Assembly (NCBI GenBank): GCA_029582165.1
Contig: CM055890.1
Coordinates: forward strand, 8,931,787 to 8,995,786
Length of the DNA: 64,000 bases
Reading direction: 5' to 3'
From: Portulaca oleracea
Taxonomy: Eukaryota > Streptophyta > Magnoliopsida > Caryophyllales > Portulacaceae
Shown: in pieces, positions 1 to 64,000 of the stretch
Layout of the letters: each line of letters begins with the position of its first letter
Position numbering within the stretch: position 1 is the first letter of the stretch
Notes under the pieces: model-generated
What the model saw: only the letters and a program-made list of their open reading frames with translations
Database searches by the model: none
What the model was told of the DNA's origin: nothing
Made by a program: the position numbers and the translations under genes

Positions 1-185
1 CGGATTATTATTATACAATCTCCAATTAATCTCATAATACTGACCCTAACAGCTATGTTGGCATTAACCCATGTGGTCAAATTACTTGATCAAGGCCCAG
101 ATACTCATTAAGGATATCAATTAAGTCATTGATCAGAGGGTTAAGGGGGTTTAAGATGTCTCCTATAAATAGGAATCATTCTTTA
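1..185 (+). other. Possible LTR or promoter fragment with TATA box
   Basis: No coding sequence is visible. A TATA-like box (CCTATAAATAGG) lies at about 160-171, followed at once by a microsatellite. TATA boxes of this form are common in plant LTRs, so this may be the tail of an LTR cut by the window edge. No LTR ends or target duplication can be seen, so this is only a suggestion. Confidence 0.25.
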
Positions 186-250
186 ATACATACATACATA
201 CATACATACATACATACATACATACATACATACATACATACATACATACA

Positions 251-302
<52 letters not shown>
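186..302. repeat. (CATA)n microsatellite passing into (TA)n
   Basis: About 24 near-perfect CATA units are followed by about 11 TA units. The array lies about 80 bp beyond the stop codon of the minus-strand LINE fragment, on the 3' side of that element, so it may have grown from the LINE tail. The open reading frame through it encodes only a Tyr-Ile-His-Thr repeat and is not a gene. Confidence 0.95.
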
Positions 303-303
<1 letters not shown>

Positions 304-383
304 TGCAACTGGAATCAGATTATATTCACAGCCCCAAAAGAAACAGATACAAAGAAGCTGGGAGATTGCCCAAGCTTCCCAGA

Positions 384-904
384 TTACATAGCTAGAACAA
401 CATCAATAAGTTTTCGGTATTTAGGCCGGGCTTTCGCCACAACAAAGCCTCTGATGCGGACAACATCTCTGACTTTGAAGACAGTATTGTCGGGGCCGTT
501 ACTCGGCCTCCCATGAGCTCGGGAGTTTCGTTCCGTCCATATATTATAGGCGACCACGGCCCAAACCGTGGATCTGAAATGCTTAATCCATCTAGGAGCG
601 TTATCCTGAACAATGAAACGGACAACATCTTCAACTGTTTTCACTCGGCTATGAAAGTCACAGTATGGCCATGACTTGATGCGGGTGTATACATATGTGA
701 CGTAGGGACAAGTAAAAAAAAGATGATCAATAGTCTCCGGGCTACTTCGGCATATAGTACAGTCACTTCCTCCTCCTCTCCATACAGCACTGGCGCTAAC
801 GGGGAGTTTCCCATGGAGTAAGACCCAAGTGGTAAAGGCATGTTTTGGCATAATAAGTCCATTCCAAGGGATTTCCTTCCAAACAGGTTGTGTACCCCCA
901 CCAA
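384..904 (-). pseudogene. LINE ORF2 C-terminal part, RT zinc-binding (zf-RVT) domain
   Basis: This is the last part of a plant L1-type LINE ORF2. A frame of about 155 residues ending at 384 has the zf-RVT pattern: a W...LHGKLP segment, then C-x2-C (CTIC), then HLFFTCPY with the His and Cys ligands, then WAVVAYNIWTERNSR. The domain follows reverse transcriptase in plant LINEs and probably binds nucleic acid. It continues in a shifted frame from the RT segment upstream (905-1711), so the ORF is frameshifted. The stop at 384 is close to the expected LINE 3' end. Confidence 0.85.
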
Positions 905-1968
905 TTAGCCATTTATAGCCTTCAGCAACACTGTAGTTGCCAACCGCATTGAAGCCCCCCCAATGTCATCTGACACTCGACGCACACCCCCATTTGAATT
1001 CATCCTTAACTTCACAAAGCTTTTTGAAATAAGGGCATACATCAGGGGGGGTGTGTAGGACCACCAAGGGGTGTCCTTGATGTATTTTATGTGTACCCAC
1101 TTAATCCACAGAACCTCCTTGCGTTGTTGAATATCCCATACAAGCTTCGCGATCAGAGCTCTTTTCCAGGAATTTAACTGTCTCATACCCAGGCCCCCTG
1201 TTTCTTTGGTCCTGCAGGTACGGTCCCAAGAAATATAGGGTGGTCTCACATAAATATGCGATGCTCCCCACATGAAATTCCTGCAATATTTATTGAGCTG
1301 ATCAATTGTGTGCTGGGGAATAATAATGATCCTGGCCCAGAAGTTGTACAGACCCATAAGGACCTTGTTGATCAAGGCGACCCTCCCCGCGTAGGAGATT
1401 GTTCTCGTGGTCCACACTTTAATTTTTGCAATTATCTTCTCCACTAAAATGTTGCAGTCATTTTTGGAGAGGTTGTTCGAGGATATTGGCATTCCCAAGT
1501 ATTTGAAAGGGAGAGTGCCTTGGGTGAAACCCATCTCTTGACTGAGATAAGATGCAAGGTCCTCACTCACCCCATCGAAGACTATTTCAGACTTATCATA
1601 GTTCGCCGCCAAACCCGTAACCTCAGAAAAATGTGTGAAGGCACTTTTCAGAGTATGTAACGATGATCTTGTAGCAGATGAGAAAAGAATAAGGTCGTCT
1701 GCAAACATCATGTGGTCAGTTTAAGCCGGGAACAGTTAGGATGGTACCTATAGCTTGGCTGAACTATCACATGGTATTCCAAGGGACGAGAGGGGTATTC
1801 CATCGTCATAACAAACAAGAGGGGAGACATGGGATCCCCTTGGCGAAGGCCACGACCACCTTTGAAGCTATCCGAGGAAGTGCCATTGATGCATATTGAA
1901 AAAGCGGGGGATGTAACACAAGCCATAATGCAGCTAAAGTCCATGATGTCCCAAATATTGAATTCCAA
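905..1968 (-). pseudogene. LINE reverse transcriptase fragment, 5' truncated
   Basis: This encodes the palm and thumb part of a non-LTR reverse transcriptase, which copies LINE RNA at a nicked chromosomal target. The upstream frame (1968-1708) carries GLRQGDPMSPLLF. The next frame (1711-905) starts at the catalytic FADD motif (MMFADDLILF) and continues with FKYLGMPIS and YAGRVALINKVL, all typical of plant L1 elements. A frameshift separates the two frames just before FADD. No endonuclease or ORF1 lies upstream; similarity stops near 1968, as expected for the 5' truncation common in LINE insertions. The copy is dead. Confidence 0.92.
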
Positions 1969-4900
1969 ATAAGCCCTTACCCTAAATACTAATTTTCATA
2001 TGTGCCCATGTTTTGTTATATACTAGAGTCACCTCTAGGCTCTATCTGTGCTCAATGCTGACATAAACCTCAATATCCACGCAATTCATCCTCCTCTCTT
2101 TGTTCAATATCATATGTTGGATCTCGTTCTCCCTTTTTCGATCAATCGCCCTCAAACCCTAACCCTAACAACGGATCTCATCCTCCTCTTTTCGATCAAT
2201 CGCCCGCTGGTTCTCCACTGACCATCACATCTCTCATTCTCCACGGAATAATCTACCAGATTTTCTTTTCTGGGTTTAATTTCACTCACCATCACGTCTC
2301 TCATTTTTCACGGGATAAGCATATTACAATTCATATTTCAGGTATGTATTGTCTGGTTTAGTGAAACAGGTTATAAAAATTTCGATTTGAAGTCAGTCCA
2401 AGGTTTGAATCAATGAATTTATTCCTGCATGTCAAATTTTCGTATTGCATGTCAATTATCAATGCCCATTGTTGTATATGGGGTATAGGTACTTGCTTTC
2501 GAATATCCCGTGGGATGTAGATAGTTATTTTGCGGTAAAATAAAGTGTTGTGATTTTCCCCAATTTGTTTAGAATAATTGCATAAGCCTAATCTTCTCGT
2601 GATGTTACCGTTGGGTAGGCATGATTTCTGCACATTATAGCAGACTTATAAGGCTTGCCCCCTTTTAGTTTTTGTTATAGTTTGGGATAAAATTTGTTTA
2701 AGGATTTGGTAATGGTAAGATCAAGAGGAGGGACCTAAATAGGTTGTTTTATTGGTTAAATTCCTTTTTTTTCCCTTTTATATGGGCCCTTTTTAATTAT
2801 GAATTTCATCAAATGGTAAATGCATCAGATCAGGTTGATGTTTGTGTCCGGCAAGAAGACTATTTCAATGTCTGGGTTTCTTATTTGTTCATGCCTTAGA
2901 ACAAAGTTTGAAAAATATGATTGGATATTCAAAATTGGTAGGTACTCCCTTTTATTTCTCTGCAAAGTTGAAATCTTTCTTTAAATTTATGTCTCTTTGG
3001 GTTTAATTCATCTCAAATTCTTGGTTTGAATTAATTTTTTTATCTGACATGGTAATATTTGCTTGGAGTTTGATTTAAGCGTGATGTATGTTTTCATTAC
3101 TTCTCTCCATGTCTAAAATCTACATGCTTTGATTTCTCTTGATTGAAGAATATTAAATTGAAATTAAGCTTTATATTCTAATTTTGCATACTGAAATTAG
3201 TATTCTATTTTCTAATTTTGAATAAGATGGATTTATGTACTCAGTGAGTTCTGCATGTTTAATCAAAGCTTGTTTTTGCATGATATGTGCCGCCTCAAGT
3301 TTGTTTGCTTATTCTATTTCACATGCTCCAGAGTAGTATCTTGTTGGCAATTGGAAATATACTTTCCAGTTTAATAAGTTAAATGAAGAGCAAATTTGGA
3401 TACACATTTGTTGAGTGTGATATCTTTATGTTGTTATTGTTTAATCATGTATGTTGTTCTTTTGAACCGCCTCAATAAGAATGACCCAAAAATACCATAT
3501 TGGAAGCTCTGAAGTTTCAAACTCATGTTTGGTTGTAGTACTTCTTTGTTGTAACAATAACATAGATAATTATTGTGTTGATCATTACATGAAAATGGAA
3601 GTAGGAGTAGCCTGCATCCTCTCTTATTTTGGTTTGTACATATGGCATAAGCTTCCTATTACAGGTGCTTGTAGCCATTAATATTGTGTAGATTCTTATC
3701 AATCCTTATTTATTGTACTAGAGTCAACCTTATCGCGACATATTTGAAAATCAAACAATTTGAGAAGGTTATGTGCCTGTTTCTATTTTTCTGTCCTGGA
3801 TGACCTTTTTTCTGTTCTAATTCTACTGCCTAATCTTCTATTCACCAGGAGACCTTCTCACAATATAAGTTGTGTGAAGCAAATTGAGAATCATGTATGT
3901 TGGCCAGTGTTTTACACTTCTCATTGACTACTTAACTGTGGCTCGCTTGGTAAGGTACCAATTACTATTTCTCATGACGTTCAGATTCATTGCACCAGTA
4001 TGAAGCAACAGGCTGGTGCACAACACAGTAATTTTTTTCTACAAACAAGGCAAACTAAGCGTCCTCATTAAATCTCTTAACGAACTCTTCTTCCTAACTT
4101 TTCATTTTTTTCATTTTCGCAACTTGAAATTATACTATAGGTGTGTGAATACAGTGAGCTTCAAGGGAATTGGTGATATTATTGTGTCTGATTCTGATGA
4201 TAGGAGAGTCATATTAAATATGGGATTGCGAACTTGGGCGTGTTAAACTTTCATTTCATTCCAGTCACGGTAACAATGCATTTCAGGCAAAGTTTGTACT
4301 TTCCAATAACGTCCATGACATTTTTACCTATGCTGCCAATGGCCAAGTGATATTTTATCCTTTTTTTCCCTACAGGAAGCATTTTTTTTATGATTCCTTT
4401 CGTTAGGATATGTGCGGTGATAAAGTTGTTTTGTTGTTTTTGTCTACTTTCAAGCATGATGGTTCATGAAAATTAAAGTGGGAGACAATGATAATTCTTT
4501 GCATAAGGAGAATTTTCTTCATGTTTTATTTGGCATGCCTTGTTAGTAAACATTAGCTTGCACTTGGGTCATTTGATTGATTGAGGGGGATGCTAATGGT
4601 GATTCCTTTTACTATGGGATGATACATCGAGCAAGAAGTTTAATGCTCTTCGGAGATGTATTGGTAGTATTTAAGTGGCACATTGTGAATTTGCTTTCTT
4701 TTCTGCATCTTCCAATGTTATGATCTTTGTAACTGGAAGGGTTTTTTTTTAATTTTATTTACTTAAATCTTAATGAATCAAACATAATATCCATCTTGAA
4801 TTTTTCCCCCGCCATCAAAGGTGTAGACCTTTTGCAGTTGGAATTTCAACTATTTGCAAAACATAGTTGATTTGTTGTATTTTATATTGTTTAGCTCCAT

Positions 4901-5690
4901 TGAATGCCAACAATACCATTTTGTATTACTCTAATAGCATAATTAGCATTTCCTATTGATTTGTCCCCTGGACTGGACTGGATGGCGAGCAGCAAGCACA
5001 ACAAAGAATGACCAAACTTGTATATAGACAACTGTAGATAAGTTTCTCTAAGCTTTCTTTCGCAAGAAAATACCAAGTTCAATTTTTTTGCAAGTGTTGT
5101 TTGCTTTGTCCTTCTAGTAACTATTGTTTTGACCATAAACTTGTAATTGATGTTAAGAATCCGAATAGAAGTGAAGAACAAGAAGCTCGCACAGAAGATG
5201 GGGTTGGAGATGCTGTCTCATTTGGTCTTTTTACCCTAAGGCCATAGTCAATGGAGATATCCCTTTTTTTGGTGCAAGCCGTAGTAAGGGCGATAGACTT
5301 TGCTGCACTTTGGGAGTTACTGTCAGTATGTTACCTTAGTTTCTCCTAATTTCAATTTTATTATTTCTGTGCCTTTTCCTGTTTCAATATTGTTGATAGA
5401 CAATTCAGTAGTAGATGTTGATTTCAAGGACATTTGACATAGAAGGTTTGGTTTTTGCTGTCATGTTGTTGCTTAAATGTTGCATATGTAAAGGGCATAC
5501 CATTAGAAATTTGACATAGTAGCCTACAACATATGTAATTTCTAAGGCTACTTTTAGAGTGTAATTTTGCATTTAATCATTTTCTTTTCATTGTTTTGTA
5601 TATCAGTTTTGATTATTTGATATTATCATTGAGTCATCAACCCCCTTTTTTGTGAACATGCTTATTTGTGGTAGGGTGATTCATTAGACT
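1969..5690. other. AT-rich intergenic stretch with a leader-like segment; no protein recognised
   Basis: No frame longer than about 96 residues is present and none resembles a known family. At 2040-2340 the sequence looks like a transcribed plant leader: C/T-rich, with a telo-box, short imperfect duplications (2119-2149 against 2175-2205) and a good splice-donor context (CAG|GTATGT) at 2338-2346. The rest (2350-5690) is T-rich like introns or non-coding DNA. It could be an unrecognised non-coding gene, a decayed gene, or an old non-autonomous element. I cannot name a product. Confidence 0.4.
2154..2169 (+). promoter_or_regulatory. Telo-box-like motif (AAACCCTAACCCTAAC)
   Basis: Two tandem AAACCCTA units sit inside a C/T-rich leader-like stretch. 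In plants, telo-boxes near transcription starts are known from genes of the translation machinery and other growth-linked genes. Here no downstream coding sequence is recognised, so its role is open. Confidence 0.45.
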
Positions 5691-5691
5691 A

Positions 5692-5693
<2 letters not shown>

Positions 5694-5784
<91 letters not shown>
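5694..5784. repeat. (TA)n microsatellite, about 90 bp
   Basis: An uninterrupted TA dinucleotide array lies just upstream of the copia LTR remnant. Such arrays are hypervariable and hard to assemble, so the length is uncertain. Confidence 0.97.
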
Positions 5785-5786
<2 letters not shown>

Positions 5787-5799
5787 GACATCCTACATT

Positions 5800-6000
5800 C
5801 TTGTCTAGATTGCAGTTTGCTAGAAGTGTATCAAGTGAGGAACAAGTTTCTTGAGTGTGTTAAGTGCTAAGTTTTATCCCTTTGAATATTTACGGTATAA
5901 TAAATAGTTCTTAAGGAAAGTGAGCACATCCACGACTCTTAATGATATCCAAAGTGAGATAACCATTGGTTCTATAACATAGTCCCTTTCGTCCAACAAT
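5800..6000 (+). repeat. Remnant of copia 5' LTR (R-U5 part)
   Basis: The stretch containing GTTTTATCCCTTTGAATA and, about 50 bp on, CCACGACTCTT aligns by eye with the 3' part of the candidate solo LTR at 12649-13342 (GTTTTACCCTTGAGTCTATT ... CTCGACTCCT). Both are therefore probably related copia LTRs. The upstream part is replaced by the TA microsatellite. Confidence 0.6.
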
Positions 6001-6205
6001 CTTAACAACTATTTAGAATGAACTCACTTCGTGACGTGACTAGCAATTTCCAAAAGATAATATTGAGATTTCTCCTAAGGCGATTCAAACAGCTTCAACA
6101 GAAAAGGTTCAAGCAACATCAACCGAGAAGCCTTCCACGGATTCAACCGAGAAGTATTCCAAGGATGGTGATAAGAGTAAGAGACAAGGTGGAGAGAAGA
6201 CACTG

Positions 6206-6838
6206 ATGGAAGATGCGGAGGCTATCCAGCAAACACTCAATATGGAGAATGACGACTACATATGTCGAGGATGCATTCTCAATGGGATGAACGACACCCT
6301 CTTTGATGTCTATCAAAATGTGGAGCCGACCAAGAAACCTTGGGAGATGCTTGAGGCTAAGTACATGTCAGAAGAAGCATCAAGTAAGAATTTTCTTGTT
6401 AGTCAATTCATGAAGTTTAAGATGGATGACAATAGGGAAATTTTAGATCAATTTCATAAGATTCAACGTATTTTGAGTAACTTCAAGTACGATAACTTAA
6501 ACATGGACGAATCTATAGTCGTATCTTCTATCATTGACAAGTTACCCTCTTCTTGGAATGAGACTAAAAGGACACTCATTCATTGAAGAGAGGCTATGTC
6601 TCTTGAAGGATTGACTAACCATATTTGGATTGAAGAGGATTTACGCCTACAAGATGGTACCAAAGAGCAATCTAAGGTCCATATGGTGCAAGAGAATAAA
6701 GAAACCAAGAATAAGAATAAGGGCCACAATAGAAATGGCAAGGGTAATCGAAAGTCCAAGCAAGTTTATCGGGAATGTGGCAAACCGGGCACACAAAGAC
6801 AGAGGGTTACTAATGGAAAAAGAAGCATGATCTTTTGA
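6206..6838 (+). pseudogene. copia gag (UBN2-type) with degraded zinc knuckle
   Basis: The first frame (6206-6586) has the plant copia Gag pattern: KPWEMLEAKY, then FKMDDNREILDQFHKIQRI, then DKLPSSWNETKRTL. Gag forms the virus-like particle. A TGA stop ends it at 6584-6586, and the same frame resumes at 6596 with MSLEGLTNHIWIEEDLRL and a Lys/Asn-rich tail. The CCHC zinc knuckle expected near 6770 survives only as YRECGKPGTQ, with later ligands lost. Immediately afterwards the coding region is split by the element at 6843-7935. Confidence 0.88.
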
Positions 6839-6842
6839 AAAA

Positions 6843-7935
6843 GGGAAATTGGATTCTAATAATACGAACTTTTGGCCCTATAAGACTTAATAATACGAAC
6901 TTTTGATTTGGTGATTAATAATACGAACTTTGACCCCTTGTTGCCCCCAATAGTACGCCACCGAGTTAAGTTGAATTTAACTCGGTGGCGGTCTGACGTG
7001 GCGGCGGAGGCACGCTCCTGGTTGTTTTCACTTTGCCACGTCATCCACGTTGATTTAAAAAATAATACAAACTTTTACCTATGTTGCTCTTAATAATACG
7101 AACTTTTACCTATATTGCTCTGAATAATACAGACTTTTTTCTCTCTCTAAAAATCTCATATCTCATTTTTACTTCTTCATCTTCTTCAATCCTCCCCCTC
7201 CCCATTCCTAGAAAACCCCAGAAAACCAGAAAACCCAGAAAACCCCTCTCTCTCTCTTCCTTGCATTCCGCCATTGTTGAGAAGACCCATAAAACCTCTC
7301 CCCATTTTGACTTCACTGCTCTCCTTGCAGAGATTTGGGTAAAAAAGGGGTGATAGAAGTTGAGAAGAAGAAGGAGAGCAGTGAAGTGGAAAAAAGAGTG
7401 GCTGGGGAAGTTGAGAAGGCAATCCGCCATTGTTGATGAGTTTGAGCATCAAGCTGTGGCTCATGATGAAGAGATGAAGAGGGGGAGGATTGAAGAAGAT
7501 GAAGATGCAAAAGGGAAATGTGGGATTTTTAGAGAGAGAAAAAAGAGGTGGGGATGATGAAGAGGAAGGAGAGAGAGAGAGAGAAGGGGGTTTTCTGGGA
7601 ATGGGGAGGTGAGGATTGAAGAAGATGAAGTAGAAAAAAAATGGGATCTAGGATTTTTAGAGAGAGAAAAAAGTTTGTATTATTCAGAGCAACATAGGTA
7701 AAAGTTTGTATTATTCAGAGCAACATAGGTAAAAGTTTGTATTATTATTTTTAAATCAATGTGGATGACGTGGCAAAGTAAAGACAAGCAGGCGCGTGCC
7801 TCCGCCGCCACGTCAGACCGCCACCGAGTTAAGTTGAACTTAACTCGGTGGCGTACTATTGGGGGCAACAGGGGATCAAAGTTCGTATTATTAATCACCA
7901 AATCAAAAGTTCGTATTATTAGAATCCAATTTCCC
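6843..7935. mobile_element. Non-autonomous MULE-like element with long inverted repeats and 9-bp target duplication
   Basis: The element starts GGGAAATTGGATTCTAATAA and ends with the exact inverse complement. It is flanked by the perfect 9-bp duplication TTTGAAAAA (6834-6842 and 7936-7944), the hallmark length for Mutator-like transposition. The inverted arms reach about 350-400 bp (about 6843-7250 and 7570-7935), leaving a small A/G-rich centre with internal duplications. Each arm carries the subterminal palindrome CGCCACCGAGTTAA ... TTAACTCGGTGGCG (near 6957-6990 and 7820-7854). There is no transposase; the frames inside are products of the inverted repeats. It lies inside copia gag, so it is younger than that element. 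Confidence 0.88.
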
Positions 7936-7944
7936 TTTGAAAAA

Positions 7945-8125
7945 AGACACATCGAAAGGCAAGAAGAAGGAGAAGGAACCCAATTCCTTCGTTGCTTTGA
8001 TTAAGGATCAAATCAACATGGTCTCAATTGGTAGTAATGATTGGTATATAGACTTGGGTGCGTCAAGGCATGTTTGCATTGACAAGGTTTATTCAAGACT
8101 CTCAAACCGGTGGATGATGATATGA
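7945..8125 (+). pseudogene. copia protease segment with altered active site
   Basis: After the MULE-like element the copia frame continues with a Lys-rich linker and then the aspartic-protease core. Copia proteases normally read W-x-x-D-S-G-A at the catalytic Asp; here it is WYIDLGASRHVC, so the Ser/Thr after the catalytic Asp is replaced by Leu. The frame is lost soon after. The enzyme would cut the Gag-Pol polyprotein in an intact element. Confidence 0.8.
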
Positions 8126-9240
8126 AACTCTACATGGGAAACAACCATCTGGTTAAAATTGAAGGCATTGGTCAAATGGAACTTATTTTCACTTCTGGGA
8201 AAACTTTGCTTTTGAATGATGTGCATTTGGCTCTGGAGGTTTGTAAGAATCTTGTATCCAGTTATCTTCTTAGCAAGTTTGGTTTTATGCAAGTTAATGA
8301 TAGAGATAACTTTGTACTTTCTAAGAGAGGGACTTTTTGTTGGGAAGGGATATGCTTATGGTGAAAGGTTTAAGTTGAATGCTAAAAGTAATAAAGATGA
8401 CATGATTTCCGCTTATGTGCATATGTCAAGTTTAAGTAATTCTTTTCTACGGCATGCTAGATTAGGACATGTGAACTTTAAAAAGTTGAAGGAAATGTCC
8501 AATCTTGATTTAATTCCTAAATTGAATAACGATAGAGAAAAGTGTAAGACATGCATGCTAAACAAGATCACCAAAAGTTCAATTTCAAGTATAAAAATAC
8601 CTTCTAAATTGCTTGATTTAAATAATAGTATTTAGGTGATTTTCATGCTACACCTTCTATTGGTGGTAAGAAGTATTATGTGACTTTCATTGATTATTAT
8701 TCTAGATTTTTCCAAGTTAATCTTTTGAGTTCTAGAGATTAACCACTTGAAAAGTTTACAAACTAGAAGTGAATTACAACGTCAGACCTTGATTAAAGTT
8801 TTAAGATCCGATAGAGAAGGGAAATTTTATGATCCAATATTTCCCCAAGAAACGGGGACTGTACATGAGACAATTGTCCCTTATACACCACAACAAAATG
8901 GGGTTGTGGAAAGGAAAAATAGATCTTTAAAAGAAATGGTGATTTCTATGTTGTCTAACTCAAGTCTAAGTAATAGATTTTAGGGTGAAGTCATTTTAAC
9001 GACTTGTTACATTTTAAATAGAGTTCCAATAAAAGGGAATTCTAGTACCCCATATGAGTTATGGAACAAAAGGAAACCAAATCTAAAGTATTTTAAGATT
9101 TAGGGTTGGTGGGCCATTGTAAGGGTCCCAGAACCTTAGAAAAGGAAATTAGGTGAAAGAGAAATTGAGTGCATTTTTATCAGTTATGCTCTAGATAGCA
9201 AAGCTTATATTGGTGGTTGGGCCAAATGAGTACATATCGG
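8126..9240 (+). pseudogene. copia pre-integrase zinc finger and integrase core
   Basis: An HHCC finger is visible near 8452-8570 (H-x3-H in HARLGHVN, then C-x2-C in CKTC). It is followed by the integrase core: YYVTFIDYYSRF near 8672, VLRSDREGKF near 8800 (second catalytic Asp) and TPQQNGVVERKNR near 8887 (catalytic Glu), then LNRVPIKGNSSTPYELW near 9015. Integrase inserts the cDNA into the chromosome. Stops and frameshifts at several points (for example about 8634, 8741 and 8981) make it non-functional. Confidence 0.88.
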
Positions 9241-9710
9241 TAAATACCGTTATGGAATAAATAGATGCAATTTTTGATGAAACTAGTTTCTCTTCAATTC
9301 CTAGACTTAAGGATATAACTCAAGATGTTGTTCCTCAAGTTGAGCCTTGTGACATAAATCAGGAGGATACATCTATACAAGATAATATTTTAAATCTTGA
9401 TGTTATTTATGAGGAAGAAAATGAGAGTATTAAATTAACAAGGAGCAAAAGAGCAAGGAAATCAAAAGATTTTGGTTCGAACTTCTATGTGTATTTAGTA
9501 GAAGGTTCAAGGAACTCGGTTAAAAGAGAAACCCTATGTATGTACAACATAGACAAAGATCCAAAGACTTTTAAAGAAGCCATGCAATCTCATGACGCTC
9601 TTTTGTGGAAGGAAGTGGTACAAGATGAGATTGATTCTATTAGGGAAATGGTTACTAAAAGGGTTGGCTTTTCCAACCGTTTCAAATTGGTTGGAAAAAA
9701 TGGTTGGTAA
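9241..9710 (+). pseudogene. copia integrase tail and start of reverse transcriptase, truncated
   Basis: A charged linker (LTRSKRARKSKDFGSNFYVYL) leads to DPKTFKEAMQSHDALLWKE, the usual start of the copia RT domain. Recognisable similarity ends near 9650, and the last residues of the frame (to 9710) are not RT-like. The RT palm with its YVDD motif is absent, so the element was truncated here. Confidence 0.85.
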
Positions 9711-10112
9711 TACACATATTTTTAGTAGTGTTCTCAATCTTCAGTTTTCGCTTATCTTGGTTTGATTTTGAAGAGAGAATTGATGTATAGTCTTCAATGG
9801 TGAGGGAGTGAATGAGAGAATCTTTCTTGTTGTATGCCTTCTGCCCCAAAAAACAGGCTCCCTCTTTTGAAAAATAACCGTAGAAAAAACTATACAACAC
9901 ATCAAAATAGGCCACCATGGTCCGTGGCCTTTACTAGGGGTAGACCGTGGTGACCACTGCCTTCTCATTCTTTGCTCTGTTATTCTTGAAATTTCTACCA
10001 CAGTTTGGTTACCTGTGGTGGAGGTCCGTGGAGTGCTTGATCTTGCCAAAAGTTGGGAAAATGCTAGTGTTTGGCCTCCAAATATACAAAATTTTTCCAA
10101 AAACAAAAACAC
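9711..10112 (-). repeat. Probable minus-strand LTR fragment with CCACGGACC-type motifs
   Basis: The stretch is non-coding. Read on the minus strand it resembles a copia LTR: motifs CCACGGACCATGGTGGC (9911-9928 region), GGTCTACC and CTCCACGGACC, then a TTGTATAG TATA-like box and a leader ending in CTCTCTTCAAAATC. The layout (palindrome-like GC-rich motifs upstream of the TATA region) matches the solo LTR at 12649. No LTR ends or target duplication are defined. Confidence 0.4.
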
Positions 10113-10115
10113 TAA

Positions 10116-10965
10116 GGGCCTGTTTGGAGAGACAAAAAGGAATGGGATTGGGGTGGAATCGGTTCTTATTCCTTTTTTTTTGTTGTTTGGTGAGTGTATT
10201 ATGGAATAAAATTGTTATTCCAAGAGGCTTCCAATCCCTCCCAAATGGGGGGAATTAGATACCTCCCAAATTGAGGGGAATGGATTTCTATTCCTGTGGA
10301 ACTGATTGCTACCTTAGATAGAGAGTGGGTAGAGAGAGAAAAGCTTCATCTCCATTACTATGCCACACTACCACCTCAAGTTTGTTGCTGTCGATACACC
10401 ACCACCTCAATTTTGTTGCCGGAAAACCTTCTCTCTCCTGCTCGGTGATGGCGGCCGACCCATCGGAAACCACCAACAAATCGTGAAGGAAATTGAGCAT
10501 CATTGGGGGCTTCTTCAGGCCCGAAAATCTGTCACAGTTAGGACGGAGAAATCGGAAACCACCTCAAGCTTGGCGACGAAATCTAGTTTTAGAAGTTCGG
10601 CATCCCTCCCGAGAGTGGCAACAAGGAAGCAGTCGTCGGAGGGGGGGTCGACGGTGATTTAGAGGAGAGGGTAGATTCGTAGGCAGAGATGTTGGCGCAT
10701 GAGGAAAATGCAAGGGCGGAGAAGTCGTAGAGAAGAGAGATGTGGAGGAGGAGGGCGGCGCATGTGGCGGAGGGGGCTCGACGACCACCGTGGGGCATCG
10801 GACTGGGGTCCAGTTGCAGCGACAAAAGTGGGCAACGAAATGGAATTTGAATCCATTCCAGTTTTTCTCCAAACAACTTAACTTCTGGGTTCTAATCCCA
10901 TTCCCAACTCTCCAGGATTCTAATTCCATTCCCATTCTATTCCTGAAATCTCTCCAAACAGGCCC
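10116..10965. mobile_element. Non-autonomous PIF/Harbinger-like element (TAA duplication)
   Basis: The terminal inverted repeats are GGGCCTGTTTGGAGAGA at the left and its exact complement at the right. TAA flanks both ends (10113-10115 and 10966-10968). A 3-bp TWA duplication and a GGGCCTGTTTGG-type terminus are typical of PIF/Harbinger or Tourist elements. The subterminal parts are G/A-rich (GGAATGGGATTGG) and partly mirrored. The centre is GC-rich with several overlapping short frames on both strands, none recognisable, so no transposase is encoded. Confidence 0.82.
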
Positions 10966-10968
10966 TAA

Positions 10969-12648
10969 GCGTAATAGAGAAATAGGGATATAAATCCACA
11001 TTTGAAATCAAAATCATCCCTAATCTACTATCAAAACTCCCTGAAAATCTAGGCAAAATATGCACTTACCAAAAACCAACAACAAAAATCAATGAGAGTC
11101 AACTTAGATAAACCTTCTTTCAGTAAATCAAATGATAAGCACTTGAGTTTCAACAAAAGCTCTTGGAGTTGGAGTGTTGAGGTTGGGTTCTCAATGAATG
11201 TACATTTGATGGGCTTGACCAACTAGGACACCTAATATATAACAACTAAGGATACTTTCAAAGGCAAGAAGTTCAATAAATTCAACTTGTCCAGAATAAA
11301 AATGAGGGAGCATGTTATGGTCACCAAGTGTTCATTTAAATGCCTAGCTGAAAGTTAGTGACTAACGCATACATCAACCAAGAGGGGTCTTAGTGAAGTA
11401 CGTATAGGGTAGCCAATAGGGTGCCCATCGGTTGAGATGGAATCATACACCTGATTTGACGGTTGCAAAACTTCCTAAAAACCCACTAAGACAAATTCCC
11501 CAATTGAGCAATCACCAAAACAACATTTACAAGGTTAGCTTAACGAGTTCTAATTTGTGCCTTATAGTTCATTGAAATTCGGATTGAAGTAAAATTACAC
11601 CCTAGTTCTAACCAATTGAGCAATTTGGGCAAAGAAAATTCGAAACTAGGGCAAATGATGAACTAAAGTTAGGTCATGTACCAATTTAAGAAAACACATA
11701 TTGAAACAAAATTAGTGGAGAAGAAAAAATACAAGAGACGATACCTTGGATTAGATCTCCATGGTGTGAATTACAATTCTTCAGAGAGAGAGAGAGGGAC
11801 GGGTGAAGAGGAAGGTGATAAAGTCGGGGTAGGGATTTTATTGTCGCCCATTTGGTTTGGGGCCCGGGGCGGTGTGTGTGTTAATTTCACATAAAAAGTA
11901 AATCCCATCTTAAATAAACACTACCCACACTTATAGATGTGAGTGCGATTTCCTGCACTTGTATTTGCAACTAATTTAAGGAGATTTCAGTTTTGCACTT
12001 TTGTTATCTGAATTTAGCTAAATGCAGCTAAATATGTGCACCTAAAAGCACATTTTCTTCTAGCATAAGCATTTTATTCATTGCCAAAGTCTAGAAAAAA
12101 CAATGCATTTCCCTTTCCCCCCTCCCTCTCTCTCCTTTTTTTTTTAAAGATATTGTTCATTTTCTTTTCCCTTTTTTTTCCTTTCAAAAAAGAAGCACAA
12201 ATACAATAAAAAATAATACATACCAAAATAAACAAAACCATCTCAAGGAATTTAATTGATGTACTTTTGATTTTGTTTAGCCTCATTTTGCGATTCTCAA
12301 CATAACTTGAATGCTTCCTAAGCTTCTCTTGGTGAGGTAACAAGATTAATATGTTTAGGCCAAGGCTTGTAGCGTGGTTAAATTAAAGAAAATGGGTAAA
12401 AGCTTTGGGGGATGGGAGGGAGTAACAAAATCACATAAATAATGTCAAATAGGCTATTTAACTATATGTGCTAGAGGAAATTACCTTTATCATTTAAACA
12501 ATTAAGCAAATAACATTATTGGAACCATAGAAGAAGAATACACTTATTTGCACAACCATATAAGATATAACATTATCGGAGCTACAATCAGCAGATACAC
12601 TTATTTGAGCAACTAGGTAGCTAAATTATCAAGTCAAGATACACCTTC
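10969..12648. other. AT-rich non-coding stretch, unassigned
   Basis: No recognisable protein was found. A GA-rich microsatellite occurs near 11782-11800. Homopolymer-rich DNA lies at 12100-12200. A direct duplication of about 66-bp offset occurs at about 12505-12620 (ACACTTATTTG repeated with its flanks). The origin is unknown; it may be old transposon sequence. Confidence 0.5.
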
Positions 12649-12733
12649 TGTTGGAGTATTTCAAGAGTTAAAGGGCATAAAAGTTCAGTTTATAAGCATA
12701 AGGTTGACGGGAGGTGAACGGGAAACTAAACAA

Positions 12734-12877
12734 GCAAGATGGACCCAACACGGATCATGCCAGGCTTGACACAACCCGTGTTGGGGTCCAGAGAGTAGGA
12801 TTATCCTACACTGGTCCAACACGGACCATGGTGGTTCACCATGAATCGTGTTGTGGTCAACACGGACCGTGTTGAGT
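12734..12877. promoter_or_regulatory. Palindrome cluster CAACACGG-A-CCGTGTTG upstream of LTR TATA
   Basis: At least five related copies in both orientations lie within about 140 bp. The best, at 12858-12874, is a perfect 8-bp arm palindrome with one central base. Others are variants such as CCAACACGGACCATGG (12817 on) and ACAACCCGTGTTGG (12771-12784). The cluster ends about 190 bp before the TATA box of the candidate solo LTR, so it lies in U3, where transcription is controlled. Confidence 0.7.
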
Positions 12878-13063
12878 GCAGTCAGCCTTAATGGTGTAAT
12901 CCCATGATTTCAGCTTCGGGATTGATTTAAATGGATTGATATTTGGGATTATTATTGACTGAGAAATCAGTCAATAATCACCCCATTATTATCCATGGAC
13001 AAATCCCATGGATCATGCCCTTTGCTTTGGAAATAATGCTCAATTTGAATGCTCCTCAAGTCC

Positions 13064-13072
13064 TATAAATAG
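13064..13072 (+). promoter_or_regulatory. TATA box of candidate solo LTR
   Basis: TATAAATAG is followed within about 70 bp by a C/T-rich leader (CTCTTCTCTCTTC), the usual arrangement at a plant LTR transcription start. Confidence 0.7.
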
Positions 13073-13555
13073 TGGGTGTTTTTTGCTCATTCAAACACAC
13101 CACTACAATCTCTTCTCTCTTCTTTTAGAGAGCTTCAACACATTCATAAGGTGTTGAACTGCAACAATATTCTTGAGAGTTCTTGTACTTTGCTTACAAG
13201 AAGTTAGGTTTTACCCTTGAGTCTATTTGCGGTCTAGTGAATAAGTCTTAAGGGGAGACGGTATCACTCTCGACTCCTAGCCACCCAAGTGATCCCCCAA
13301 CTTGTGTAAAGTGACCGTGTTTCCCCATATTTCCAACATATTCCTTCTTGAAAAGACAACAATAGATTTATAAATAACATGAGGTAGGTAATAGAATGGT
13401 GTGAGCCACTATTTGGCAGGCAAGTATCCCATTCAAAGTGGAAGCTATTCTTTTGAAAGTGATTTCACAACACACTACTTTTTACAAGGGAGGATATGGG
13501 AGTGAAATGATTGTTAGGCTCATTTTTAGCTAATGTGGTTATCTTAATTAGTTAA

Positions 13556-13860
13556 CACTACAAGATGGAAGCCTAGAGAAGACCATTCATTGTGACCGTT
13601 AATTGAATGATCGCATTTTTCGGTCGGACGATCGTATATTTGCGACCGTATATTAACGATCGCAAATAGCAACCGTTCATTTAAACGGTAGTTCTGGTGC
13701 GCGGCCGTTCAAATGAACGGTAGCGCCACAGAGCGATCGTTTAAATGAACGGTCAAAAATAAATGAACGGTCGCACGATTAAATGAACTATTGCTATTTA
13801 GCGATCGTTCAATTTAATCGTGTGACCGTTCAAGTGAATGGTCGCAACTTTTAATTTATC
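13556..13860 (+). mobile_element. CACTA (En/Spm) element left end with palindromic subterminal repeats
   Basis: The element begins CACTACAAGATGG at 13556, preceded by TAA as a possible 3-bp duplication. Over the next 300 bp there are many direct and inverted copies of a GACCGTTCATTTAA/CGATCGTTCAAT-type motif, including palindromes such as CCGTTCAAATGAACGG. Subterminal arrays of this kind are known in CACTA elements, where the element's own DNA-binding protein (TNPA in En/Spm) binds them. The matching right end (TCTTGTAGTG) was not found in the window, so the element is truncated or the end has diverged. Confidence 0.75.
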
Positions 13861-15253
13861 GGGATTCCAGACCCATTTTTCTTCCCGTTGCTCCTTTCTC
13901 TCCATTTCTACTGATGAGTTCCGACCTCTGCCGCCGCATTCCGCCCCTTTTCCCCCATCTTTCGTCGCCTTCCGCAGTCGTTAGCCAGGTCCTCGCCGCC
14001 GGTAAGTGATTTCTTCTCTCTCCTTATCATTTTCTTTATCTTTTTGGTGGCTTTTAACAATACAACCCCTCCATCTAACTAGGAAACCATCACCTGCGCT
14101 GCCAGTGACGCCGCCAACCTACTATTACCGGTGACACCTTCTCCTCCCCGGTAAACTACTTTGAAAATTGTTAATTTTGTGATTAGATTAGTTTTAATTG
14201 GGTTAATTGTTTGTATATGGGTAGACATTATGAGCATGCATAAATTAAGTATGGTTTAGGTTAATGTGTGTGTAAAAATTGTTTAGTTAATTTTGTTAAA
14301 ATCATGTTTGTTTTTTGTATAATTTAGTATTTTGGTTGTGAATAATTAGTTTAATGATGTGGTAGGTTTGGTTATAGTTAGGTTTTTATGAATTAGTTTT
14401 GTGCAAATAGGATTTTATGACTAATGACGTGCTAGGTTTGTTGTGAATAATAATAGTTAGTTTAATGTTTGTGTTAGTGTTGATTAAAATTGTTGAATAA
14501 TAAGTATTTTAATGAAATGTTTAGGGTATTTGTTATTATTATGTTAATTTGTTTATGTTAGACATGGTAAATTATGAATTTGTGATTGATTAAGTTAAAA
14601 TGATTGTTAAGTATGTGTATGATTATTAAAGCTTTTATTAACTTTATTATGTTAATTTGTTTATGTTAATTTTTATTATGTTTGTGATTAGTAGTAAAGT
14701 TTATTATTTATGTTAAAGTTAATATTAACTTTATTAAGTTAGACCTAGAGAGTTTAGGGTTTAGGTTGGTTGGGGTTTGTTGAAATACTCTTCGAATTGA
14801 AAGAGATTTCTACAAGTTTAGATTCTTTGTCATGAAAAACCTTGTACAAGGGAAGCTACTAGGATTAGTTGATGAACAAATCATAGAAAAAATGAGAATT
14901 TTATTAAAGTTAAGTAGCGCAATGACATTATGGGGAATATCATCCCAACTTGAAATTAAACAACACATTGCCGAGTAGTACCTTTTCCATGAAATTCATT
15001 GTAGTTCGACGCTAATCAACATATTGAAAAGTTGGGGAATAACATCCTCATTTTTTGAAATGTTGTTTAACACACTTCAAATTCATTTGAAACTACGTCA
15101 TGGAAAAAGTAAATAGCTTATTTGTGATGTTAGTTTAGAATAGTAAGTAGGTTAATATATTTCTAGTAGCTTAGTTGTAGATGTCATATAACTGGTTGAG
15201 TTTGGGTGATTTTGGTAGTTATTATGTTTGGTTAGGAACAATTTTACGTGACT
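13861..15253 (+). other. CACTA-associated leader and AT-rich intron-like DNA
   Basis: A C/T-rich leader-like stretch (13870-14000) includes an ATG near 13912 and a splice-donor-like site (CCG|GTAAGTG) near 14002. A second donor-like site (CCCCG|GTAAAC) is near 14150. The rest to 15250 is AT-rich with no coding similarity. By position it could be the 5' exons and first intron of a CACTA gene whose coding exons are missing. Confidence 0.35.
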
Positions 15254-15594
15254 GCCTACTTCATTGGGTAACTTAATTAAAGGCATGTTTTTAAATTCAA
15301 ATTCAGCTTTGTTATGAGGAACAAACTGCAGGAGTCCTATATACAGATTGTCATGTGGTTGCAACGTAAGACTGCTGGTCGTGATGCATTAAGCATCTGA
15401 ACCACTTACGGAACGAACACCAAGGAACTCAATCTTGATTTCCTTGGTGTTCGTTCTGTATGTGGTTCAGATGTTTACGTCGCAAGCACATGACGACCTG
15501 TATATAGATATCTGACAGTTTGTTCCTCATAACAAAGCTGAATTTGAATTTAAAGACATGTCTTTAATTAAGTTAACCAATGAAGATGGTAGCC
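15254..15594. repeat. Long imperfect hairpin, arms about 155 bp, short loop
   Basis: The left arm (15254-15427) and right arm (15440-15594) are inverted copies, with the closest match at the apex (CGAACACCAAGGAA against TTCCTTGGTGTTCG) and a loop of about 12 nt. The left arm carries an extra piece of about 25 nt near 15373-15397. The transcript would fold into a long stem like those of young plant microRNA or siRNA loci. It has no terminal TG/CA or MITE-like ends that I recognise, and the frame across the left arm (15152-15364, minus) is not recognised. Confidence 0.82.
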
Positions 15595-15825
15595 TAAATT
15601 TGTTGCTAATCTAAGCTTTTTACTAATTTAATTACTCATAACTTCAAATGAAGACATAAATTATAAATAATTATGTCACATCCATTTAAGTACTCAACAG
15701 CCAGTTGCTAGATAAACACATTACTCTATTAATATGTTGATAAATAAGTATAGGACAACGTCCACATCTAATTCGGTTAACCTTGCAAATCTATATATTA
15801 CTAATGGTAAAGAAGACGAGATACA
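15595..15825. other. AT-rich spacer
   Basis: Nothing is recognised between the hairpin and the start of LINE-like sequence. The boundary with the LINE 5' end (about 15820-15830) is approximate. Confidence 0.4.
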
Positions 15826-16504
15826 GACCCTTTTTGGAACCCTAATGCTCTTTGTGGAGCTCTTCCGCCGATGGCTAGATCCCCCAACCCTTCTCCCTCC
15901 TTTTCCCCCTTTTCACCCTAATCTTTTCCTCCTCTCTCGCAACCCTTCGTATTCTCCCCTAGTTGTAGTTGCTATTTCTCTCTGCTCTGGTCTATTGGAG
16001 CGGTTTTTCGATAACATGCGTATGCAATTGTTGACGATGATTACAATTTTGAGTATCCAAGTTGCGAGTTTGCATATCGATATTATCAAATCCAAATGGC
16101 TGCAATCAGATTTCTTCTTGCCGAGCATCTGTTGCTGCATGGTGTCTCGCGTGCACTATTTCGATCCCCCCTGTGCATGGTGGCCAAGGTCTCTCTCTGA
16201 TAGTCTCCTCCAACCGTTGATCCAACCCTTGATCTTCCTTGATTAGCCAGTAAGGTTAATCCTTGGCCTCCAAGGCCTAAGGCTACCCCTAAGGTATGTT
16301 TTCCCCTTCCCTTCTCTTCGTGTTGCTGGTTTTTTTTATAGGGTTTTGATAGGTGAATGTTTTAGATCCCCCTTTTATTGGATACTATCAGAACTGAGTC
16401 TCATCAGTTCCAATTACAGTACCTTCAGTACCTAAATAAACAAGGATATTCTCCTCTGCTGTCATACCTCTCTATCACCCCTCTTTTCCTTTCCTGATTG
16501 TCTT

Positions 16505-17884
16505 ATGTCGGCTTCTAGCTCTATTAACAATGGCATTCCTCTCCACATCAACTCTCTTCCCCCTCCTCACAATCCAATCGGACCTGGAAGCAGTAATGGT
16601 TTGGATTCCTGTGGAGGTAAACCTAGTTGCAACTCCTCTATCCGAGCCTCTCCTTCTTGCGCCGACTCTATTAGATTCGGTTTGGTCAATCACTCTGATA
16701 ATTTATGCTCCCAATTCGATTACCGTCTAGTAACGATCCTGGAGGAAGTTCATCTAGTAACAAGAATCCCTCCTTTTCCCCCCTCATGTAATTCATTCGG
16801 ACATTTCTCAGAATGAGGGGCTAACCTCTCTGTAATCTCTTCTTGATCCCTCCTCTCTGAATGATTTAAAAAACCTTTGCCTTGGTAAAATGTGGGAAAT
16901 TGATATTCCTCTTTCTGTCATTGCTGCGAAAAACAAACATGACTGGAAACATGTCAAGGGGTCTGTCGAATATGCTGAGTCGGGTAATGGGTGGATTGTG
17001 ATCAAATTTTCGAATGTTGAAGATAAGGAGTATGCCTGGGTTAACTGCCCCTATCATGTGAGAGGTTCGAATTTTGTCCTTATTGAATAGGCCCCCCTCT
17101 TTGATCCCTGCTCCTCTATTATCACTCACATTGATGTCTGGGTCCGTATTCCCTGTCTCCCCCCTTGAATACTGGAGTGAGCAACCATTAGCTGTTATTC
17201 TTGCCAATGTTGGTAAAATTGTCAAAGTTGATCACCGCTCTCTTAGCCGCACTAAATGCCTCTATGCTCGTGTTTGTGTCAATGTTGATGTTACCAAGCC
17301 TCTAATGGGCTATGTGACTGTCCCTTCTGCGTCTGGTTTTAAGAGAGTAAACATCTCCTATGAGAATTTCCATGAAACTTGTGCTTTATGTGGTATCTCT
17401 GAACACCTCATTGAAGCCTATCTTACTAACCATTCAAATTCAAATCCCAAAATCGAAGTTGTCGTTGAGAAATTCAAGGAAGTTGGAGTACATGAAAATG
17501 GCCCCTCTGGCCTTCCTGCTGAAAATAACCTTGAATGGGTTAAGATGGAGCCTAAAAAAAGGAGCTAGAAATCCCAGTTAAGACCGGTCCCACCAAATCC
17601 TCAAAACAATTGGCCAACTTGCCAGCTCCTTCTTTCAATGACAAGGGCAAATCTTCTGTCCCGATTAATGTCTCAGATAGCGATGGTGAAAGCAACTCTA
17701 ATCCCCATAATTTTGGTGAGGTTGGCAATACTGATCTAGATGCTGAAATACCACCTTGCCTTCCAAGGTGAGCAGTTTTGATGGAGATGATGATATCTTT
17801 CTTGAACTCGAAAATCTTGATGGATCTCTTCTCTCCTCGGATTCTTCCAAGAAACGCAAAATGATCTTTGGGGCGGATCCATGA
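16505..17884 (+). pseudogene. LINE ORF1 (DUF4283 region plus zinc knuckle)
   Basis: ORF1 proteins bind LINE RNA. The middle frame (16890-17090) has the DUF4283 look (GNGWIVIKFSNVEDKEYAWV, then VRGSNFVLIE). After a frameshift near 17150, the next frame (17074-17568) carries PLEYWSEQPLAVILANVGKIVKVD and YARVCVNVDVTKPL, then a zinc knuckle (CALCGISEHLIEAY) whose last Cys is replaced by Tyr. The basic C-terminal end is near 17884. The 5' part (16505-16816) is Ser/Pro-rich. Stops at several places make it a pseudogene. Confidence 0.85.
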
Positions 17885-19283
17885 TTTCTACTTGTTTCTA
17901 ACATGTGGGTTCTCTATGTTAGTTTTCGTTGGTCTTGTAGCCTTGTTGGCAGTTATCCTTTGTTTTATGTACGGTTTTCAGTTAATTTCCTCTCTATCTC
18001 TTATGCACTCTGTTGTATTTTGTCTTTGATCCTTGTGATGGATCTTATGCCTAATTTTCAATTACCTTGTAAGGCCTCGACTTTATTTTCTAAGTATTGC
18101 TTTTCTACGTTGTTTTAATCCCCTCAGTGGGCCTGCCCCCTCTCCCTTTTTGCCCCTTGTTCTTCTTTCTTCCCCTTCTCCTCCCTTTATTAGTTTTGTC
18201 CTTGCTGAGTTTGGCTTGCGTTATTTGCCTTTGCATATGGTCTGCTTTCTCTCCCTTAATTTTTGTTGTCTCTTATTGCTGCTCCTGTTAATCTTCCTGG
18301 TTCAGTTTTGTTCTTTTCTCCCTTTTTACCTTCCCTCTGCCTTTATCTTTGTTATCTTTTCTCTTCAATTTTTCTTGCAGGTCATTCATTCTATTTGTTT
18401 CCTCTTTCTGGCTTCTAGTTTTATTGTTGTCTTTTGTCCTTCTCTTTGCTTTGTTCTTGTGCTTACTCAGGTTGTGTTTAACTCTGAGTTGCTGCTTCTT
18501 TTTCTCTTGTAGGCTCTTTTCATTATCTCTTTCTATTCTCAAGCTCTAATGCCTTTTTGTTTTGATGCATGACTTTTCATGTCTAATTTTGAGATAACAT
18601 TATTTGTTCTCTACGATCACATCTCCTTGCTGTCTGCTCTAAGCTTTGATCTATGTATTGAGTTGGCATCAGATGTTGCTACCGCTGTTTATCCAGCTTG
18701 GCAGCCATCCTCTTTCTCGAGTTTGGTCCCTCTAAAGGTTGTTGCTACCATTGCCTTCGCAATTTGGTAGCCAACCTGCTTTGTTTTTTTGGTCGATGAT
18801 GAGTTCCTTTCAATGGACACTTTTCTTGACGTCCTTTCTCTGACACCTTCTTGTCTCCCCTTTCCCCCTTCCCCAGCTTTCTAGCTAACTATCTACGTTT
18901 TTCTACCTACCTTATGTTTTGTTTATGGTACTACTTGTCTCTCTTTCTTTTCTCTCTTTTTTTAGGCACTCTCATGATTGCCTCGAGAGGAGCTGTCTTG
19001 GGCATCTAGTGTGTTTCAATCAGGATGATGATTTAAAAACCGTAGTCATCCCCTCTCATATCTCAATAAACTTCTTGCATTCAATTTATTGCCTTAGGTG
19101 TCTCCCTTGTGCTGGCTTGTATCTCCCGTTTGTTTATCTTCTACATTTTGTTCTCCTATCAGTTGTTGTAATTTTAATGTAATGTCCTTTACTGTATCCC
19201 GAATGGCTTCAATAATTTTTTCTAAGTTTGTTCAATACTATATCCATCCTTGGCTGCAGAAGCCTTCTTCTTTATCTTGGCCA
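17885..19283 (+). other. Long pyrimidine-rich LINE inter-ORF spacer
   Basis: About 1.4 kb of T/C-rich sequence lies between the ORF1 stop and the ORF2 start. The frames here encode only Leu/Phe/Ser-rich low-complexity peptides that look like membrane segments because of base composition, not homology. Plant LINE ORFs are often closer together, so this spacer may be a lineage feature (possibly an internal leader for ORF2) or an inserted sequence. Confidence 0.55.
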
Positions 19284-19875
19284 TGAAAATATTAAGTTGG
19301 AATGTTCAAGGGGCCAAAAAAGCCCAATTACAACAAGAAATAACTTTCATCAGGTCTTCTCTCAATCCTGATGTGATTTTCCTTATTGAGACTATGGTTA
19401 ATAACGATAATACTAATCGCATCATTTCAAGGTTAGGTTTTGACAAGTTTTTTTTTTTCTATTCCTCCCACTAATCACTCTGGTGGCATTTGGTGTTTAT
19501 GGAACTCATCAACCACCGATATTAATATCCTTTAAGTTTATCCAAGATTCGTGCATTGTGAAATCATTAATAAAACAATTAACTGTTGTTTTTTAACAAC
19601 GGCCTGTTATGGCCCCGCTCAAAAAAGAGATAAAGATATTTTCTGGGACTGTCTTCTGACTCTGGCCAATATTATCTCCCTTCCCTAGTGTCTGTTGGGA
19701 GACTTTAATGAACTTCTTTGTCCAACGGATAAGTCCGGGGGACCTAGTCCTATCCCGACTAGATTTTTCAGGCTTAATAATTTCCTTCTAAATACTCAAT
19801 GTATTGACGCTCCGCTCTTGGGTCGTCAATTCATTTAGAAAAAGTTCTGTAAAGGCCAATTGATTTATGAACGCC
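19284..19875 (+). pseudogene. LINE ORF2 endonuclease domain, 5' part
   Basis: The frame starts MKILSWNVQGAKK, the standard beginning of the plant LINE apurinic-type endonuclease, which nicks target DNA to prime reverse transcription. PDVIFLIETMV follows, with the metal-binding Glu. A frameshift occurs near the T-run at 19447-19457. The LLGDFNE motif appears near 19698, and the domain reaches 19875, where the LTR element is inserted. In-frame stops are present. Confidence 0.88.
19871..19875. repeat. Target-site duplication ACGCC (left copy)
   Basis: ACGCC precedes the left LTR and occurs again at 31571-31575 directly after the right LTR. The perfect 5-bp match fits LTR-element integration and confirms the element boundaries. 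Confidence 0.95.
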
Positions 19876-21090
19876 TGTAGACACCGAAAAAAATCGATCG
19901 ATGACCTTTTTCGCGGCGCTACTTAAGGAGTGATTGGGAGCCGATTAGGATTGCTTAACCTTAAATAAGGTTGAACTTTTAAGAATGCTTTCGTTAACAG
20001 ATTAAAAACGATTTTAGCGCCCGAGGTTCACCTTTAAAGAAAGAAAAAAGACGGAAGAAAGGGAAGGGAAGACATACAGGAACCCGTCTGAGTTCAGAAG
20101 AACCTAGACGGGTTTCTTAACTGCAAAACCCTACAAAAAGGAAAACAAAGAAAAGAAGAAGAAGAGAAAAGAAGTGAAGAACCCGTCTGGGTTCTTAAAG
20201 AACCAAGCCGGGTTCCTTTGCGCCATCTGCGAATTCTGCCGAATAAAAAGACGAAACAAAGGAGGGTGAAAAGAGGACAGGAACCCGCCTGGGTTCATGG
20301 ATTGAACCAAGCCGGATTACCTTTGGCGTTAATCACAAATTAGGTCACAAAAATCATAAAAAAGGGAAAAAACACCAAAGCACGAGAAAGTCGCGGTTGA
20401 ATTTTAGGAGAAAACAACAAACCATTAGATACAGACTCGACTGCGAATCCGAGAGATGGATTCGGGGTAAGGTTACGAATTTGACAATAAAATCATCAAA
20501 TCCGCCTATTCAACGAATAGACTCTACTAGAATTAAATTAAAGTAAAACAAAACAAAAGGAGGAATTAGATATGAATTTCACAATTTTATCATTAAAAAA
20601 ACATGCGAAACAAAGAAACTATGAAAAGAGAGAATTCTATAAACTACTACATGTTTTACATCAATTATGCTAACCTTTAGTAAAGCGATGCAAGAGGAGA
20701 GAAGAAGTGGGGAGAATATGCTAGTGTCAATACTCTAGCATACCATGGTGTGTTTATGGAAGGGAAGAAAGTGTTTAATTTATAGCGGAATGGGGGAATA
20801 GGGGGCGCGTTCTAGGGTTTATGTTTTAGCCGCCGCGTCACTCTCAGCCCAGGAACCCAGACGGGTTCTCGCTGAGCCGAGCAGCTTTGGCCCAAAGAAC
20901 CCAGACGGGTTCTGCCGGCTCAGCAAAGCTTTGGCCTTTGCTGAACTCAGCCGGTTTGGACCGTAATTGCTGGGCTATTTTGTTTGCTTTCGGGCTAGAA
21001 AAGGGATGGGTTTGCATGCTACTAAACTATTCGGCTAGCTTATTTTCCAAAACTAGTACTAAAATACTAATACAAAATTCAGCGTCTACA
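19876..21090 (-). repeat. Left LTR (3' LTR in element sense), 1215 bp
   Basis: It starts TGTAGACACCG and ends GCGTCTACA, and is nearly identical to the right LTR apart from small indels. It contains eight copies or near-copies of the GAACCC-GTCT-GGGTTC palindrome: six at 20080-20320 and two at 20853-20912. The minus-strand TATA box at 20777-20786 places the second group in U3 (upstream) and the first in the transcribed R-U5 part. Confidence 0.95.
20777..20786 (-). promoter_or_regulatory. TATA box of left LTR
   Basis: The minus strand reads GCTATAAATT, followed by a C/T-rich leader (CTTTCTTCCCTTCC). Two GAACCC-type palindromes lie about 70-130 bp upstream. Confidence 0.7.
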
Positions 21091-21107
21091 GATAGCCCCC
21101 ACTTTGA
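21091..21107 (-). promoter_or_regulatory. Polypurine tract
   Basis: The minus strand reads TCAAAGTGGGGGCTATC immediately before the left LTR. A purine-rich AAAGTGGGGG core next to the LTR is the usual plus-strand priming site of plant gypsy elements, and its place agrees with minus orientation. Confidence 0.75.
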
Positions 21108-21159
21108 TCGAGTTTGAGTAAAACGATGATCAAAGTAGTCTTGATGATCTTGGATATGA

Positions 21160-22135
21160 ATCAGAAGCCTGTTCTGAAGCTGGTTGACGCTTGGAAGCCG
21201 GGTCCTGCGCCGATGTAGATGTGATGTTCATCACATTGTGAAGGCCCGATGATGGCCCTCGTCGCATTGTGAAGGCCCAACGATGGCCGCTGTTGACGCT
21301 TGGAAGCTGGGTCCTGCGCTGATGTAGATGTGATGTTCATCGCATTGTGAAGGCCCGATGATGGCCCTTGTCGCATTGTGAAGGCCCGACAATGGCCCTC
21401 GTCGCATTGTGAAGGCCCGACGATGGCCGCTGTTGACGCTTGGAAGCTGGGTCCTGCGTCGATGTAGGTTGGCCTGCTTAGTTTCTTCCGTAAAGCTGAC
21501 CGAAGGGTGTCATCGTATTGTGAGGGCCCGATGACGGCCGCTGAAGATGGGTTGACCTGCTTAGTTTCTTCCGTAAAGCCGGTCGGGGTTGATCCGTTTC
21601 ATTTCGCCGTGAGGTAGATCAAGGTCGTGCACTTCATTTCGCCGTGGAGTGCAAGACCTGTGCCTGGATGCTGAAAAGGGTGTCATCGCATTGTGAGGGC
21701 CCGATGATGGCCGCTGTCATCGTATTGTGAGGGCCCGATGATGGCCGCTGTCATCGTATTGTGAGGGCCCGATGATGGCCGCTGTCATCGTATTGTGAGG
21801 GCCCGATGATGGCCGCTGTTGACGCTTGGAAGCTGGGTCCTGCGCCGATGTAGATGTGATGTTCATTGCATTGTGAAGGCCCGATGATGGCCCTTGTCGC
21901 ATTGTGAAGGCTCGACAATGGCCCTCGTCGCATTGTGAAGGCCCGACGATGGCCGCCATCGCATTGTGAAGGCCCGACGATGGCCGCCATCGCATTGTGA
22001 AGGCCCGATGATGGCCGCCATCGCATTGTGAAGGCCCGATGCTGGCCCTCGTCGTATTGTGAAGGCCCGACGATGGCCGTCGTCGTATTGTGAAGGCCCG
22101 ACGATGGCGATCGTGAATCGCGTGTGAAGGCGATG
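21160..22135. repeat. Tandem array of 31-34-bp units, about 18 copies
   Basis: The unit is CGCATTGTGAAGGCCCGATG plus a variable end (31 bp at 21960-22080; 34 bp with GTGAGGG at 21721-21820). Larger blocks with GTTGACGCTTGGAAGC recur at about 21180, 21290, 21430 and 21818, giving a higher-order pattern. It lies just inside the 3' LTR in element sense, where Tat/Ogre elements are known to carry variable tandem repeats. Minus-strand frames through it encode only repeats. Confidence 0.92.
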
Positions 22136-22908
22136 ATGGCCGTTGTTGATGAAGTGTCGCGTACTAGCGGCGGACGGTGATGTCATGTATTGTTAGGGCG
22201 ATGGCGGCCATGGTGGGGAAATGTCGCGTACTAGCCGCGACGGTGATGGTGTCATGTATTGTTAGGGCGATGGCGACGGCTGGTGAAATGTCGGCGTACT
22301 AGCGGCGGTGATGGTGTCATGTATTGTTAAGGCCGATGGCGGCATCGGTGGGAAATGTCGGCGTACTAGCGGGCGACGGCTGATGGTGTCATGTATTGTT
22401 AGGGCCCGATGACGGCCACTGGCGGGGAAATGTCGCGTACTAGCCCGGCGACGGCTGATGGTGTCATGTATTGTTAAGGCCGATGGCGACGGCTGGTGGG
22501 AAATGTCGCGTACTAGCGGCGACGGTGATGGTGTCATGTATTGTTAGGGCCCTAGCCGTGACGGTGATGGTGTCATGTATTGTTAGGGCCGATGGCGGCG
22601 GCTGGCGAAATGTCGCGTACTAGCGGCGACGGTGATGGTGTCATGTATTGTTAAGGCGATGACGGCCATCGGGGGAAATGTCGCGTACTAGCCCGTGACG
22701 GTGATGGTGTCATGTATTGTTAAGGCGATGGCGACGCCATGGCGGAAATGTCGCGTACTAGCCCGGCGACGGCTGATGGTGTCATGTATTGTTAAGGCCC
22801 GATGACGGCCACTGGCGGGGAAATGGTGGGGAAATGTCGCGTACTAGCCCCGCGACGGCTGATGGTGTCATGTATTGTTAGGGCCCGATGACGGCCGCTG
22901 TATTTCGC
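22136..22908. repeat. Tandem array of about 65-80-bp units, about 11 copies
   Basis: Each unit contains GTGTCATGTATTGTTA and AAATGTCGCGTACTAGC, joined by GC-rich pieces that vary mainly by loss or gain of one to three G/C bases. The array follows directly on the 31-34-bp array and shares the GGGCCCGATGACGGCC element with it, so the two are related. The GC indels may be real or consensus errors. Confidence 0.9.
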
Positions 22909-23071
22909 GCATTGTCCTGCAAGAAAGAAAGAAAGAAGGCATCAGTTTATTTGAAATCCAAAGTGAGTAAGAGAATTTACCTGTCAGTTTATGTCTTGAA
23001 AATGGGTTCGAGTTGAGCATCAAGTCGCATTGGGCTCAGCCCTTGACCTCTCATTTCGCCAGAACCGTGCA

Positions 23072-23158
23072 GGTTCGCGGAATTGGGCTTGGCCCATGAA
23101 ACGTTTGGGTTCTTTGCGCTTGTTGGGCCTGTTTTGGCCCAAGAACCCGTCTGGGTTC
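23072..23158. promoter_or_regulatory. GAACCC-type palindromes upstream of the PMD gene TATA box
   Basis: GAACCGTGCAGGTTC (23072-23086) and GAACCCGTCTGGGTTC (23143-23158) lie about 145-230 bp before the TATA box at 23303. They match the palindrome of the LTR U3, so both promoters of this element carry the same motif. Function is inferred from position only. Confidence 0.65.
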
Positions 23159-23302
23159 GACCCTTTCATTATTTTTTCTTTTTTTGCGCAATCCAATAGG
23201 ATAGGATAAGGATAGATTTTCGGCCAGTGCATGTCTTCCACAATCCGGATGCCGGGGCCCGCTGCTTGGATACTTGTGTGGTGTGCATGCACCCACTTTT
23301 CC

Positions 23303-23310
23303 TATAAAAG
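23303..23310 (+). promoter_or_regulatory. TATA box of the antisense PMD gene
   Basis: CCTATAAAAGGAGGC is followed by a leader rich in CTTC/CTCT (23325-23390) and an ATG at 23410. This is a textbook plant core promoter about 100 bp before the start codon. Confidence 0.75.
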
Positions 23311-23409
23311 GAGGCCTCTTCTTCCCACTTCAAGCTCCTCCTTCTTATTCCTTTGCTTCTCTCTCTTCCTTGCTTCTCTCTCTTCCACTTATTTGCTAGT
23401 TAGGAAATA

Positions 23410-26400
23410 ATGGTTAGGAAAGCTAGGAATCATGCTCAACCCCTACGCGTGAATCGGGCACATGAGATGTCTTCCCGGCGAGCATGGACTCCCCGGCCCG
23501 GTTGGGAACCGTCGGAATTGGTGCCCGAACCATGGAACCACGTATGGCATAAGCATTCACATGTCCGGGTAATGTCTTCTTCTTGACTTTGCTTTTGGTT
23601 TTAGCTTAAATTTGCAAGTAGAAATGTTTGATTCTAACTTGTTGATTTAGCTAAATATGATGTGCATGAACTTTTGGTTGCTCTTGGTTGCTTTAGCTTA
23701 AATTTGCAAGTAGAGATGTTTGATTCGCACTTGTTGATTTAGCTAAGAATTGGGCCGAAGTAGAAAAACCGGTGTTTGGTAGAGGAACCCGTCAGGTTGG
23801 TGAGTGAAAACCTCCCTTTTGAGTTGGGCTTGGTTGAGTTGGGCCGGCAGAAATGGGTTCACTGGCCCGTTTTTGTCTCTTTTTTTTTTTACTAATGCGA
23901 GCTTTTTCTTTTTGTTTTTTTTTTGATAAATGCGCTCAAACCCGTCCGGGTATGGCTTTAGGTCGGAAAATGATGTTGGACTATCTCGAATCGGGCGAAA
24001 AGCCCTATTTTCGGCCTCAAACCCGTCTGGGTTGGGCTTGAATCATGTGAAATGGGCTGAGAATAGCCCCCCCTTTTTGTGCGTGGGCCGAAAAGATGGA
24101 AGAAGGCCCATTGAAAGGGTGTATAACCCGTCTGGGTTGCCTCTCCAGGCGACTTTCTTTTTTTTGTGTGTGTGGGTCGAAAAGATGGAAGAGGCCCACT
24201 GAACAGGAGTAGAACCCGTCTGGGTTCCTTCTCCGAGCAACCTTTCTTTTTTTTTGTGTGTGGGCCGAAAGGATGGAAGAGGCCCACTGAACAGGAGTAG
24301 AACCTGTCTGGGTTCCTTCTCCGAGCAACCTTTCTTTTTTTTTTTGTGTGTGGGCCGAAAGGATGGAAGGAGGCCCATTGAAAGGGGGTGGAACCCGTCT
24401 GAGTTCACTCATGAAATGGGCCACGCAATTTTTGTGGCGGATGAAATGGAAGCAAAGCCCAAAGGCTCAAACACATGCAGGTTTGGCAAGCATCGCTCTT
24501 CTTTATTTCTTGCGGTCGAAAAAGCCTGGCCCAGATGGAATAGAAGAAGGCCCAAACTCGCTTTCGTGTCTTAGCTCTCAGGCTGATTGGACCCGTTGCT
24601 TGTGCCGCATAGCCCCCAGTTTAGTGGCAGTTTGGTTTAACCCTTGCTAAACTGGGAGTCTATTGATAGCTGCTATACTGATGTACCCCTTTTGAATTCT
24701 TCTATCGTGGATTTTCAGGAAGATTCTCTTAGAACAGGCGGCAACATGCGGAAGCCGATCAAGGTGGTGGAGCATTTCGTGGAGGATAACTGGGCACTCA
24801 CTCTACTAGAAGAGTCGGGGTTCGATCTCTTTTGGAGATGTGTTAAGGCCTGGGAACCTTGTACACCACGGGTAATGGGGCGTGCGCTTGCGGAGAGATT
24901 CTGGGATTCTACCAACACCTTTCACCTCCCGGTAGGAGAAATGACCATAACCCCTGTCGACTTTGTGATGATTACCGGGCTACGCTGGGGTGGTCAAGAT
25001 GTCGAATTCGACCCTGTTGTGCCGGACCAGGTGATGGAACTATTAGAGCCGGTGCTCGAGCGCGATTTGGTCGAAAGATGAAGCTCTCTTATGGTTCCTT
25101 CGAGGTCATCATCACTCACCGACTTCACTCATATGGATGAGTTTCAGCGTCGCTTTATTTTCCTGGCATACTTCATCTCTGCCACAATGTTTGCCAATCG
25201 AGGTGATGATGTTTATTTGACCTGGATGAAGAATCTCCTCGATCTAGAGCAAGTCATTCACCGGAACTGGGCCAAAGCTGCTTATGCCAACTTCATTCGC
25301 TGGCTTCGCATTGGTGTACGGCCTGGTACTGATGTGGACCCATTCTTCGCGCCAGAGAGTCCGCGGGAGATGAGCGGCCCGAGCATGTGGAAGGTGCTCG
25401 AGGTAATCTTCGAGACGCTTCTCTCATGCTTTTCTCTCTTTTCCTATATCGTGAGTCTCGGTATTGACGTACTTGCAGGTATGGGGGTACGAGTATATTA
25501 AGGGATTCACTATCCCTACCCGACACGCCCAGACAGTGCCAGCAGCAGAATGGTGGCACAAAAACTACCTCGAGCAAAAAAAGAAACCATTTGGGAGCTT
25601 GGATGAGCTGCGCCGCATCTTGGATCATCTTGAAGAGGTATATTTTACATGTAATCTCTCTTGCATTTCTTTGATGCTTATGTTTCCTCTACTTGTGCAG
25701 GATGATGTTAATTGGAATGCCTGGGTTGGCTTTGCGATTCCACAAGATTTTATCCCCTCACGAAATGCGGCGCATAGGGATAGTACCCTGCGCTTGGTGA
25801 TGGAGAGCCCGTCCGGTTGGGTCTGGAGTCTTGGTGAGAGGTTTACGAGGCAAACCCTGAGCCATGAAAGGTGGATAATACCATCAGACCCTCCTGAGAC
25901 CATGAACGATCCGCGAGCCTTGCATGCCGAGGCGTTTGTAGCAGCTAGGAGGGGTTCTTGGTATACTAACCACGCATCGATGGCATCGCCCGACCAATTC
26001 TGGGAGGAATGGGAACAATATCGGGACCGCCTGGCCTTCAGAAAGGTAGGGAAGAAGACCTCTATTTATTCTTTTCATATCCCTTCTATTACCGCCTAAT
26101 GTGACCAATTCTTTGTTTGTTGCAGTTGGGGCCCTATTGCAAGGATGACGAGAAGAGCCAGAGTAACTCTGGGGACACAGTTTGTGGCTACCCAAGGGCG
26201 ACTAGCGAGGACATCAAACCGGAATTAGAGAAGATCCTGGGAAAGCCGGTAGGTGATTCCCTTTTTTCCTTGCTTAGTTGCAATTTGCTCAAACTTTGAC
26301 CAATTTTCCTCATTCTGTGCAGTGGCGATGGAAACAGGCGAAGGGCTTTCTCAAAAATTACTTCACACTTAAATGGGCTCGCGAGAAAGACCTTGCAGGT

Positions 26401-27487
26401 TCTGTGGTCGGGGACGCAGACGTGGATGACGATGCACAGTCTCGCCCTGTGGATCCTCCTCGCCGTTCAGATGCGCAGGTGCCTCGTGGCCGGTCGGAGC
26501 GGATTGACCCTCCTCGACATTCTTCCTTTATGGCCGACGCGAGGCGGTCTTATGGGGGTGATGCTGCTCTCCGGAGGCACGGGGAGAGGAGTAGGCGGAG
26601 CACGGGCGCGCCGGCTCAAGATGACCGTGGGAAAGGCATTTTACTTGAGGATAGTCATTCAACCAGTTCCCACTACGGAGACACGGATTTTGGCCACGAT
26701 TTTCAGCGGTCTGTGGAGAACAGCATATCCTCCATGTCTTTAGGCGAGCAGGGGCATCAGATACGGTCTCATGATCATGGGAATTCTCGCCGGAGCCGCG
26801 GCTCTCGGCGTGGCACCCCCAGCTTCGTGGTGGAGACGTGTTCCGAGTCTAGCGCTGGTGGAATGCGGTGAGCAAGAAGGCATTTCACTGCATTTAGGTA
26901 CTCCTCCAGAATCTCATCATTCGGGGTCTAGGCGCCAACCCTCTCATCCTTCGCCTCAGTACCCTTATGGAATGCCCGGGTATGCTCCTGCGTCTCCTGC
27001 ACCGACTGTGGATTTGGGTTTTGGCACTTCCTTTGCGGCGGTCGATCCTACTGTGGTGCTTCGCAGTGATTCGGGTGCATCTATGGGGTATAACCGTGCC
27101 CTCGCAGATGACGCCTCATCAGTGCTTCCGTCTCAACCAGTTGTTCCCGTTACTCCTTCGCAAGGGGGTTTGGAGCAGCCTCGATCGTCTGGATGGGGAA
27201 CGCAAACTCAGGAGTGGTCGGGATGGCCTGTCCCAGAGCCTGTAGTAAGAACTTCTTGGCCTGCTCCACAGGGGTGGCCTGGAGGTAATCAAGAGTGGCA
27301 AGTTCCAGAACACTCTTGGCTTAACGTAGGCAGTACCGAAGTGTTGCACCTGTCCGGCTCAGGCGGTGATACAGAGGTGGTAGACTCCTCCTACTATCAA
27401 TGGGACACTTACTTTGGAGCCGGTGGAAGCGGAGCCCATGGAGTTGATGGCGGCGGCGACACAGAAGTCTGGCGTGATGACGATTGA
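23410..27487 (+). pseudogene. Plant mobile domain (PMD/MAIN-like) gene with five introns, antisense cargo
   Basis: A spliced gene can be modelled on the plus strand. Exons: 23410-23568, 24719-25402, 25479-25637, 25701-26045, 26126-26248 and 26323 onward; all five introns are GT-AG and phase 0. Exon 2 holds the PMD signature (FDLFWRCVKAW, TNTFHLPVGEMTITP, MITGLRWGG), exon 3 VWGYEYIKGF and exon 4 VNWNAWVGFAIP. PMD proteins such as MAIN and MAIL1 act in the nucleus in gene and transposon regulation; PMD copies also occur in transposons. The C-terminal part is Ser/Arg/Asp-rich, then Pro/Trp/Gly-rich. Defects: in-frame TGA at 25079-25081 and a frame change near 26868. It may be recently disabled, or these may be sequence errors. 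Confidence 0.82.
23569..24718 (+). other. Intron 1 of the PMD gene, with tandem palindrome-bearing repeats
   Basis: The 1150-nt intron has donor CCGG|GTAATG and acceptor ATTTTCAG|GAAG. It carries about seven GAACCC-GTCT-GGGTTC-type copies. Four of these lie in a tandem repeat of about 85-90 bp (about 24065-24420), each unit with GTGGGCCGAAA, a CCCA(C/T)TGAA segment, one palindrome and a T-run. Intronic motif arrays could act as enhancers or as double-strand-RNA sources; this is inference. Confidence 0.65.
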
Positions 27488-29390
27488 GAATGATGCGCCT
27501 GCAGAGTTCTTATGCTATGCTATACACAACTCTTTGCTATGTACTTATGACAATGCCATGCAATGATGTACTAAACCGAATGCATTTATGTTTTATGTAC
27601 TAGTGCAGACTACTGATGCAATGCTTATGCAATGATGGAGTTATGCAATGCAGTTATGACTTTCTATATACTACTGAAATAACCTGGGACAAAGAATTTT
27701 AGATCAACACAAAGTCAAACAAGCAAGCACAAAGATTAATCTGGACAAAATCAAAACTCAGTTCGAAAGAGAAATAGAAAGAAGTTTTCGAAACTTAAGG
27801 GAGAGAACAAGTAACTCAGAGGCATAAGTCTGCCAACAGTTCGAAGAATAATGCAAATATGCGCGGTTGGTTATGGACGTAAGCTAGCCAGAAAGAGCAA
27901 AACTCTCATAGGAAAGAATGAACACTCAAACACTCGATTTTGAATATGTATGTGGGTTTCTCTCATACTCAAACCAATAGAAGCAGACTACCATAAGCTT
28001 GGTAAGAACCTCGCTCTCCACTACTGGTATGCAATGCACAAGTGACAATCAAAAGGACTTTTTCGGGTTGTAATGGGGCTTAGGCTAGGGTAAGGAGCGG
28101 TAAAATTTGGGAATGAGGAGTTAAAAGCCATGCTTGGATTGATTTTCAATGAAATCCTCTAAACTCTCCTTCTCACTTAATGTATGCAAAGCGTTTCACC
28201 TTCCACCCTAAAACATCTCAACCGAATACAACCAAGTCAAAGTTTTCTGAACTTTAAGTTGCGTCTCCCCAATCGCCTGTTTATTTTGAAACTCTTTTTT
28301 TATTGATTTTTTGATTTTTTTTTTTTTGTGGGTGATCGGGGAGAAGAAATCTCTATTATAACTTCGACTTTGAACAGCATAACCAAATTCGCTCAAGATA
28401 TGGGACTTTCAGATTCTCCCAGACTTCATATTTTGCTCACACCAAACCAATTGTTCCCTCCCAAAAATGACAGACTTTCATCCAACCAAGCAAGGCAAAG
28501 GGATACTGGATATCATAGGCTAAGGCTTGTGCTGTCAGGGTTCAAACATGAAAAAGGGATAAGCAAAGGCTAGGCGGGGCAAAAGAGCAGTAAATACAAT
28601 GTAGGGAAGGCTATTTGGCTATGTAGCTTAAAAAGAAAATCGAATGCCTCAATCACTTTGTCACGGTGTGCAATGCAAACATGTAGTCTCAAGCAAGATG
28701 CAAAACAAGTTCTAGAGATGCGACTAATGGGTGAGTCACTCAGAGGATCATGGAATTGATGAAAATGATCAATTCGACTTTTAGGCAATGTGGGCTTACG
28801 GGATGGGGCTCAATCAACTAAACTTAGCCCAAAGATTTGCGGCACGCACATTTATAACTTCTAAGATAGTCAAAGCAGTCAGATACGTCTTCTATTACTG
28901 GTCTCAAAATCAGAAGGTTTGAAGAAAAGGTTTCAAAAACTTTTGAGATCTCATCCAGATTTTTCTAAGTGAAGCAAGTTAAGCTGGAAAAAGGTCGATT
29001 TTCAGAAAAGGTCAAGGACTCTTTTTTTGTTTTTTTTCTTTATTTTACTTTTTTTTTAACCTTACGACTAAAACTGATATGATGCTCATGCAATGCAACA
29101 TGCGACCTACATGATGGGAGACTTATGCAATGCAATATGCGACTAAAACTGACATGATGCTCATGCAATGCAACATGCGACCTAGCATGCAGACTGACAA
29201 CATTAATCGTCTATTGGGTCCTTACTTGGATCGAGTCACGATCGCTTTCGGTTTCGGGCTCAGATTCAAGTAATAGACGCAATGGGGATTAGACTCAGGG
29301 AATATCATAAAGGGCCGAATAGGATCATCAGCAAGGCATTGGGCTGTCCGTGGGGTGAAGCGGTCAGGCCCGAAGAGAAAAGAGAAGGCT
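27488..29390. other. Non-coding interior of the Tat-like element
   Basis: No protein similarity was found on either strand. Repeated ATGCAATG-type words occur at 27540-27660, and a duplicated block of about 70 bp (TGATGCTCATGCAATGCAAC) at 29079-29180. In autonomous relatives the region after the primer site would carry gag; none is visible here. Confidence 0.55.
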
Positions 29391-29399
29391 AGACTGGGT

Positions 29400-29582
29400 T
29401 AGGAAACCCGTCTGGGTTCCTCTTCCCCTAACTGGGCCCCGTTCCGTCAATTACCAGCAGATGGGCCAATCCTGATGGCCAAGAACCCGTCTGGGTTTCT
29501 GACACGCTGGACCCACACTGACGGTCAATTGACACGAATGGGTCGACTCTGACAGGCCAGAAACCCGTCTGGGTTTCTGATA
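29400..29582. promoter_or_regulatory. Third interior cluster of AACCCGTCTGGGTT palindromes
   Basis: Three copies, near 29405, 29483 and 29562, are spaced about 78-80 bp apart within repeated surroundings (GGGCCAA..CTGA). In element sense the cluster lies about 0.75-0.95 kb downstream of the 5' LTR, in the leader region. Confidence 0.7.
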
Positions 29583-29659
29583 AGCCAAAATGCACCTCGC
29601 ATGTTCCTACGCGGACTAGAACGACTCCCGACTCATGAATGGGTTGAATATTCGGACTC

Positions 29660-29875
29660 GACGACTGCTTACAGCTGGACTCTAAAACTCTTTACAAAAT
29701 AAATCTACATAACGTATACATGGACTCGAAACTCTTTACAAACTCTACAGCATATACACGGATCCTTTAAAAAAATAAAACTCTACAACTTATACATGGA
29801 TTCTAAACTTCTTTACAAAAATAAAACTCTACAACTTATACATGGATTCTAAACCTCTTTACAAAAATAAAACAC
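29660..29875. repeat. Short tandem repeat, unit about 46 bp
   Basis: About four to five degenerating copies of CTCTACAACTTATACATGGA...CTTTACAAAAATAAAA are visible; the two clearest start at 29781 and 29827. This is the leader side of the element. Confidence 0.8.
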
Positions 29876-30317
29876 ATAGCATACAAATGCGGGATTAGCC
29901 TAACCATGACTCTAGGTGCAGGGTTTTTTCTAGGTTTAGGGAGATGAATAGGGTACCATATGTTCTCGCCCCGGTGCATTTTCCTTGTATGGAATTCAAG
30001 GAAGAATGTGTGGGGTGTTGCTCTTTGGGTTTCAAGGAAACCTTTAGAGTGTAACACGGGGAGAGGAGAGATCAAATGCTTGGCGATGTAAGTGCATCCC
30101 ACAAGTAGTGACCTCCCGCTCTCGGGATTGATTCCTAGTTTTAAAACCTAAACCAACGCTTTTGTGCTCCCCAGCCATAAAGGCCCAGGAGTAGCCTGGT
30201 ATGCAATATGCCTAAAAAAATGATAAAAATGTGAAATAAATTAATTCCTCCTCTTTTTTTTTACAAAAAACACTAAAATTTAATTCTTTCGAGTTTTACC
30301 CTCTTTTTAAGTTTAAG

Positions 30318-30335
30318 TCCCCAGTGGAGTCGCCA
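30318..30335 (-). promoter_or_regulatory. Primer-binding site, tRNA-Arg-like
   Basis: The minus strand reads TGGCGACTCCACTGGGGA three bases inside the right LTR. TGGCGACTC...GGGGA sites are typical of Tat/Ogre-lineage elements, where cDNA synthesis is primed by a tRNA. This fixes the element's direction as minus. The tRNA identity is from memory and was not computed. Confidence 0.75.
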
Positions 30336-30338
30336 ATC

Positions 30339-31570
30339 TGTAGACACCGAAAAAAATCGATCGATGACCTTTTTCGCGGCGCTACTTAAGGAGTGATTGG
30401 GAGCCGACTAGGATTGCTTAACCTTAAATAAGGTTGAACTTTTAAGAATGCTTTCGTTAACAGATTAAAAACGATTTTAGCGCCCGAGGTTCACCTTTAA
30501 AGAAAGAAAAAAGACGGAAGAAAGGGAAGGGAAGACACACAGGAACCCGTCTAAGTTCAGAAGAACCTAGACGGGTTTCTTAACTGCAAAACCCTACGAA
30601 AAGGAAAACAAAGAAAAGAAGAAGAAGAGAAAAGAAGTGAAGAACCCGTCTGGGTTCTTAAAGAATCAAGCCGGGTTCCTTTGCGCCATCTGCGAATTCT
30701 GCCGAATAAAAAGACGAAACAAAGGAGAGTGAAAAGAGGACAGGAACCCGCCTGGGTTCATGGATTGAACCAAGCCGGATTACCTTTGGCGTTAATCACA
30801 AATTAGGTCACAAAAATCATAAAAAGGGAAAAAACACCAAAGCACGAGAAAAAGAGTCGCCAGTTGAATTTTAGGAGAAAAACAACAAACCATTAGATAC
30901 AGACTCCAGCCTGCGAATCCAGAGATGGATTCGGGGGTAAGGTTACGAATTTGACAATAAAAATCATCAAATCCGCCTATTCAACGAATAGACTCTACTA
31001 GAATTAAATTAAAGTAAAACAAAACAAAAAGGAGGAATTAGATATGAATTTCACAATTTTATCATTAAAAAAAACATGCAGAAACAAAGAAACTATGAAA
31101 AGAGAGAATTCTATAAACTACTACATGTTTTACATCAATTATGCTAACCTTTAGTAAAGCAGCATGCAAGAGGAGAGAAGAAGTGGGGAGAATATGCTAG
31201 TGTCAATACTCTAGCATACCATGGTGTGTTTATGGAAGGGAAGAAAGTGTTTAATTTATAGCGGAATGGGGGAATAGGGGGCGCGTTCTAGGGTTTAGGT
31301 TTTAGCCGCCGCGTCACTCTCAGCCCAGGAACCCAGACGGGTTCCTGCCGAGCTGAGCCAGGCTTTGGCCCAGCAACCCAGACGGGTTCCTGCCCAGCTC
31401 AAGCAGGCTTTTGGCCTTTGCTGAACTCAGCCGGTTTGGACCGTAATTGCTGGGCTATTTTGTTTGCTTTCGGGCTAGAAAAGGGATGGGTTTGCATGCT
31501 ACTAAACTATTCGGCTAGCTTATTTTCCAAAACTAGTACTAAAATACTAATACAAAATTCAGCGTCTACA
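30339..31570 (-). repeat. Right LTR (5' LTR in element sense), 1232 bp
   Basis: It has the same termini and content as the left LTR: palindromes at 30543-30558, 30642-30657, 30743-30758, 31329-31344 and about 31374-31390, plus degenerate partners. The minus-strand TATA box is at 31253-31262. It is 17 bp longer than the left copy, mostly through small G/C-containing indels. Confidence 0.95.
31253..31262 (-). promoter_or_regulatory. TATA box of right LTR
   Basis: This is the same box as in the left LTR. In element sense this LTR drives the genomic RNA, which would run leftward, antisense to the PMD gene. Confidence 0.7.
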
Positions 31571-31575
31571 ACGCC

Positions 31576-32582
31576 TAGACTGTGTTCTCCTATCCCCCGC
31601 TTGGGAAGCCATGTTTCCTAACTACAGAGTCTCTACTGGCCCTTTTACTATTTCCGACCATTCTTATATTCTCCTTGATTCGGATCCCTCGTCCCCTTCA
31701 AAGAAGGGTCTTAACTTCAAATTTCAACCTCACTGGTCCTCTTATTCGGAGGCCGCTAATATTGTTAAATCTTGTTGGTCCGCCTACTTTGCCGGCATTC
31801 CCATGTTCAGGTTAACCAGGAAGCTGCATTGCACTAAATCCGCTCTGTGTTCCTGGCCAAAAATTCCTTCAAAAACTACAAAAGCAAATTACAAAGAAAC
31901 GAGGAGCTCCTTCATTCGGTGGAGGATAAGCTCATTGCCAATCCAGATAGTGCCAAGCTCAATAGCTGGTATTTTCGGCGAGATCAAACAAAGAGAATGG
32001 CTCCATCTTTTCAACAAAAAGTATTGGGGCTCCTTTCATCGTAAAAATTGGTTGGTCAATGGTGATAGAAACTCTAGACTCTTTCATCTCTCTATGAAAT
32101 CACGTAAAACTGCTACTAGCATTCACCACATTAAAAATGATCTTGGCCTCTAGACTTCGGATATGAATGAGATCCATAAAATCCTCGTGGATGACTTCTC
32201 CAAAAGATTTAAATCGGAGGCTAACCCCTCTCACAATCTAGGCCTTGATATTTCCCCTTGTATTTCCGAAGAGGACAATGCCTTCCTAACCAAGGCTGTC
32301 TCAGACCTAGAAATTGAGCAAGTTGTTTTCCAACAAGACAAATTCAAAGCTCCGGGGCCCGACGGGTTTGGTATTGCTTTTTACCAATCCTACTGGAGTA
32401 TTATCAAACAAGATCTTTGTGCGGCTGTGCGATCCTTTTTTGAAAAAGGCAAGCTGCTCAAGCAAATTAATCATACCCTTATTACCCTCATTCCCGAGAA
32501 TGATCAACCATACTCTCTAGCACATTTTAGACCTATCAGCCTTTGTAATAGCTTTATAAGATCATTTCAAAGATTTTTACCT
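31576..32582 (+). pseudogene. LINE ORF2 continued: endonuclease end and RT start
   Basis: Directly after the right ACGCC the LINE resumes with the last endonuclease motif (TISDHSYILLDS near 31660). The linker region follows, then the RT N-terminal part (KAPGPDGFGIAFYQSYW near 32346 and LITLIPENDQPYSLAHFRPI near 32481). A stop near 32152 and frameshifts, the last near 32552, break it. RT ends before the catalytic motif, where an AT-rich sequence joins. Confidence 0.88.
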
Positions 32583-33317
32583 CAAAAAGTCATTTTATAA
32601 AAAGCTACAAAGAGTAGCTTTTTGTAAATGGTTATTGGCCTTTTGGGATGTAACATACACTTCATAAAAATTACAAAAACTGTCATCCAAATTATTTAAG
32701 GTTGTTTCTTTTAATTTTTCTTCCATCTTCCACCGAAACTACCATCCAAATTATTTTGGTTGTTTATAAATGTAGTTTACCATGTTGGTATCTAAGATGT
32801 ACAAATAAAAGTATCTTTGCAATTAATAAAAATTTTAAAAGTAAATCTTGGATACAAATTTATAAAATATCAACATTAATTGTAAAAGTAAATTGGGATA
32901 AAGATTTTAGTAACTCAAGAAAATTTGGAAATCAATGAATAATTTTGTAATTAGCCTATTAACACAAATTCAATTTTTAGTCATTATTTGTTGAACACGC
33001 AAATTCGACAGAAAAAAGTCTATCAATAAAAAATACTAGAAATATGGAGGGAAAACCTAAAAATGAATTAAAAAAGTCATAATGTGAAAAAATACCGAAG
33101 ATAAAGCTAAGGGTATAATTGGAAATTAAACAAAAAATTCATACTACAAACAACTAACTCTACCAAACACCTTTTACACAAACAACTAATATAAACAGCC
33201 AACACAAACAGCTGACAAAACAGCCAAAAGTCAAACAGCTAACAAAACAATCGATCGCCAAAAAAAGCCAACAGGCAACAACCAACAGCCAACAGCCAAC
33301 AACTGGTTGTCAAACAC
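32583..33317. mobile_element. AT-rich MITE-like sequence, possibly hAT type
   Basis: The segment opens with a short hairpin (AAAAAGCTAC...GTAGCTTTTT) and closes with repeated AACAGCCAACAGCC words running into GGTTGTCAAACACCCCC at 33304-33320. AGCTACTTTT-type hairpins and CAAACACCCC termini are common in plant non-autonomous hAT-like elements. No matching left terminus or 8-bp duplication was found, so the class is tentative. Confidence 0.4.
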
Positions 33318-34731
33318 CCCCAAAATCTTTCATAGTTGGTGTTATGGTATGAGATTTATCAGGGTTTCCATGCGCAGTAATTGCAAACAAACAATACAAA
33401 TTAAAACAATTTTCCAGAGTTTCAAATTTTATACTAGTAAGTTCTTCCAAACCTTCTCTTTTCCAATTTTTATTTAGTTAACAATATGATACCAACGCCA
33501 ATTTATTCATCATATTTGCAAGGAATCAATTCTAAATCGTGTACAACAATTATTCAAGACTCCATATTTTACAGCAAAAAACAAGTAATTCATTATATAC
33601 TAGCTTATTCATTATCATCATCTAATGTTACTATTAGGCCAGTTTAATTATTGATTTAATTAATCATTATTAATCATCATCTTATATTACTATTATGCCT
33701 GTTTATTTAGTGAAATCATGCTATGTTACAATGACAGTTCATTTATTTATACAATTTTAATTTGACCTATTATCCTTATTTATGCAGTTTTAACTTGACA
33801 TGTTATTCTTATTTATTTTTTAAGTTTGTTTTTTATTGGCTAATGGAAATTTAATATTTTTTTGTTTATTAAGAGATAATTTTTCCAAATTCTCTTTACT
33901 TACGATTTTTTATTACCATACGATTTTGAGTTTTAAGATTACAAAATTTCATATTCCATATATCACACTATTAAAAGTAAAATGTGATTATTATATCAAT
34001 GATGCATGCTTACTTAAATAATTACAAGTTCTACAAATTGGGTACGTCAAACATAAATTTCTTAGTGTGTTCATGTCTACTGGTAAAATATACCATAGTA
34101 TTTTTTATTTACGTCGCTTATATGATATTGATATCTAAAGCTATTAGCATTTTTCTAATTTGATATTAATTGCAAATAGACAAAAACTATATCTAGCATG
34201 TCGTCGGCCAAGTTACACCATCCGTATACGATGTTTGTTCAAATTCTTGAAAGACGAGAGGAGATTGTTTATCATGAAGAACGGAAAAAAATGTGAGAAA
34301 TGTGGCAAATCTCTGTTGCAAGTCTAGAATCACCACTCATCAAATAATGTACCTAGTATCTCAAGAGACAATTGTTCTACCGTCAAAGTTATAAATTTAT
34401 CATCTTATATAAAAGACGGTTACCTATTACTTTGAATGGGTTTATCTCAATTTCGAATTTGTTGGTTGTTTTTTCTACTTGAATTGTCCAATTTACATTT
34501 TTTTATTTGTGTGTATTATTATTTAAACAAATTATTATGGTACTTATCATGATTTCATTTGATCAGGTCATTTAATTAAAATTCAATTTTATGTATTTTC
34601 ATTTGAACAATTTATTATTATATATTTTCTCTGGGCAATATGATTCATGTTTTATTCTTTCTAATTTGTATGTATGTTTACTGTATGTTTAGTTTTCCTT
34701 TTTTTCAACTAGAAAAATATTTAATTATACT
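33318..34731. other. Very AT-rich non-coding DNA, probably a Helitron body
   Basis: No coding similarity was found. It ends in a Helitron-like 3' terminus (next entry). No clear 5' TC terminus was recognised, so the extent is unknown. Confidence 0.35.
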
Positions 34732-34758
34732 CTGTGCATCGCACAGGTTTAAGACTAG
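34732..34758 (+). mobile_element. Helitron-like 3' end (hairpin plus CTAG)
   Basis: CTGTGC-ATC-GCACAG forms a 6-bp stem with a 3-nt loop. It is followed 8 nt later by CTAG and then T. Helitrons end with a hairpin shortly before CTRR and insert between A and T. The 5' end is not identified. Confidence 0.55.
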
Positions 34759-34771
34759 TTGGAACTAAATG

Positions 34772-35310
34772 GAAAGTACTAGGAAGTGGATGTACGAGAG
34801 AATCGATGAGGGTATCTTAGCAAAGAGTTTGTTAGAGGGGTGAAAGAAGAATTTTTGCCGGTTGCTAAACAAACCAATAGCTTCCAATCGTGTAAAGTAA
34901 TGAGGTGTCCATGTTCAAAATGTAGAAACATGAAACACCATAGTGAGCAAAATACTAAGGTGCGCTTGTACAAAAATGGGTTCCTTCCACGTTATTTTGT
35001 GTGGACGAGTCACGTCGAGTTGTACGTGCCTCCCGTCGCTACAGTCCCCATCCAAATGTCGAACCACATTAAAGGGTCATCGAGGACTGATGTATTAGAC
35101 CCAATGCAAGAAATGTTGACGGATGCCATCGGAGATTTATCGTCTGGTGGAGGGAGCGGCGAAGTTATGGAAGATGAGCCATTAGATGGAGTCCAAAAAT
35201 TTCTAGAAATGTAAGAAGAATCTAAACAACCTTTGTGTGAAGGTTGCGAGATGTCACAATTGTCAGTGGTGTCGCGAAACATAAAGTGTGAGTACAATCT
35301 CCCTAAGGCT
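34772..35310 (+). pseudogene. CACTA transposase-associated domain fragment
   Basis: The translation has RKWMYERIDEG (34779 on), then, after an in-frame TGA near 34841, a frame with MRCPCSKCRNMKHH and VRLYKNGFLPRYFVWTSH. This is the Transpos_assoc pattern (CPC-x2-C zinc-binding plus a W-x-x-H end) at the N-terminus of plant CACTA transposases. An acidic linker and a short further stretch (LCEGCEMSQLS) follow; the catalytic transposase is missing. It is not clearly linked to the CACTA left end at 13556. Confidence 0.82.
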
Positions 35311-35422
35311 ATGTCTTATGGTATTCTTGAAAATGAAGAACACATAGTACAAATATAGTACAAATAATAATATTTTTATGGGTATTGCTTATGGTGGAAT
35401 ATGACATGAGGGATGAAGGGAG

Positions 35423-36077
35423 TGTAATGACCCGCTCTAATCCATGATGATTAAATTTGCTAATCAAACGTAATTAAATTAATTCATTTTTTTATTCTTT
35501 AATTGCTGTCGTTGTTTTGCAGGTCTCGAACAGTGCAACGATCATCGATTCTCCAATGTAGTACATTCGTTAGATACTCCTCAAGTAGTATTTCCAATCC
35601 TTCCTAGTAAACCATAATATTCATATCTTTTGTCTGACAATTTCTCATTCGGGTTTATTCAGATTTATTATTATTAGAGACGTAAGTACTCATGAAATTG
35701 TTATCATTGAATTTTCTCATATTTTAGTCTTGAGAAATTTTATTCGGGAACCCAAGTTAATGGTATCGGGTTAAGTGAACAATAATTATAAGGAAGGGAG
35801 ATAGATTGGGAGATAAATGAATTGGGCCTAACTTTGTTATGGAAGCCCACAACTCTTGATTTATTATGTAGAGAAATATAAACACATTACTCTTCATTCC
35901 CATTTCAGATTTCTCTAAAACAACGTAATTGCTTCCCCTGCTCTCTGAATTTGCCTTCTTCCTCCCTCCTCCAGCGACCCCCCGCTGCTTGGAACCACCG
36001 TTGGTGCCACCACCGGCCAGCCAGCGCCACCACCACCCTTCCCTCTCTCTCCTCTTGTTTTCCTCTTTTGAAAGGTA
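35423..36077 (+). repeat. Partial LTR related to the solo LTR at 41895
   Basis: It starts TGTAATGACCCGCTC, with TTTGCAGGTCTCGAACAGTGC and later a CCACCACC-rich segment in the same order as in the 41895-45672 LTR (TGTAACAACCCGAGG, TTTTGCAGGACTTGAGCGG). It is cut at 36077 by the minus-strand copia LTR. The remainder was not found at the other side of that element. Confidence 0.65.
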
Positions 36078-36317
36078 TGTAAACCAAGCCTGAAAAGTTC
36101 TGAATTGATATTGAATATGTGAAATAAGATAAGAAGGGGCCAAAGAGAATGGAGGAAAATATGGCGTGTTATTATTGTCTCTATGCATCTGAAAGACCAA
36201 ACAGCAAGAGCCTTTAAATACAAAAACAGGGGAACAAGCACTAGCCTAAAGAAACAAAAGAAAAACAAGAACAAGAATCCAAGACAGAAAAACTAATCAG
36301 ACTCAAGAATCCTAACA
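36078..36317 (-). repeat. copia 3' LTR, about 240 bp
   Basis: On the minus strand it starts TGTTAGGATTC immediately after a G-run (polypurine tract) and contains a TATTTAAAG box. It ends with TTTACA at about 36078. The 5' partner is absent. Confidence 0.7.
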
Positions 36318-36387
36318 CCCCCCCCCCCCAAATTGGTTGCTGTGAAAACCCCCAATTTGTTTAACAAATTGTGATGCTGAATTCCTG

Positions 36388-36633
36388 TCAGAGGCTTTGT
36401 GAGAAGATCGGCAAGCTGCAGTTTGGTAGGGATATGAGATAACACATCAGTCCTTCCATGAGCTTAGCACGAACAAAATGACAGTCTAGTTCAATGTGCT
36501 TGGTTCGATCATGAAACACCGGATTCTTCGCTATGTAAATGGCAGTCTGGTTGTCACATTTTATTGGTATGGGAATGATGTTGGTGATGGTAAGCTCGTG
36601 AAGTAATCTGGTCAGCCATGCAAGTTCAGTCAT
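36388..36633 (-). pseudogene. copia RNase H C-terminal part
   Basis: CDNQTAIYIAKNPVFHDRTK and HIELDCHFVRAKL are standard copia RNase H motifs. RNase H removes the RNA strand during cDNA synthesis. After a frameshift near 36460 the normal copia end (LADLLTKPL) can be read in another frame. It is separated from the preceding RNase H part by the solo LTR at 36633. Confidence 0.9.
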
Positions 36634-36905
36634 GTAGGTACCTGGGAAATCGCCCCGTTCGGGGAATCGGTTTTCGGATGCGCTACTTAGGTGATCGGGA
36701 GCCGACTAAGGTTCCTTAATCCTTAAATAAAGATATTTTTTATTTCAAAATTCGTTTTCGGGGTGATGAAACTTTATTTATTTACAAATCCTTTTTATAT
36801 TATTAAAATACCCGAAATTGCACCAAAATATTTTATTAATGATTTAATAGCAGCCCATTACCAGATCCAGGCCCAAAAGGAAGCAAATGGGCCGCCAGAA
36901 GACAC

Positions 36906-37006
36906 TAAAACCCGCAAGGGTTTTATTGTCCTCTGAACTGGGCCTCGCGCTTCCTCGACCCAGAGAAAATGAGTGAGAATTAATAAAACCCGCAGGGGTT
37001 TTATTA
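36906..37006. promoter_or_regulatory. Palindromes TAAAACCC-GCA(A/G)-GGGTTTTA in R-U5 of the solo LTR
   Basis: There is one 20-bp copy at 36906-36925 and one 26-bp copy at 36981-37006 with 11-bp arms. They lie downstream of the minus-strand TATA box and would be transcribed as hairpins. Confidence 0.75.
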
Positions 37007-37690
37007 ATTTCTTGGCCCATTTTCTCTTGGATGGCCTTAGATTAGTAAAAAAAAGTGGTATTAAATCATTTATAATTATTTCTATGTAAAATCGTATATT
37101 TTAAATAATCAAAAGGGTTTGTAAAATGGTAAAAGAGTCGCCAGACGATTTAAGGAAATCGACAAACCATAAAAGTAATAAAAAGTGACTCCGGTCTATG
37201 AACCCGATTTCTAAGTTCGGGGGTAAGGTTACGGATTCAAGAATTATAAGAACTCTCGAATCCACCTGTTAGAAAACAGACTTTACTAAAATCGAACTTG
37301 AAATGAAAGAGAGCGGGGAGAAGTTTAATTGAATTTCACGGTGTTATTATTCCGAACACGCAAGATTAAAACATGATGTTTTCTTTACAAAATATGTACA
37401 AATAAGGGAATCAAAGCATAAATTACATGATGAAATACAATAATAATAAAGAAAAACAAACCTTGTTTAAAGGTGATGGATGAGATGAAAGTTGATCCCT
37501 TGAGTTGACCTTGGCTTGGAGCTTGAATGGAAGGATGTATATGAGAATGGTCAAAAAGGGGGGATGTGAGAATGATCATATGATAAGAATGATTATAAGA
37601 GAATTAGAGAGGGAGTATGGATAATGAAATTTTGAGAGAGTTTAGATGGAGTGATGATAATAGTTAGTGGAATGAATGGAGGAATAAAGG

Positions 37691-37702
37691 GGTATTTATA
37701 GG
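37691..37702 (-). promoter_or_regulatory. TATA box of the solo LTR
   Basis: The minus strand reads CCTATAAATACC, giving the direction of the solo LTR. Confidence 0.7.
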
Positions 37703-37773
37703 TGAAGGATTGAGGTTTTGGAGGGAAATGGTGGGAGACATATCCCAACGATCATGCCCTCCCATGCAATCAC

Positions 37774-38053
37774 AAAACCCCTGCGGGTTTTGGCAGGTCA
37801 AGGCAAGTCAAACACGTTGGCTAAAATCATGGGGTTTGCATGGGGATGATTTTGGAGCCAAAATCAGAGAAAATGTAAAACCCTTGCGGGTTATAATATC
37901 CTTCACCCGGATTGATGACGTGGCCGACCAAAACGACGCGTTGCTTCTGAGATTAAAACCCATGCGAGTTTTAATATCCATCTGGGCCGGAGGCACATCT
38001 TGGGCCCGCTATTCTTTTGGGATGCTTCTGATTATTAAAACCCCTGCGGGTTT
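37774..38053. promoter_or_regulatory. Four AAAACCC-CTGC-GGGTTTT palindromes upstream of the solo LTR TATA
   Basis: Copies lie at 37774-37791, 37877-37892, 37955-37972 and 38037-38053, spaced about 80-100 bp. In element sense they are 70-350 bp upstream of the TATA box, the same place as the palindromes of the related LTR at 20853-20912. Confidence 0.78.
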
Positions 38054-38196
38054 ATAATATCACACGGGCTGTTTTGATTTGTTCGGCCTATATTGCCGAT
38101 TCCATGGGCCCAATGACCCATTTTGGTGTTCAGCCCAAATGACTTGTTGAGTTTTGATGGGTCGGAATTGTGTCGGTGTAAATTCCGGTGTCTACA

Positions 38197-39110
38197 AGTC
38201 ACCAATCTTCGAATACATCTGTATTCAGCTTCAGCAGACGAAAGACTCACAACCTGTTGCTTCTTAGATTTCCATGAGATAAGAATATTACCTAGGTAAA
38301 TAACAAACCTACTGACTGATCTCCTCAAACGTGAGCAGGATGCCCAGTCCGAATCACAGTAGGCCAACTGATCACAAATGGGGTCATTACTGAGCAAAAT
38401 CCCAAGGAAACAATTTCCCTTCAAGTACCTGACAACATGAATAGCTTCCTTGTAACGTGTGATAGTCAGTGCTTGCATATATTGACTCAAATGTTGAACG
38501 ACAAAGCTTATATCAGGTCTCGTATTTGTCAAGTAATTTAGTTTCCCAATCAACTATCTGTATAACGTTGGGTCCTCAAACAAATCTCCTGAATTCGATG
38601 TCTGTTTTGAGTTCAAATCCAAAGGAGTGACCACAATTGATGTAAAATGACAACCAAAGTCATGTATGAGCTGCTTTTTGAACTTCTGCTGAGTTAGCAA
38701 GAGGCCCCGTGATGTTCTGAGAACTTCTATTCTCAAAAAGTAGTTGACATATCCCAAATCTTTGATCTTGAAGCTTTTATCCAGGAATATCTTGATGTAT
38801 TTATTTCCTCAGAATCATTTTCAATGAGGAGGATATCATCCACATATACAGCAAGAAAAGTTATTAACGAACCAACCTTCTTGTAGAAAAGCGAGTAATC
38901 GTTGTTAGAATGACAATAACCTTGTTTATAAAGAGTGGTGGCAAGTTTATCATACCATTGCCTCGATGCTTGTTTCAACCCGTAGAGGGATTCTGTCAAC
39001 TTACAAACTGCATTCGGAATATTAGTAGACAAACTAGGAGGAACTTTCATATAAATATCCTCATGTAAATCACCATATATGAAAGCATTATTGACATTCA
39101 TCTTGTAACA
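38197..39110 (-). pseudogene. copia reverse transcriptase and RNase H N-terminal part
   Basis: The frame 39101-38733 has MNVNNAFIYGDLHEDIYMKVP, LYGLKQASRQWY and the catalytic VYVDDILLI. The next frames have YFLRIEVLRTSRGLLLTQQK and then RNase H (YCDSDWASC, KSKKQQVVSLSSAEAEYR). RT copies the element RNA in an intact copy. Frame changes near 38740 and 38550 show decay. It starts at the junction with the 39111 LTR. Confidence 0.92.
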
Positions 39111-39600
39111 CCTCGTATTTTTAAACTTGATTTATTACGCTAATTAAAGTTTTAATCTCAATTATGATTCATTATCTATTTTAATTAGCTAAATTTTCTC
39201 AAATATGAGTATTTTCAACAGTTAAATGGGAGCTTTTATAATTTTGAATTTTATTAATTAATCTATTTCACACATTCTTCATGTTTTACTTATTAATTTT
39301 GCTAAATAGTATAGTATTTTATATATATCACACATTTTCCTTTCATATTTTATAAATTAATCTTTTTATGCACATTTTTCTTATTTTGTACAAAATAATA
39401 TTTATAAATATATTACTTTTATCTACGTTTGATATAATCAAAGTAGTAATATTATTTCATATTTCACTTTTTACACATTTTAGTTATTGATTTATGAAAT
39501 ACCATTAGTAAATGTTTTTACTTGGTTTGAGAAAACACTAAAGCTCCATCACCCCCAATTCTACCTATCATATTCTTCATCTTCTTCCTCAAGCCTTTTT
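39111..39600 (+). repeat. LTR-like fragment starting TGTAACACCTCG
   Basis: The TGTAACACCTCG start and the following AT-rich sequence resemble the beginnings of the LTRs at 35423 and 41895. It interrupts the copia RT coding region exactly at 39110/39111. No matching right end or duplication was found, so it is probably truncated where the RNase H fragment begins. Confidence 0.5.
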
Positions 39601-39930
39601 CTTTTTGGCAGATATTCCATACAACTAGAAATACAGACAACAATTGGAAAAACCCGCTTTCTCGCAGCTTTCGCCAGCTTATGGGCCTCCCCAACCGCCG
39701 CCCTACTGACCTTACAAATGAAAGCACTGATCTAATCTATCAATTAGAGAACGACAATTAAGAATGATTGAAGCACAGTTCTTCTCCAAGGCCGAATCTC
39801 CAAACAACATCTCCACCGCCTTAGCAGAATTTGAACGAACCTCAACCACTCTTTTCCCACAGTCGAGCACATCCTGAAGAGCTCCTTTAATCACCATTAA
39901 CTCTACCTGGACAGCTGAACCTGCGAAGCA
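39601..39930 (-). pseudogene. RVT_3-type RNase H fragment, orphan
   Basis: On the minus strand AVQVELMVIKGALQDVL begins the RNase H fold, followed by VVEVRSNSAKAVEMLF and, after a stop and frame change near 39712, FVRSVGRRLGRPISWRKL. This is the RNase H-like domain found at the C-terminus of some plant LINE ORF2 proteins and as scattered host-genome copies. It is cut at its N-terminal side by the Athila-like LTR at 39934. Confidence 0.72.
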
Positions 39931-40194
39931 CGGTGTTTGGACCCATTTTTGGGCCTAAATAACGCCTTAATTCTTAGGCTTTTGACTCGTTTCTTGTTTA
40001 TTTTCATGATTTTTACTACGTTTTTGGTTATTTTGTAAGTTTTGGTGTTTTTACTTGAAACGAAGCAAAAAGGGGCTATTTTGGAACATTTTTGGGAATC
40101 CCGAGATTCCCCGTGCCAAAGCCGAGTCAAGGGGCTAAGTGAGAAGCAAGGCCGGACATGTCAAACATCCCGAAGATTAAGTTTTGCAAGGTAA

Positions 40195-40500
40195 CACCCG
40201 TTACGGTCAGGGTAGCGGGCGTTACCAGGCTCACTTGTGCGCATCAGAACCGTAGCACCCGCTAAACTCCATGTAGCGGGCGCTACGCCCAAAGGTTTTT
40301 CTGCCCCGAGGAGGACTGCACCTGTGGTCTAGATGACAGCACCCGCGGTGGCTGTGGTACCTGCACAGGAGTCATGGCTAGAGGAAGACCGCACCTGCGG
40401 TCAGAGGAGACAGCAGCCGCTGTCCTGCGTAGGAGAGAAGATTTCTCTAAGGAGCTTCGCAGGACCGCACCTGCGGTCCCGGGGACCGCACCTGCGGTCT
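40195..40500. promoter_or_regulatory. Two palindrome families in Athila-like U3
   Basis: GTAGCG-GG-CGCTAC types lie at 40211-40226 and 40273-40286, with partial copies between. GACCGC-ACCT-GCGGTC is exact at 40387-40402, 40463-40478 and 40484-40499, with degenerate copies at 40314-40430. Together they fill the 60-370 bp upstream of the TATA box. Confidence 0.8.
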
Positions 40501-40561
40501 CCTGGGTTTCACGTAGTTTCGTTGCTTGAAGTGCTGCGTTTTGTCTAACCTCTTTTGCTAT

Positions 40562-40570
40562 GTATAAATA
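40562..40570 (+). promoter_or_regulatory. TATA box of Athila-like 5' LTR
   Basis: GTATAAATACCCCC lies about 60 bp downstream of the last palindrome and is the expected core promoter for the genomic RNA. Confidence 0.75.
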
Positions 40571-41589
40571 CCCCCTTGAACGATTAGTAGAGGGAGGCAC
40601 TTAGAGGTGGATTATTAGAGAGAAAAGCACCATTAGAGTGAAGATTAGAGAAATTTCATAGTAATTAGTGAGTGATTAGTGGAAGTTTAATGCATTTGTG
40701 TTGGATTCTATTGAAGTTCTATTGAAGATCTTAAGATTTCTATCCATATTGGAGCTTGGAGTCTTATTTGTTCTTGATCATCCATTCCATTATCATCATA
40801 TAATGAGCATTTCTTAATCCCTATACTCTTTTAATTTGCTGTACTAGTATTTCAACCTCTGTTTTGCTATTAGATTGTTTTGTTTTGTGGTACTTGGATT
40901 GTTGCATTTGCTAGCTAGTTTCTCTGTTTTTGATCATGAATGTTGAAGTTGTTGATGTTGTTATCATGTTAATTAGGATGATTAGAGGCTAGAACCCTTT
41001 GGGTTAGGGAGAAATTAAGGATGTGAATGGTTAATTAGGCTTGGGTTAGCAAGTTTAGGTGGTAATTAGTAGGAGAATCAATTTCCCACTCCTACTCTTC
41101 CCTCAAGTGGGAAGTATTCGGGATCAAAAGCTCTTGAATACATCCAACACTTATGTTGGAAGATAGGAAATGGGATAGTTAATGCTCACCTACGATAGTG
41201 GAAGGAGGTTAACTAGGGAGTCCCGTTTCATTAACCCTCCGGGTCCGTGGTCGACTTTGAGGAATTAATCCGGATTATCCTCGAAAGAGGAAATCCGATG
41301 GGTTTTCTCTAACAGGATTGCCACTTGATTCCTCTATTTTGTTACTCCCTAATCGCAAAACCCTTGTTCTTATTACCGTTTACATCCCAAAATCTCTCGA
41401 CACCCATTTTCCCACATCGACCGAACCTTAGTCTGTGCTTGTGTTTTGTTTTCGCTGTTTATCATCCAAAGACTTTTTGATATATAGTGACCTTAAGCCT
41501 ACCTAGATTCTAGTCGCTTTTGTTCTAGGCCCTTTGCTCCCTGAGAGAGAACGACAAATACCGGATCACGAAAACCACGTTACACAAAA

Positions 41590-41607
41590 TGGCGCCGTTG
41601 CCGGGGA
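41590..41607 (+). promoter_or_regulatory. Primer-binding site, tRNA-Asp type
   Basis: TGGCGCCGTTGCCGGGGA begins five bases after the LTR end. This sequence is the known Athila-type primer site complementary to the tRNA-Asp 3' end. Confidence 0.88.
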
Positions 41608-41716
41608 GCAAGCGCATCTAGCTTAGCTTCTTGATTTTAGGTTGTTTAAGATCATTTCCTTTGCTAGAGAATTTGGTACCTTTAGTTGTTAAGAATTTGA
41701 TTCTTCTATTGTTCTT

Positions 41717-41894
41717 TTGTGTATGCAGACTCGATCTCGGCGAGGCCGACCGTCTAATACTCCACCGATTTCGAACCCGGAGAATATTATTCGCCAAGCG
41801 AACGCTAGCTCGAGACGAGGGAGGCGAAAAAGAGAGCAAAGGAGGATTGAAATTCCGATGGCTGACGGAGTACCAGATCCACCCCGTACCTTAG
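41717..41894 (+). pseudogene. Athila-like gag, N-terminal part
   Basis: The frame starts MQTRSRRGRPSNTPP, is Arg-rich, and runs to 41894, where the solo LTR is inserted. The reading frame continues in phase at 45678 once one copy of the duplication is removed, showing that the insertion hit an open gag gene. Gag would form the particle core. Confidence 0.8.
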
Positions 41895-44800
41895 TGTAAC
41901 AACCCGAGGAAAATCGCCCCTTAATACATATTAATTAGTTTAAATAATCAAGGTTAAAATTAAATCACGAATAATTTAAAGCGCGTGTTCCATTTTTCTA
42001 ACCGAGTGTATGTTTTGCAGGACTTGAGCGGTGCAACGATCGTCCATGATTTAGTTTAATTTTCTTTTCTTGAGAAATCTCTACCGATAAATTTTTATAG
42101 TGATTCTGATCTTATATGAATTCTTTTACCGAGACCAATGTATCAGGTCTTTCTTTTATCTAAGTCAATTTGGGATTATAATTATGAGAAATTTCATGGA
42201 GGAGTATGGATATATTTATTTGGGTTACCAGTAATATTTTCCGATATACCAAGTTTTTAGTAATTTGGGATTTGGGAATTATAAGTGTAGGAGGGAGGAT
42301 TAAAATTGATAAAAATTTACCTTGGGCCTTTTGATTTAATCGGCCACCAAGGAAGAAAGGGAAGGAGGCCTTTTTGTTTTGGGCTTAGGACATGGTTATG
42401 TATCTTTATAAGATTAAGTTAGAAGGGAGATAGACCATTTGAAGCCTAATCTCTCAAATCTCTCATCTCATGCTCCCTCTCTTCCATTTGCTCCTCCACA
42501 GGCCGCCACTCCTCTGCCACCTGCTGTCCAGCCACCACCAGCCCGCGCCGGCGAGTTTTTCCAGTCATTTTCCGGCCACCGTCGCATCCTTGCACCACCA
42601 TCATCTTTGTTCTCTATTCTCTTCTCCTTTTCAAGTGTAATGTCACCTTCCCTCCTCTCTTTTTTTTTTTTAAAAAATGAAAAATCCTACATAAATTCTG
42701 AGTTTTATGGATCTTTTATATGATTTCATAGGTAAAATAAGTGTTTCTAAGTTCATCAAGTAAAAAGGGAAGAATTTCAAGCATCAAGGAGAGAAATCTT
42801 GGGTAAGTTGTGTTAATCTTGTGTTTTATGATTAAATAGGTATGGATGATGATGGATTATGTACATGCATGTGTTTATATTAGTTAAATTCACTGTGAAG
42901 AGATGAAAAATCGATTAAGGTGAAATGCATGTATATGGATTTGTATTAGATTAAGTAAAGGGAGGATTTTAAGTGGTGTATGTTGATTTATGTATGTGAT
43001 TCATGGAAAATGTGAAGTGTTGGCCTTGCATGTCTCTAAAATGTATTCAATTGATAATTTTTTGGGTGTTTTGATTCTGGAAATTTGTATCAGTGATGGA
43101 AGGATAGGATTTTATAAGTGTTTAAGGTAAATCATGAGATTAGTTATGCATGCAAGTGAGTTTATGAGGTGTTATTGCAATCTGGTTCGGTTTTGATTTT
43201 TTTGGAAAACCTAAGATGTGATTTTGGGCTATTTTATGGAATTATTAGATAGTATAAAGTGTTAACTAACACCTGGTTTTTACTGTTCGTCGTTTCGATA
43301 AGTATATTGGGATTTATGGCCAAAGTCGTAAAGCCGCGCGAATTTGAGACGTTCTGACGTCAGTTTAAAGATGGATATTTTTCGATTAGTTAGAGTTTAC
43401 TATGGTTTAAGGACTGAACATAAAAGTTTTAGAGTACATTCTGAGATTTCTAGAATGGTATGGTATGCATTCATAGAATATCGGGAGAGAGAGTTATGAG
43501 CTTCTAATGGAAGGACAAAAATCTGAGTTTTCTAGACGTGATATTTTTTGGACTGCCTCTGTTCTAGGCTGATTTTCGACCCTTTCCCATACTTAGATCA
43601 AGTAATAGTGAAAATAAAACTTGGAGTATGAATCACAGGCTTTCCATGGACAGCTTATGGGCCCCAAACCGATTAGTATAACCCAAGTTATGGCATCTCG
43701 AAAAAAGCTAGGTTGACATGTTTATTTTTCTGGGCAGCTTGTAAAGTAATTAGTTTTTACCCTCCTTAGCCACGTTTCTAGCTTCCATGATTAACTACAA
43801 AGTTGGAGTGTATGTTTTAAGCTTTCCGAAAAGTCCTTTTATGCCTTGATTTGATAACTGAGGGATAAGTTATGATCTTATGAGTACACCTTGGCAATCG
43901 AATTCATTATTAATGATCTTAGAAACGTTACAAAGTTATTCCTCCATGTCTCCGTTTGAGTTAAGTCTTAATTCATGATTTCTTTTCTTTCAAGTCCCTT
44001 CAAGAGATCGTTGCGCTACTGTTCAAGTCTCTGCCCATCCATTCCGTGTTTTTAAAATCTTCAGGTACGTATATTGCCTGACCTTTTATGAATAATATCA
44101 TGAGTTAATTATTTATGTAAGTTCTAAATTTATTTTATTATCCATGTTTATATGTAAAGTATCATGATTTATGTTCAAAATATATGCAAGTTCTCACGGA
44201 TTCTTAAGTAATTCAGGTCGATTTATCAGGATAATTTCACAGTTATTTCTAAGTATTTATGTGGCGTACCCTTTATGTTAAAAACTTTTACGAGAATTCT
44301 ATTCTTTGGTTGGTTGAGTCATTTCATGAATAAATTCCTTTTTATAAGTACAAGTCCATGAGTTTACAAGATTATATCTTTAAGTTATGATTGAAAAAGG
44401 ATAGTTTAAGGAACTAGTTTTATTAAGAATTCAAGGTTAAGGTATCAAGGTTTAAGTTTTCAAGTTTTAGAAATTAATAAAGGCCCCGCCCATGTTTATG
44501 GTGCCTTAGTGCACACCAAGGAAAAACATGCTATGTGCCTTTGTGCACCCCAAGTTAATTATATATGTGCCTTAGTGCACCACAGGAAAATATAACTAAA
44601 GTGCCTTAGTTGCACACCATGGAAACCTGGCTAGTATAGGATAATTATCCACCATCCGGATCTCCCGATCGGTCCGGGTATGCGCATACGGAGGCTTAGC
44701 CGATGATCGCAAGTAGGGGACCTTCAGGATAATATTACGACAACTAAATTTTACGTAGCTAAGTACTTCAAGGATTTAAGTTAAGATTAAGTCTTATAGG

Positions 44801-45672
44801 ACTTGTTTAAGGTTTTTAAGTATATTTTACAACATGTTATAAGTCACATTTTATGATTGGTATGAAATAACAGTTTATGCTATATGTTGGGTATACGATC
44901 TGACTCATGTTTTATGACGTAATTTACTTGTCACTTTCTAAGTCATGTTATGGAAAGATTTCAGGTGTGTGTCTATATCAGTTCATGCATGATCTTTTTG
45001 ATTTCAAGCAAGTTTACGGTTATCCAGTTACCTTTAAAGGAAGAACTTATAAGTATTTTCATTAAAGTTGTGATTTAAATACAGGTTAAGTTATATTTCC
45101 CATATACAGGTTAAGTTATATTTCCCATGTACAGGTTAAGTACGGTCAAACTATGTAAGTTTTGCTACCTTTTAATGTCTGGTTGCTATTTATTTTGTTT
45201 TTAATGTTTTGGAACCGCGCTAAATAACTAAAACGAATTATGAAAAGATTCTTACGTTATTAGGGGTATACGTACTTAGTTTAACTCACTTTTCGAAGTT
45301 TTATGTTTTCGTTTGAGGAATCTCGGTGAAGGAGAAGGAAAAGCCCCGGGAGGACGAAACTCTAGAGCTTCTTAAGGAGATTGAAGGTGGTTAAAGACTT
45401 TTGATGAAAGATTTAAGAGAAATTTGTGATATTTTGGCTGTATAAATTTTATTGGATTGTGTTATGTTGTACGGAGGTGGTTTAGTTTAAGTTAAGTCTT
45501 GATGGTGCATGTTCGAAGTTAGTTCATGTTTTGGTTGTTTTGTTGGGTTTAGTCTTAGCCTTGTCCACCTCCGTGGATGGCGGTAATACTCCCAGGTGTT
45601 TATCCGTTGCTAACCATTGGGTTAGGTGTAGCATTAGCTTAATCTAGTGATTAGTAACCTGGGGGCGTTACA
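41895..45672 (+). mobile_element. Large solo LTR (3778 bp), duplication CTTAG
   Basis: It starts TGTAACAACCCGAGG and ends GGGGGCGTTACA, flanked by CTTAG at 41890-41894 and 45673-45677. Its size and TGTAACACCC-like termini fit the large LTRs of Tekay/Del-type chromoviruses, but no internal region is present to prove it. It contains a C-rich leader-like stretch (42470-42610) and four copies of a GTGCCTTAGTGCAC motif (44501-44625). The only frame of note (42439-42723) lies in the C-rich stretch and is not recognised. Confidence 0.92.
44501..44620 (+). repeat. GTGCCTTAGTGCAC motif cluster in the large solo LTR
   Basis: Four copies (44501, 44535, 44567 and 44601) lie at 32-34-bp intervals. They are followed at 44655-44700 by further dyads (CCGATCGG, TATGCGCATA). 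The cluster is far from the LTR start, so it is probably in the transcribed part, unlike the U3 clusters elsewhere. Confidence 0.75.
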
Positions 45673-45677
45673 CTTAG

Positions 45678-46643
45678 CCTCGTATTCATTACCATCCTCG
45701 GGTACGGGAGGCGACCCCATCGTATTACCAGAATTACCAACAACTGCGTCATTCGAATTTAAACCATATTTGCTTGAAATATTTGAGAACGCTCCATACC
45801 ATGGAGGTGAACACGAGAACCCCATTGATCATATCAATTGGTTCGAGCAATGTATTGGGTTAGTGCAAATGAACGGAGTTTCTGCTGAATATATGAAGTT
45901 GAAGTTTTTCCCTCTCACCCTGAAGGGGAAGGCATTATTGTGGCTCAACACTTGTCCACCAGGTACTTATTCTTCATGGGACGCCCTCAGTCGTGATTTT
46001 CTTCAAAGGTTCTTTCCCAATGATGAGACATGTCGATTGAGGCAAGCTATTATGAGTTTCCAACAAGAAGCCGGTGAAACCTTATTTGAAGCATGTGGGA
46101 GGTTCAAAGGCCTCCAACGGAGATGTCCTCACCACAATCTAGAAGATTGGCTCCTTTTACATCATTTCTACTCGGGATTATGTAGTTCTTCGCGAGAATC
46201 TATCGATCATGCCTCCGGTGGCATGTTTCTCAAGAAGACGACGGAAGAGACAAATGTATTTCTTCATGAATTATCCCAAAACTCTCCACATTGAGGAGGA
46301 GGCTGTGGTTCAAGAGAAGGAGGTACTTCATTGGAGAGCAACCCTACAATCAAATTTCTTATGAATGTCGTATTGGAGATGCAACAACAGAAGGCCTTAG
46401 AGGAGACTATAAGGCAAGTTAAAGCCGCTCAAGAGATACCGATGCTTATTCCTATCCCGGATGCTAGAGCTATTGTTTGTGATTATCGTGGTCAATCATC
46501 CCAAACATCCAAACCACCTCAAGAGTTTTTCCATTGAGCAGTTATTGCAAAAGATTTCATTGACCCAAGATAGAGACCAAGCCCATATTAAGAACCTTGA
46601 ATTGCAACTAGCTCAAATGGCACAACAAGCTAAACCTATCTAA
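45678..46643 (+). pseudogene. Athila-like gag, main part (Retrotrans_gag)
   Basis: The frame carries the Retrotrans_gag core: MKLKFFPLTLKGKALLWL, SWDALSRDFLQRFF, then ETLFEACGRFKGLQRRCPHH and LHHFYSGL. A TGA at 46292-46294 interrupts it; the same frame resumes to 46537, and after a frameshift a Gln-rich coiled segment (IKNLELQLAQMAQQAKP) follows. Gag would coat the element RNA. Confidence 0.92.
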
Positions 46644-47123
46644 TCTCTTCCAAGCCAACCTCAACCCAACCCCAAGGGGAAACTTAATGCAATCACATTG
46701 AGGAGTGGTAGAGAGATTGAGGGTCCTAAAATGGTGGATGGAGGTGTCTTGGGAGAAAAAGAAGGTGATGTGGTGGATATTACGGAGGATGAGAACTTGA
46801 AAGAGAAAGAGGAGAGTGAGTTTGTTTTCGTGGAGGGAAGTGAGGAGGTTTGTGAGGAGGAGCAAGGAGAATCCAGTTTTGAGAAAGAGTTGATTGAGAA
46901 AGAAAGGGAAGAGATGGAGAGAGTAAGAAAAGGGAAGGGAGTTATGATAGATGAAGAACCAATTCAAGTTATTGAGAAGCCAAGACCACCGCCGGTGCCT
47001 TTTCCCGAGCGGTTGGCCAAGCCAAAGTCGGATGCTAAATTTTCAAAGTTTATAGAGATGCTCAAGAAACTTCAAGTGAATATTCCATTCTTAGATGCTA
47101 TTTCCGAGGTTGCTTCCCTTTAA
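46644..47123 (+). pseudogene. Athila-like gag C-terminal acidic region
   Basis: It starts with the lineage-typical NAITLRSGREIEGP. A long Glu-rich stretch follows, then VPFPERLAKPKSDAKFSKF and EMLKKLQVNIPFLDAI, which leads into protease in Athila-like polyproteins. It ends with a TAA at 47121-47123. No zinc knuckle is visible. Confidence 0.85.
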
Positions 47124-47129
47124 AGGCAT

Positions 47130-47429
47130 TTGAAGGAACTACTTGCTAGCAAGCTGAGAATCCAAGAGAAGTCTACTATTCAGTTGACGACCGCTTGTAG
47201 TGCTATTATTGAGAACAAAACCCCGGAGAAACTCGCTGACCCCGGGAGTTTTTCCATTCCTTGCACTATTGGTGATATGAGGATTGGTCGTGCTCTATGT
47301 GATTTGGGGGCTAGTGTGAGTGTTATGCCCTATTCTATATGCCGGAAGTTGAATCTTGATGATTTGACTCCCACAACAATCAATCTTCAATTGGCCGATT
47401 GTTCCGTGCGTAGACTATATTATTTTTAA
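47130..47429 (+). pseudogene. Athila-like aspartic protease
   Basis: The protease core has DPGSFSIPCTIG and the active-site motif CDLGASVSVMP, in which Asp-Leu-Gly-Ala-Ser is the normal form for this lineage. LNLDDLTPTTINLQLAD follows. The frame breaks after SVRRLYYF at about 47429 by a frameshift or deletion. Protease would mature Gag-Pol. Confidence 0.88.
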
Positions 47430-47487
47430 CCTTGAGGGGTCTTTAAAAAATCCTTCGTATAAGGACTCGTGTTATGCCATCGATGTC

Positions 47488-50400
47488 ATGGAGGTGCTAG
47501 TCGACGAATATATAGAAGAATCTCATTTTCTCGAGTCTACATGTGATGATCCTTTGGGAGCATGTCTCCTAGAATCCTTTCAATTCGAGACCGACGACAC
47601 CGACATCGCATTTCTCACCAACCTTCTTGATTCGTCACCAACACATGAGGAGAATACTATTGATGAGCCTTATATTAAGTGTATGGAAATCCAAGAAGTT
47701 CTTTGCAAGGGTATGTCTTCTTCCTAAGCTAAACCCTCTCCCCCTCAATTAGAGCTTAAACCCTTACCCCCTTCTTTACAATATGCTTTCTTAGATGAGG
47801 AAAAGTCTTGCCTTGTGTTTGTGAATGCTAAATTACATGAATCTGATTTGTCTAAGTTGCTTGATTTGTTGAGAAAGCATAGGGGTGCATTGGGGTATAA
47901 AATTGAGGATTTGAAGGGTATTTCTCCATCCATATGCATGCATTCCATTGATTTGTTAGAAGATGCAAAACCAACTAGGCAACCACAACGTAGGTTGAAC
48001 CCTAATATGCAAGAAGTGGTAAAGAAAGAAGTAGTCAAGCTTCTAGCCGCTGGGATCATCTTCTCCATCGCAAATAGCGAATGGGTAAGCCTGGTTCAAT
48101 GTGTGCCTAAGAAAGGCGGGATGACAGTTGTTGAGAATGAAAAGAACAAGCTTGTTAGTACCAGAACCGTCACAGGATGGCGGATGTGCATAGACTATCG
48201 CCAATTGAACAAAGTGACCAAGAAAGACCACTTTCCCCTCCCCTTGATAGACCAAATGTTAGAGAGGTTAGCGGGTCATTCATTCTTTTGTTTTTTAGAT
48301 GGGTACTCAGGATTTTTCCAAATTCCAATTCATCATGCGCATCAAGAGAAGACTACTTTTACCTGTCCATATGGTACATTTGCATATAGAAGAATGCCTT
48401 TTGGTTTATGCAACGCACCCGGTACATTTCAACGATGCATGATGGCCATTTTTAGTGATTATATTGAGCATTGTATGGAAGTTTTCATGGATGATTTTTC
48501 TGTTTATGGTCATTCGTTTAATGATTGCTTGGATAATTTAGAGAAAGTTCTTATTCGTTGTGAGGAAGTTGATTTGGGTTTGAACTGGGAAAAATGCCAT
48601 TTCATGGTAGAGGAAAGTATTGTCTTAGGGCATTTAATTTCATCGAGGGGCATCGAGGTTGACAAGGCAAAAGTTGAAGTAATAGAGCGCCTACCACCCC
48701 CAGTTTCTATTAAAGGGGTGCGTAGTTTCCTTGGCCCTGCCGGTTTTTACCACCGGTTCGTCAAGGACTTTTCAAAAATCGCTCGTCCTTTGACCGATCT
48801 CTTCTACAAAGATGCCCCATTCTCCTTTACTGACGAATATCTTGAGTCCTTCTACAGGTTAAAACAACCATTAATATCTGCGCCGGTTGTCCAACCTCCG
48901 GATTGGACCTTGCCTTTCGAGATCATGGCTGACGTGAGCGACTTCGCGATTGGAGCATGCTTGGCTCAAACCAAATATAGGAAGCCGCGTGTCATTTACT
49001 ATGCAAGCCATGCACTCGATAGTGCGCAGAAAAATTATACAACTACGGAGAAGGAGCTCTTACCCATCATCTTTTCCCTAAACAAATTTCGTCAATACCT
49101 CATGTTTTCCAAGGTTATTGTATACACGGACCACGTAGCGATCAAGTTCTTAATGGGAAAGAAAGAAACAAAACCAAGACTTATTCGTTGGGTTTTACTT
49201 ATGCAAGAGTTTGACTTAGAGATCCGTGACAAGGCCAGAACCAAGAATGTCATGGCTGACCAGTTGTCAAGAATCCTTGTTGATTTAGAGGATACTCAAC
49301 CCATCGAGGACTCTTTCCCGGATGAACATCTTATGTCCGTCAAGCATTCTCACCCATGGTACGGCGATATCATCAACTACTTGGCTAGTGAGGTGGTCCC
49401 TCAAAATCTAACCCCTCACCAAAGGAAAAAGTTCTTTCATGATGTGAAGCATTTCTTTTGGGATGATCCATTCTTGTTCCGTTTATGTAATGACGAAATG
49501 TATAGAAGATGCTTGCCTGATAGTGAAGTGACTGTGTTGACGAATTGCCATGAGTTTCCATGTGGAGGTCATGGGGGATGCCAAAAGACGGCTGCTAGAG
49601 TTCTACAAGCCGGCTATTGGTGGCCAACCCTCTTTTGAGATGCTTATCTTCATGTCAAATCGTGCGATAAATGTCAACGGTCCGGGAACATTTCCCGGAG
49701 AAATGAGACACCACTGAATTTTATTCTAGAGGTGGAGGTTTTTGATGTGTGGGGGATGGACTTTATGGGTCCATTTCCGTCCTGAAAAGGATATCAATAT
49801 ATCCTAGTAGCAGTTGACTATGTGTCAAAGTGGGTTGAAGCGATTCCGTGTGTGAGATGTGATGGAAAGTTTGTGGCAAAGTTTTTGAAGAAAGTTATTT
49901 TTCCAAGATTCGGTATTCCGAGGGTCATTATTAGCGACAATGGGTCTCATTTCATTGAGAATAGGTTTGAGTCTCTTTTGTCTAACCACGGTATTTATCA
50001 CAAGAGAGGACTTCCTTATCACCCTCGAAACCAAGGCCAAGTGGAAATTTAGAATCGTGCCATTAAAGAAGTTTTGGAGAAGACGGTTAGTTCCTCACGA
50101 AGAGATTGGGTGGATAAGCTAGATGATGTTCTATGGGTTTATCGTACCGCATATAAAACACCAATAGGAACTACTCCATACCGCCTTGTCTACGGGAAAT
50201 CATGCCATTTTCCCGTAGAACTCGAACACAAGACAATATCGGCTATCAAAAAGATGAATTACGATCTCAAGGCGGCTGGGGCGAGTCGATTGTTTCAATT
50301 GGAGGAGCTCAAGGAATTAAGACTACACTCCTATGAAAACAATAGAATTTACAAGGAGCGAACCAAAGCTTGGCACGAAAAGAGGTTGAATCATCGTGAT

Positions 50401-50633
50401 TATGAGGTGGGTGATAGAGTTCTCATCTTCGACTCAAACTCTTTTCCGGAAAGTTGAGATCGAGATGGTCGGGACCCTTCGAAATTGTGAGAATCCTTCC
50501 CGCTGGAGTTGTGGAACTCAAGAACGCCAAAGGAGAATGTTTCAAAGTCAATTCCTCAAAGACCAAGCCATATTTTATGGGAGAAGAATATGCGGGGACA
50601 GTTGTGGTGTTCCTCGCTGACTTTGATGGTTGA
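47488..50633 (+). pseudogene. Athila-like pol: reverse transcriptase, RNase H, integrase
   Basis: One frame holds most of pol. [43 protein letters not shown] and catalytic [10 protein letters not shown] (near 48480). RNase [28 protein letters not shown] and [11 protein letters not shown]. Integrase: H-x-H finger with CDKCQ near 49662, [10 protein letters not shown] (first Asp), VIISDNGSHF (second Asp) and NQGQVEI with the catalytic Glu. In-frame stops lie at about 47725, 49636, 49783 and 50050; a frameshift near 50445 separates the integrase tail (RSRWSGPFEIV) ending at 50633. The catalytic motifs survive, so decay is recent. Confidence 0.95.
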
Positions 50634-51030
50634 AAGAAGAATTAGGTCGAGCTAGAGACCTAAAACAAGCAACTGGGAGGAGGTATGTGCTACTTTCCTC
50701 TTCTTTAGTGTTTTTCATTTCTTTCTCGCATTCTTATTTCCTTTTTGTCCTAGTGTTTCTTTTGTTCATGTCTTAATCTTAGAAAGGAAGAAAGAAAAAC
50801 AAAAGAAGAAAAAGAGAAAATCAGAAAAAATTGAGAAAATAGAAAATTTTGAGAGTGAGAAGAAAAATTCGTGAAGAGAGTGATTCAATATAGTTTTTGA
50901 GTGGTGAAAGATGTCCTTGAATGTTTTATGAGTGTGAAGAAAAGAGAGTTTAATAATGAGAGGAGTAGGAGTCCTAGGACTTAATTTTGTTTTCAAGGAA
51001 AATGAGTTTTTCAGGTGATGAGTAGAACAA
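50634..51030 (+). other. Post-pol spacer with splice-donor-like site
   Basis: AGGTCGAGCTAGAGACCTAA is followed by GGGAGG|AGGTATGTGC. The same block exists in the minus-strand element (near 61330-61395), so it is conserved in the family. The AG|GTATGT at 50681-50688 could serve as a donor for a spliced RNA of the third ORF. The rest is A/G- and T-rich without coding similarity. Confidence 0.45.
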
Positions 51031-51119
51031 GGTGGCAGGTGCGATCTACTATGTAGCACCCACTATGTCTGTCTGGAACGATCAAAATGCTGAAGTCCTC
51101 AGCCCCGTCGCGCCTGTCA

Positions 51120-51282
51120 CCAAAGACGTAACGCCCACGGCCTCTTCCAGAATTTCCGCCAGAACGAGACCGCACCTACTGTCCTCCTACACCGCACCTG
51201 CGATCTTGGCGAGCTGAGTTTTCAAGGTTTTCCTCCAGACAGAGACCGCACCTGCGGTCTGCCTGCACCGCACCTGCGGTCC
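51120..51282. promoter_or_regulatory. Interior GACCGC-ACCT-GCGGTC cluster upstream of the third ORF
   Basis: Exact copies lie at 51244-51259 and 51267-51281 (the latter lacking the first base), with degenerate copies near 51168 and 51191. The motif is the same as in the LTR U3 of this element. A leader-like C/T-rich stretch with CAAACCCTAAAAC follows at 51370-51430. No TATA box was seen between them. Confidence 0.7.
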
Positions 51283-51718
51283 ATCGAGCTTCGATTTTTG
51301 TCGGGCTTCTTAACTTATTTCTCCTTCATTTTAACTCATTTGTTCTTTACTCCACACCCTCAAACGACTGTTTCTCTCTCTAAAAATCCTAATACCCAAA
51401 CCCTAAAACTCACATTCTCTCACAAATCTTCTTTCTCTACTCTCCCAAATCGCGAATCCGTGCCCTAACCACGCCACTCTCAACCATTTCGCCTCTTTTG
51501 AAGTTCTTCAAGTGCGATTTTGGTTAGTTTTCCTTCCTTGGGAGTCGACTATGGCAATGCAACATGCCTAAGCCTCTTTCTAAGGTATTTCTTGCATCCT
51601 TGTGTGTCAATTTCATTTATTATCTGATTTTGGGTGTTGTTTGTGAGTTTTCTTGACTGAGACTTAGGGTTTGCACGGGTCTAGTTGTTTCCATCACTCT
51701 CTATTCTTTACTTGCTCA

Positions 51719-53115
51719 CATAGGTCGACCTAAGTGAGCCCGATCTGAGAAAGAACCTCCCACTCCGCCACCTGAGTTGTCGGAACCAGATAAGAATCGT
51801 TATAAGGCGCAACCCGCCTAACTTATTCAATGTGATCCAAAAGTGAAAGTCACTTTCAGTGATGAGATGCATAAACAACGGTTTATGAGGTTCAAACTAC
51901 GGAAGATATGTGCTCCTGACGTCTATGATGAAGAAACGTCAAAGGATGTCTACTGTAAGCCAAGCATGGATTACTTCATCAAAACCTTGGGCTGGGAGGT
52001 ATTTGTTACTATCAGTGACCCGATTATCGACCAGCCGGTGCTTGAGTTTCTAAGTTCATTAGTGGTAAAGGAAGACGGAACACCAAATGCTACTTTTAGC
52101 TATCGGGTGGCAAAGGAGGAGATTACATGTTCGGTTCATGACCTTTGTCATGCATTGGGTCTTTCCTTGGACGGATTTTACTATGAAGATTGTGCCTACT
52201 TCGACGAGCAAGAAGCAATGAGAGCCCTCACCTGTTAGCGGCGAAGGTATCCAAAATCCCGAAACCAACATTCAAAGATTCACTGCCCAAATAATTCTAA
52301 GGCTCGGGATTTTTGCAATCTAGCTGTTCGACTTCTTCATCGAATTATATCAAGTTCCGTCTTTGGCCGAGATATCGGGCGATCAAATGTTCGTAAGGAC
52401 GATCTCTTCGTGATCTTCAATGCCGTCAACGGTCGCCGTGTCAACACGGGCTCCTGCATTCTTTATTGTGTTCGGGAAATCAGCCTTGAAGTTCGTCCAA
52501 TGACAGTCGGCATGGGACATATAATTTGTCACTTTTTCAGAAGCAAGGTTTCGAATCTTACCTAGTTAAGTGGAATCCGAGATACTTTCCCGATCCTATC
52601 GATGGTGTTCGGCTACGAAAGATGGAGTTCTTGGAAAACATCGGACATAAACAATTTATCACCATGGTCATGGACTCCGTAGTGTCGCAATCCACTTAGA
52701 TCATGATCACGCAGAAGGCTAGTTGGATATCACCGACCGGCGCAACTGGTCGTGTGGTCAAAGGCATGGAGGCCGTTATGTGATGGGTGGTCCTTTTGAA
52801 TCCGATAGGGACAATGATGAAGAAGGTGAAACTGAAAGCGAGGAAGAAGAAGAGCAAGCATAAGGGGAGAATGCGAGTACAAGCCAAGCTGAAGGTACCT
52901 CACTAGGACGTCTTAGTGCTCAACTTGAGGAATTACATACTGAGTTCCGAGCGCAACAAGCATTAATCCAAAGCCATCAAAATTTGCTTGGAAGTTTGCA
53001 AGATCTTTTACATGCACAACAAAAGACTCTTGATAGCATTCAATTGCAGCTTCAACACCAACCCCATCCTCCTCCGGGAGGATGCGATTGCTGGCGATTG
53101 CTGAACTGTTTGTAA
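51719..53115 (+). pseudogene. Third ORF of the Athila-like element
   Basis: The main frame (51843-52238) has FMRFKLRKICAPDVYDEE, KPSMDYFIKTLGWEVFVTI and VHDLCHALGLSLDGFYYED. Downstream in shifted frames come VFGRDIGRSNVRKDDLFVIF and TVGMGHIICHFF, then an acidic stretch and a Gln/Leu-rich coiled coil. The same order occurs in the minus-strand element. It resembles the ATHILA ORF-1 or 'putative plant transposon protein' families known after pol in Athila elements; the function is unknown. The start codon seems lost and there are many frame breaks. Confidence 0.78.
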
Positions 53116-53178
53116 GCGTCCCCGCCCCCACTTGTTCTCTTTCATTGTCTTTACATGTTTTTCTGCATGTGATATAAG

Positions 53179-53211
53179 TGTGTGTGTATGTGTGTGGGGG
53201 GGGGGGGGGGA
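53179..53211 (+). repeat. (GT)n then G-run microsatellite
   Basis: Alternating GTGTGTATGTGTGT is followed by about 16 G. Such runs are unstable and prone to length error. Confidence 0.9.
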
Positions 53212-53923
53212 GAAAGGGTGCTTCATTGGGGACTTGGTGGGGAGGAAAGAAATTGTGGGTTTGGCATGTGTTGTCTAGCTTTTGGCTTTTGTGACGGTTG
53301 GCTCCAAGAATGTTTGGTTTGTTTTTGTGTTGATATATCCTTTGCATTTGTGTCACAACACTTATTTGGGTTTCTTTGGATGGGTTGGTGTGGTTTGCAT
53401 TCGATTTATTTGGATTTAGGACCGGGTAGTGGCGAGTACCTCACCCTTATTTCCCGCCTCAAAAGAGTGAGATTCGGGGATAAGGTTTATCATTGGCAAT
53501 GTACATTTTGTTCATATATATATTTTTTAGCTTTTTAGTGTTAAGTTAGTTGTTTTTCTATTTTGTTTTTCCATCTTGCATGCGCTATTGTCAAGTATAA
53601 GTCGTTTCTCTACCTTGATATCATGTTCTTACTGGTTGACGACTTCGGATCATGGCTTAGGCATTTATTTTAGAAGAGCTTGAGGTAATATCTTTTTACC
53701 CTCCTCTTTACTTGATGAATATTATGATTTGATGCATGCTTGATCTTTATTTTTGGTGGCGTGCCCCCAGTGTGAATGTGTTGGGCATATTTTGTTGATG
53801 GAGCCGTGTGGGCTCGGGTCGCCACCAGTCCACTTACATGCTAGTTGTTTTGTGTGTTTTTTTTATGTAGTTTTCCTACCCTTTTCTTGTGACACCCTCT
53901 CACAATAAGGACATTGTGAAGCT

Positions 53924-53951
53924 TTAAGTGTGGGGGGAGGGGGGAGGGGAG
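53924..53951 (+). promoter_or_regulatory. Interior polypurine tract-like site
   Basis: AAGTGTGGGGGGAGGGGGGA and the next bases form a 25-nt purine tract, preceded by GACATTGTGAAGCTTTAAGTG. The same word order occurs in the minus element at 57722-57765. It is about 1.1 kb before the 3' LTR site, so it is not the LTR-adjacent tract. It may serve as a second priming site. Confidence 0.55.
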
Positions 53952-56071
53952 ACATTTCATGCTCAAGGGTAGACAACCAAGATCTTTTATTTTATTTTCC
54001 TTAGTTTTGCCTTAAATTTGAAAATTTTTTGTGTGAAAAAGGAGAAAAAAGGGAGTGAAAAACCTTAAAAGTTTTCGTTTTGCTTTTCTTTTTGCTTCGT
54101 TTCTTGGATTTTGTTGTCAAAATTGGGAAGACTTTTTTAATCTTCTTTAAAAGAAACCGATTTGAGCATTTTTGACCCTATCTTGGGCGATTGTCATGAC
54201 TAATTTAAATTAGATTCCCTTCATTGAGTGTCTAGCGAGATTCCTGATTTACCTCACGTTCTAGTTGAAACTGGGAGACTCTAGTTGGCCACATCCAAGC
54301 TTGTTTGAAAAAGAAAAAGAAAAAAAAAACAGAAAAAATAAGAAGATGAAAAAGAAAAAGAAGTTAATTCTCAAATAAATGAATTAATTGGTTCGTGTCG
54401 GTCGAATTCGGCATTAACCAACATAAAGTTAGTTGACCTACATGAGACTAGTATTAGCGGTACGACGTTATTACCCCTTAAACCTCCATCGTTCATGATG
54501 ATGAGGTGTATGGAAAATACTGTGTTGGAAGGGTAAACCCTGTTATGGGTCGTTCAACTCCTAAAAAGCTAACGCCGACTTAAAGCTAAATCGAAAATGT
54601 TGGGCCTTAAATTTCTAAAACCCAACCCAAAAGAAGGTTAAGTTCTAATAAAGTGAGGAGCCTTTCCATGCATCACCTGTGGCCCTCACCAAGCCAAGGG
54701 CGACCCAATGCGGGTGAGGGCAACTCTTTGCTAATCTTGTTCGTTTTTTTGCAAGCCCGGGTGTGAGTTTTACTTAGGGTTGATCAGAATCAATTAGAAC
54801 CCACTAAGCACTTGCGCACATGGGGTTTAGCTTTACATGAGGTGTCGGGGATCGAAAACCTCTAAGATTGGCAATTGCTTGAGTTAGGTGTATGTGAAAT
54901 GCTCATAACGGTTCCTTTTGGAGGATTAGTATCGTTTTCTTGATTGAGATTGCATGATTCCTCGAAGTAAGCTGTTTTCCTTTTCCTTTTCTTTCTTTGG
55001 TTTTGTTGTTCACTTTCCCTCTCTCCTTTTTCTTTCACTTTTGTGGGTAGAGCCGCTACAAACCCTCACGAGTCCATCTCGTCCACCCGGGCTGCTGTAA
55101 CGTGGTTTGTTAGACCTCGGTTTTTATCATTCTTCTCAGGGAGCGAGGGGCCTTAGTCATAGAATCTAGGTCAAAGGTTGGGTCAAGATTGTTAGGGTAA
55201 GGAAATCGGTTTGAAGGGGTCACAAAGCCAGAAACAAAGCTAAGGTCGGTCAAGGAAAAGAAATGGGCTTCGGAGGCTTTTCGGGATGCAAACGGAGATG
55301 AGGAAATGGGTTTTGCAACAAGCGAATAATAAGGAGGGAGAATCAAGTGGCAATTCCGTTAGGAAATACCAACCGAGCTTCCTCTTTCGAGGATAGTCCG
55401 GATTAACTACCTCAAAGTCCACCACGGACCCGGAGAGTTAATGAAATGGAATTCCCTAGTTAACCTCCTTCCACTTTCGTGGGTGAGCATTAACTATCCC
55501 ATCTCCAACCTTCCAACACGAGTGTTGGATGTATTCGGGAGCTTTCGGACCCAAATATATCCCACTTGAGGGAAGGAAAGGAGTTGGAAATTGATTTCCC
55601 AACTGATTACTCACTAATATTGCTAACCCAAACCTAATCACCCATTCACACCCTCAATTACCCCATAACCCATAGGGTTTCTAGCCACTAATCATGATTA
55701 AAACTAAACTAACAACATCCAAACCAACCCTAAGCATGATTTCTAACACAACTAATCACAAATCAAGCAAAACAATGGGAATAGCAAGCAAAACAATTAA
55801 AGAAGCAAGAAAGTAATTAGCAAAGCAATTAATGAAAGAGTTAAGGGAAGAGAATACTTATTAAATGCTGGAAGTAAACAAGGAAAAGCAATAAAAGGAT
55901 GATCCAACAATCTCTCAATTGTTTGAATCCCCAAATCTTCAACAACACCACAAAACCCTGGATTATCCAAGCTAATCTCTCTCTAACCTCCCTCTAAAAT
56001 AAGCTACTACAAAGCTGGAAAATAAAGTCTAACATGCTAAAGTCTAATCCCCAAGAAAATCGTCAAAAGGA

Positions 56072-56081
56072 GTATATATAC
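56072..56081 (-). promoter_or_regulatory. TATA box of minus Athila-like LTR
   Basis: GTATATATAC lies about 90 bp downstream, in element sense, of the palindrome cluster. Confidence 0.6.
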
Positions 56082-56139
56082 AAGTCAAGGCAGTTGGGCA
56101 AAACGCGCCGTTTACAACCAGAAACAAGCGCAGAAAATA

Positions 56140-56390
56140 GAGGGGTCGTGGGCGCGACCTATGGGGTAGCGGGCGCTACCCTTGCGAAATCCATAGGCGA
56201 TTCTTCGCTTTGTAAGACAGTAGGTGCTGTTCGGGAGACCGCAGCTACTGTTTTCGTCTGTCCAGCCGAGGTAGTGGTTGTCACCAGTGGGGTAGCGGGC
56301 GCTACCCTCCTGTTTTCTTCCCCTCTCTTGCTTTCTTCTTTCCAAGGCATGTAACGCCCGCTACACAGATCGTAGCGGGTATTACCTCAC
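56140..56390. promoter_or_regulatory. GTAGCG-GG-CGCTAC palindromes in U3 of the minus LTR
   Basis: GGTAGCGGGCGCTACC is exact at 56165-56180 and 56291-56306. Variants lie at about 56351-56364 and 56372-56385. The GACCGC type is nearly absent here (one degenerate copy near 56229), although the plus relative has three exact copies, so the motif mix differs between relatives. Confidence 0.78.
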
Positions 56391-56635
56391 TGATTTGCAC
56401 CAAATGAAGGGAAAGTGGTCCCGAGTCAACTCCGCTTCGACTCTCGGTTCGGCTCGGCTCGGCTCAGGAAATCTCCAAAAAGCCTCAAAAACAGCCCATT
56501 TTGCCTCGTTTTATTTTAAAACGCCAAAACCTACAAAATAACCAAAAACACAATAAAAAGCACGAAAATGATTCATAAACGAGCTAAAATACCAAGATAA
56601 AAGGCTGTATTTAGGCCCAAAAATGGGACTAAACA

Positions 56636-56650
56636 CTCCCTCCACACTTG
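56636..56650 (-). promoter_or_regulatory. Polypurine tract of the minus Athila-like element
   Basis: The minus strand reads CAAGTGTGGAGGGAG directly before the LTR, the usual place for plus-strand priming. Confidence 0.75.
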
Positions 56651-58429
56651 AACTTTTGCTCTTCCTGCGCAAAACAAAAAAAAAAAAAAAGAAAAACTAA
56701 ACACCAACTACTCTGTCGTGGGAGGAAACGAGTGCATTTAGCGTATGCCCCAAGCCCTTTAAACCCCCGTGCAGCCTAGGTGGACGAGGTGGTCTCGTGA
56801 GGGTTTGTAGCGGCTCTACCCACAAAAGCCAAAGAAAAAGGAGAGAGGGAAAGTGAAAAACAAAACCACGAACGAAAAAGAAAAGAGAAAAAATCTTGCT
56901 TCAAGGAATCAAGCTATCGCAATCAAGAAAACAATACTGAAGATCCAAAAGGAACCGTTGTGAGCACCACGAAAACACCTAACTCAAGTAGTTGCCAATC
57001 TTAGAGATTTTCGACTCCCAACATTTTATGCAAAGCTAAATCCCGTGTGCGTAAGTGCTTAGTGGGTTCTAGATGATTCCGATCGATCTCCAAGAAAAAC
57101 TCACATCCGAGCTCGAATCAAAGCGAAGAGGAACAAAAAGAAAAAGCGATGCCTTTTCCTTGTTAATGTTGCCCTTGGATTGGTGAGGGCCGCAGGAAAC
57201 TCAAGGTGAGACTTTTGTTAGCAAATCAATGGTTAGCATTGGTTAGCGTTGGCTTGAGAAAGCTCAACAAGATTGGCGTTAGCTTTTTCGGGAATTGAAC
57301 GGCCCATAACGGTGTTTACCCTCCCAACACGGTCTTTTCCATACACTCAACGTTATTAGAACAAAGTGCTTAAGGGGTAATAGCGTCGCACCGCTAATAC
57401 TGGTCCCGTGTAGGTAGACTAACTCTCTACAGGTCAGATTTAATTAAATTAGTTAGCTTTCGGATATAAAAGTCATGACAACGCCCAAGCTAGGGTCGAA
57501 AAATGCTCAAACCGGTTGCTTTAAAGAAGATTAAGAAATTCTTCCCAACTTTGACAACACTATCCAAGAAACGAAGCAAAAACGAAAGCAACACGAAAAC
57601 TTTTAAGGTTTTTCACTCCCTTTTTTCTCCTTTTTCACGCAAATTTTTTTTCAAATTTTAGGCAAAAACTAAGGAAAACAAAAACAAAAGCTAGATGATC
57701 TACCCTTGAAACAGAATATCTTCTCCCCCCCCCCCCACACTTAAAACGCCGCAATGTCCTCATTGTGGGAAGGTGTCACAAGAAAAGGGTAGAGAACCTA
57801 CAAAAACAAACAAACAAAAACAACTAGCACATAAAAGTGGTGGCAACCTGAGCCCACACGACTCCAACAACAAAATAATCCCAACACAGACACTCAAAGG
57901 GGTTCGCCACCCAAAAGAAAATCAAGCATGCAACGAGGATCAAGATATATACACAACAAAGAATGCGGAAAGAGGTTACCTCGAGGTCTTCAATTAAAGA
58001 ACAAACCAAATTCGCGATCCGGGAAAATATCACACCTGGGTTAGGAATAAAGAAAAACATAATAAGTGTGAATGTTCGCATGCATGAAAGAAAAAGAACA
58101 AAAACAGAAATATAAACAAGACACTAGAGACTAAAAACTAAAGAAAAGCGAAAATAATTACAAAATATACATTAAAACTAGCTAACCTCAACTCCGAATC
58201 TCACTAGTTTGAGGCGGGAATTGAGGGTGAAATAACTCTCATGACCGGCCTAACCAATGATGAAGCAATAAAAGTGAAACAACTAAACCACGGGGACAAC
58301 GAACTCAGCAAAACTAAACTAGCCGACACGCTCCCCAACTTTCCCATAAAGCACCCCCCCACTTATTTAACACTAACAGTGTAAACAAATCAATAAAGAG
58401 AGTAAAGTGGGAGCGGGGACACTTACAAA
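56651..58429 (-). other. 3' non-coding region of the minus element
   Basis: It is non-coding and homologous in reverse to 53116-55095. It includes an interior purine tract (poly-C on plus, 57724-57737) preceded in element sense by GACATTGCGGCGTTTTAAGT. The plus-strand frame at 57773-57997 is not recognised and overlaps this conserved non-coding part. Confidence 0.65.
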
Positions 58430-59926
58430 TCATTGCTCGGATCCTCCCGGGGGAGGATATGGGTGATACGGAAAGTAGGTGGGATAGTGGTTGTTTATGT
58501 ACTCAGGTGGTGCCGGGGGATTGTTCGCAATGGAGTAGTGGTAATACCCCGAGTCACGCCAGTACTGGTTCTGCTGTTGAAAATACTCCTCGTGCCTTTG
58601 AAGTGTGGACAGCTGGGCATGTAGAAGATCTTGTTGGGTCTCCAACAAGTTATGTTGACCCTGGAGTAGCGTTCGTTGTTCTCGAAGATCAACTCTCATT
58701 TGTTCAAATTGAGAGTTGAGATGCCCAAGTGAAGCTTCCCATGGTTGACTTCCACTTCCACTAGCTTCACCATGGCCGGGATACTCCTCTTCCTCTTCCT
58801 CATTTTCTTCTTCTTCTCCTTCTTCTTCTTCTTCTTCTTCTTCTTCTTCATCATTGCCCTCCTCTTCCTCCTTATCATCGGACACATCCGGACCACCCAC
58901 CTTGCGGTCACTAACCTGACCACAAGACCAGTTACGCTCCTTAGTGATATCCAACCACTATTCGGCATGGTCCGGATCCAAGAGAATCTTAGTTTTGTTG
59001 TCGTGTCCATGGCAATAGATCGTGAAAGTTGGGTGTTTGGCAAGGATGTTCATTTTCTACAACCATACCCTATCGATAGGATCCGGAAGATAGCGTGGGG
59101 CAACTTCTTCCAATACTTCCCGAAACCTTCTTGGACTAGGAAGTGGCAAATGATGTGCCCCATCCCGATAGTAGTGGGTTGGGGTTCCGTGCTAATCTCC
59201 CGAAGACAATGTAAGATACAAGATCCGGTGTTGACCCGTTTACCACTCACTGCATTGTAGATCACGAATAGATCATCCTTCCGAACCTTGGGGCGTCCAT
59301 CATCTCTCCCAAACACTGAACTTGTCACGATCCTATGGAAAATTCGAATGACCGGATTGCAAAATCACGCCCCTTAGAATTTCGGGAGCAATGATAGCGT
59401 GGTTCTTTGCCTCTCATGCCAAGATCCATCCTCCTCCAACAAGTCAAGGCTTGCATTGCCTTTTGCTCATCAAAATTTTTGCATCGCTCATAGTATCTCC
59501 CATCATCGGGCAACCCCAACCTTTGGCAAAAACGCTTCAAGGTGCACTGCTTATCTTTGTCGGTGACTCGGTATTCAAAATGTGCATTTTTTCTTGGCAT
59601 CAACGTGAACCTTCAAGGAGCTTAAAAACTCGAGGATGGATCGAATCGATTGTGATGAACACCTCCCAACCAAGAACACGGATGAGATAATCGAAGCTTG
59701 GTTTACAATGGATTGCTTCGACCGTCGCCGCATCATAAATGTCCGTTGCACATATCTTCCGTGCTTGGAGCGATTCATACCGTTGTCTATGCTCTTCATC
59801 CCGGAAAGTTACGTCCTTATTAGGTTCACACCGAATTAGTGTGGCCGTTTGCGCTCGGTAGCGATCCTTTGTGGATTGTGATGAAGAAGCTTCTTCAACG
59901 CGAGAATGCTTGCTCCTTCCACTCAT
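58430..59926 (-). pseudogene. Third ORF of the minus element, with acidic tail and coiled coil
   Basis: The start is probably MSGRSKHSRVEEASS at 59926. Then come LQARKICATDIYDAATV and KPSFDYLIRVLGWEVFITI; after a frame change KRFCQRLGLPDDGRYYE, FGRDDGRPKVRKDDLFVIYN and TTIGMGHIICHFL; then, after a further change, a poly-Glu run (GAA/TTC microsatellite, about 58796-58850) and a Gln/Leu-rich coiled coil (LREQRTLLQGQHNLLETQQD) ending Pro/Tyr-rich at 58430. The order matches the plus copy at 51719-53115. Function is unknown; the coiled coil suggests self-association. Confidence 0.8.
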
Positions 59927-60735
59927 CTTTGAACCAAAAGCAAGACTTGGCAAGAATTTGACAATAACAGTGCCTAATCTCAAAGGTAAACCGAAAACAA
60001 TCGACACAAGCTACAAACAAGTGAGTTTGAAAAGCTTATGCACAGAATTCACAAGAGATTACCTTAGATCGGACCACTTGAACATGGATTCAGCAAGGAG
60101 GAACTATTTCGCTTGTCAAAATGAGCAACAACACACAGCCAACACACAAAGGGCATAAAAACAACACACTAATATAGTTCACTGTGTAGGTGTGTGTGTA
60201 AATCAACAAGAACTCTTAGTACAACTAGTGCGTGAGTGTTTCCAACAGATGATATGCAACAATTACTCACACAAAGCACTAATGCAAGAACTAAGGACTC
60301 GAACTCAGCACACAGTGAGGTAGGATTAAGCGCAAAAATCGACAAAATCAATCCCTAACTCATCAACAATGACGAACGAGCTAAATGCAGATGAGAGGGG
60401 AAGTGATTTCGCATAATTTACACAAGAAATACCTCACTTAGCTGTGAAGAACAAGAACTTGAACAATGGCGCATGTCAGGGCTGATTCTAGGCAGAAACT
60501 CGAAACCCAACAGCAAATTTTCGCAACAATGGAGAAAAATTAGGGTTCAGGATCGAAAATGGAGAGAGAGGATGAGGGTCGAATTAAGAGTTGAGAGGGA
60601 TGGAAGGGTGTGGGTGAGAGCTTGTAGCAGGTTTAGGGTTTGTAGAGAGAGAGAGGGAGTCGAATGAGTGAGAAAGGAAATGAGAAAAGTGAGAAAGAAA
60701 GTCGGGATTTAGGGTCGAAAAACATTCACGACAAA
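59927..60735 (-). other. Leader-like region upstream of the third ORF
   Basis: On the minus strand this is C/T-rich with CTCTCTCTCTACAAACCCTAAACC near 60635 and another telo-box-like word near 60545. It then becomes AT-rich and intron-like up to the ORF start. The plus relative has a similar arrangement. It suggests a separate transcript for the third ORF, but no TATA box is clear. Confidence 0.45.
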
Positions 60736-60739
60736 GGTC

Positions 60740-60900
60740 ATGTCCCGGCGCAACCGACATCACACAGCGCGCGACGTCCACGGAGGGCTGGAATTGGCTG
60801 CCACTGAGCGGCTCAGTATTGTCTCCTTCTCCGCAGCTGCGCTGTGCTCCTAGAGCATCGTTGTTGCTACTGTTGCTTAGGCGTAGCGCCTGCTACCTCT
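60740..60900. promoter_or_regulatory. Interior palindrome cluster upstream of the third ORF (minus element)
   Basis: GTAGCGCCTGCTACC (60884-60898) and several degenerate GC-rich dyads (GCAGCTGC at 60834-60841, GAGCGGCTC at 60806-60814) lie here. The place matches the 51120-51282 cluster of the plus relative, but the copies are more degraded. Confidence 0.5.
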
Positions 60901-61395
60901 TCCTGAAAAATCAAACAAAAATTTCCAACACTCCAAAATAAAATTCAACTCCTAAAAATTTTCACACTTCAACACTCAATCCTAAAATTTTCTAACTTTC
61001 AAACTCTCTCAACACTCATATATTTCTCAAAACTTCACTCACTCACACATTCTTCCTTCACTCTAACTTCAATTCATTATTTTTCAACTCCATCTTTTTC
61101 TATTTTTCACATCATTTTTCTTCTCTTTTTTTTTTCAAATTTTTCTTTTGAACCTAGAACTAATACCTTAAAAATACAAAGGAAAGAAAAAAAGAAAAAA
61201 TAAAAAAACAAGAGAAAAAAAATGGAAAAACCTAAAGAAAACTAAAAAGAAAAAAAGTAAAAAGAAGAAAAAGAAACAAAATTAGAAAAATGCAAAAACT
61301 AAAAATTAAAAAGAAGAACCTCAAAAATTATGGGGTGCCTCCCATATAGCGTTAGTTTTAGGTCCCTAGCTTGACCTAAATACCCGTTTAATTCT
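60901..61395 (-). other. AT-rich spacer and conserved post-pol block
   Basis: This is A/T homopolymer-rich non-coding DNA. At 61330-61380 the minus strand reads AGGTCAAGCTAGGGACCTAA and GGGAGGCACCCC, the block that follows pol in the plus relative. Its closeness to gag (61468) marks the loss of pol. Confidence 0.6.
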
Positions 61396-61467
61396 AGAGA
61401 GACGTGGTGCACATGAGAGGTACATATTTAGCTTCTTCCACCATGTTCGCTTCTTTTTCCTTCCTCT

Positions 61468-63460
61468 CTAACTTCTCCCGTCCTTGGACAACCTCAAATC
61501 GAGATGTCCTTCCAGTCGTTTGGTTGACCATGAGCGGGGAAGAGGTGATGACATTTTCAATTTCTTCCTACGTCGCTTCATCCTCCTTTTCCAACACCTC
61601 CTCATCATCTCCGCAAACAGAACAAGAGTCTCCTCCGGTGGTTTGACTTGGTGATGGGGATAAAGGAGTAACTTAGGCCCTTCCTCAAGTGGTTTCCCAA
61701 GCTGTAGATACTTGGGAACAACCTCCTCAAACTCTATGTCCTCAATATAAACTTCATCCAATGAGATCTCCCTCCTTAATGGAACAATCTTGAGGGAATC
61801 ATCACGAGATGCATCTTCAATTACTCGGGTTCGGAACATAAGGCCTTGGGATGATTGTTTTCATTCCCATTGTCGGAATTCACTTCAAGAATGTAAACCT
61901 CCTCTCTATGCTCATGAACAACTGCTTCTATCATATTGACTTCAACACAAGGTGGCATGAAGAAGGGTATCTCAATAGGAACATCAAACTTTGATTCAAT
62001 ATGTCCTTCATCAATCAAGTGTTGAATCAACCAATTTTGGGAGAGGAATTTGCATTTGGTGGGAATCAAATTGCTCTTCGGGACATTCAAGAATATTTCC
62101 ATTCAAAACTATGTCTTGTTCTTCCTCCACCTTCTCTTCTACACAATTGACTTCCTCATCAATCAAATCATCCTTTTCATCATCAACCACTTGCTCAACC
62201 TCCATACCTTCTCCTTCGGCTTTATCCTCAACATCTCCCTCATTATCTCCAAGAGGTCTCTCCTCTACCAACTTGGTTTCCTCAACTTCTCATCCACCAC
62301 ACATGGGAAAGCATTCACCTCCACTTCTTGGATAGGAATGGGTTGGATAGATGCAAGTTGAAATTGGTTGGCTTGAGCCAATTCGAGCTCGAGACTTTGG
62401 ATATAAGCTTGATCCTCCTCTCGGTCTTCCATGATTCGTTCCAACATCAACCCAAATGAGGATTCTTGGGGAGGTTGAGAAATTTGAGGTTGTGGAATGT
62501 TTTGTTGGGTTAGATGGAAGGTTTCTTCTTGAATGAAAGAGTGATGGTCAAGGGGTTGAAAATTAGAAGGGTAAAGGTTGGTGGTATCATAAGCAAAGGG
62601 ATCTTGATCGATGTGGGAAGAATGAATGGCACTCACTTGCTCTAATTGTTGAAAATTGAAAACTTGTGCTTCTTGAACCATTCTCAAATGTTTAGAAGTC
62701 TCCTCATTCGCCTTTGCTTTTTGCATTTCATAAATAGAGGCTAAAAGAAGAGTAATAATAGAATCATGCTCTAAAGATGAATCTCCTCCACTAGATTTGC
62801 TACCTCCCAAATCAGGAGCATATTGAACGAGTTCATGATGGAATTGGTTAGCCTTCTCCGCAGTTTTCTTCAAAAATGTCCCACCGGATGCAATATCGAT
62901 TGATTCTTTTAGAGAATCAAAGAGTCCACAATAGAAGTGCTGAAGAAGCATCCAATTGGGTAGATTGTGGTGCGGACACTGACGTTGGAGACTTTTGAAT
63001 CTCCCCCATGCTTCGAAAAGAGACTCACCGGCTTTTTGCTTGAAACTCATATTATCTTCCCGGAGTCTACAAGTTTTATCGATTGAGAAGAATCTTTGAA
63101 GGAAATCTTTCTTTAGGACCTCCCAAGAAGAGTAATATCCAGGTGGACAAATGTCGAGCCACATCTCAGCTTTTCTCTTTAGAGTCAGAGGAAAGAACTT
63201 CAAGTTCAAATATTCTGAAGATATTCCGAGCATATGTATGAAACTGATACGCTTTTCAAATCTCTCCATATGAGCATAGGGCTCTCTGAAATATCTCCAT
63301 GGAACGGGTTAATTTCAAAAACTTCGAGAAGACACGGCTTGAACTCAAATATCGCGTCGGGTGGTAATGGTGGTAAAATGATTGGGTTGCCTCCCGTACC
63401 CGAAGATGGAACGACATATGATAGAAGAGTATGGGGTGAATCAGCTTGGACTTCACCCAT
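61468..63460 (-). pseudogene. gag of the minus Athila-like element
   Basis: The frame 63460-63206 (SSGTGGNPIILPPLPPDAIFEFKP region) and the long frame 63269-62265 (334 residues) carry Retrotrans_gag motifs: LNLKFFPLTLKRKAEMWL, FLQRFFSIDKTCRL, SLFEAWGRFKSLQRQCPHH and LLQHFYCGL. A frameshift near 63250 joins the two. After about 62270 the acidic tail continues in other frames to 61468. It is well conserved with the plus gag (45678-46643), so the element may still be packaged by relatives. Confidence 0.9.
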
Positions 63461-63627
63461 TAAAAGTTGAAGCCTCCTACGATGCTCGATAGGACATTAA
63501 GGCGAACCTACATGCACCAACAAGAATCAATAGAAGCATCAAATTCATTGGGATTAGCACTAACTAATTTCTAGCGTGAAAGCAACCTCAAATAACCAAA
63601 AACCAAGAAACTAAAACTAGGGGCGCT

Positions 63628-63642
63628 GGTTCAACGGCGCCA
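63628..63642 (-). promoter_or_regulatory. Primer-binding site, partly diverged
   Basis: The minus strand reads TGGCGCCGTTGAACC. The first 11 bases match the tRNA-Asp type site of the plus relative; the remaining bases differ. Priming may be weaker or may use a variant tRNA. Confidence 0.7.
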
Positions 63643-63647
63643 TTTTG

Positions 63648-64000
63648 TTTAACGTGGTTTGTTAGACCTGGGTTTTTATCGTTCTTCAGGGAGCGAGGGG
63701 CCTTGGTCATAGAATCTAGGTCAAAGGTCGGGTCAAGATTGCTAAGGTAAGGAAATCGGTTTGAAGGGGTCACAAAGCGAGAAACAAAGCTAAGGTCGGT
63801 CAAGGAAAGGAAATGGGCTTCGGAGGCTTTTCGGGATGCAAACGGGGATGAGGAAATGGGTTTTGCAACAAGCGAATAACAAGGAAGGAGAATCAAGTGG
63901 CAATTCCATTAGGAAATACCCACCGAGCTTCTTCCTCTTTCGAGGATAGTCCGGATTAACTACCTCAAAGTCCACCACGGACCCGGAGAGTTAATGAAAT
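63648..64000 (-). repeat. 5' LTR end of the minus element (cut by window)
   Basis: It is homologous to 55096-55470 with few differences. The LTR terminus next to the primer site reads AACGTGG after TTTGTT on the plus strand, so the canonical TGTAACG end has at least one change. The rest lies beyond the window. Confidence 0.88.

Follow-up and report, generated by a model that had tools for sequence, protein, structure and literature searches.

What do clusters of short, spaced palindromes, spelled differently from family to family, do at the promoters of LTR retrotransposons? We addressed this question in a single 64-kb window (the whole stretch of DNA analysed) of contig CM055890.1 of Portulaca oleracea, for which an initial annotation had proposed a private cis-code of dyads shared in architecture but not in sequence by unrelated lineages. 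All five dyads that it named were located where it had placed them. The palindromes form clusters, one word per family, near the retrotransposon promoters and also before an extra gene. They belong to three lineages: one Copia-like LTR (TE0), two LTRs that we infer to be Tat-like (TE1 and TE2) and two Athila-like elements (TE3 and TE4). Sharing of architecture without sequence thus holds for three lineages but not for five, since the two Tat-like LTRs are homologous, as are the two Athila-like elements; both Tat-like LTRs carry AACCCG-NN-GGGTT, and both Athila-like elements carry the GTAGCG and GACCGC words. The notion of a family-private, promoter-linked dyad code was supported, and the paired, 21–22-bp layout of the Athila-like elements adds strength to it.

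A chance origin of the dyads was ruled out by shuffling. For each LTR, the number of perfect dyads was compared with that in 300 dinucleotide shuffles of the same sequence; a dyad counted as perfect if it had arms of at least 6 bp with three or more G/C in each and a spacer of 0–4 bp. The LTRs of TE0 and TE3 held 5 and 8 perfect dyads versus 0.47 and 0.79 in shuffles (0/300 as high in each case), those of TE1 and TE2 held 4 and 5 versus 0.59 and 0.67 (1/300 as high in each case), and that of TE4 held 3 versus 0.81 (12/300 as high), which is weak by this measure. Within this window, perfect dyads were therefore in excess of shuffles in four of the five LTRs and marginal in TE4. With up to two mismatches on both strands, AACCCGNCNGGGTT gave 59 matches versus 3.4 expected, many sites matching on both strands so that distinct sites number fewer than 59; with up to three mismatches, GACCGCACCTGCGGTC gave 14 versus 0.12 (0/100 shuffles as high for either word). 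Among 12 other regions, two were above chance, three mildly above and seven not above. An internal cluster region (50900–51500) had 3 perfect dyads versus 0.40 (3/300 shuffles as high) and a tandem array (21183–22900) had 6 versus 1.53 (1/300); the excess was mild at 51500–55097 (5 versus 1.85; 3/60), 41700–47700 (4 versus 1.90; 6/60) and 56800–63600 (6 versus 3.50; 7/60). The seven regions without excess include the two internal TE1 stretches with motif copies (2 versus 1.19, 107/300; 2 versus 0.79, 56/300).

The expectation that dyads lie 60–370 bp upstream of a TATA box was borne out by TATA matches in all five LTRs. Dyad centres lay 198–310, 76–120, 82–345, 71–365 and 71–298 bp upstream in TE0 to TE4, in that order, taking the match nearest the cluster where the TATA pattern matched more than once (three times in TE2, twice in TE3).

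The Athila-like dyads come in pairs. The TE3 5′ LTR (39934–41586, plus strand), followed by a primer-binding-like TGGCGCCGTTGCCGGGG, holds ten dyads at 40190–40499, with a TATA box at 40563, that form five pairs with spacings of 21, 21, 21, 22 and 21 bp. Its pol region (47728–50049, plus strand) encodes reverse transcriptase/RNase H and then an integrase core, an order that places TE3 in Ty3/gypsy, with TE4 as its relative. Eight more dyads occupy the interval between pol and an extra ORF (51031–51281), again as pairs (21, 21, 22 and 22 bp). The extra ORF itself, in pieces at 51822–52562 on the plus strand, weakly matches Transposase_32 (PF20167, ‘putative plant transposon protein’) with E values of 0.064 and 0.0028, below the Pfam cut-off. 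TE4 is nested in TE3; its 3′ LTR (55096–56635, minus strand) carries eight dyads at 56144–56386, in four pairs of 21 bp each, and a minus-strand TATA box at 56080. One of the three pieces of the TE4 extra ORF (59053–60010, minus strand) matches PF20167 weakly (E 2.4e-05, below the Pfam cut-off) and two have no match; a protein search with a 136-aa piece of this ORF returned nothing at E 0.001 (seven candidates). Upstream of it lie two remnant dyads 53 bp apart (60829–60897), for which partners at 20–22 bp were not detectable. The dyad first spelled GACCGC-ACCT-GCGGTC is present, but its outer spacer bases pair, giving GACCGCA-CC-TGCGGTC; this exact form is found only in TE3, and TE4 has relatives of the word.

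The TE3 pol product had 7,966 relatives in a protein search, and among the best 120 of these (47–70% identity) every named organism was a plant, apart from a single entry under Salmonella enterica that we took for contamination. In viral contigs, an exact scan for GAACCCGTCTGGGTTC returned 18 stretches with one match each, taken as chance, and peptide patterns from TE3 pol and TE4 gag, which detect close relatives only, found no matching stretch.

Of the 28 Athila sites, 26 fall into 13 pairs with centre-to-centre distances of 21 or 22 bp in every pair, and all other neighbour distances inside the clusters are at least 33 bp. The linkers are unconserved in sequence and nearly fixed in length (5–6 nt), as helical phasing would require, and in some pairs the partners are in opposite orientation. 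Over five clusters, including those of TE0 and TE1, 17 spacings of 19.5–23.5 bp were observed versus 4.8 under random placement (0/20,000 trials), using dyad centres that were partly set by hand and later refined. A motif model trained on the 18 dyads in the TE3 and TE4 LTRs was run over the 64 kb at a score of at least 10. Of its 29 matches, 18 were the training copies themselves; of the remaining 11, eight lay before the TE3 extra ORF, two before the TE4 extra ORF and one in the TE1 tandem array. Two of the four TE3 pre-ORF pairs (51038/51059 and 51113/51134) were first found by a motif model after the spacing had been noticed in the hand-read list. In 300 shuffles, the model trained on the 18 dyads averaged 0.06 matches (maximum 1) for the TE3 internal cluster, which has 8, and 0.07 (maximum 2) for the TE4 remnants, which have 2. 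When the two Athila LTRs were aligned, corresponding dyads were 65% identical versus 49% in the remaining cluster region, and two whole pairs change word between TE3 and TE4, both arms jointly.

The Tat-like LTRs repeat the promoter-linked placement with their own word. TE1 lies on the minus strand between a 3′ LTR (19876–21090; target-site duplication ACGCC) and a 5′ LTR (30339–31570) that is 96% identical and has the same dyads. Two dyads 44 bp apart (20853–20912) lie 76–120 bp upstream of a minus-strand TATA box at 20784, and downstream of the TATA box are three pairs of AACCCGTCTGGGTT-type dyads (20080–20319), spaced 20, 21 and 23 bp, with partners in opposite orientation in all three. TE2, a solo LTR homologous to that of TE1 (36633–38196, minus strand; target-site duplication AGTCA), has four dyads at 37773–38053, 82–345 bp upstream of a minus-strand TATA box at 37700, and two AAAACCC-GCAR-GGGTTTT dyads 78 bp apart at 36906–37009. 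A second dyad cluster lies 470–785 bp downstream of TATA in the Tat-like LTRs. Inside TE1, eight motif copies (23143–24406) precede an antisense extra ORF. A plus-strand TATA box (CTATAAAAGG, 23303) separates the first of them from the other seven; four of the eight sit in an 88-bp tandem array (24074–24406) and are not independent. The ORF, in pieces at 24641–26096 on the plus strand, encodes a plant mobile domain (PMD; PF10536), its first piece matching at E 8.8e-10, above the Pfam cut-off, and two others at 0.016 and 0.015, below it. We also considered the Arabidopsis ‘DOWN’ motif of MAIN/MAIL1 in regard to the PMD link (PMC7156037, available in part). Three further copies, 78–79 bp apart, lie near the 5′ LTR (29404–29576). 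Neither the TE2 dyads nor the internal TE1 copies have 21-bp partners. Conservation among TE1 copies drops steeply beyond a 14-bp core. The two spacer bases left free by the search pattern are T in 16/19 and T in 17/19 copies, the other two being set by the pattern and their constancy uninformative; a protein reading the word would explain this pattern of conservation, whereas arm pairing alone would not.

The Copia-like LTR fits less tightly. TE0 (TGTTGG...CCAACA; 12649–13338, plus strand, TATA box at 13064) has ends set by eye, at which we looked for a matching target-site duplication and saw none; it could be copia but has no coding part. Its cluster of CAACACGG-A-CCGTGTTG dyads (12746–12875) contains one perfect copy of the proposed word (12857–12875), but the others are degenerate; the degenerate copies are about 21 bp apart, with a 21-bp period over three copies at 12812–12874. 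A TE0 motif model was unspecific: its 12 top-scoring matches included only three of the five sites read by hand, and an unrelated place outranked one of these.

Of the three mechanisms offered by the initial annotation, dimer binding is the best fit, and hairpins and anti-silencing stand as alternatives. The dyads may be clustered binding sites of dimeric DNA-binding proteins, those in the LTR U3 forming a family-specific enhancer. A second copy of this putative enhancer would stand before the extra ORF downstream of pol, which is sense in the Athila-like and antisense in the Tat-like elements, and one regulator could then switch on the LTR promoter as well as that of the ORF. The functional unit of the Athila-like elements would be two dyads facing the same side of the helix, their centres separated by two turns; this places four half-sites at intervals of about one turn, the arrangement that a dimer of dimers would be expected to need. 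We infer that a protein binds the dyads, that it activates transcription and that it is private to the element, as a product of the extra ORF rather than a host factor. As a whole, we consider it probable that these are dimer-binding, family-specific enhancers common to the LTR and the extra-ORF promoter, Ty3/gypsy elements included.

Hairpins are an unlikely alternative. The palindromes would act as RNA or cruciform hairpins, LTR transcripts folding and being cut to 21–22-nt small RNAs that feed host silencing; neighbouring dyads can also base-pair into a short-looped stem. In predicted RNA folding, 9/13 cluster pieces folded better than shuffles (z of −2.9 or lower), but any palindrome folds well. 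Precedent exists in Sirevirus LTRs, whose palindrome-rich regions are small-RNA hotspots according to the available parts of PMC5311732 and PMC10760457. In eight aligned Athila dyads, 15/64 pair positions changed on both sides and 13 of these were compensated, which has a binomial probability of 3e-5 if compensation has a one-in-three chance; however, re-dealing the TE4 right halves among the eight dyads still leaves a mean of 10.9 compensated changes (P = 0.23), and 12 of the 13 fall in four dyads that swap between two words and may represent only two events. Pooling the word classes, or pooling both Tat-like families, raised arm pairing above controls, but within a word class left and right arms paired no better than with re-dealt right halves (Athila P = 0.21 and 0.43; TE1 P = 0.10; TE2 cannot vary). 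The partner test was significant over all 14 pairs and over 11 Athila pairs (0/5,000 each), but partner-specific pairing within word classes was not above control (P = 0.12, 0.78 and 0.67; n = 5, 6 and 3), and the overall signal thus reflects one word common to both dyads of a pair. TE1 flanks beyond the core do not lengthen pairing (P = 0.60; contiguous, 0.12), and TE2 flanks are marginal (P = 0.06; contiguous, 0.04; n = 6). The arm-pairing, partner, flank and re-dealing tests have low power. We observed no arm covariation within a word class, and hairpins are not specifically supported.

VANDAL elements, from which the anti-silencing comparison comes, are Mutator-like DNA transposons. The dyads would, on that comparison, be targets of an element-encoded protein of the VANC kind that removes methylation from its own family, which we regard as quite unlikely. 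Extra ORFs of unassigned function do adjoin the clusters, and VANC targets, in the available part of PMC5735166, likewise consist of short words that are private to a family, densely placed in non-coding DNA, present in two coexisting variants and fast in turnover. According to the same source, however, VANC21 motifs are one-orientation arrays that evolve by tandem repeats, whereas the sites here are spaced palindromes with oppositely oriented partners in TE1 and some Athila pairs. In a general Pfam scan, 0/20 protein pieces were named VANC, and promoter-proximal placement suits a transcription factor equally well. A neutral by-product, in which a GC-rich palindromic word without function spread through local tandem duplication and gene conversion, is very unlikely: the 88-bp array in TE1 is real and conversion could yield whole-pair word switching, but linkers and flanks in the LTR clusters differ while dyads and spacing agree, TE1 partners are oppositely oriented, 10 of the 11 non-training model matches sit before extra ORFs and the layout is common to three lineages. 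Integration into palindromes (PMC6911290, available in part) was rejected, as it would not account for clusters inside LTRs.

How far is this layout known elsewhere? The CACTA subterminal repeats (TNPA sites), first named as the nearest established parallel, sit just inside the ends of a DNA transposon with TIRs, whereas the sites here occupy the LTRs and the interiors of LTR elements. That parallel gives way to the closest precedent that we found, the ‘repeated motif’ (RM) of Sireviruses (Bousios et al. 2010; PMC2829016). The part available already describes this layout for that group of retrotransposons: each family has its own palindromic word, in 8–32 copies per element, clustered from 200–400 bp into the 3′ LTR onward and on the upstream side of the TATA box, and the 9/13 elements that possess an ENV gene carry further copies in front of it. 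A palindromic word upstream of the LTR TATA box is likewise found in TE1–TE4 and weakly in TE0. The first dyad lies within the Sirevirus range in TE3 (about 264 bp from the LTR start) and TE4 (257 bp) and nearer in TE1 (about 186 bp), TE2 (151 bp) and TE0 (105 bp). Copies number at least eight in TE3 (18, 10 in the LTR), TE4 (10, 8 in the LTR) and TE1 (8 in one LTR and 11 internal), but six in the solo LTR TE2 and at most five in TE0. Copies precede the 3′ extra ORF in TE3 (8), TE4 (2 remnants) and TE1 (8, four in the tandem array). The Sirevirus CGG-CCG core recurs only in TE0 (CGG-A-CCG), whereas TE3 and TE4 have CCG..CGG or GCG..CGC and TE1 and TE2 have CCC..GGG. Sireviruses are Ty1/copia, whereas TE3 has the Ty3/gypsy order; the available text of PMC2829016 calls the RM Sirevirus-specific, on a Ty1/copia data set that leaves Ty3/gypsy outside. 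In maize Sireviruses a small-RNA or silencing role has been proposed for the palindromes, and a 2016 study, as cited in the available parts of PMC5311732 and PMC10760457, describes a fast-evolving palindrome cluster, with predicted secondary structure, in their LTR regulatory region, as here. New in this window are the 21–22-bp Athila pairing, the model sites before the extra ORFs and whole-pair word switching; neither strict pairing nor such switching was found described for the RM in the available part of PMC2829016.

Extra ORFs of plant Ty3/gypsy elements offer a second comparison. In the accessible parts of PMC11963269, PMC7264820 and PMC9289625, Retand has an antisense ORF between pol and the 3′ LTR with tandem repeats in the region, a promoter of its own drives Grande gene23, and PMD is the commonest extra domain in Gypsy-type consensuses of ten species. 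The TE1 antisense ORF differs in being of PMD and not TRP28 type, and a dyad word common to the LTR and the region upstream of an antisense ORF was not found described there.

A broader reading is that plant retrotransposons of both superfamilies with an extra ORF downstream of pol, whether env-like, Transposase_32-like or antisense PMD/TRP28, converged on one self-regulating module. The ORF would encode a dimeric DNA-binding protein, and the promoters of the LTR and of the ORF would each carry the private word of that protein as paired palindromes separated by two helical turns. We offer this tentatively and think it rather doubtful; if true, ‘env-like’ ORFs would be regulators, not envelopes. 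A layout described as Sirevirus-specific extends to Ty3/gypsy lineages, and the paired-dyad geometry of two turns makes it testable by linker length. As the LTR promoter and the region ahead of the extra ORF carry the same word, the role of these plant ‘env-like’ and antisense ORFs becomes a direct question of binding.

Nested LTR retrotransposons occur in the plant DNA of the window. A Copia-like LTR (TE0) occupies 12649-13338, its boundaries set by eye. Shortly beyond it, at 13672-13832, self-complementary repeats resembling GACCGTTCATTT / AAATGAACGGTC are densely packed and may belong to a DNA transposon. A separate 1-kb element at 6888-7921 has long terminal inverted repeats (~332 bp, 92%), each arm holding 31-bp direct repeats and one also a perfect inverted repeat (7819-7853; 17-bp arms, 1-bp spacer). 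TE1, a minus-strand element flanked by the target-site duplication ACGCC, has LTRs at 19876-21090 and 30339-31570 that are 96% identical to each other; immediately inside the latter the minus strand reads TGGCGACTCCACTGGGG, which we take for a primer-binding site of the Tat/Ogre type. Reading frames of at least 200 amino acids in TE1 are exclusively antisense, and Pfam matches a plant mobile domain (PMD) in one of them and in two shorter adjoining pieces, with one piece above the cut-off and two below. Complex tandem repeats (units of 31, 67 and 86 bp among others) lie between its 3' LTR and the antisense ORF, at 21183-22900. A solo LTR (TE2; 36633-38196, target-site duplication AGTCA) is homologous to the TE1 LTR.

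The Ty3/gypsy element TE3 lies on the plus strand, with its 5' LTR at 39934-41586, gag at 45638-46294, reverse transcriptase/RNase H at 47728-49638 and the integrase core from 49786. A protein search with its reverse transcriptase returned 7966 relatives; among the 120 listed, those with an organism name were plants (47-70% identity), the one exception being a Salmonella enterica label. We infer that TE3 is Athila-like from TGGCGCCGTTGCCGGGG, presumably its primer-binding site, and from an extra ORF in sense orientation downstream of pol; the lineage names used here lean partly on such primer-binding sites. The related minus-strand element TE4 (3' LTR, 55096-56635; gag, 62265-63308) sits tail-to-tail inside the 3' part of TE3 (region 54427-57424). 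By comparison with TE4, the insertion falls ~140 bp short of the expected start of the TE3 3' LTR, which would lie beyond the window.

The initial annotation described five dyads (short interrupted palindromes), each confined to one element or family. These represent three lineages, since TE1 and TE2 share the core AACCCG-NN-GGGTT, and TE3 and TE4 share two words. The TE1 word is mostly GAACCC-GTCT-GGGTTC and that of TE2 is AAAACCC-GCAR-GGGTTTT; the Athila-like elements use approximately GTARCR-SS-YGYTAC, in 10 copies, and GACMGCA-SS-TGCKGTC, in 12, of which 4 precede the TE3 extra ORF. The proposed location upstream of TATA boxes agrees with the positions of TATA matches, and in the Tat-like LTRs dyads cluster once more, 470-785 bp downstream of the TATA. 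Comparison with shuffled LTRs supported an excess over chance: against 300 shuffles of each LTR, perfect dyads numbered 5 versus 0.47 in TE0 (reached by 0/300), 4 versus 0.59 in TE1 (1/300), 5 versus 0.67 in TE2 (1/300), 8 versus 0.79 in TE3 (0/300) and 3 versus 0.81 in TE4 (12/300). Two of 12 regions other than the LTRs exceeded chance, three were mildly above it and seven were not above it by the same comparison; the two in excess are the stretch between pol and the extra ORF of TE3 (3 versus 0.40; 3/300) and the TE1 tandem array (6 versus 1.53; 1/300). The excess is much larger by motif search than by perfect-dyad count. We conclude that dyads exceed chance in this sample of one window and five elements, in which the TE0 sites and the first Athila list were read by hand.

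In the Athila-like elements the dyads are arranged in pairs. Centre-to-centre spacings of neighbours are 21, 40, 21, 42, 21, 52, 22, 54 and 21 bp in the TE3 LTR and 21, 51, 21, 33, 21, 59 and 21 bp in that of TE4. A first motif model detected four more sites ahead of the TE3 extra ORF (51038.5/51059.5 and 51113.5/51134.5), which form two pairs spaced 21 bp and adjoin two pairs spaced 22 bp. A second motif model, trained on the 18 LTR copies only and scanned across the window at a score of at least 10, found 29 sites: the training copies and 11 others. Of these 11, eight precede the TE3 extra ORF, where shuffles averaged 0.06 and never gave more than 1; two precede that of TE4 (mean 0.07, at most 2) and one lies in the TE1 tandem array. 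Overall, 26 of 28 Athila sites make 13 pairs, all spaced 21-22 bp, with dissimilar linkers of 5-6 nt; no partner was detectable for the two sites that precede the TE4 extra ORF. Pairs in the TE1 LTR (20, 21 and 23 bp) have members in opposite orientation, TE2 and internal TE1 copies are unpaired, and the degenerate TE0 copies lie ~21 bp apart, the TE0 motif model not being specific.

Do the dyads act as hairpins instead of binding sites? Predicted RNA folding was strong in 9 of 13 cluster pieces, but any palindrome would give the same. Within a word class, arms paired no better than when right halves were dealt anew among copies (Athila words, p = 0.21 and 0.43; TE1, p = 0.10; the invariant TE2 arms cannot vary in this test). 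Pairing became significant once classes or families were joined (all Athila, 0/20000; TE1 plus TE2, p = 0.004), because both arms of a dyad belong to the same word. The flanking bases added no pairing in TE1 (p = 0.60; contiguous, 0.12), had a marginal effect in TE2 (p = 0.06; contiguous, 0.04; n = 6) and did extend it in the two joined (p = 0.013; contiguous, 0/20000), a signal that is a between-family difference. In the TE1 spacer, two bases were not specified by the search pattern; these are T in 16/19 and 17/19 copies. Conservation is somewhat higher in the left half of the TE1 dyads than in the right. Eight dyads correspond in the aligned TE3 and TE4 LTRs. Of their 64 pair positions, 33 are the same in both elements, 16 differ on one side and 15 on both, against 8.25 expected under independence. 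Thirteen of these 15 still pair, as a hairpin would predict, but re-dealing the TE4 right halves gave a mean of 10.9 (p = 0.23), and 12 of the 13 fall in two dyad pairs in which both members exchanged one word for the other. This pattern is better read as a changed recognised word in a pair unit, arising by conversion or selection, than as free compensatory substitution.

The nearest precedent found for the dyads is the Sirevirus repeated motif. The accessible text of PMC2829016 describes palindromic boxes upstream of the TATA box in LTRs of 13 Sireviruses; the nine that bear ENV have more boxes in the linker, 77 of 79 of them lying upstream of that gene. It calls the motif Sirevirus-specific, against a comparison set that was apparently Ty1/copia. 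The layout is similar here, in Ty3/gypsy elements, but the words differ, and we found no description in that text of the strict pair geometry of the Athila-like dyads.

A plus-strand TATA (CTATAAAAGG; 23298-23314), with one dyad ~150 bp upstream, lies ~1.3 kb upstream of the TE1 antisense PMD ORF and may serve as promoter for the antisense gene. From what is accessible of the two reports, the TRP28 domain of Retand antisense ORFs is probably DNA-binding (PMC11963269) and the Grande antisense gene has its own promoter (PMC7264820). On this analogy the extra-ORF product is a candidate binder of the dyads, although the TE1 ORF encodes a PMD rather than TRP28. Most likely, the dyads are putative clustered sites that a dimeric protein would bind, the LTR cluster forming a U3 enhancer and the same kind of cluster being repeated ahead of the extra ORF.
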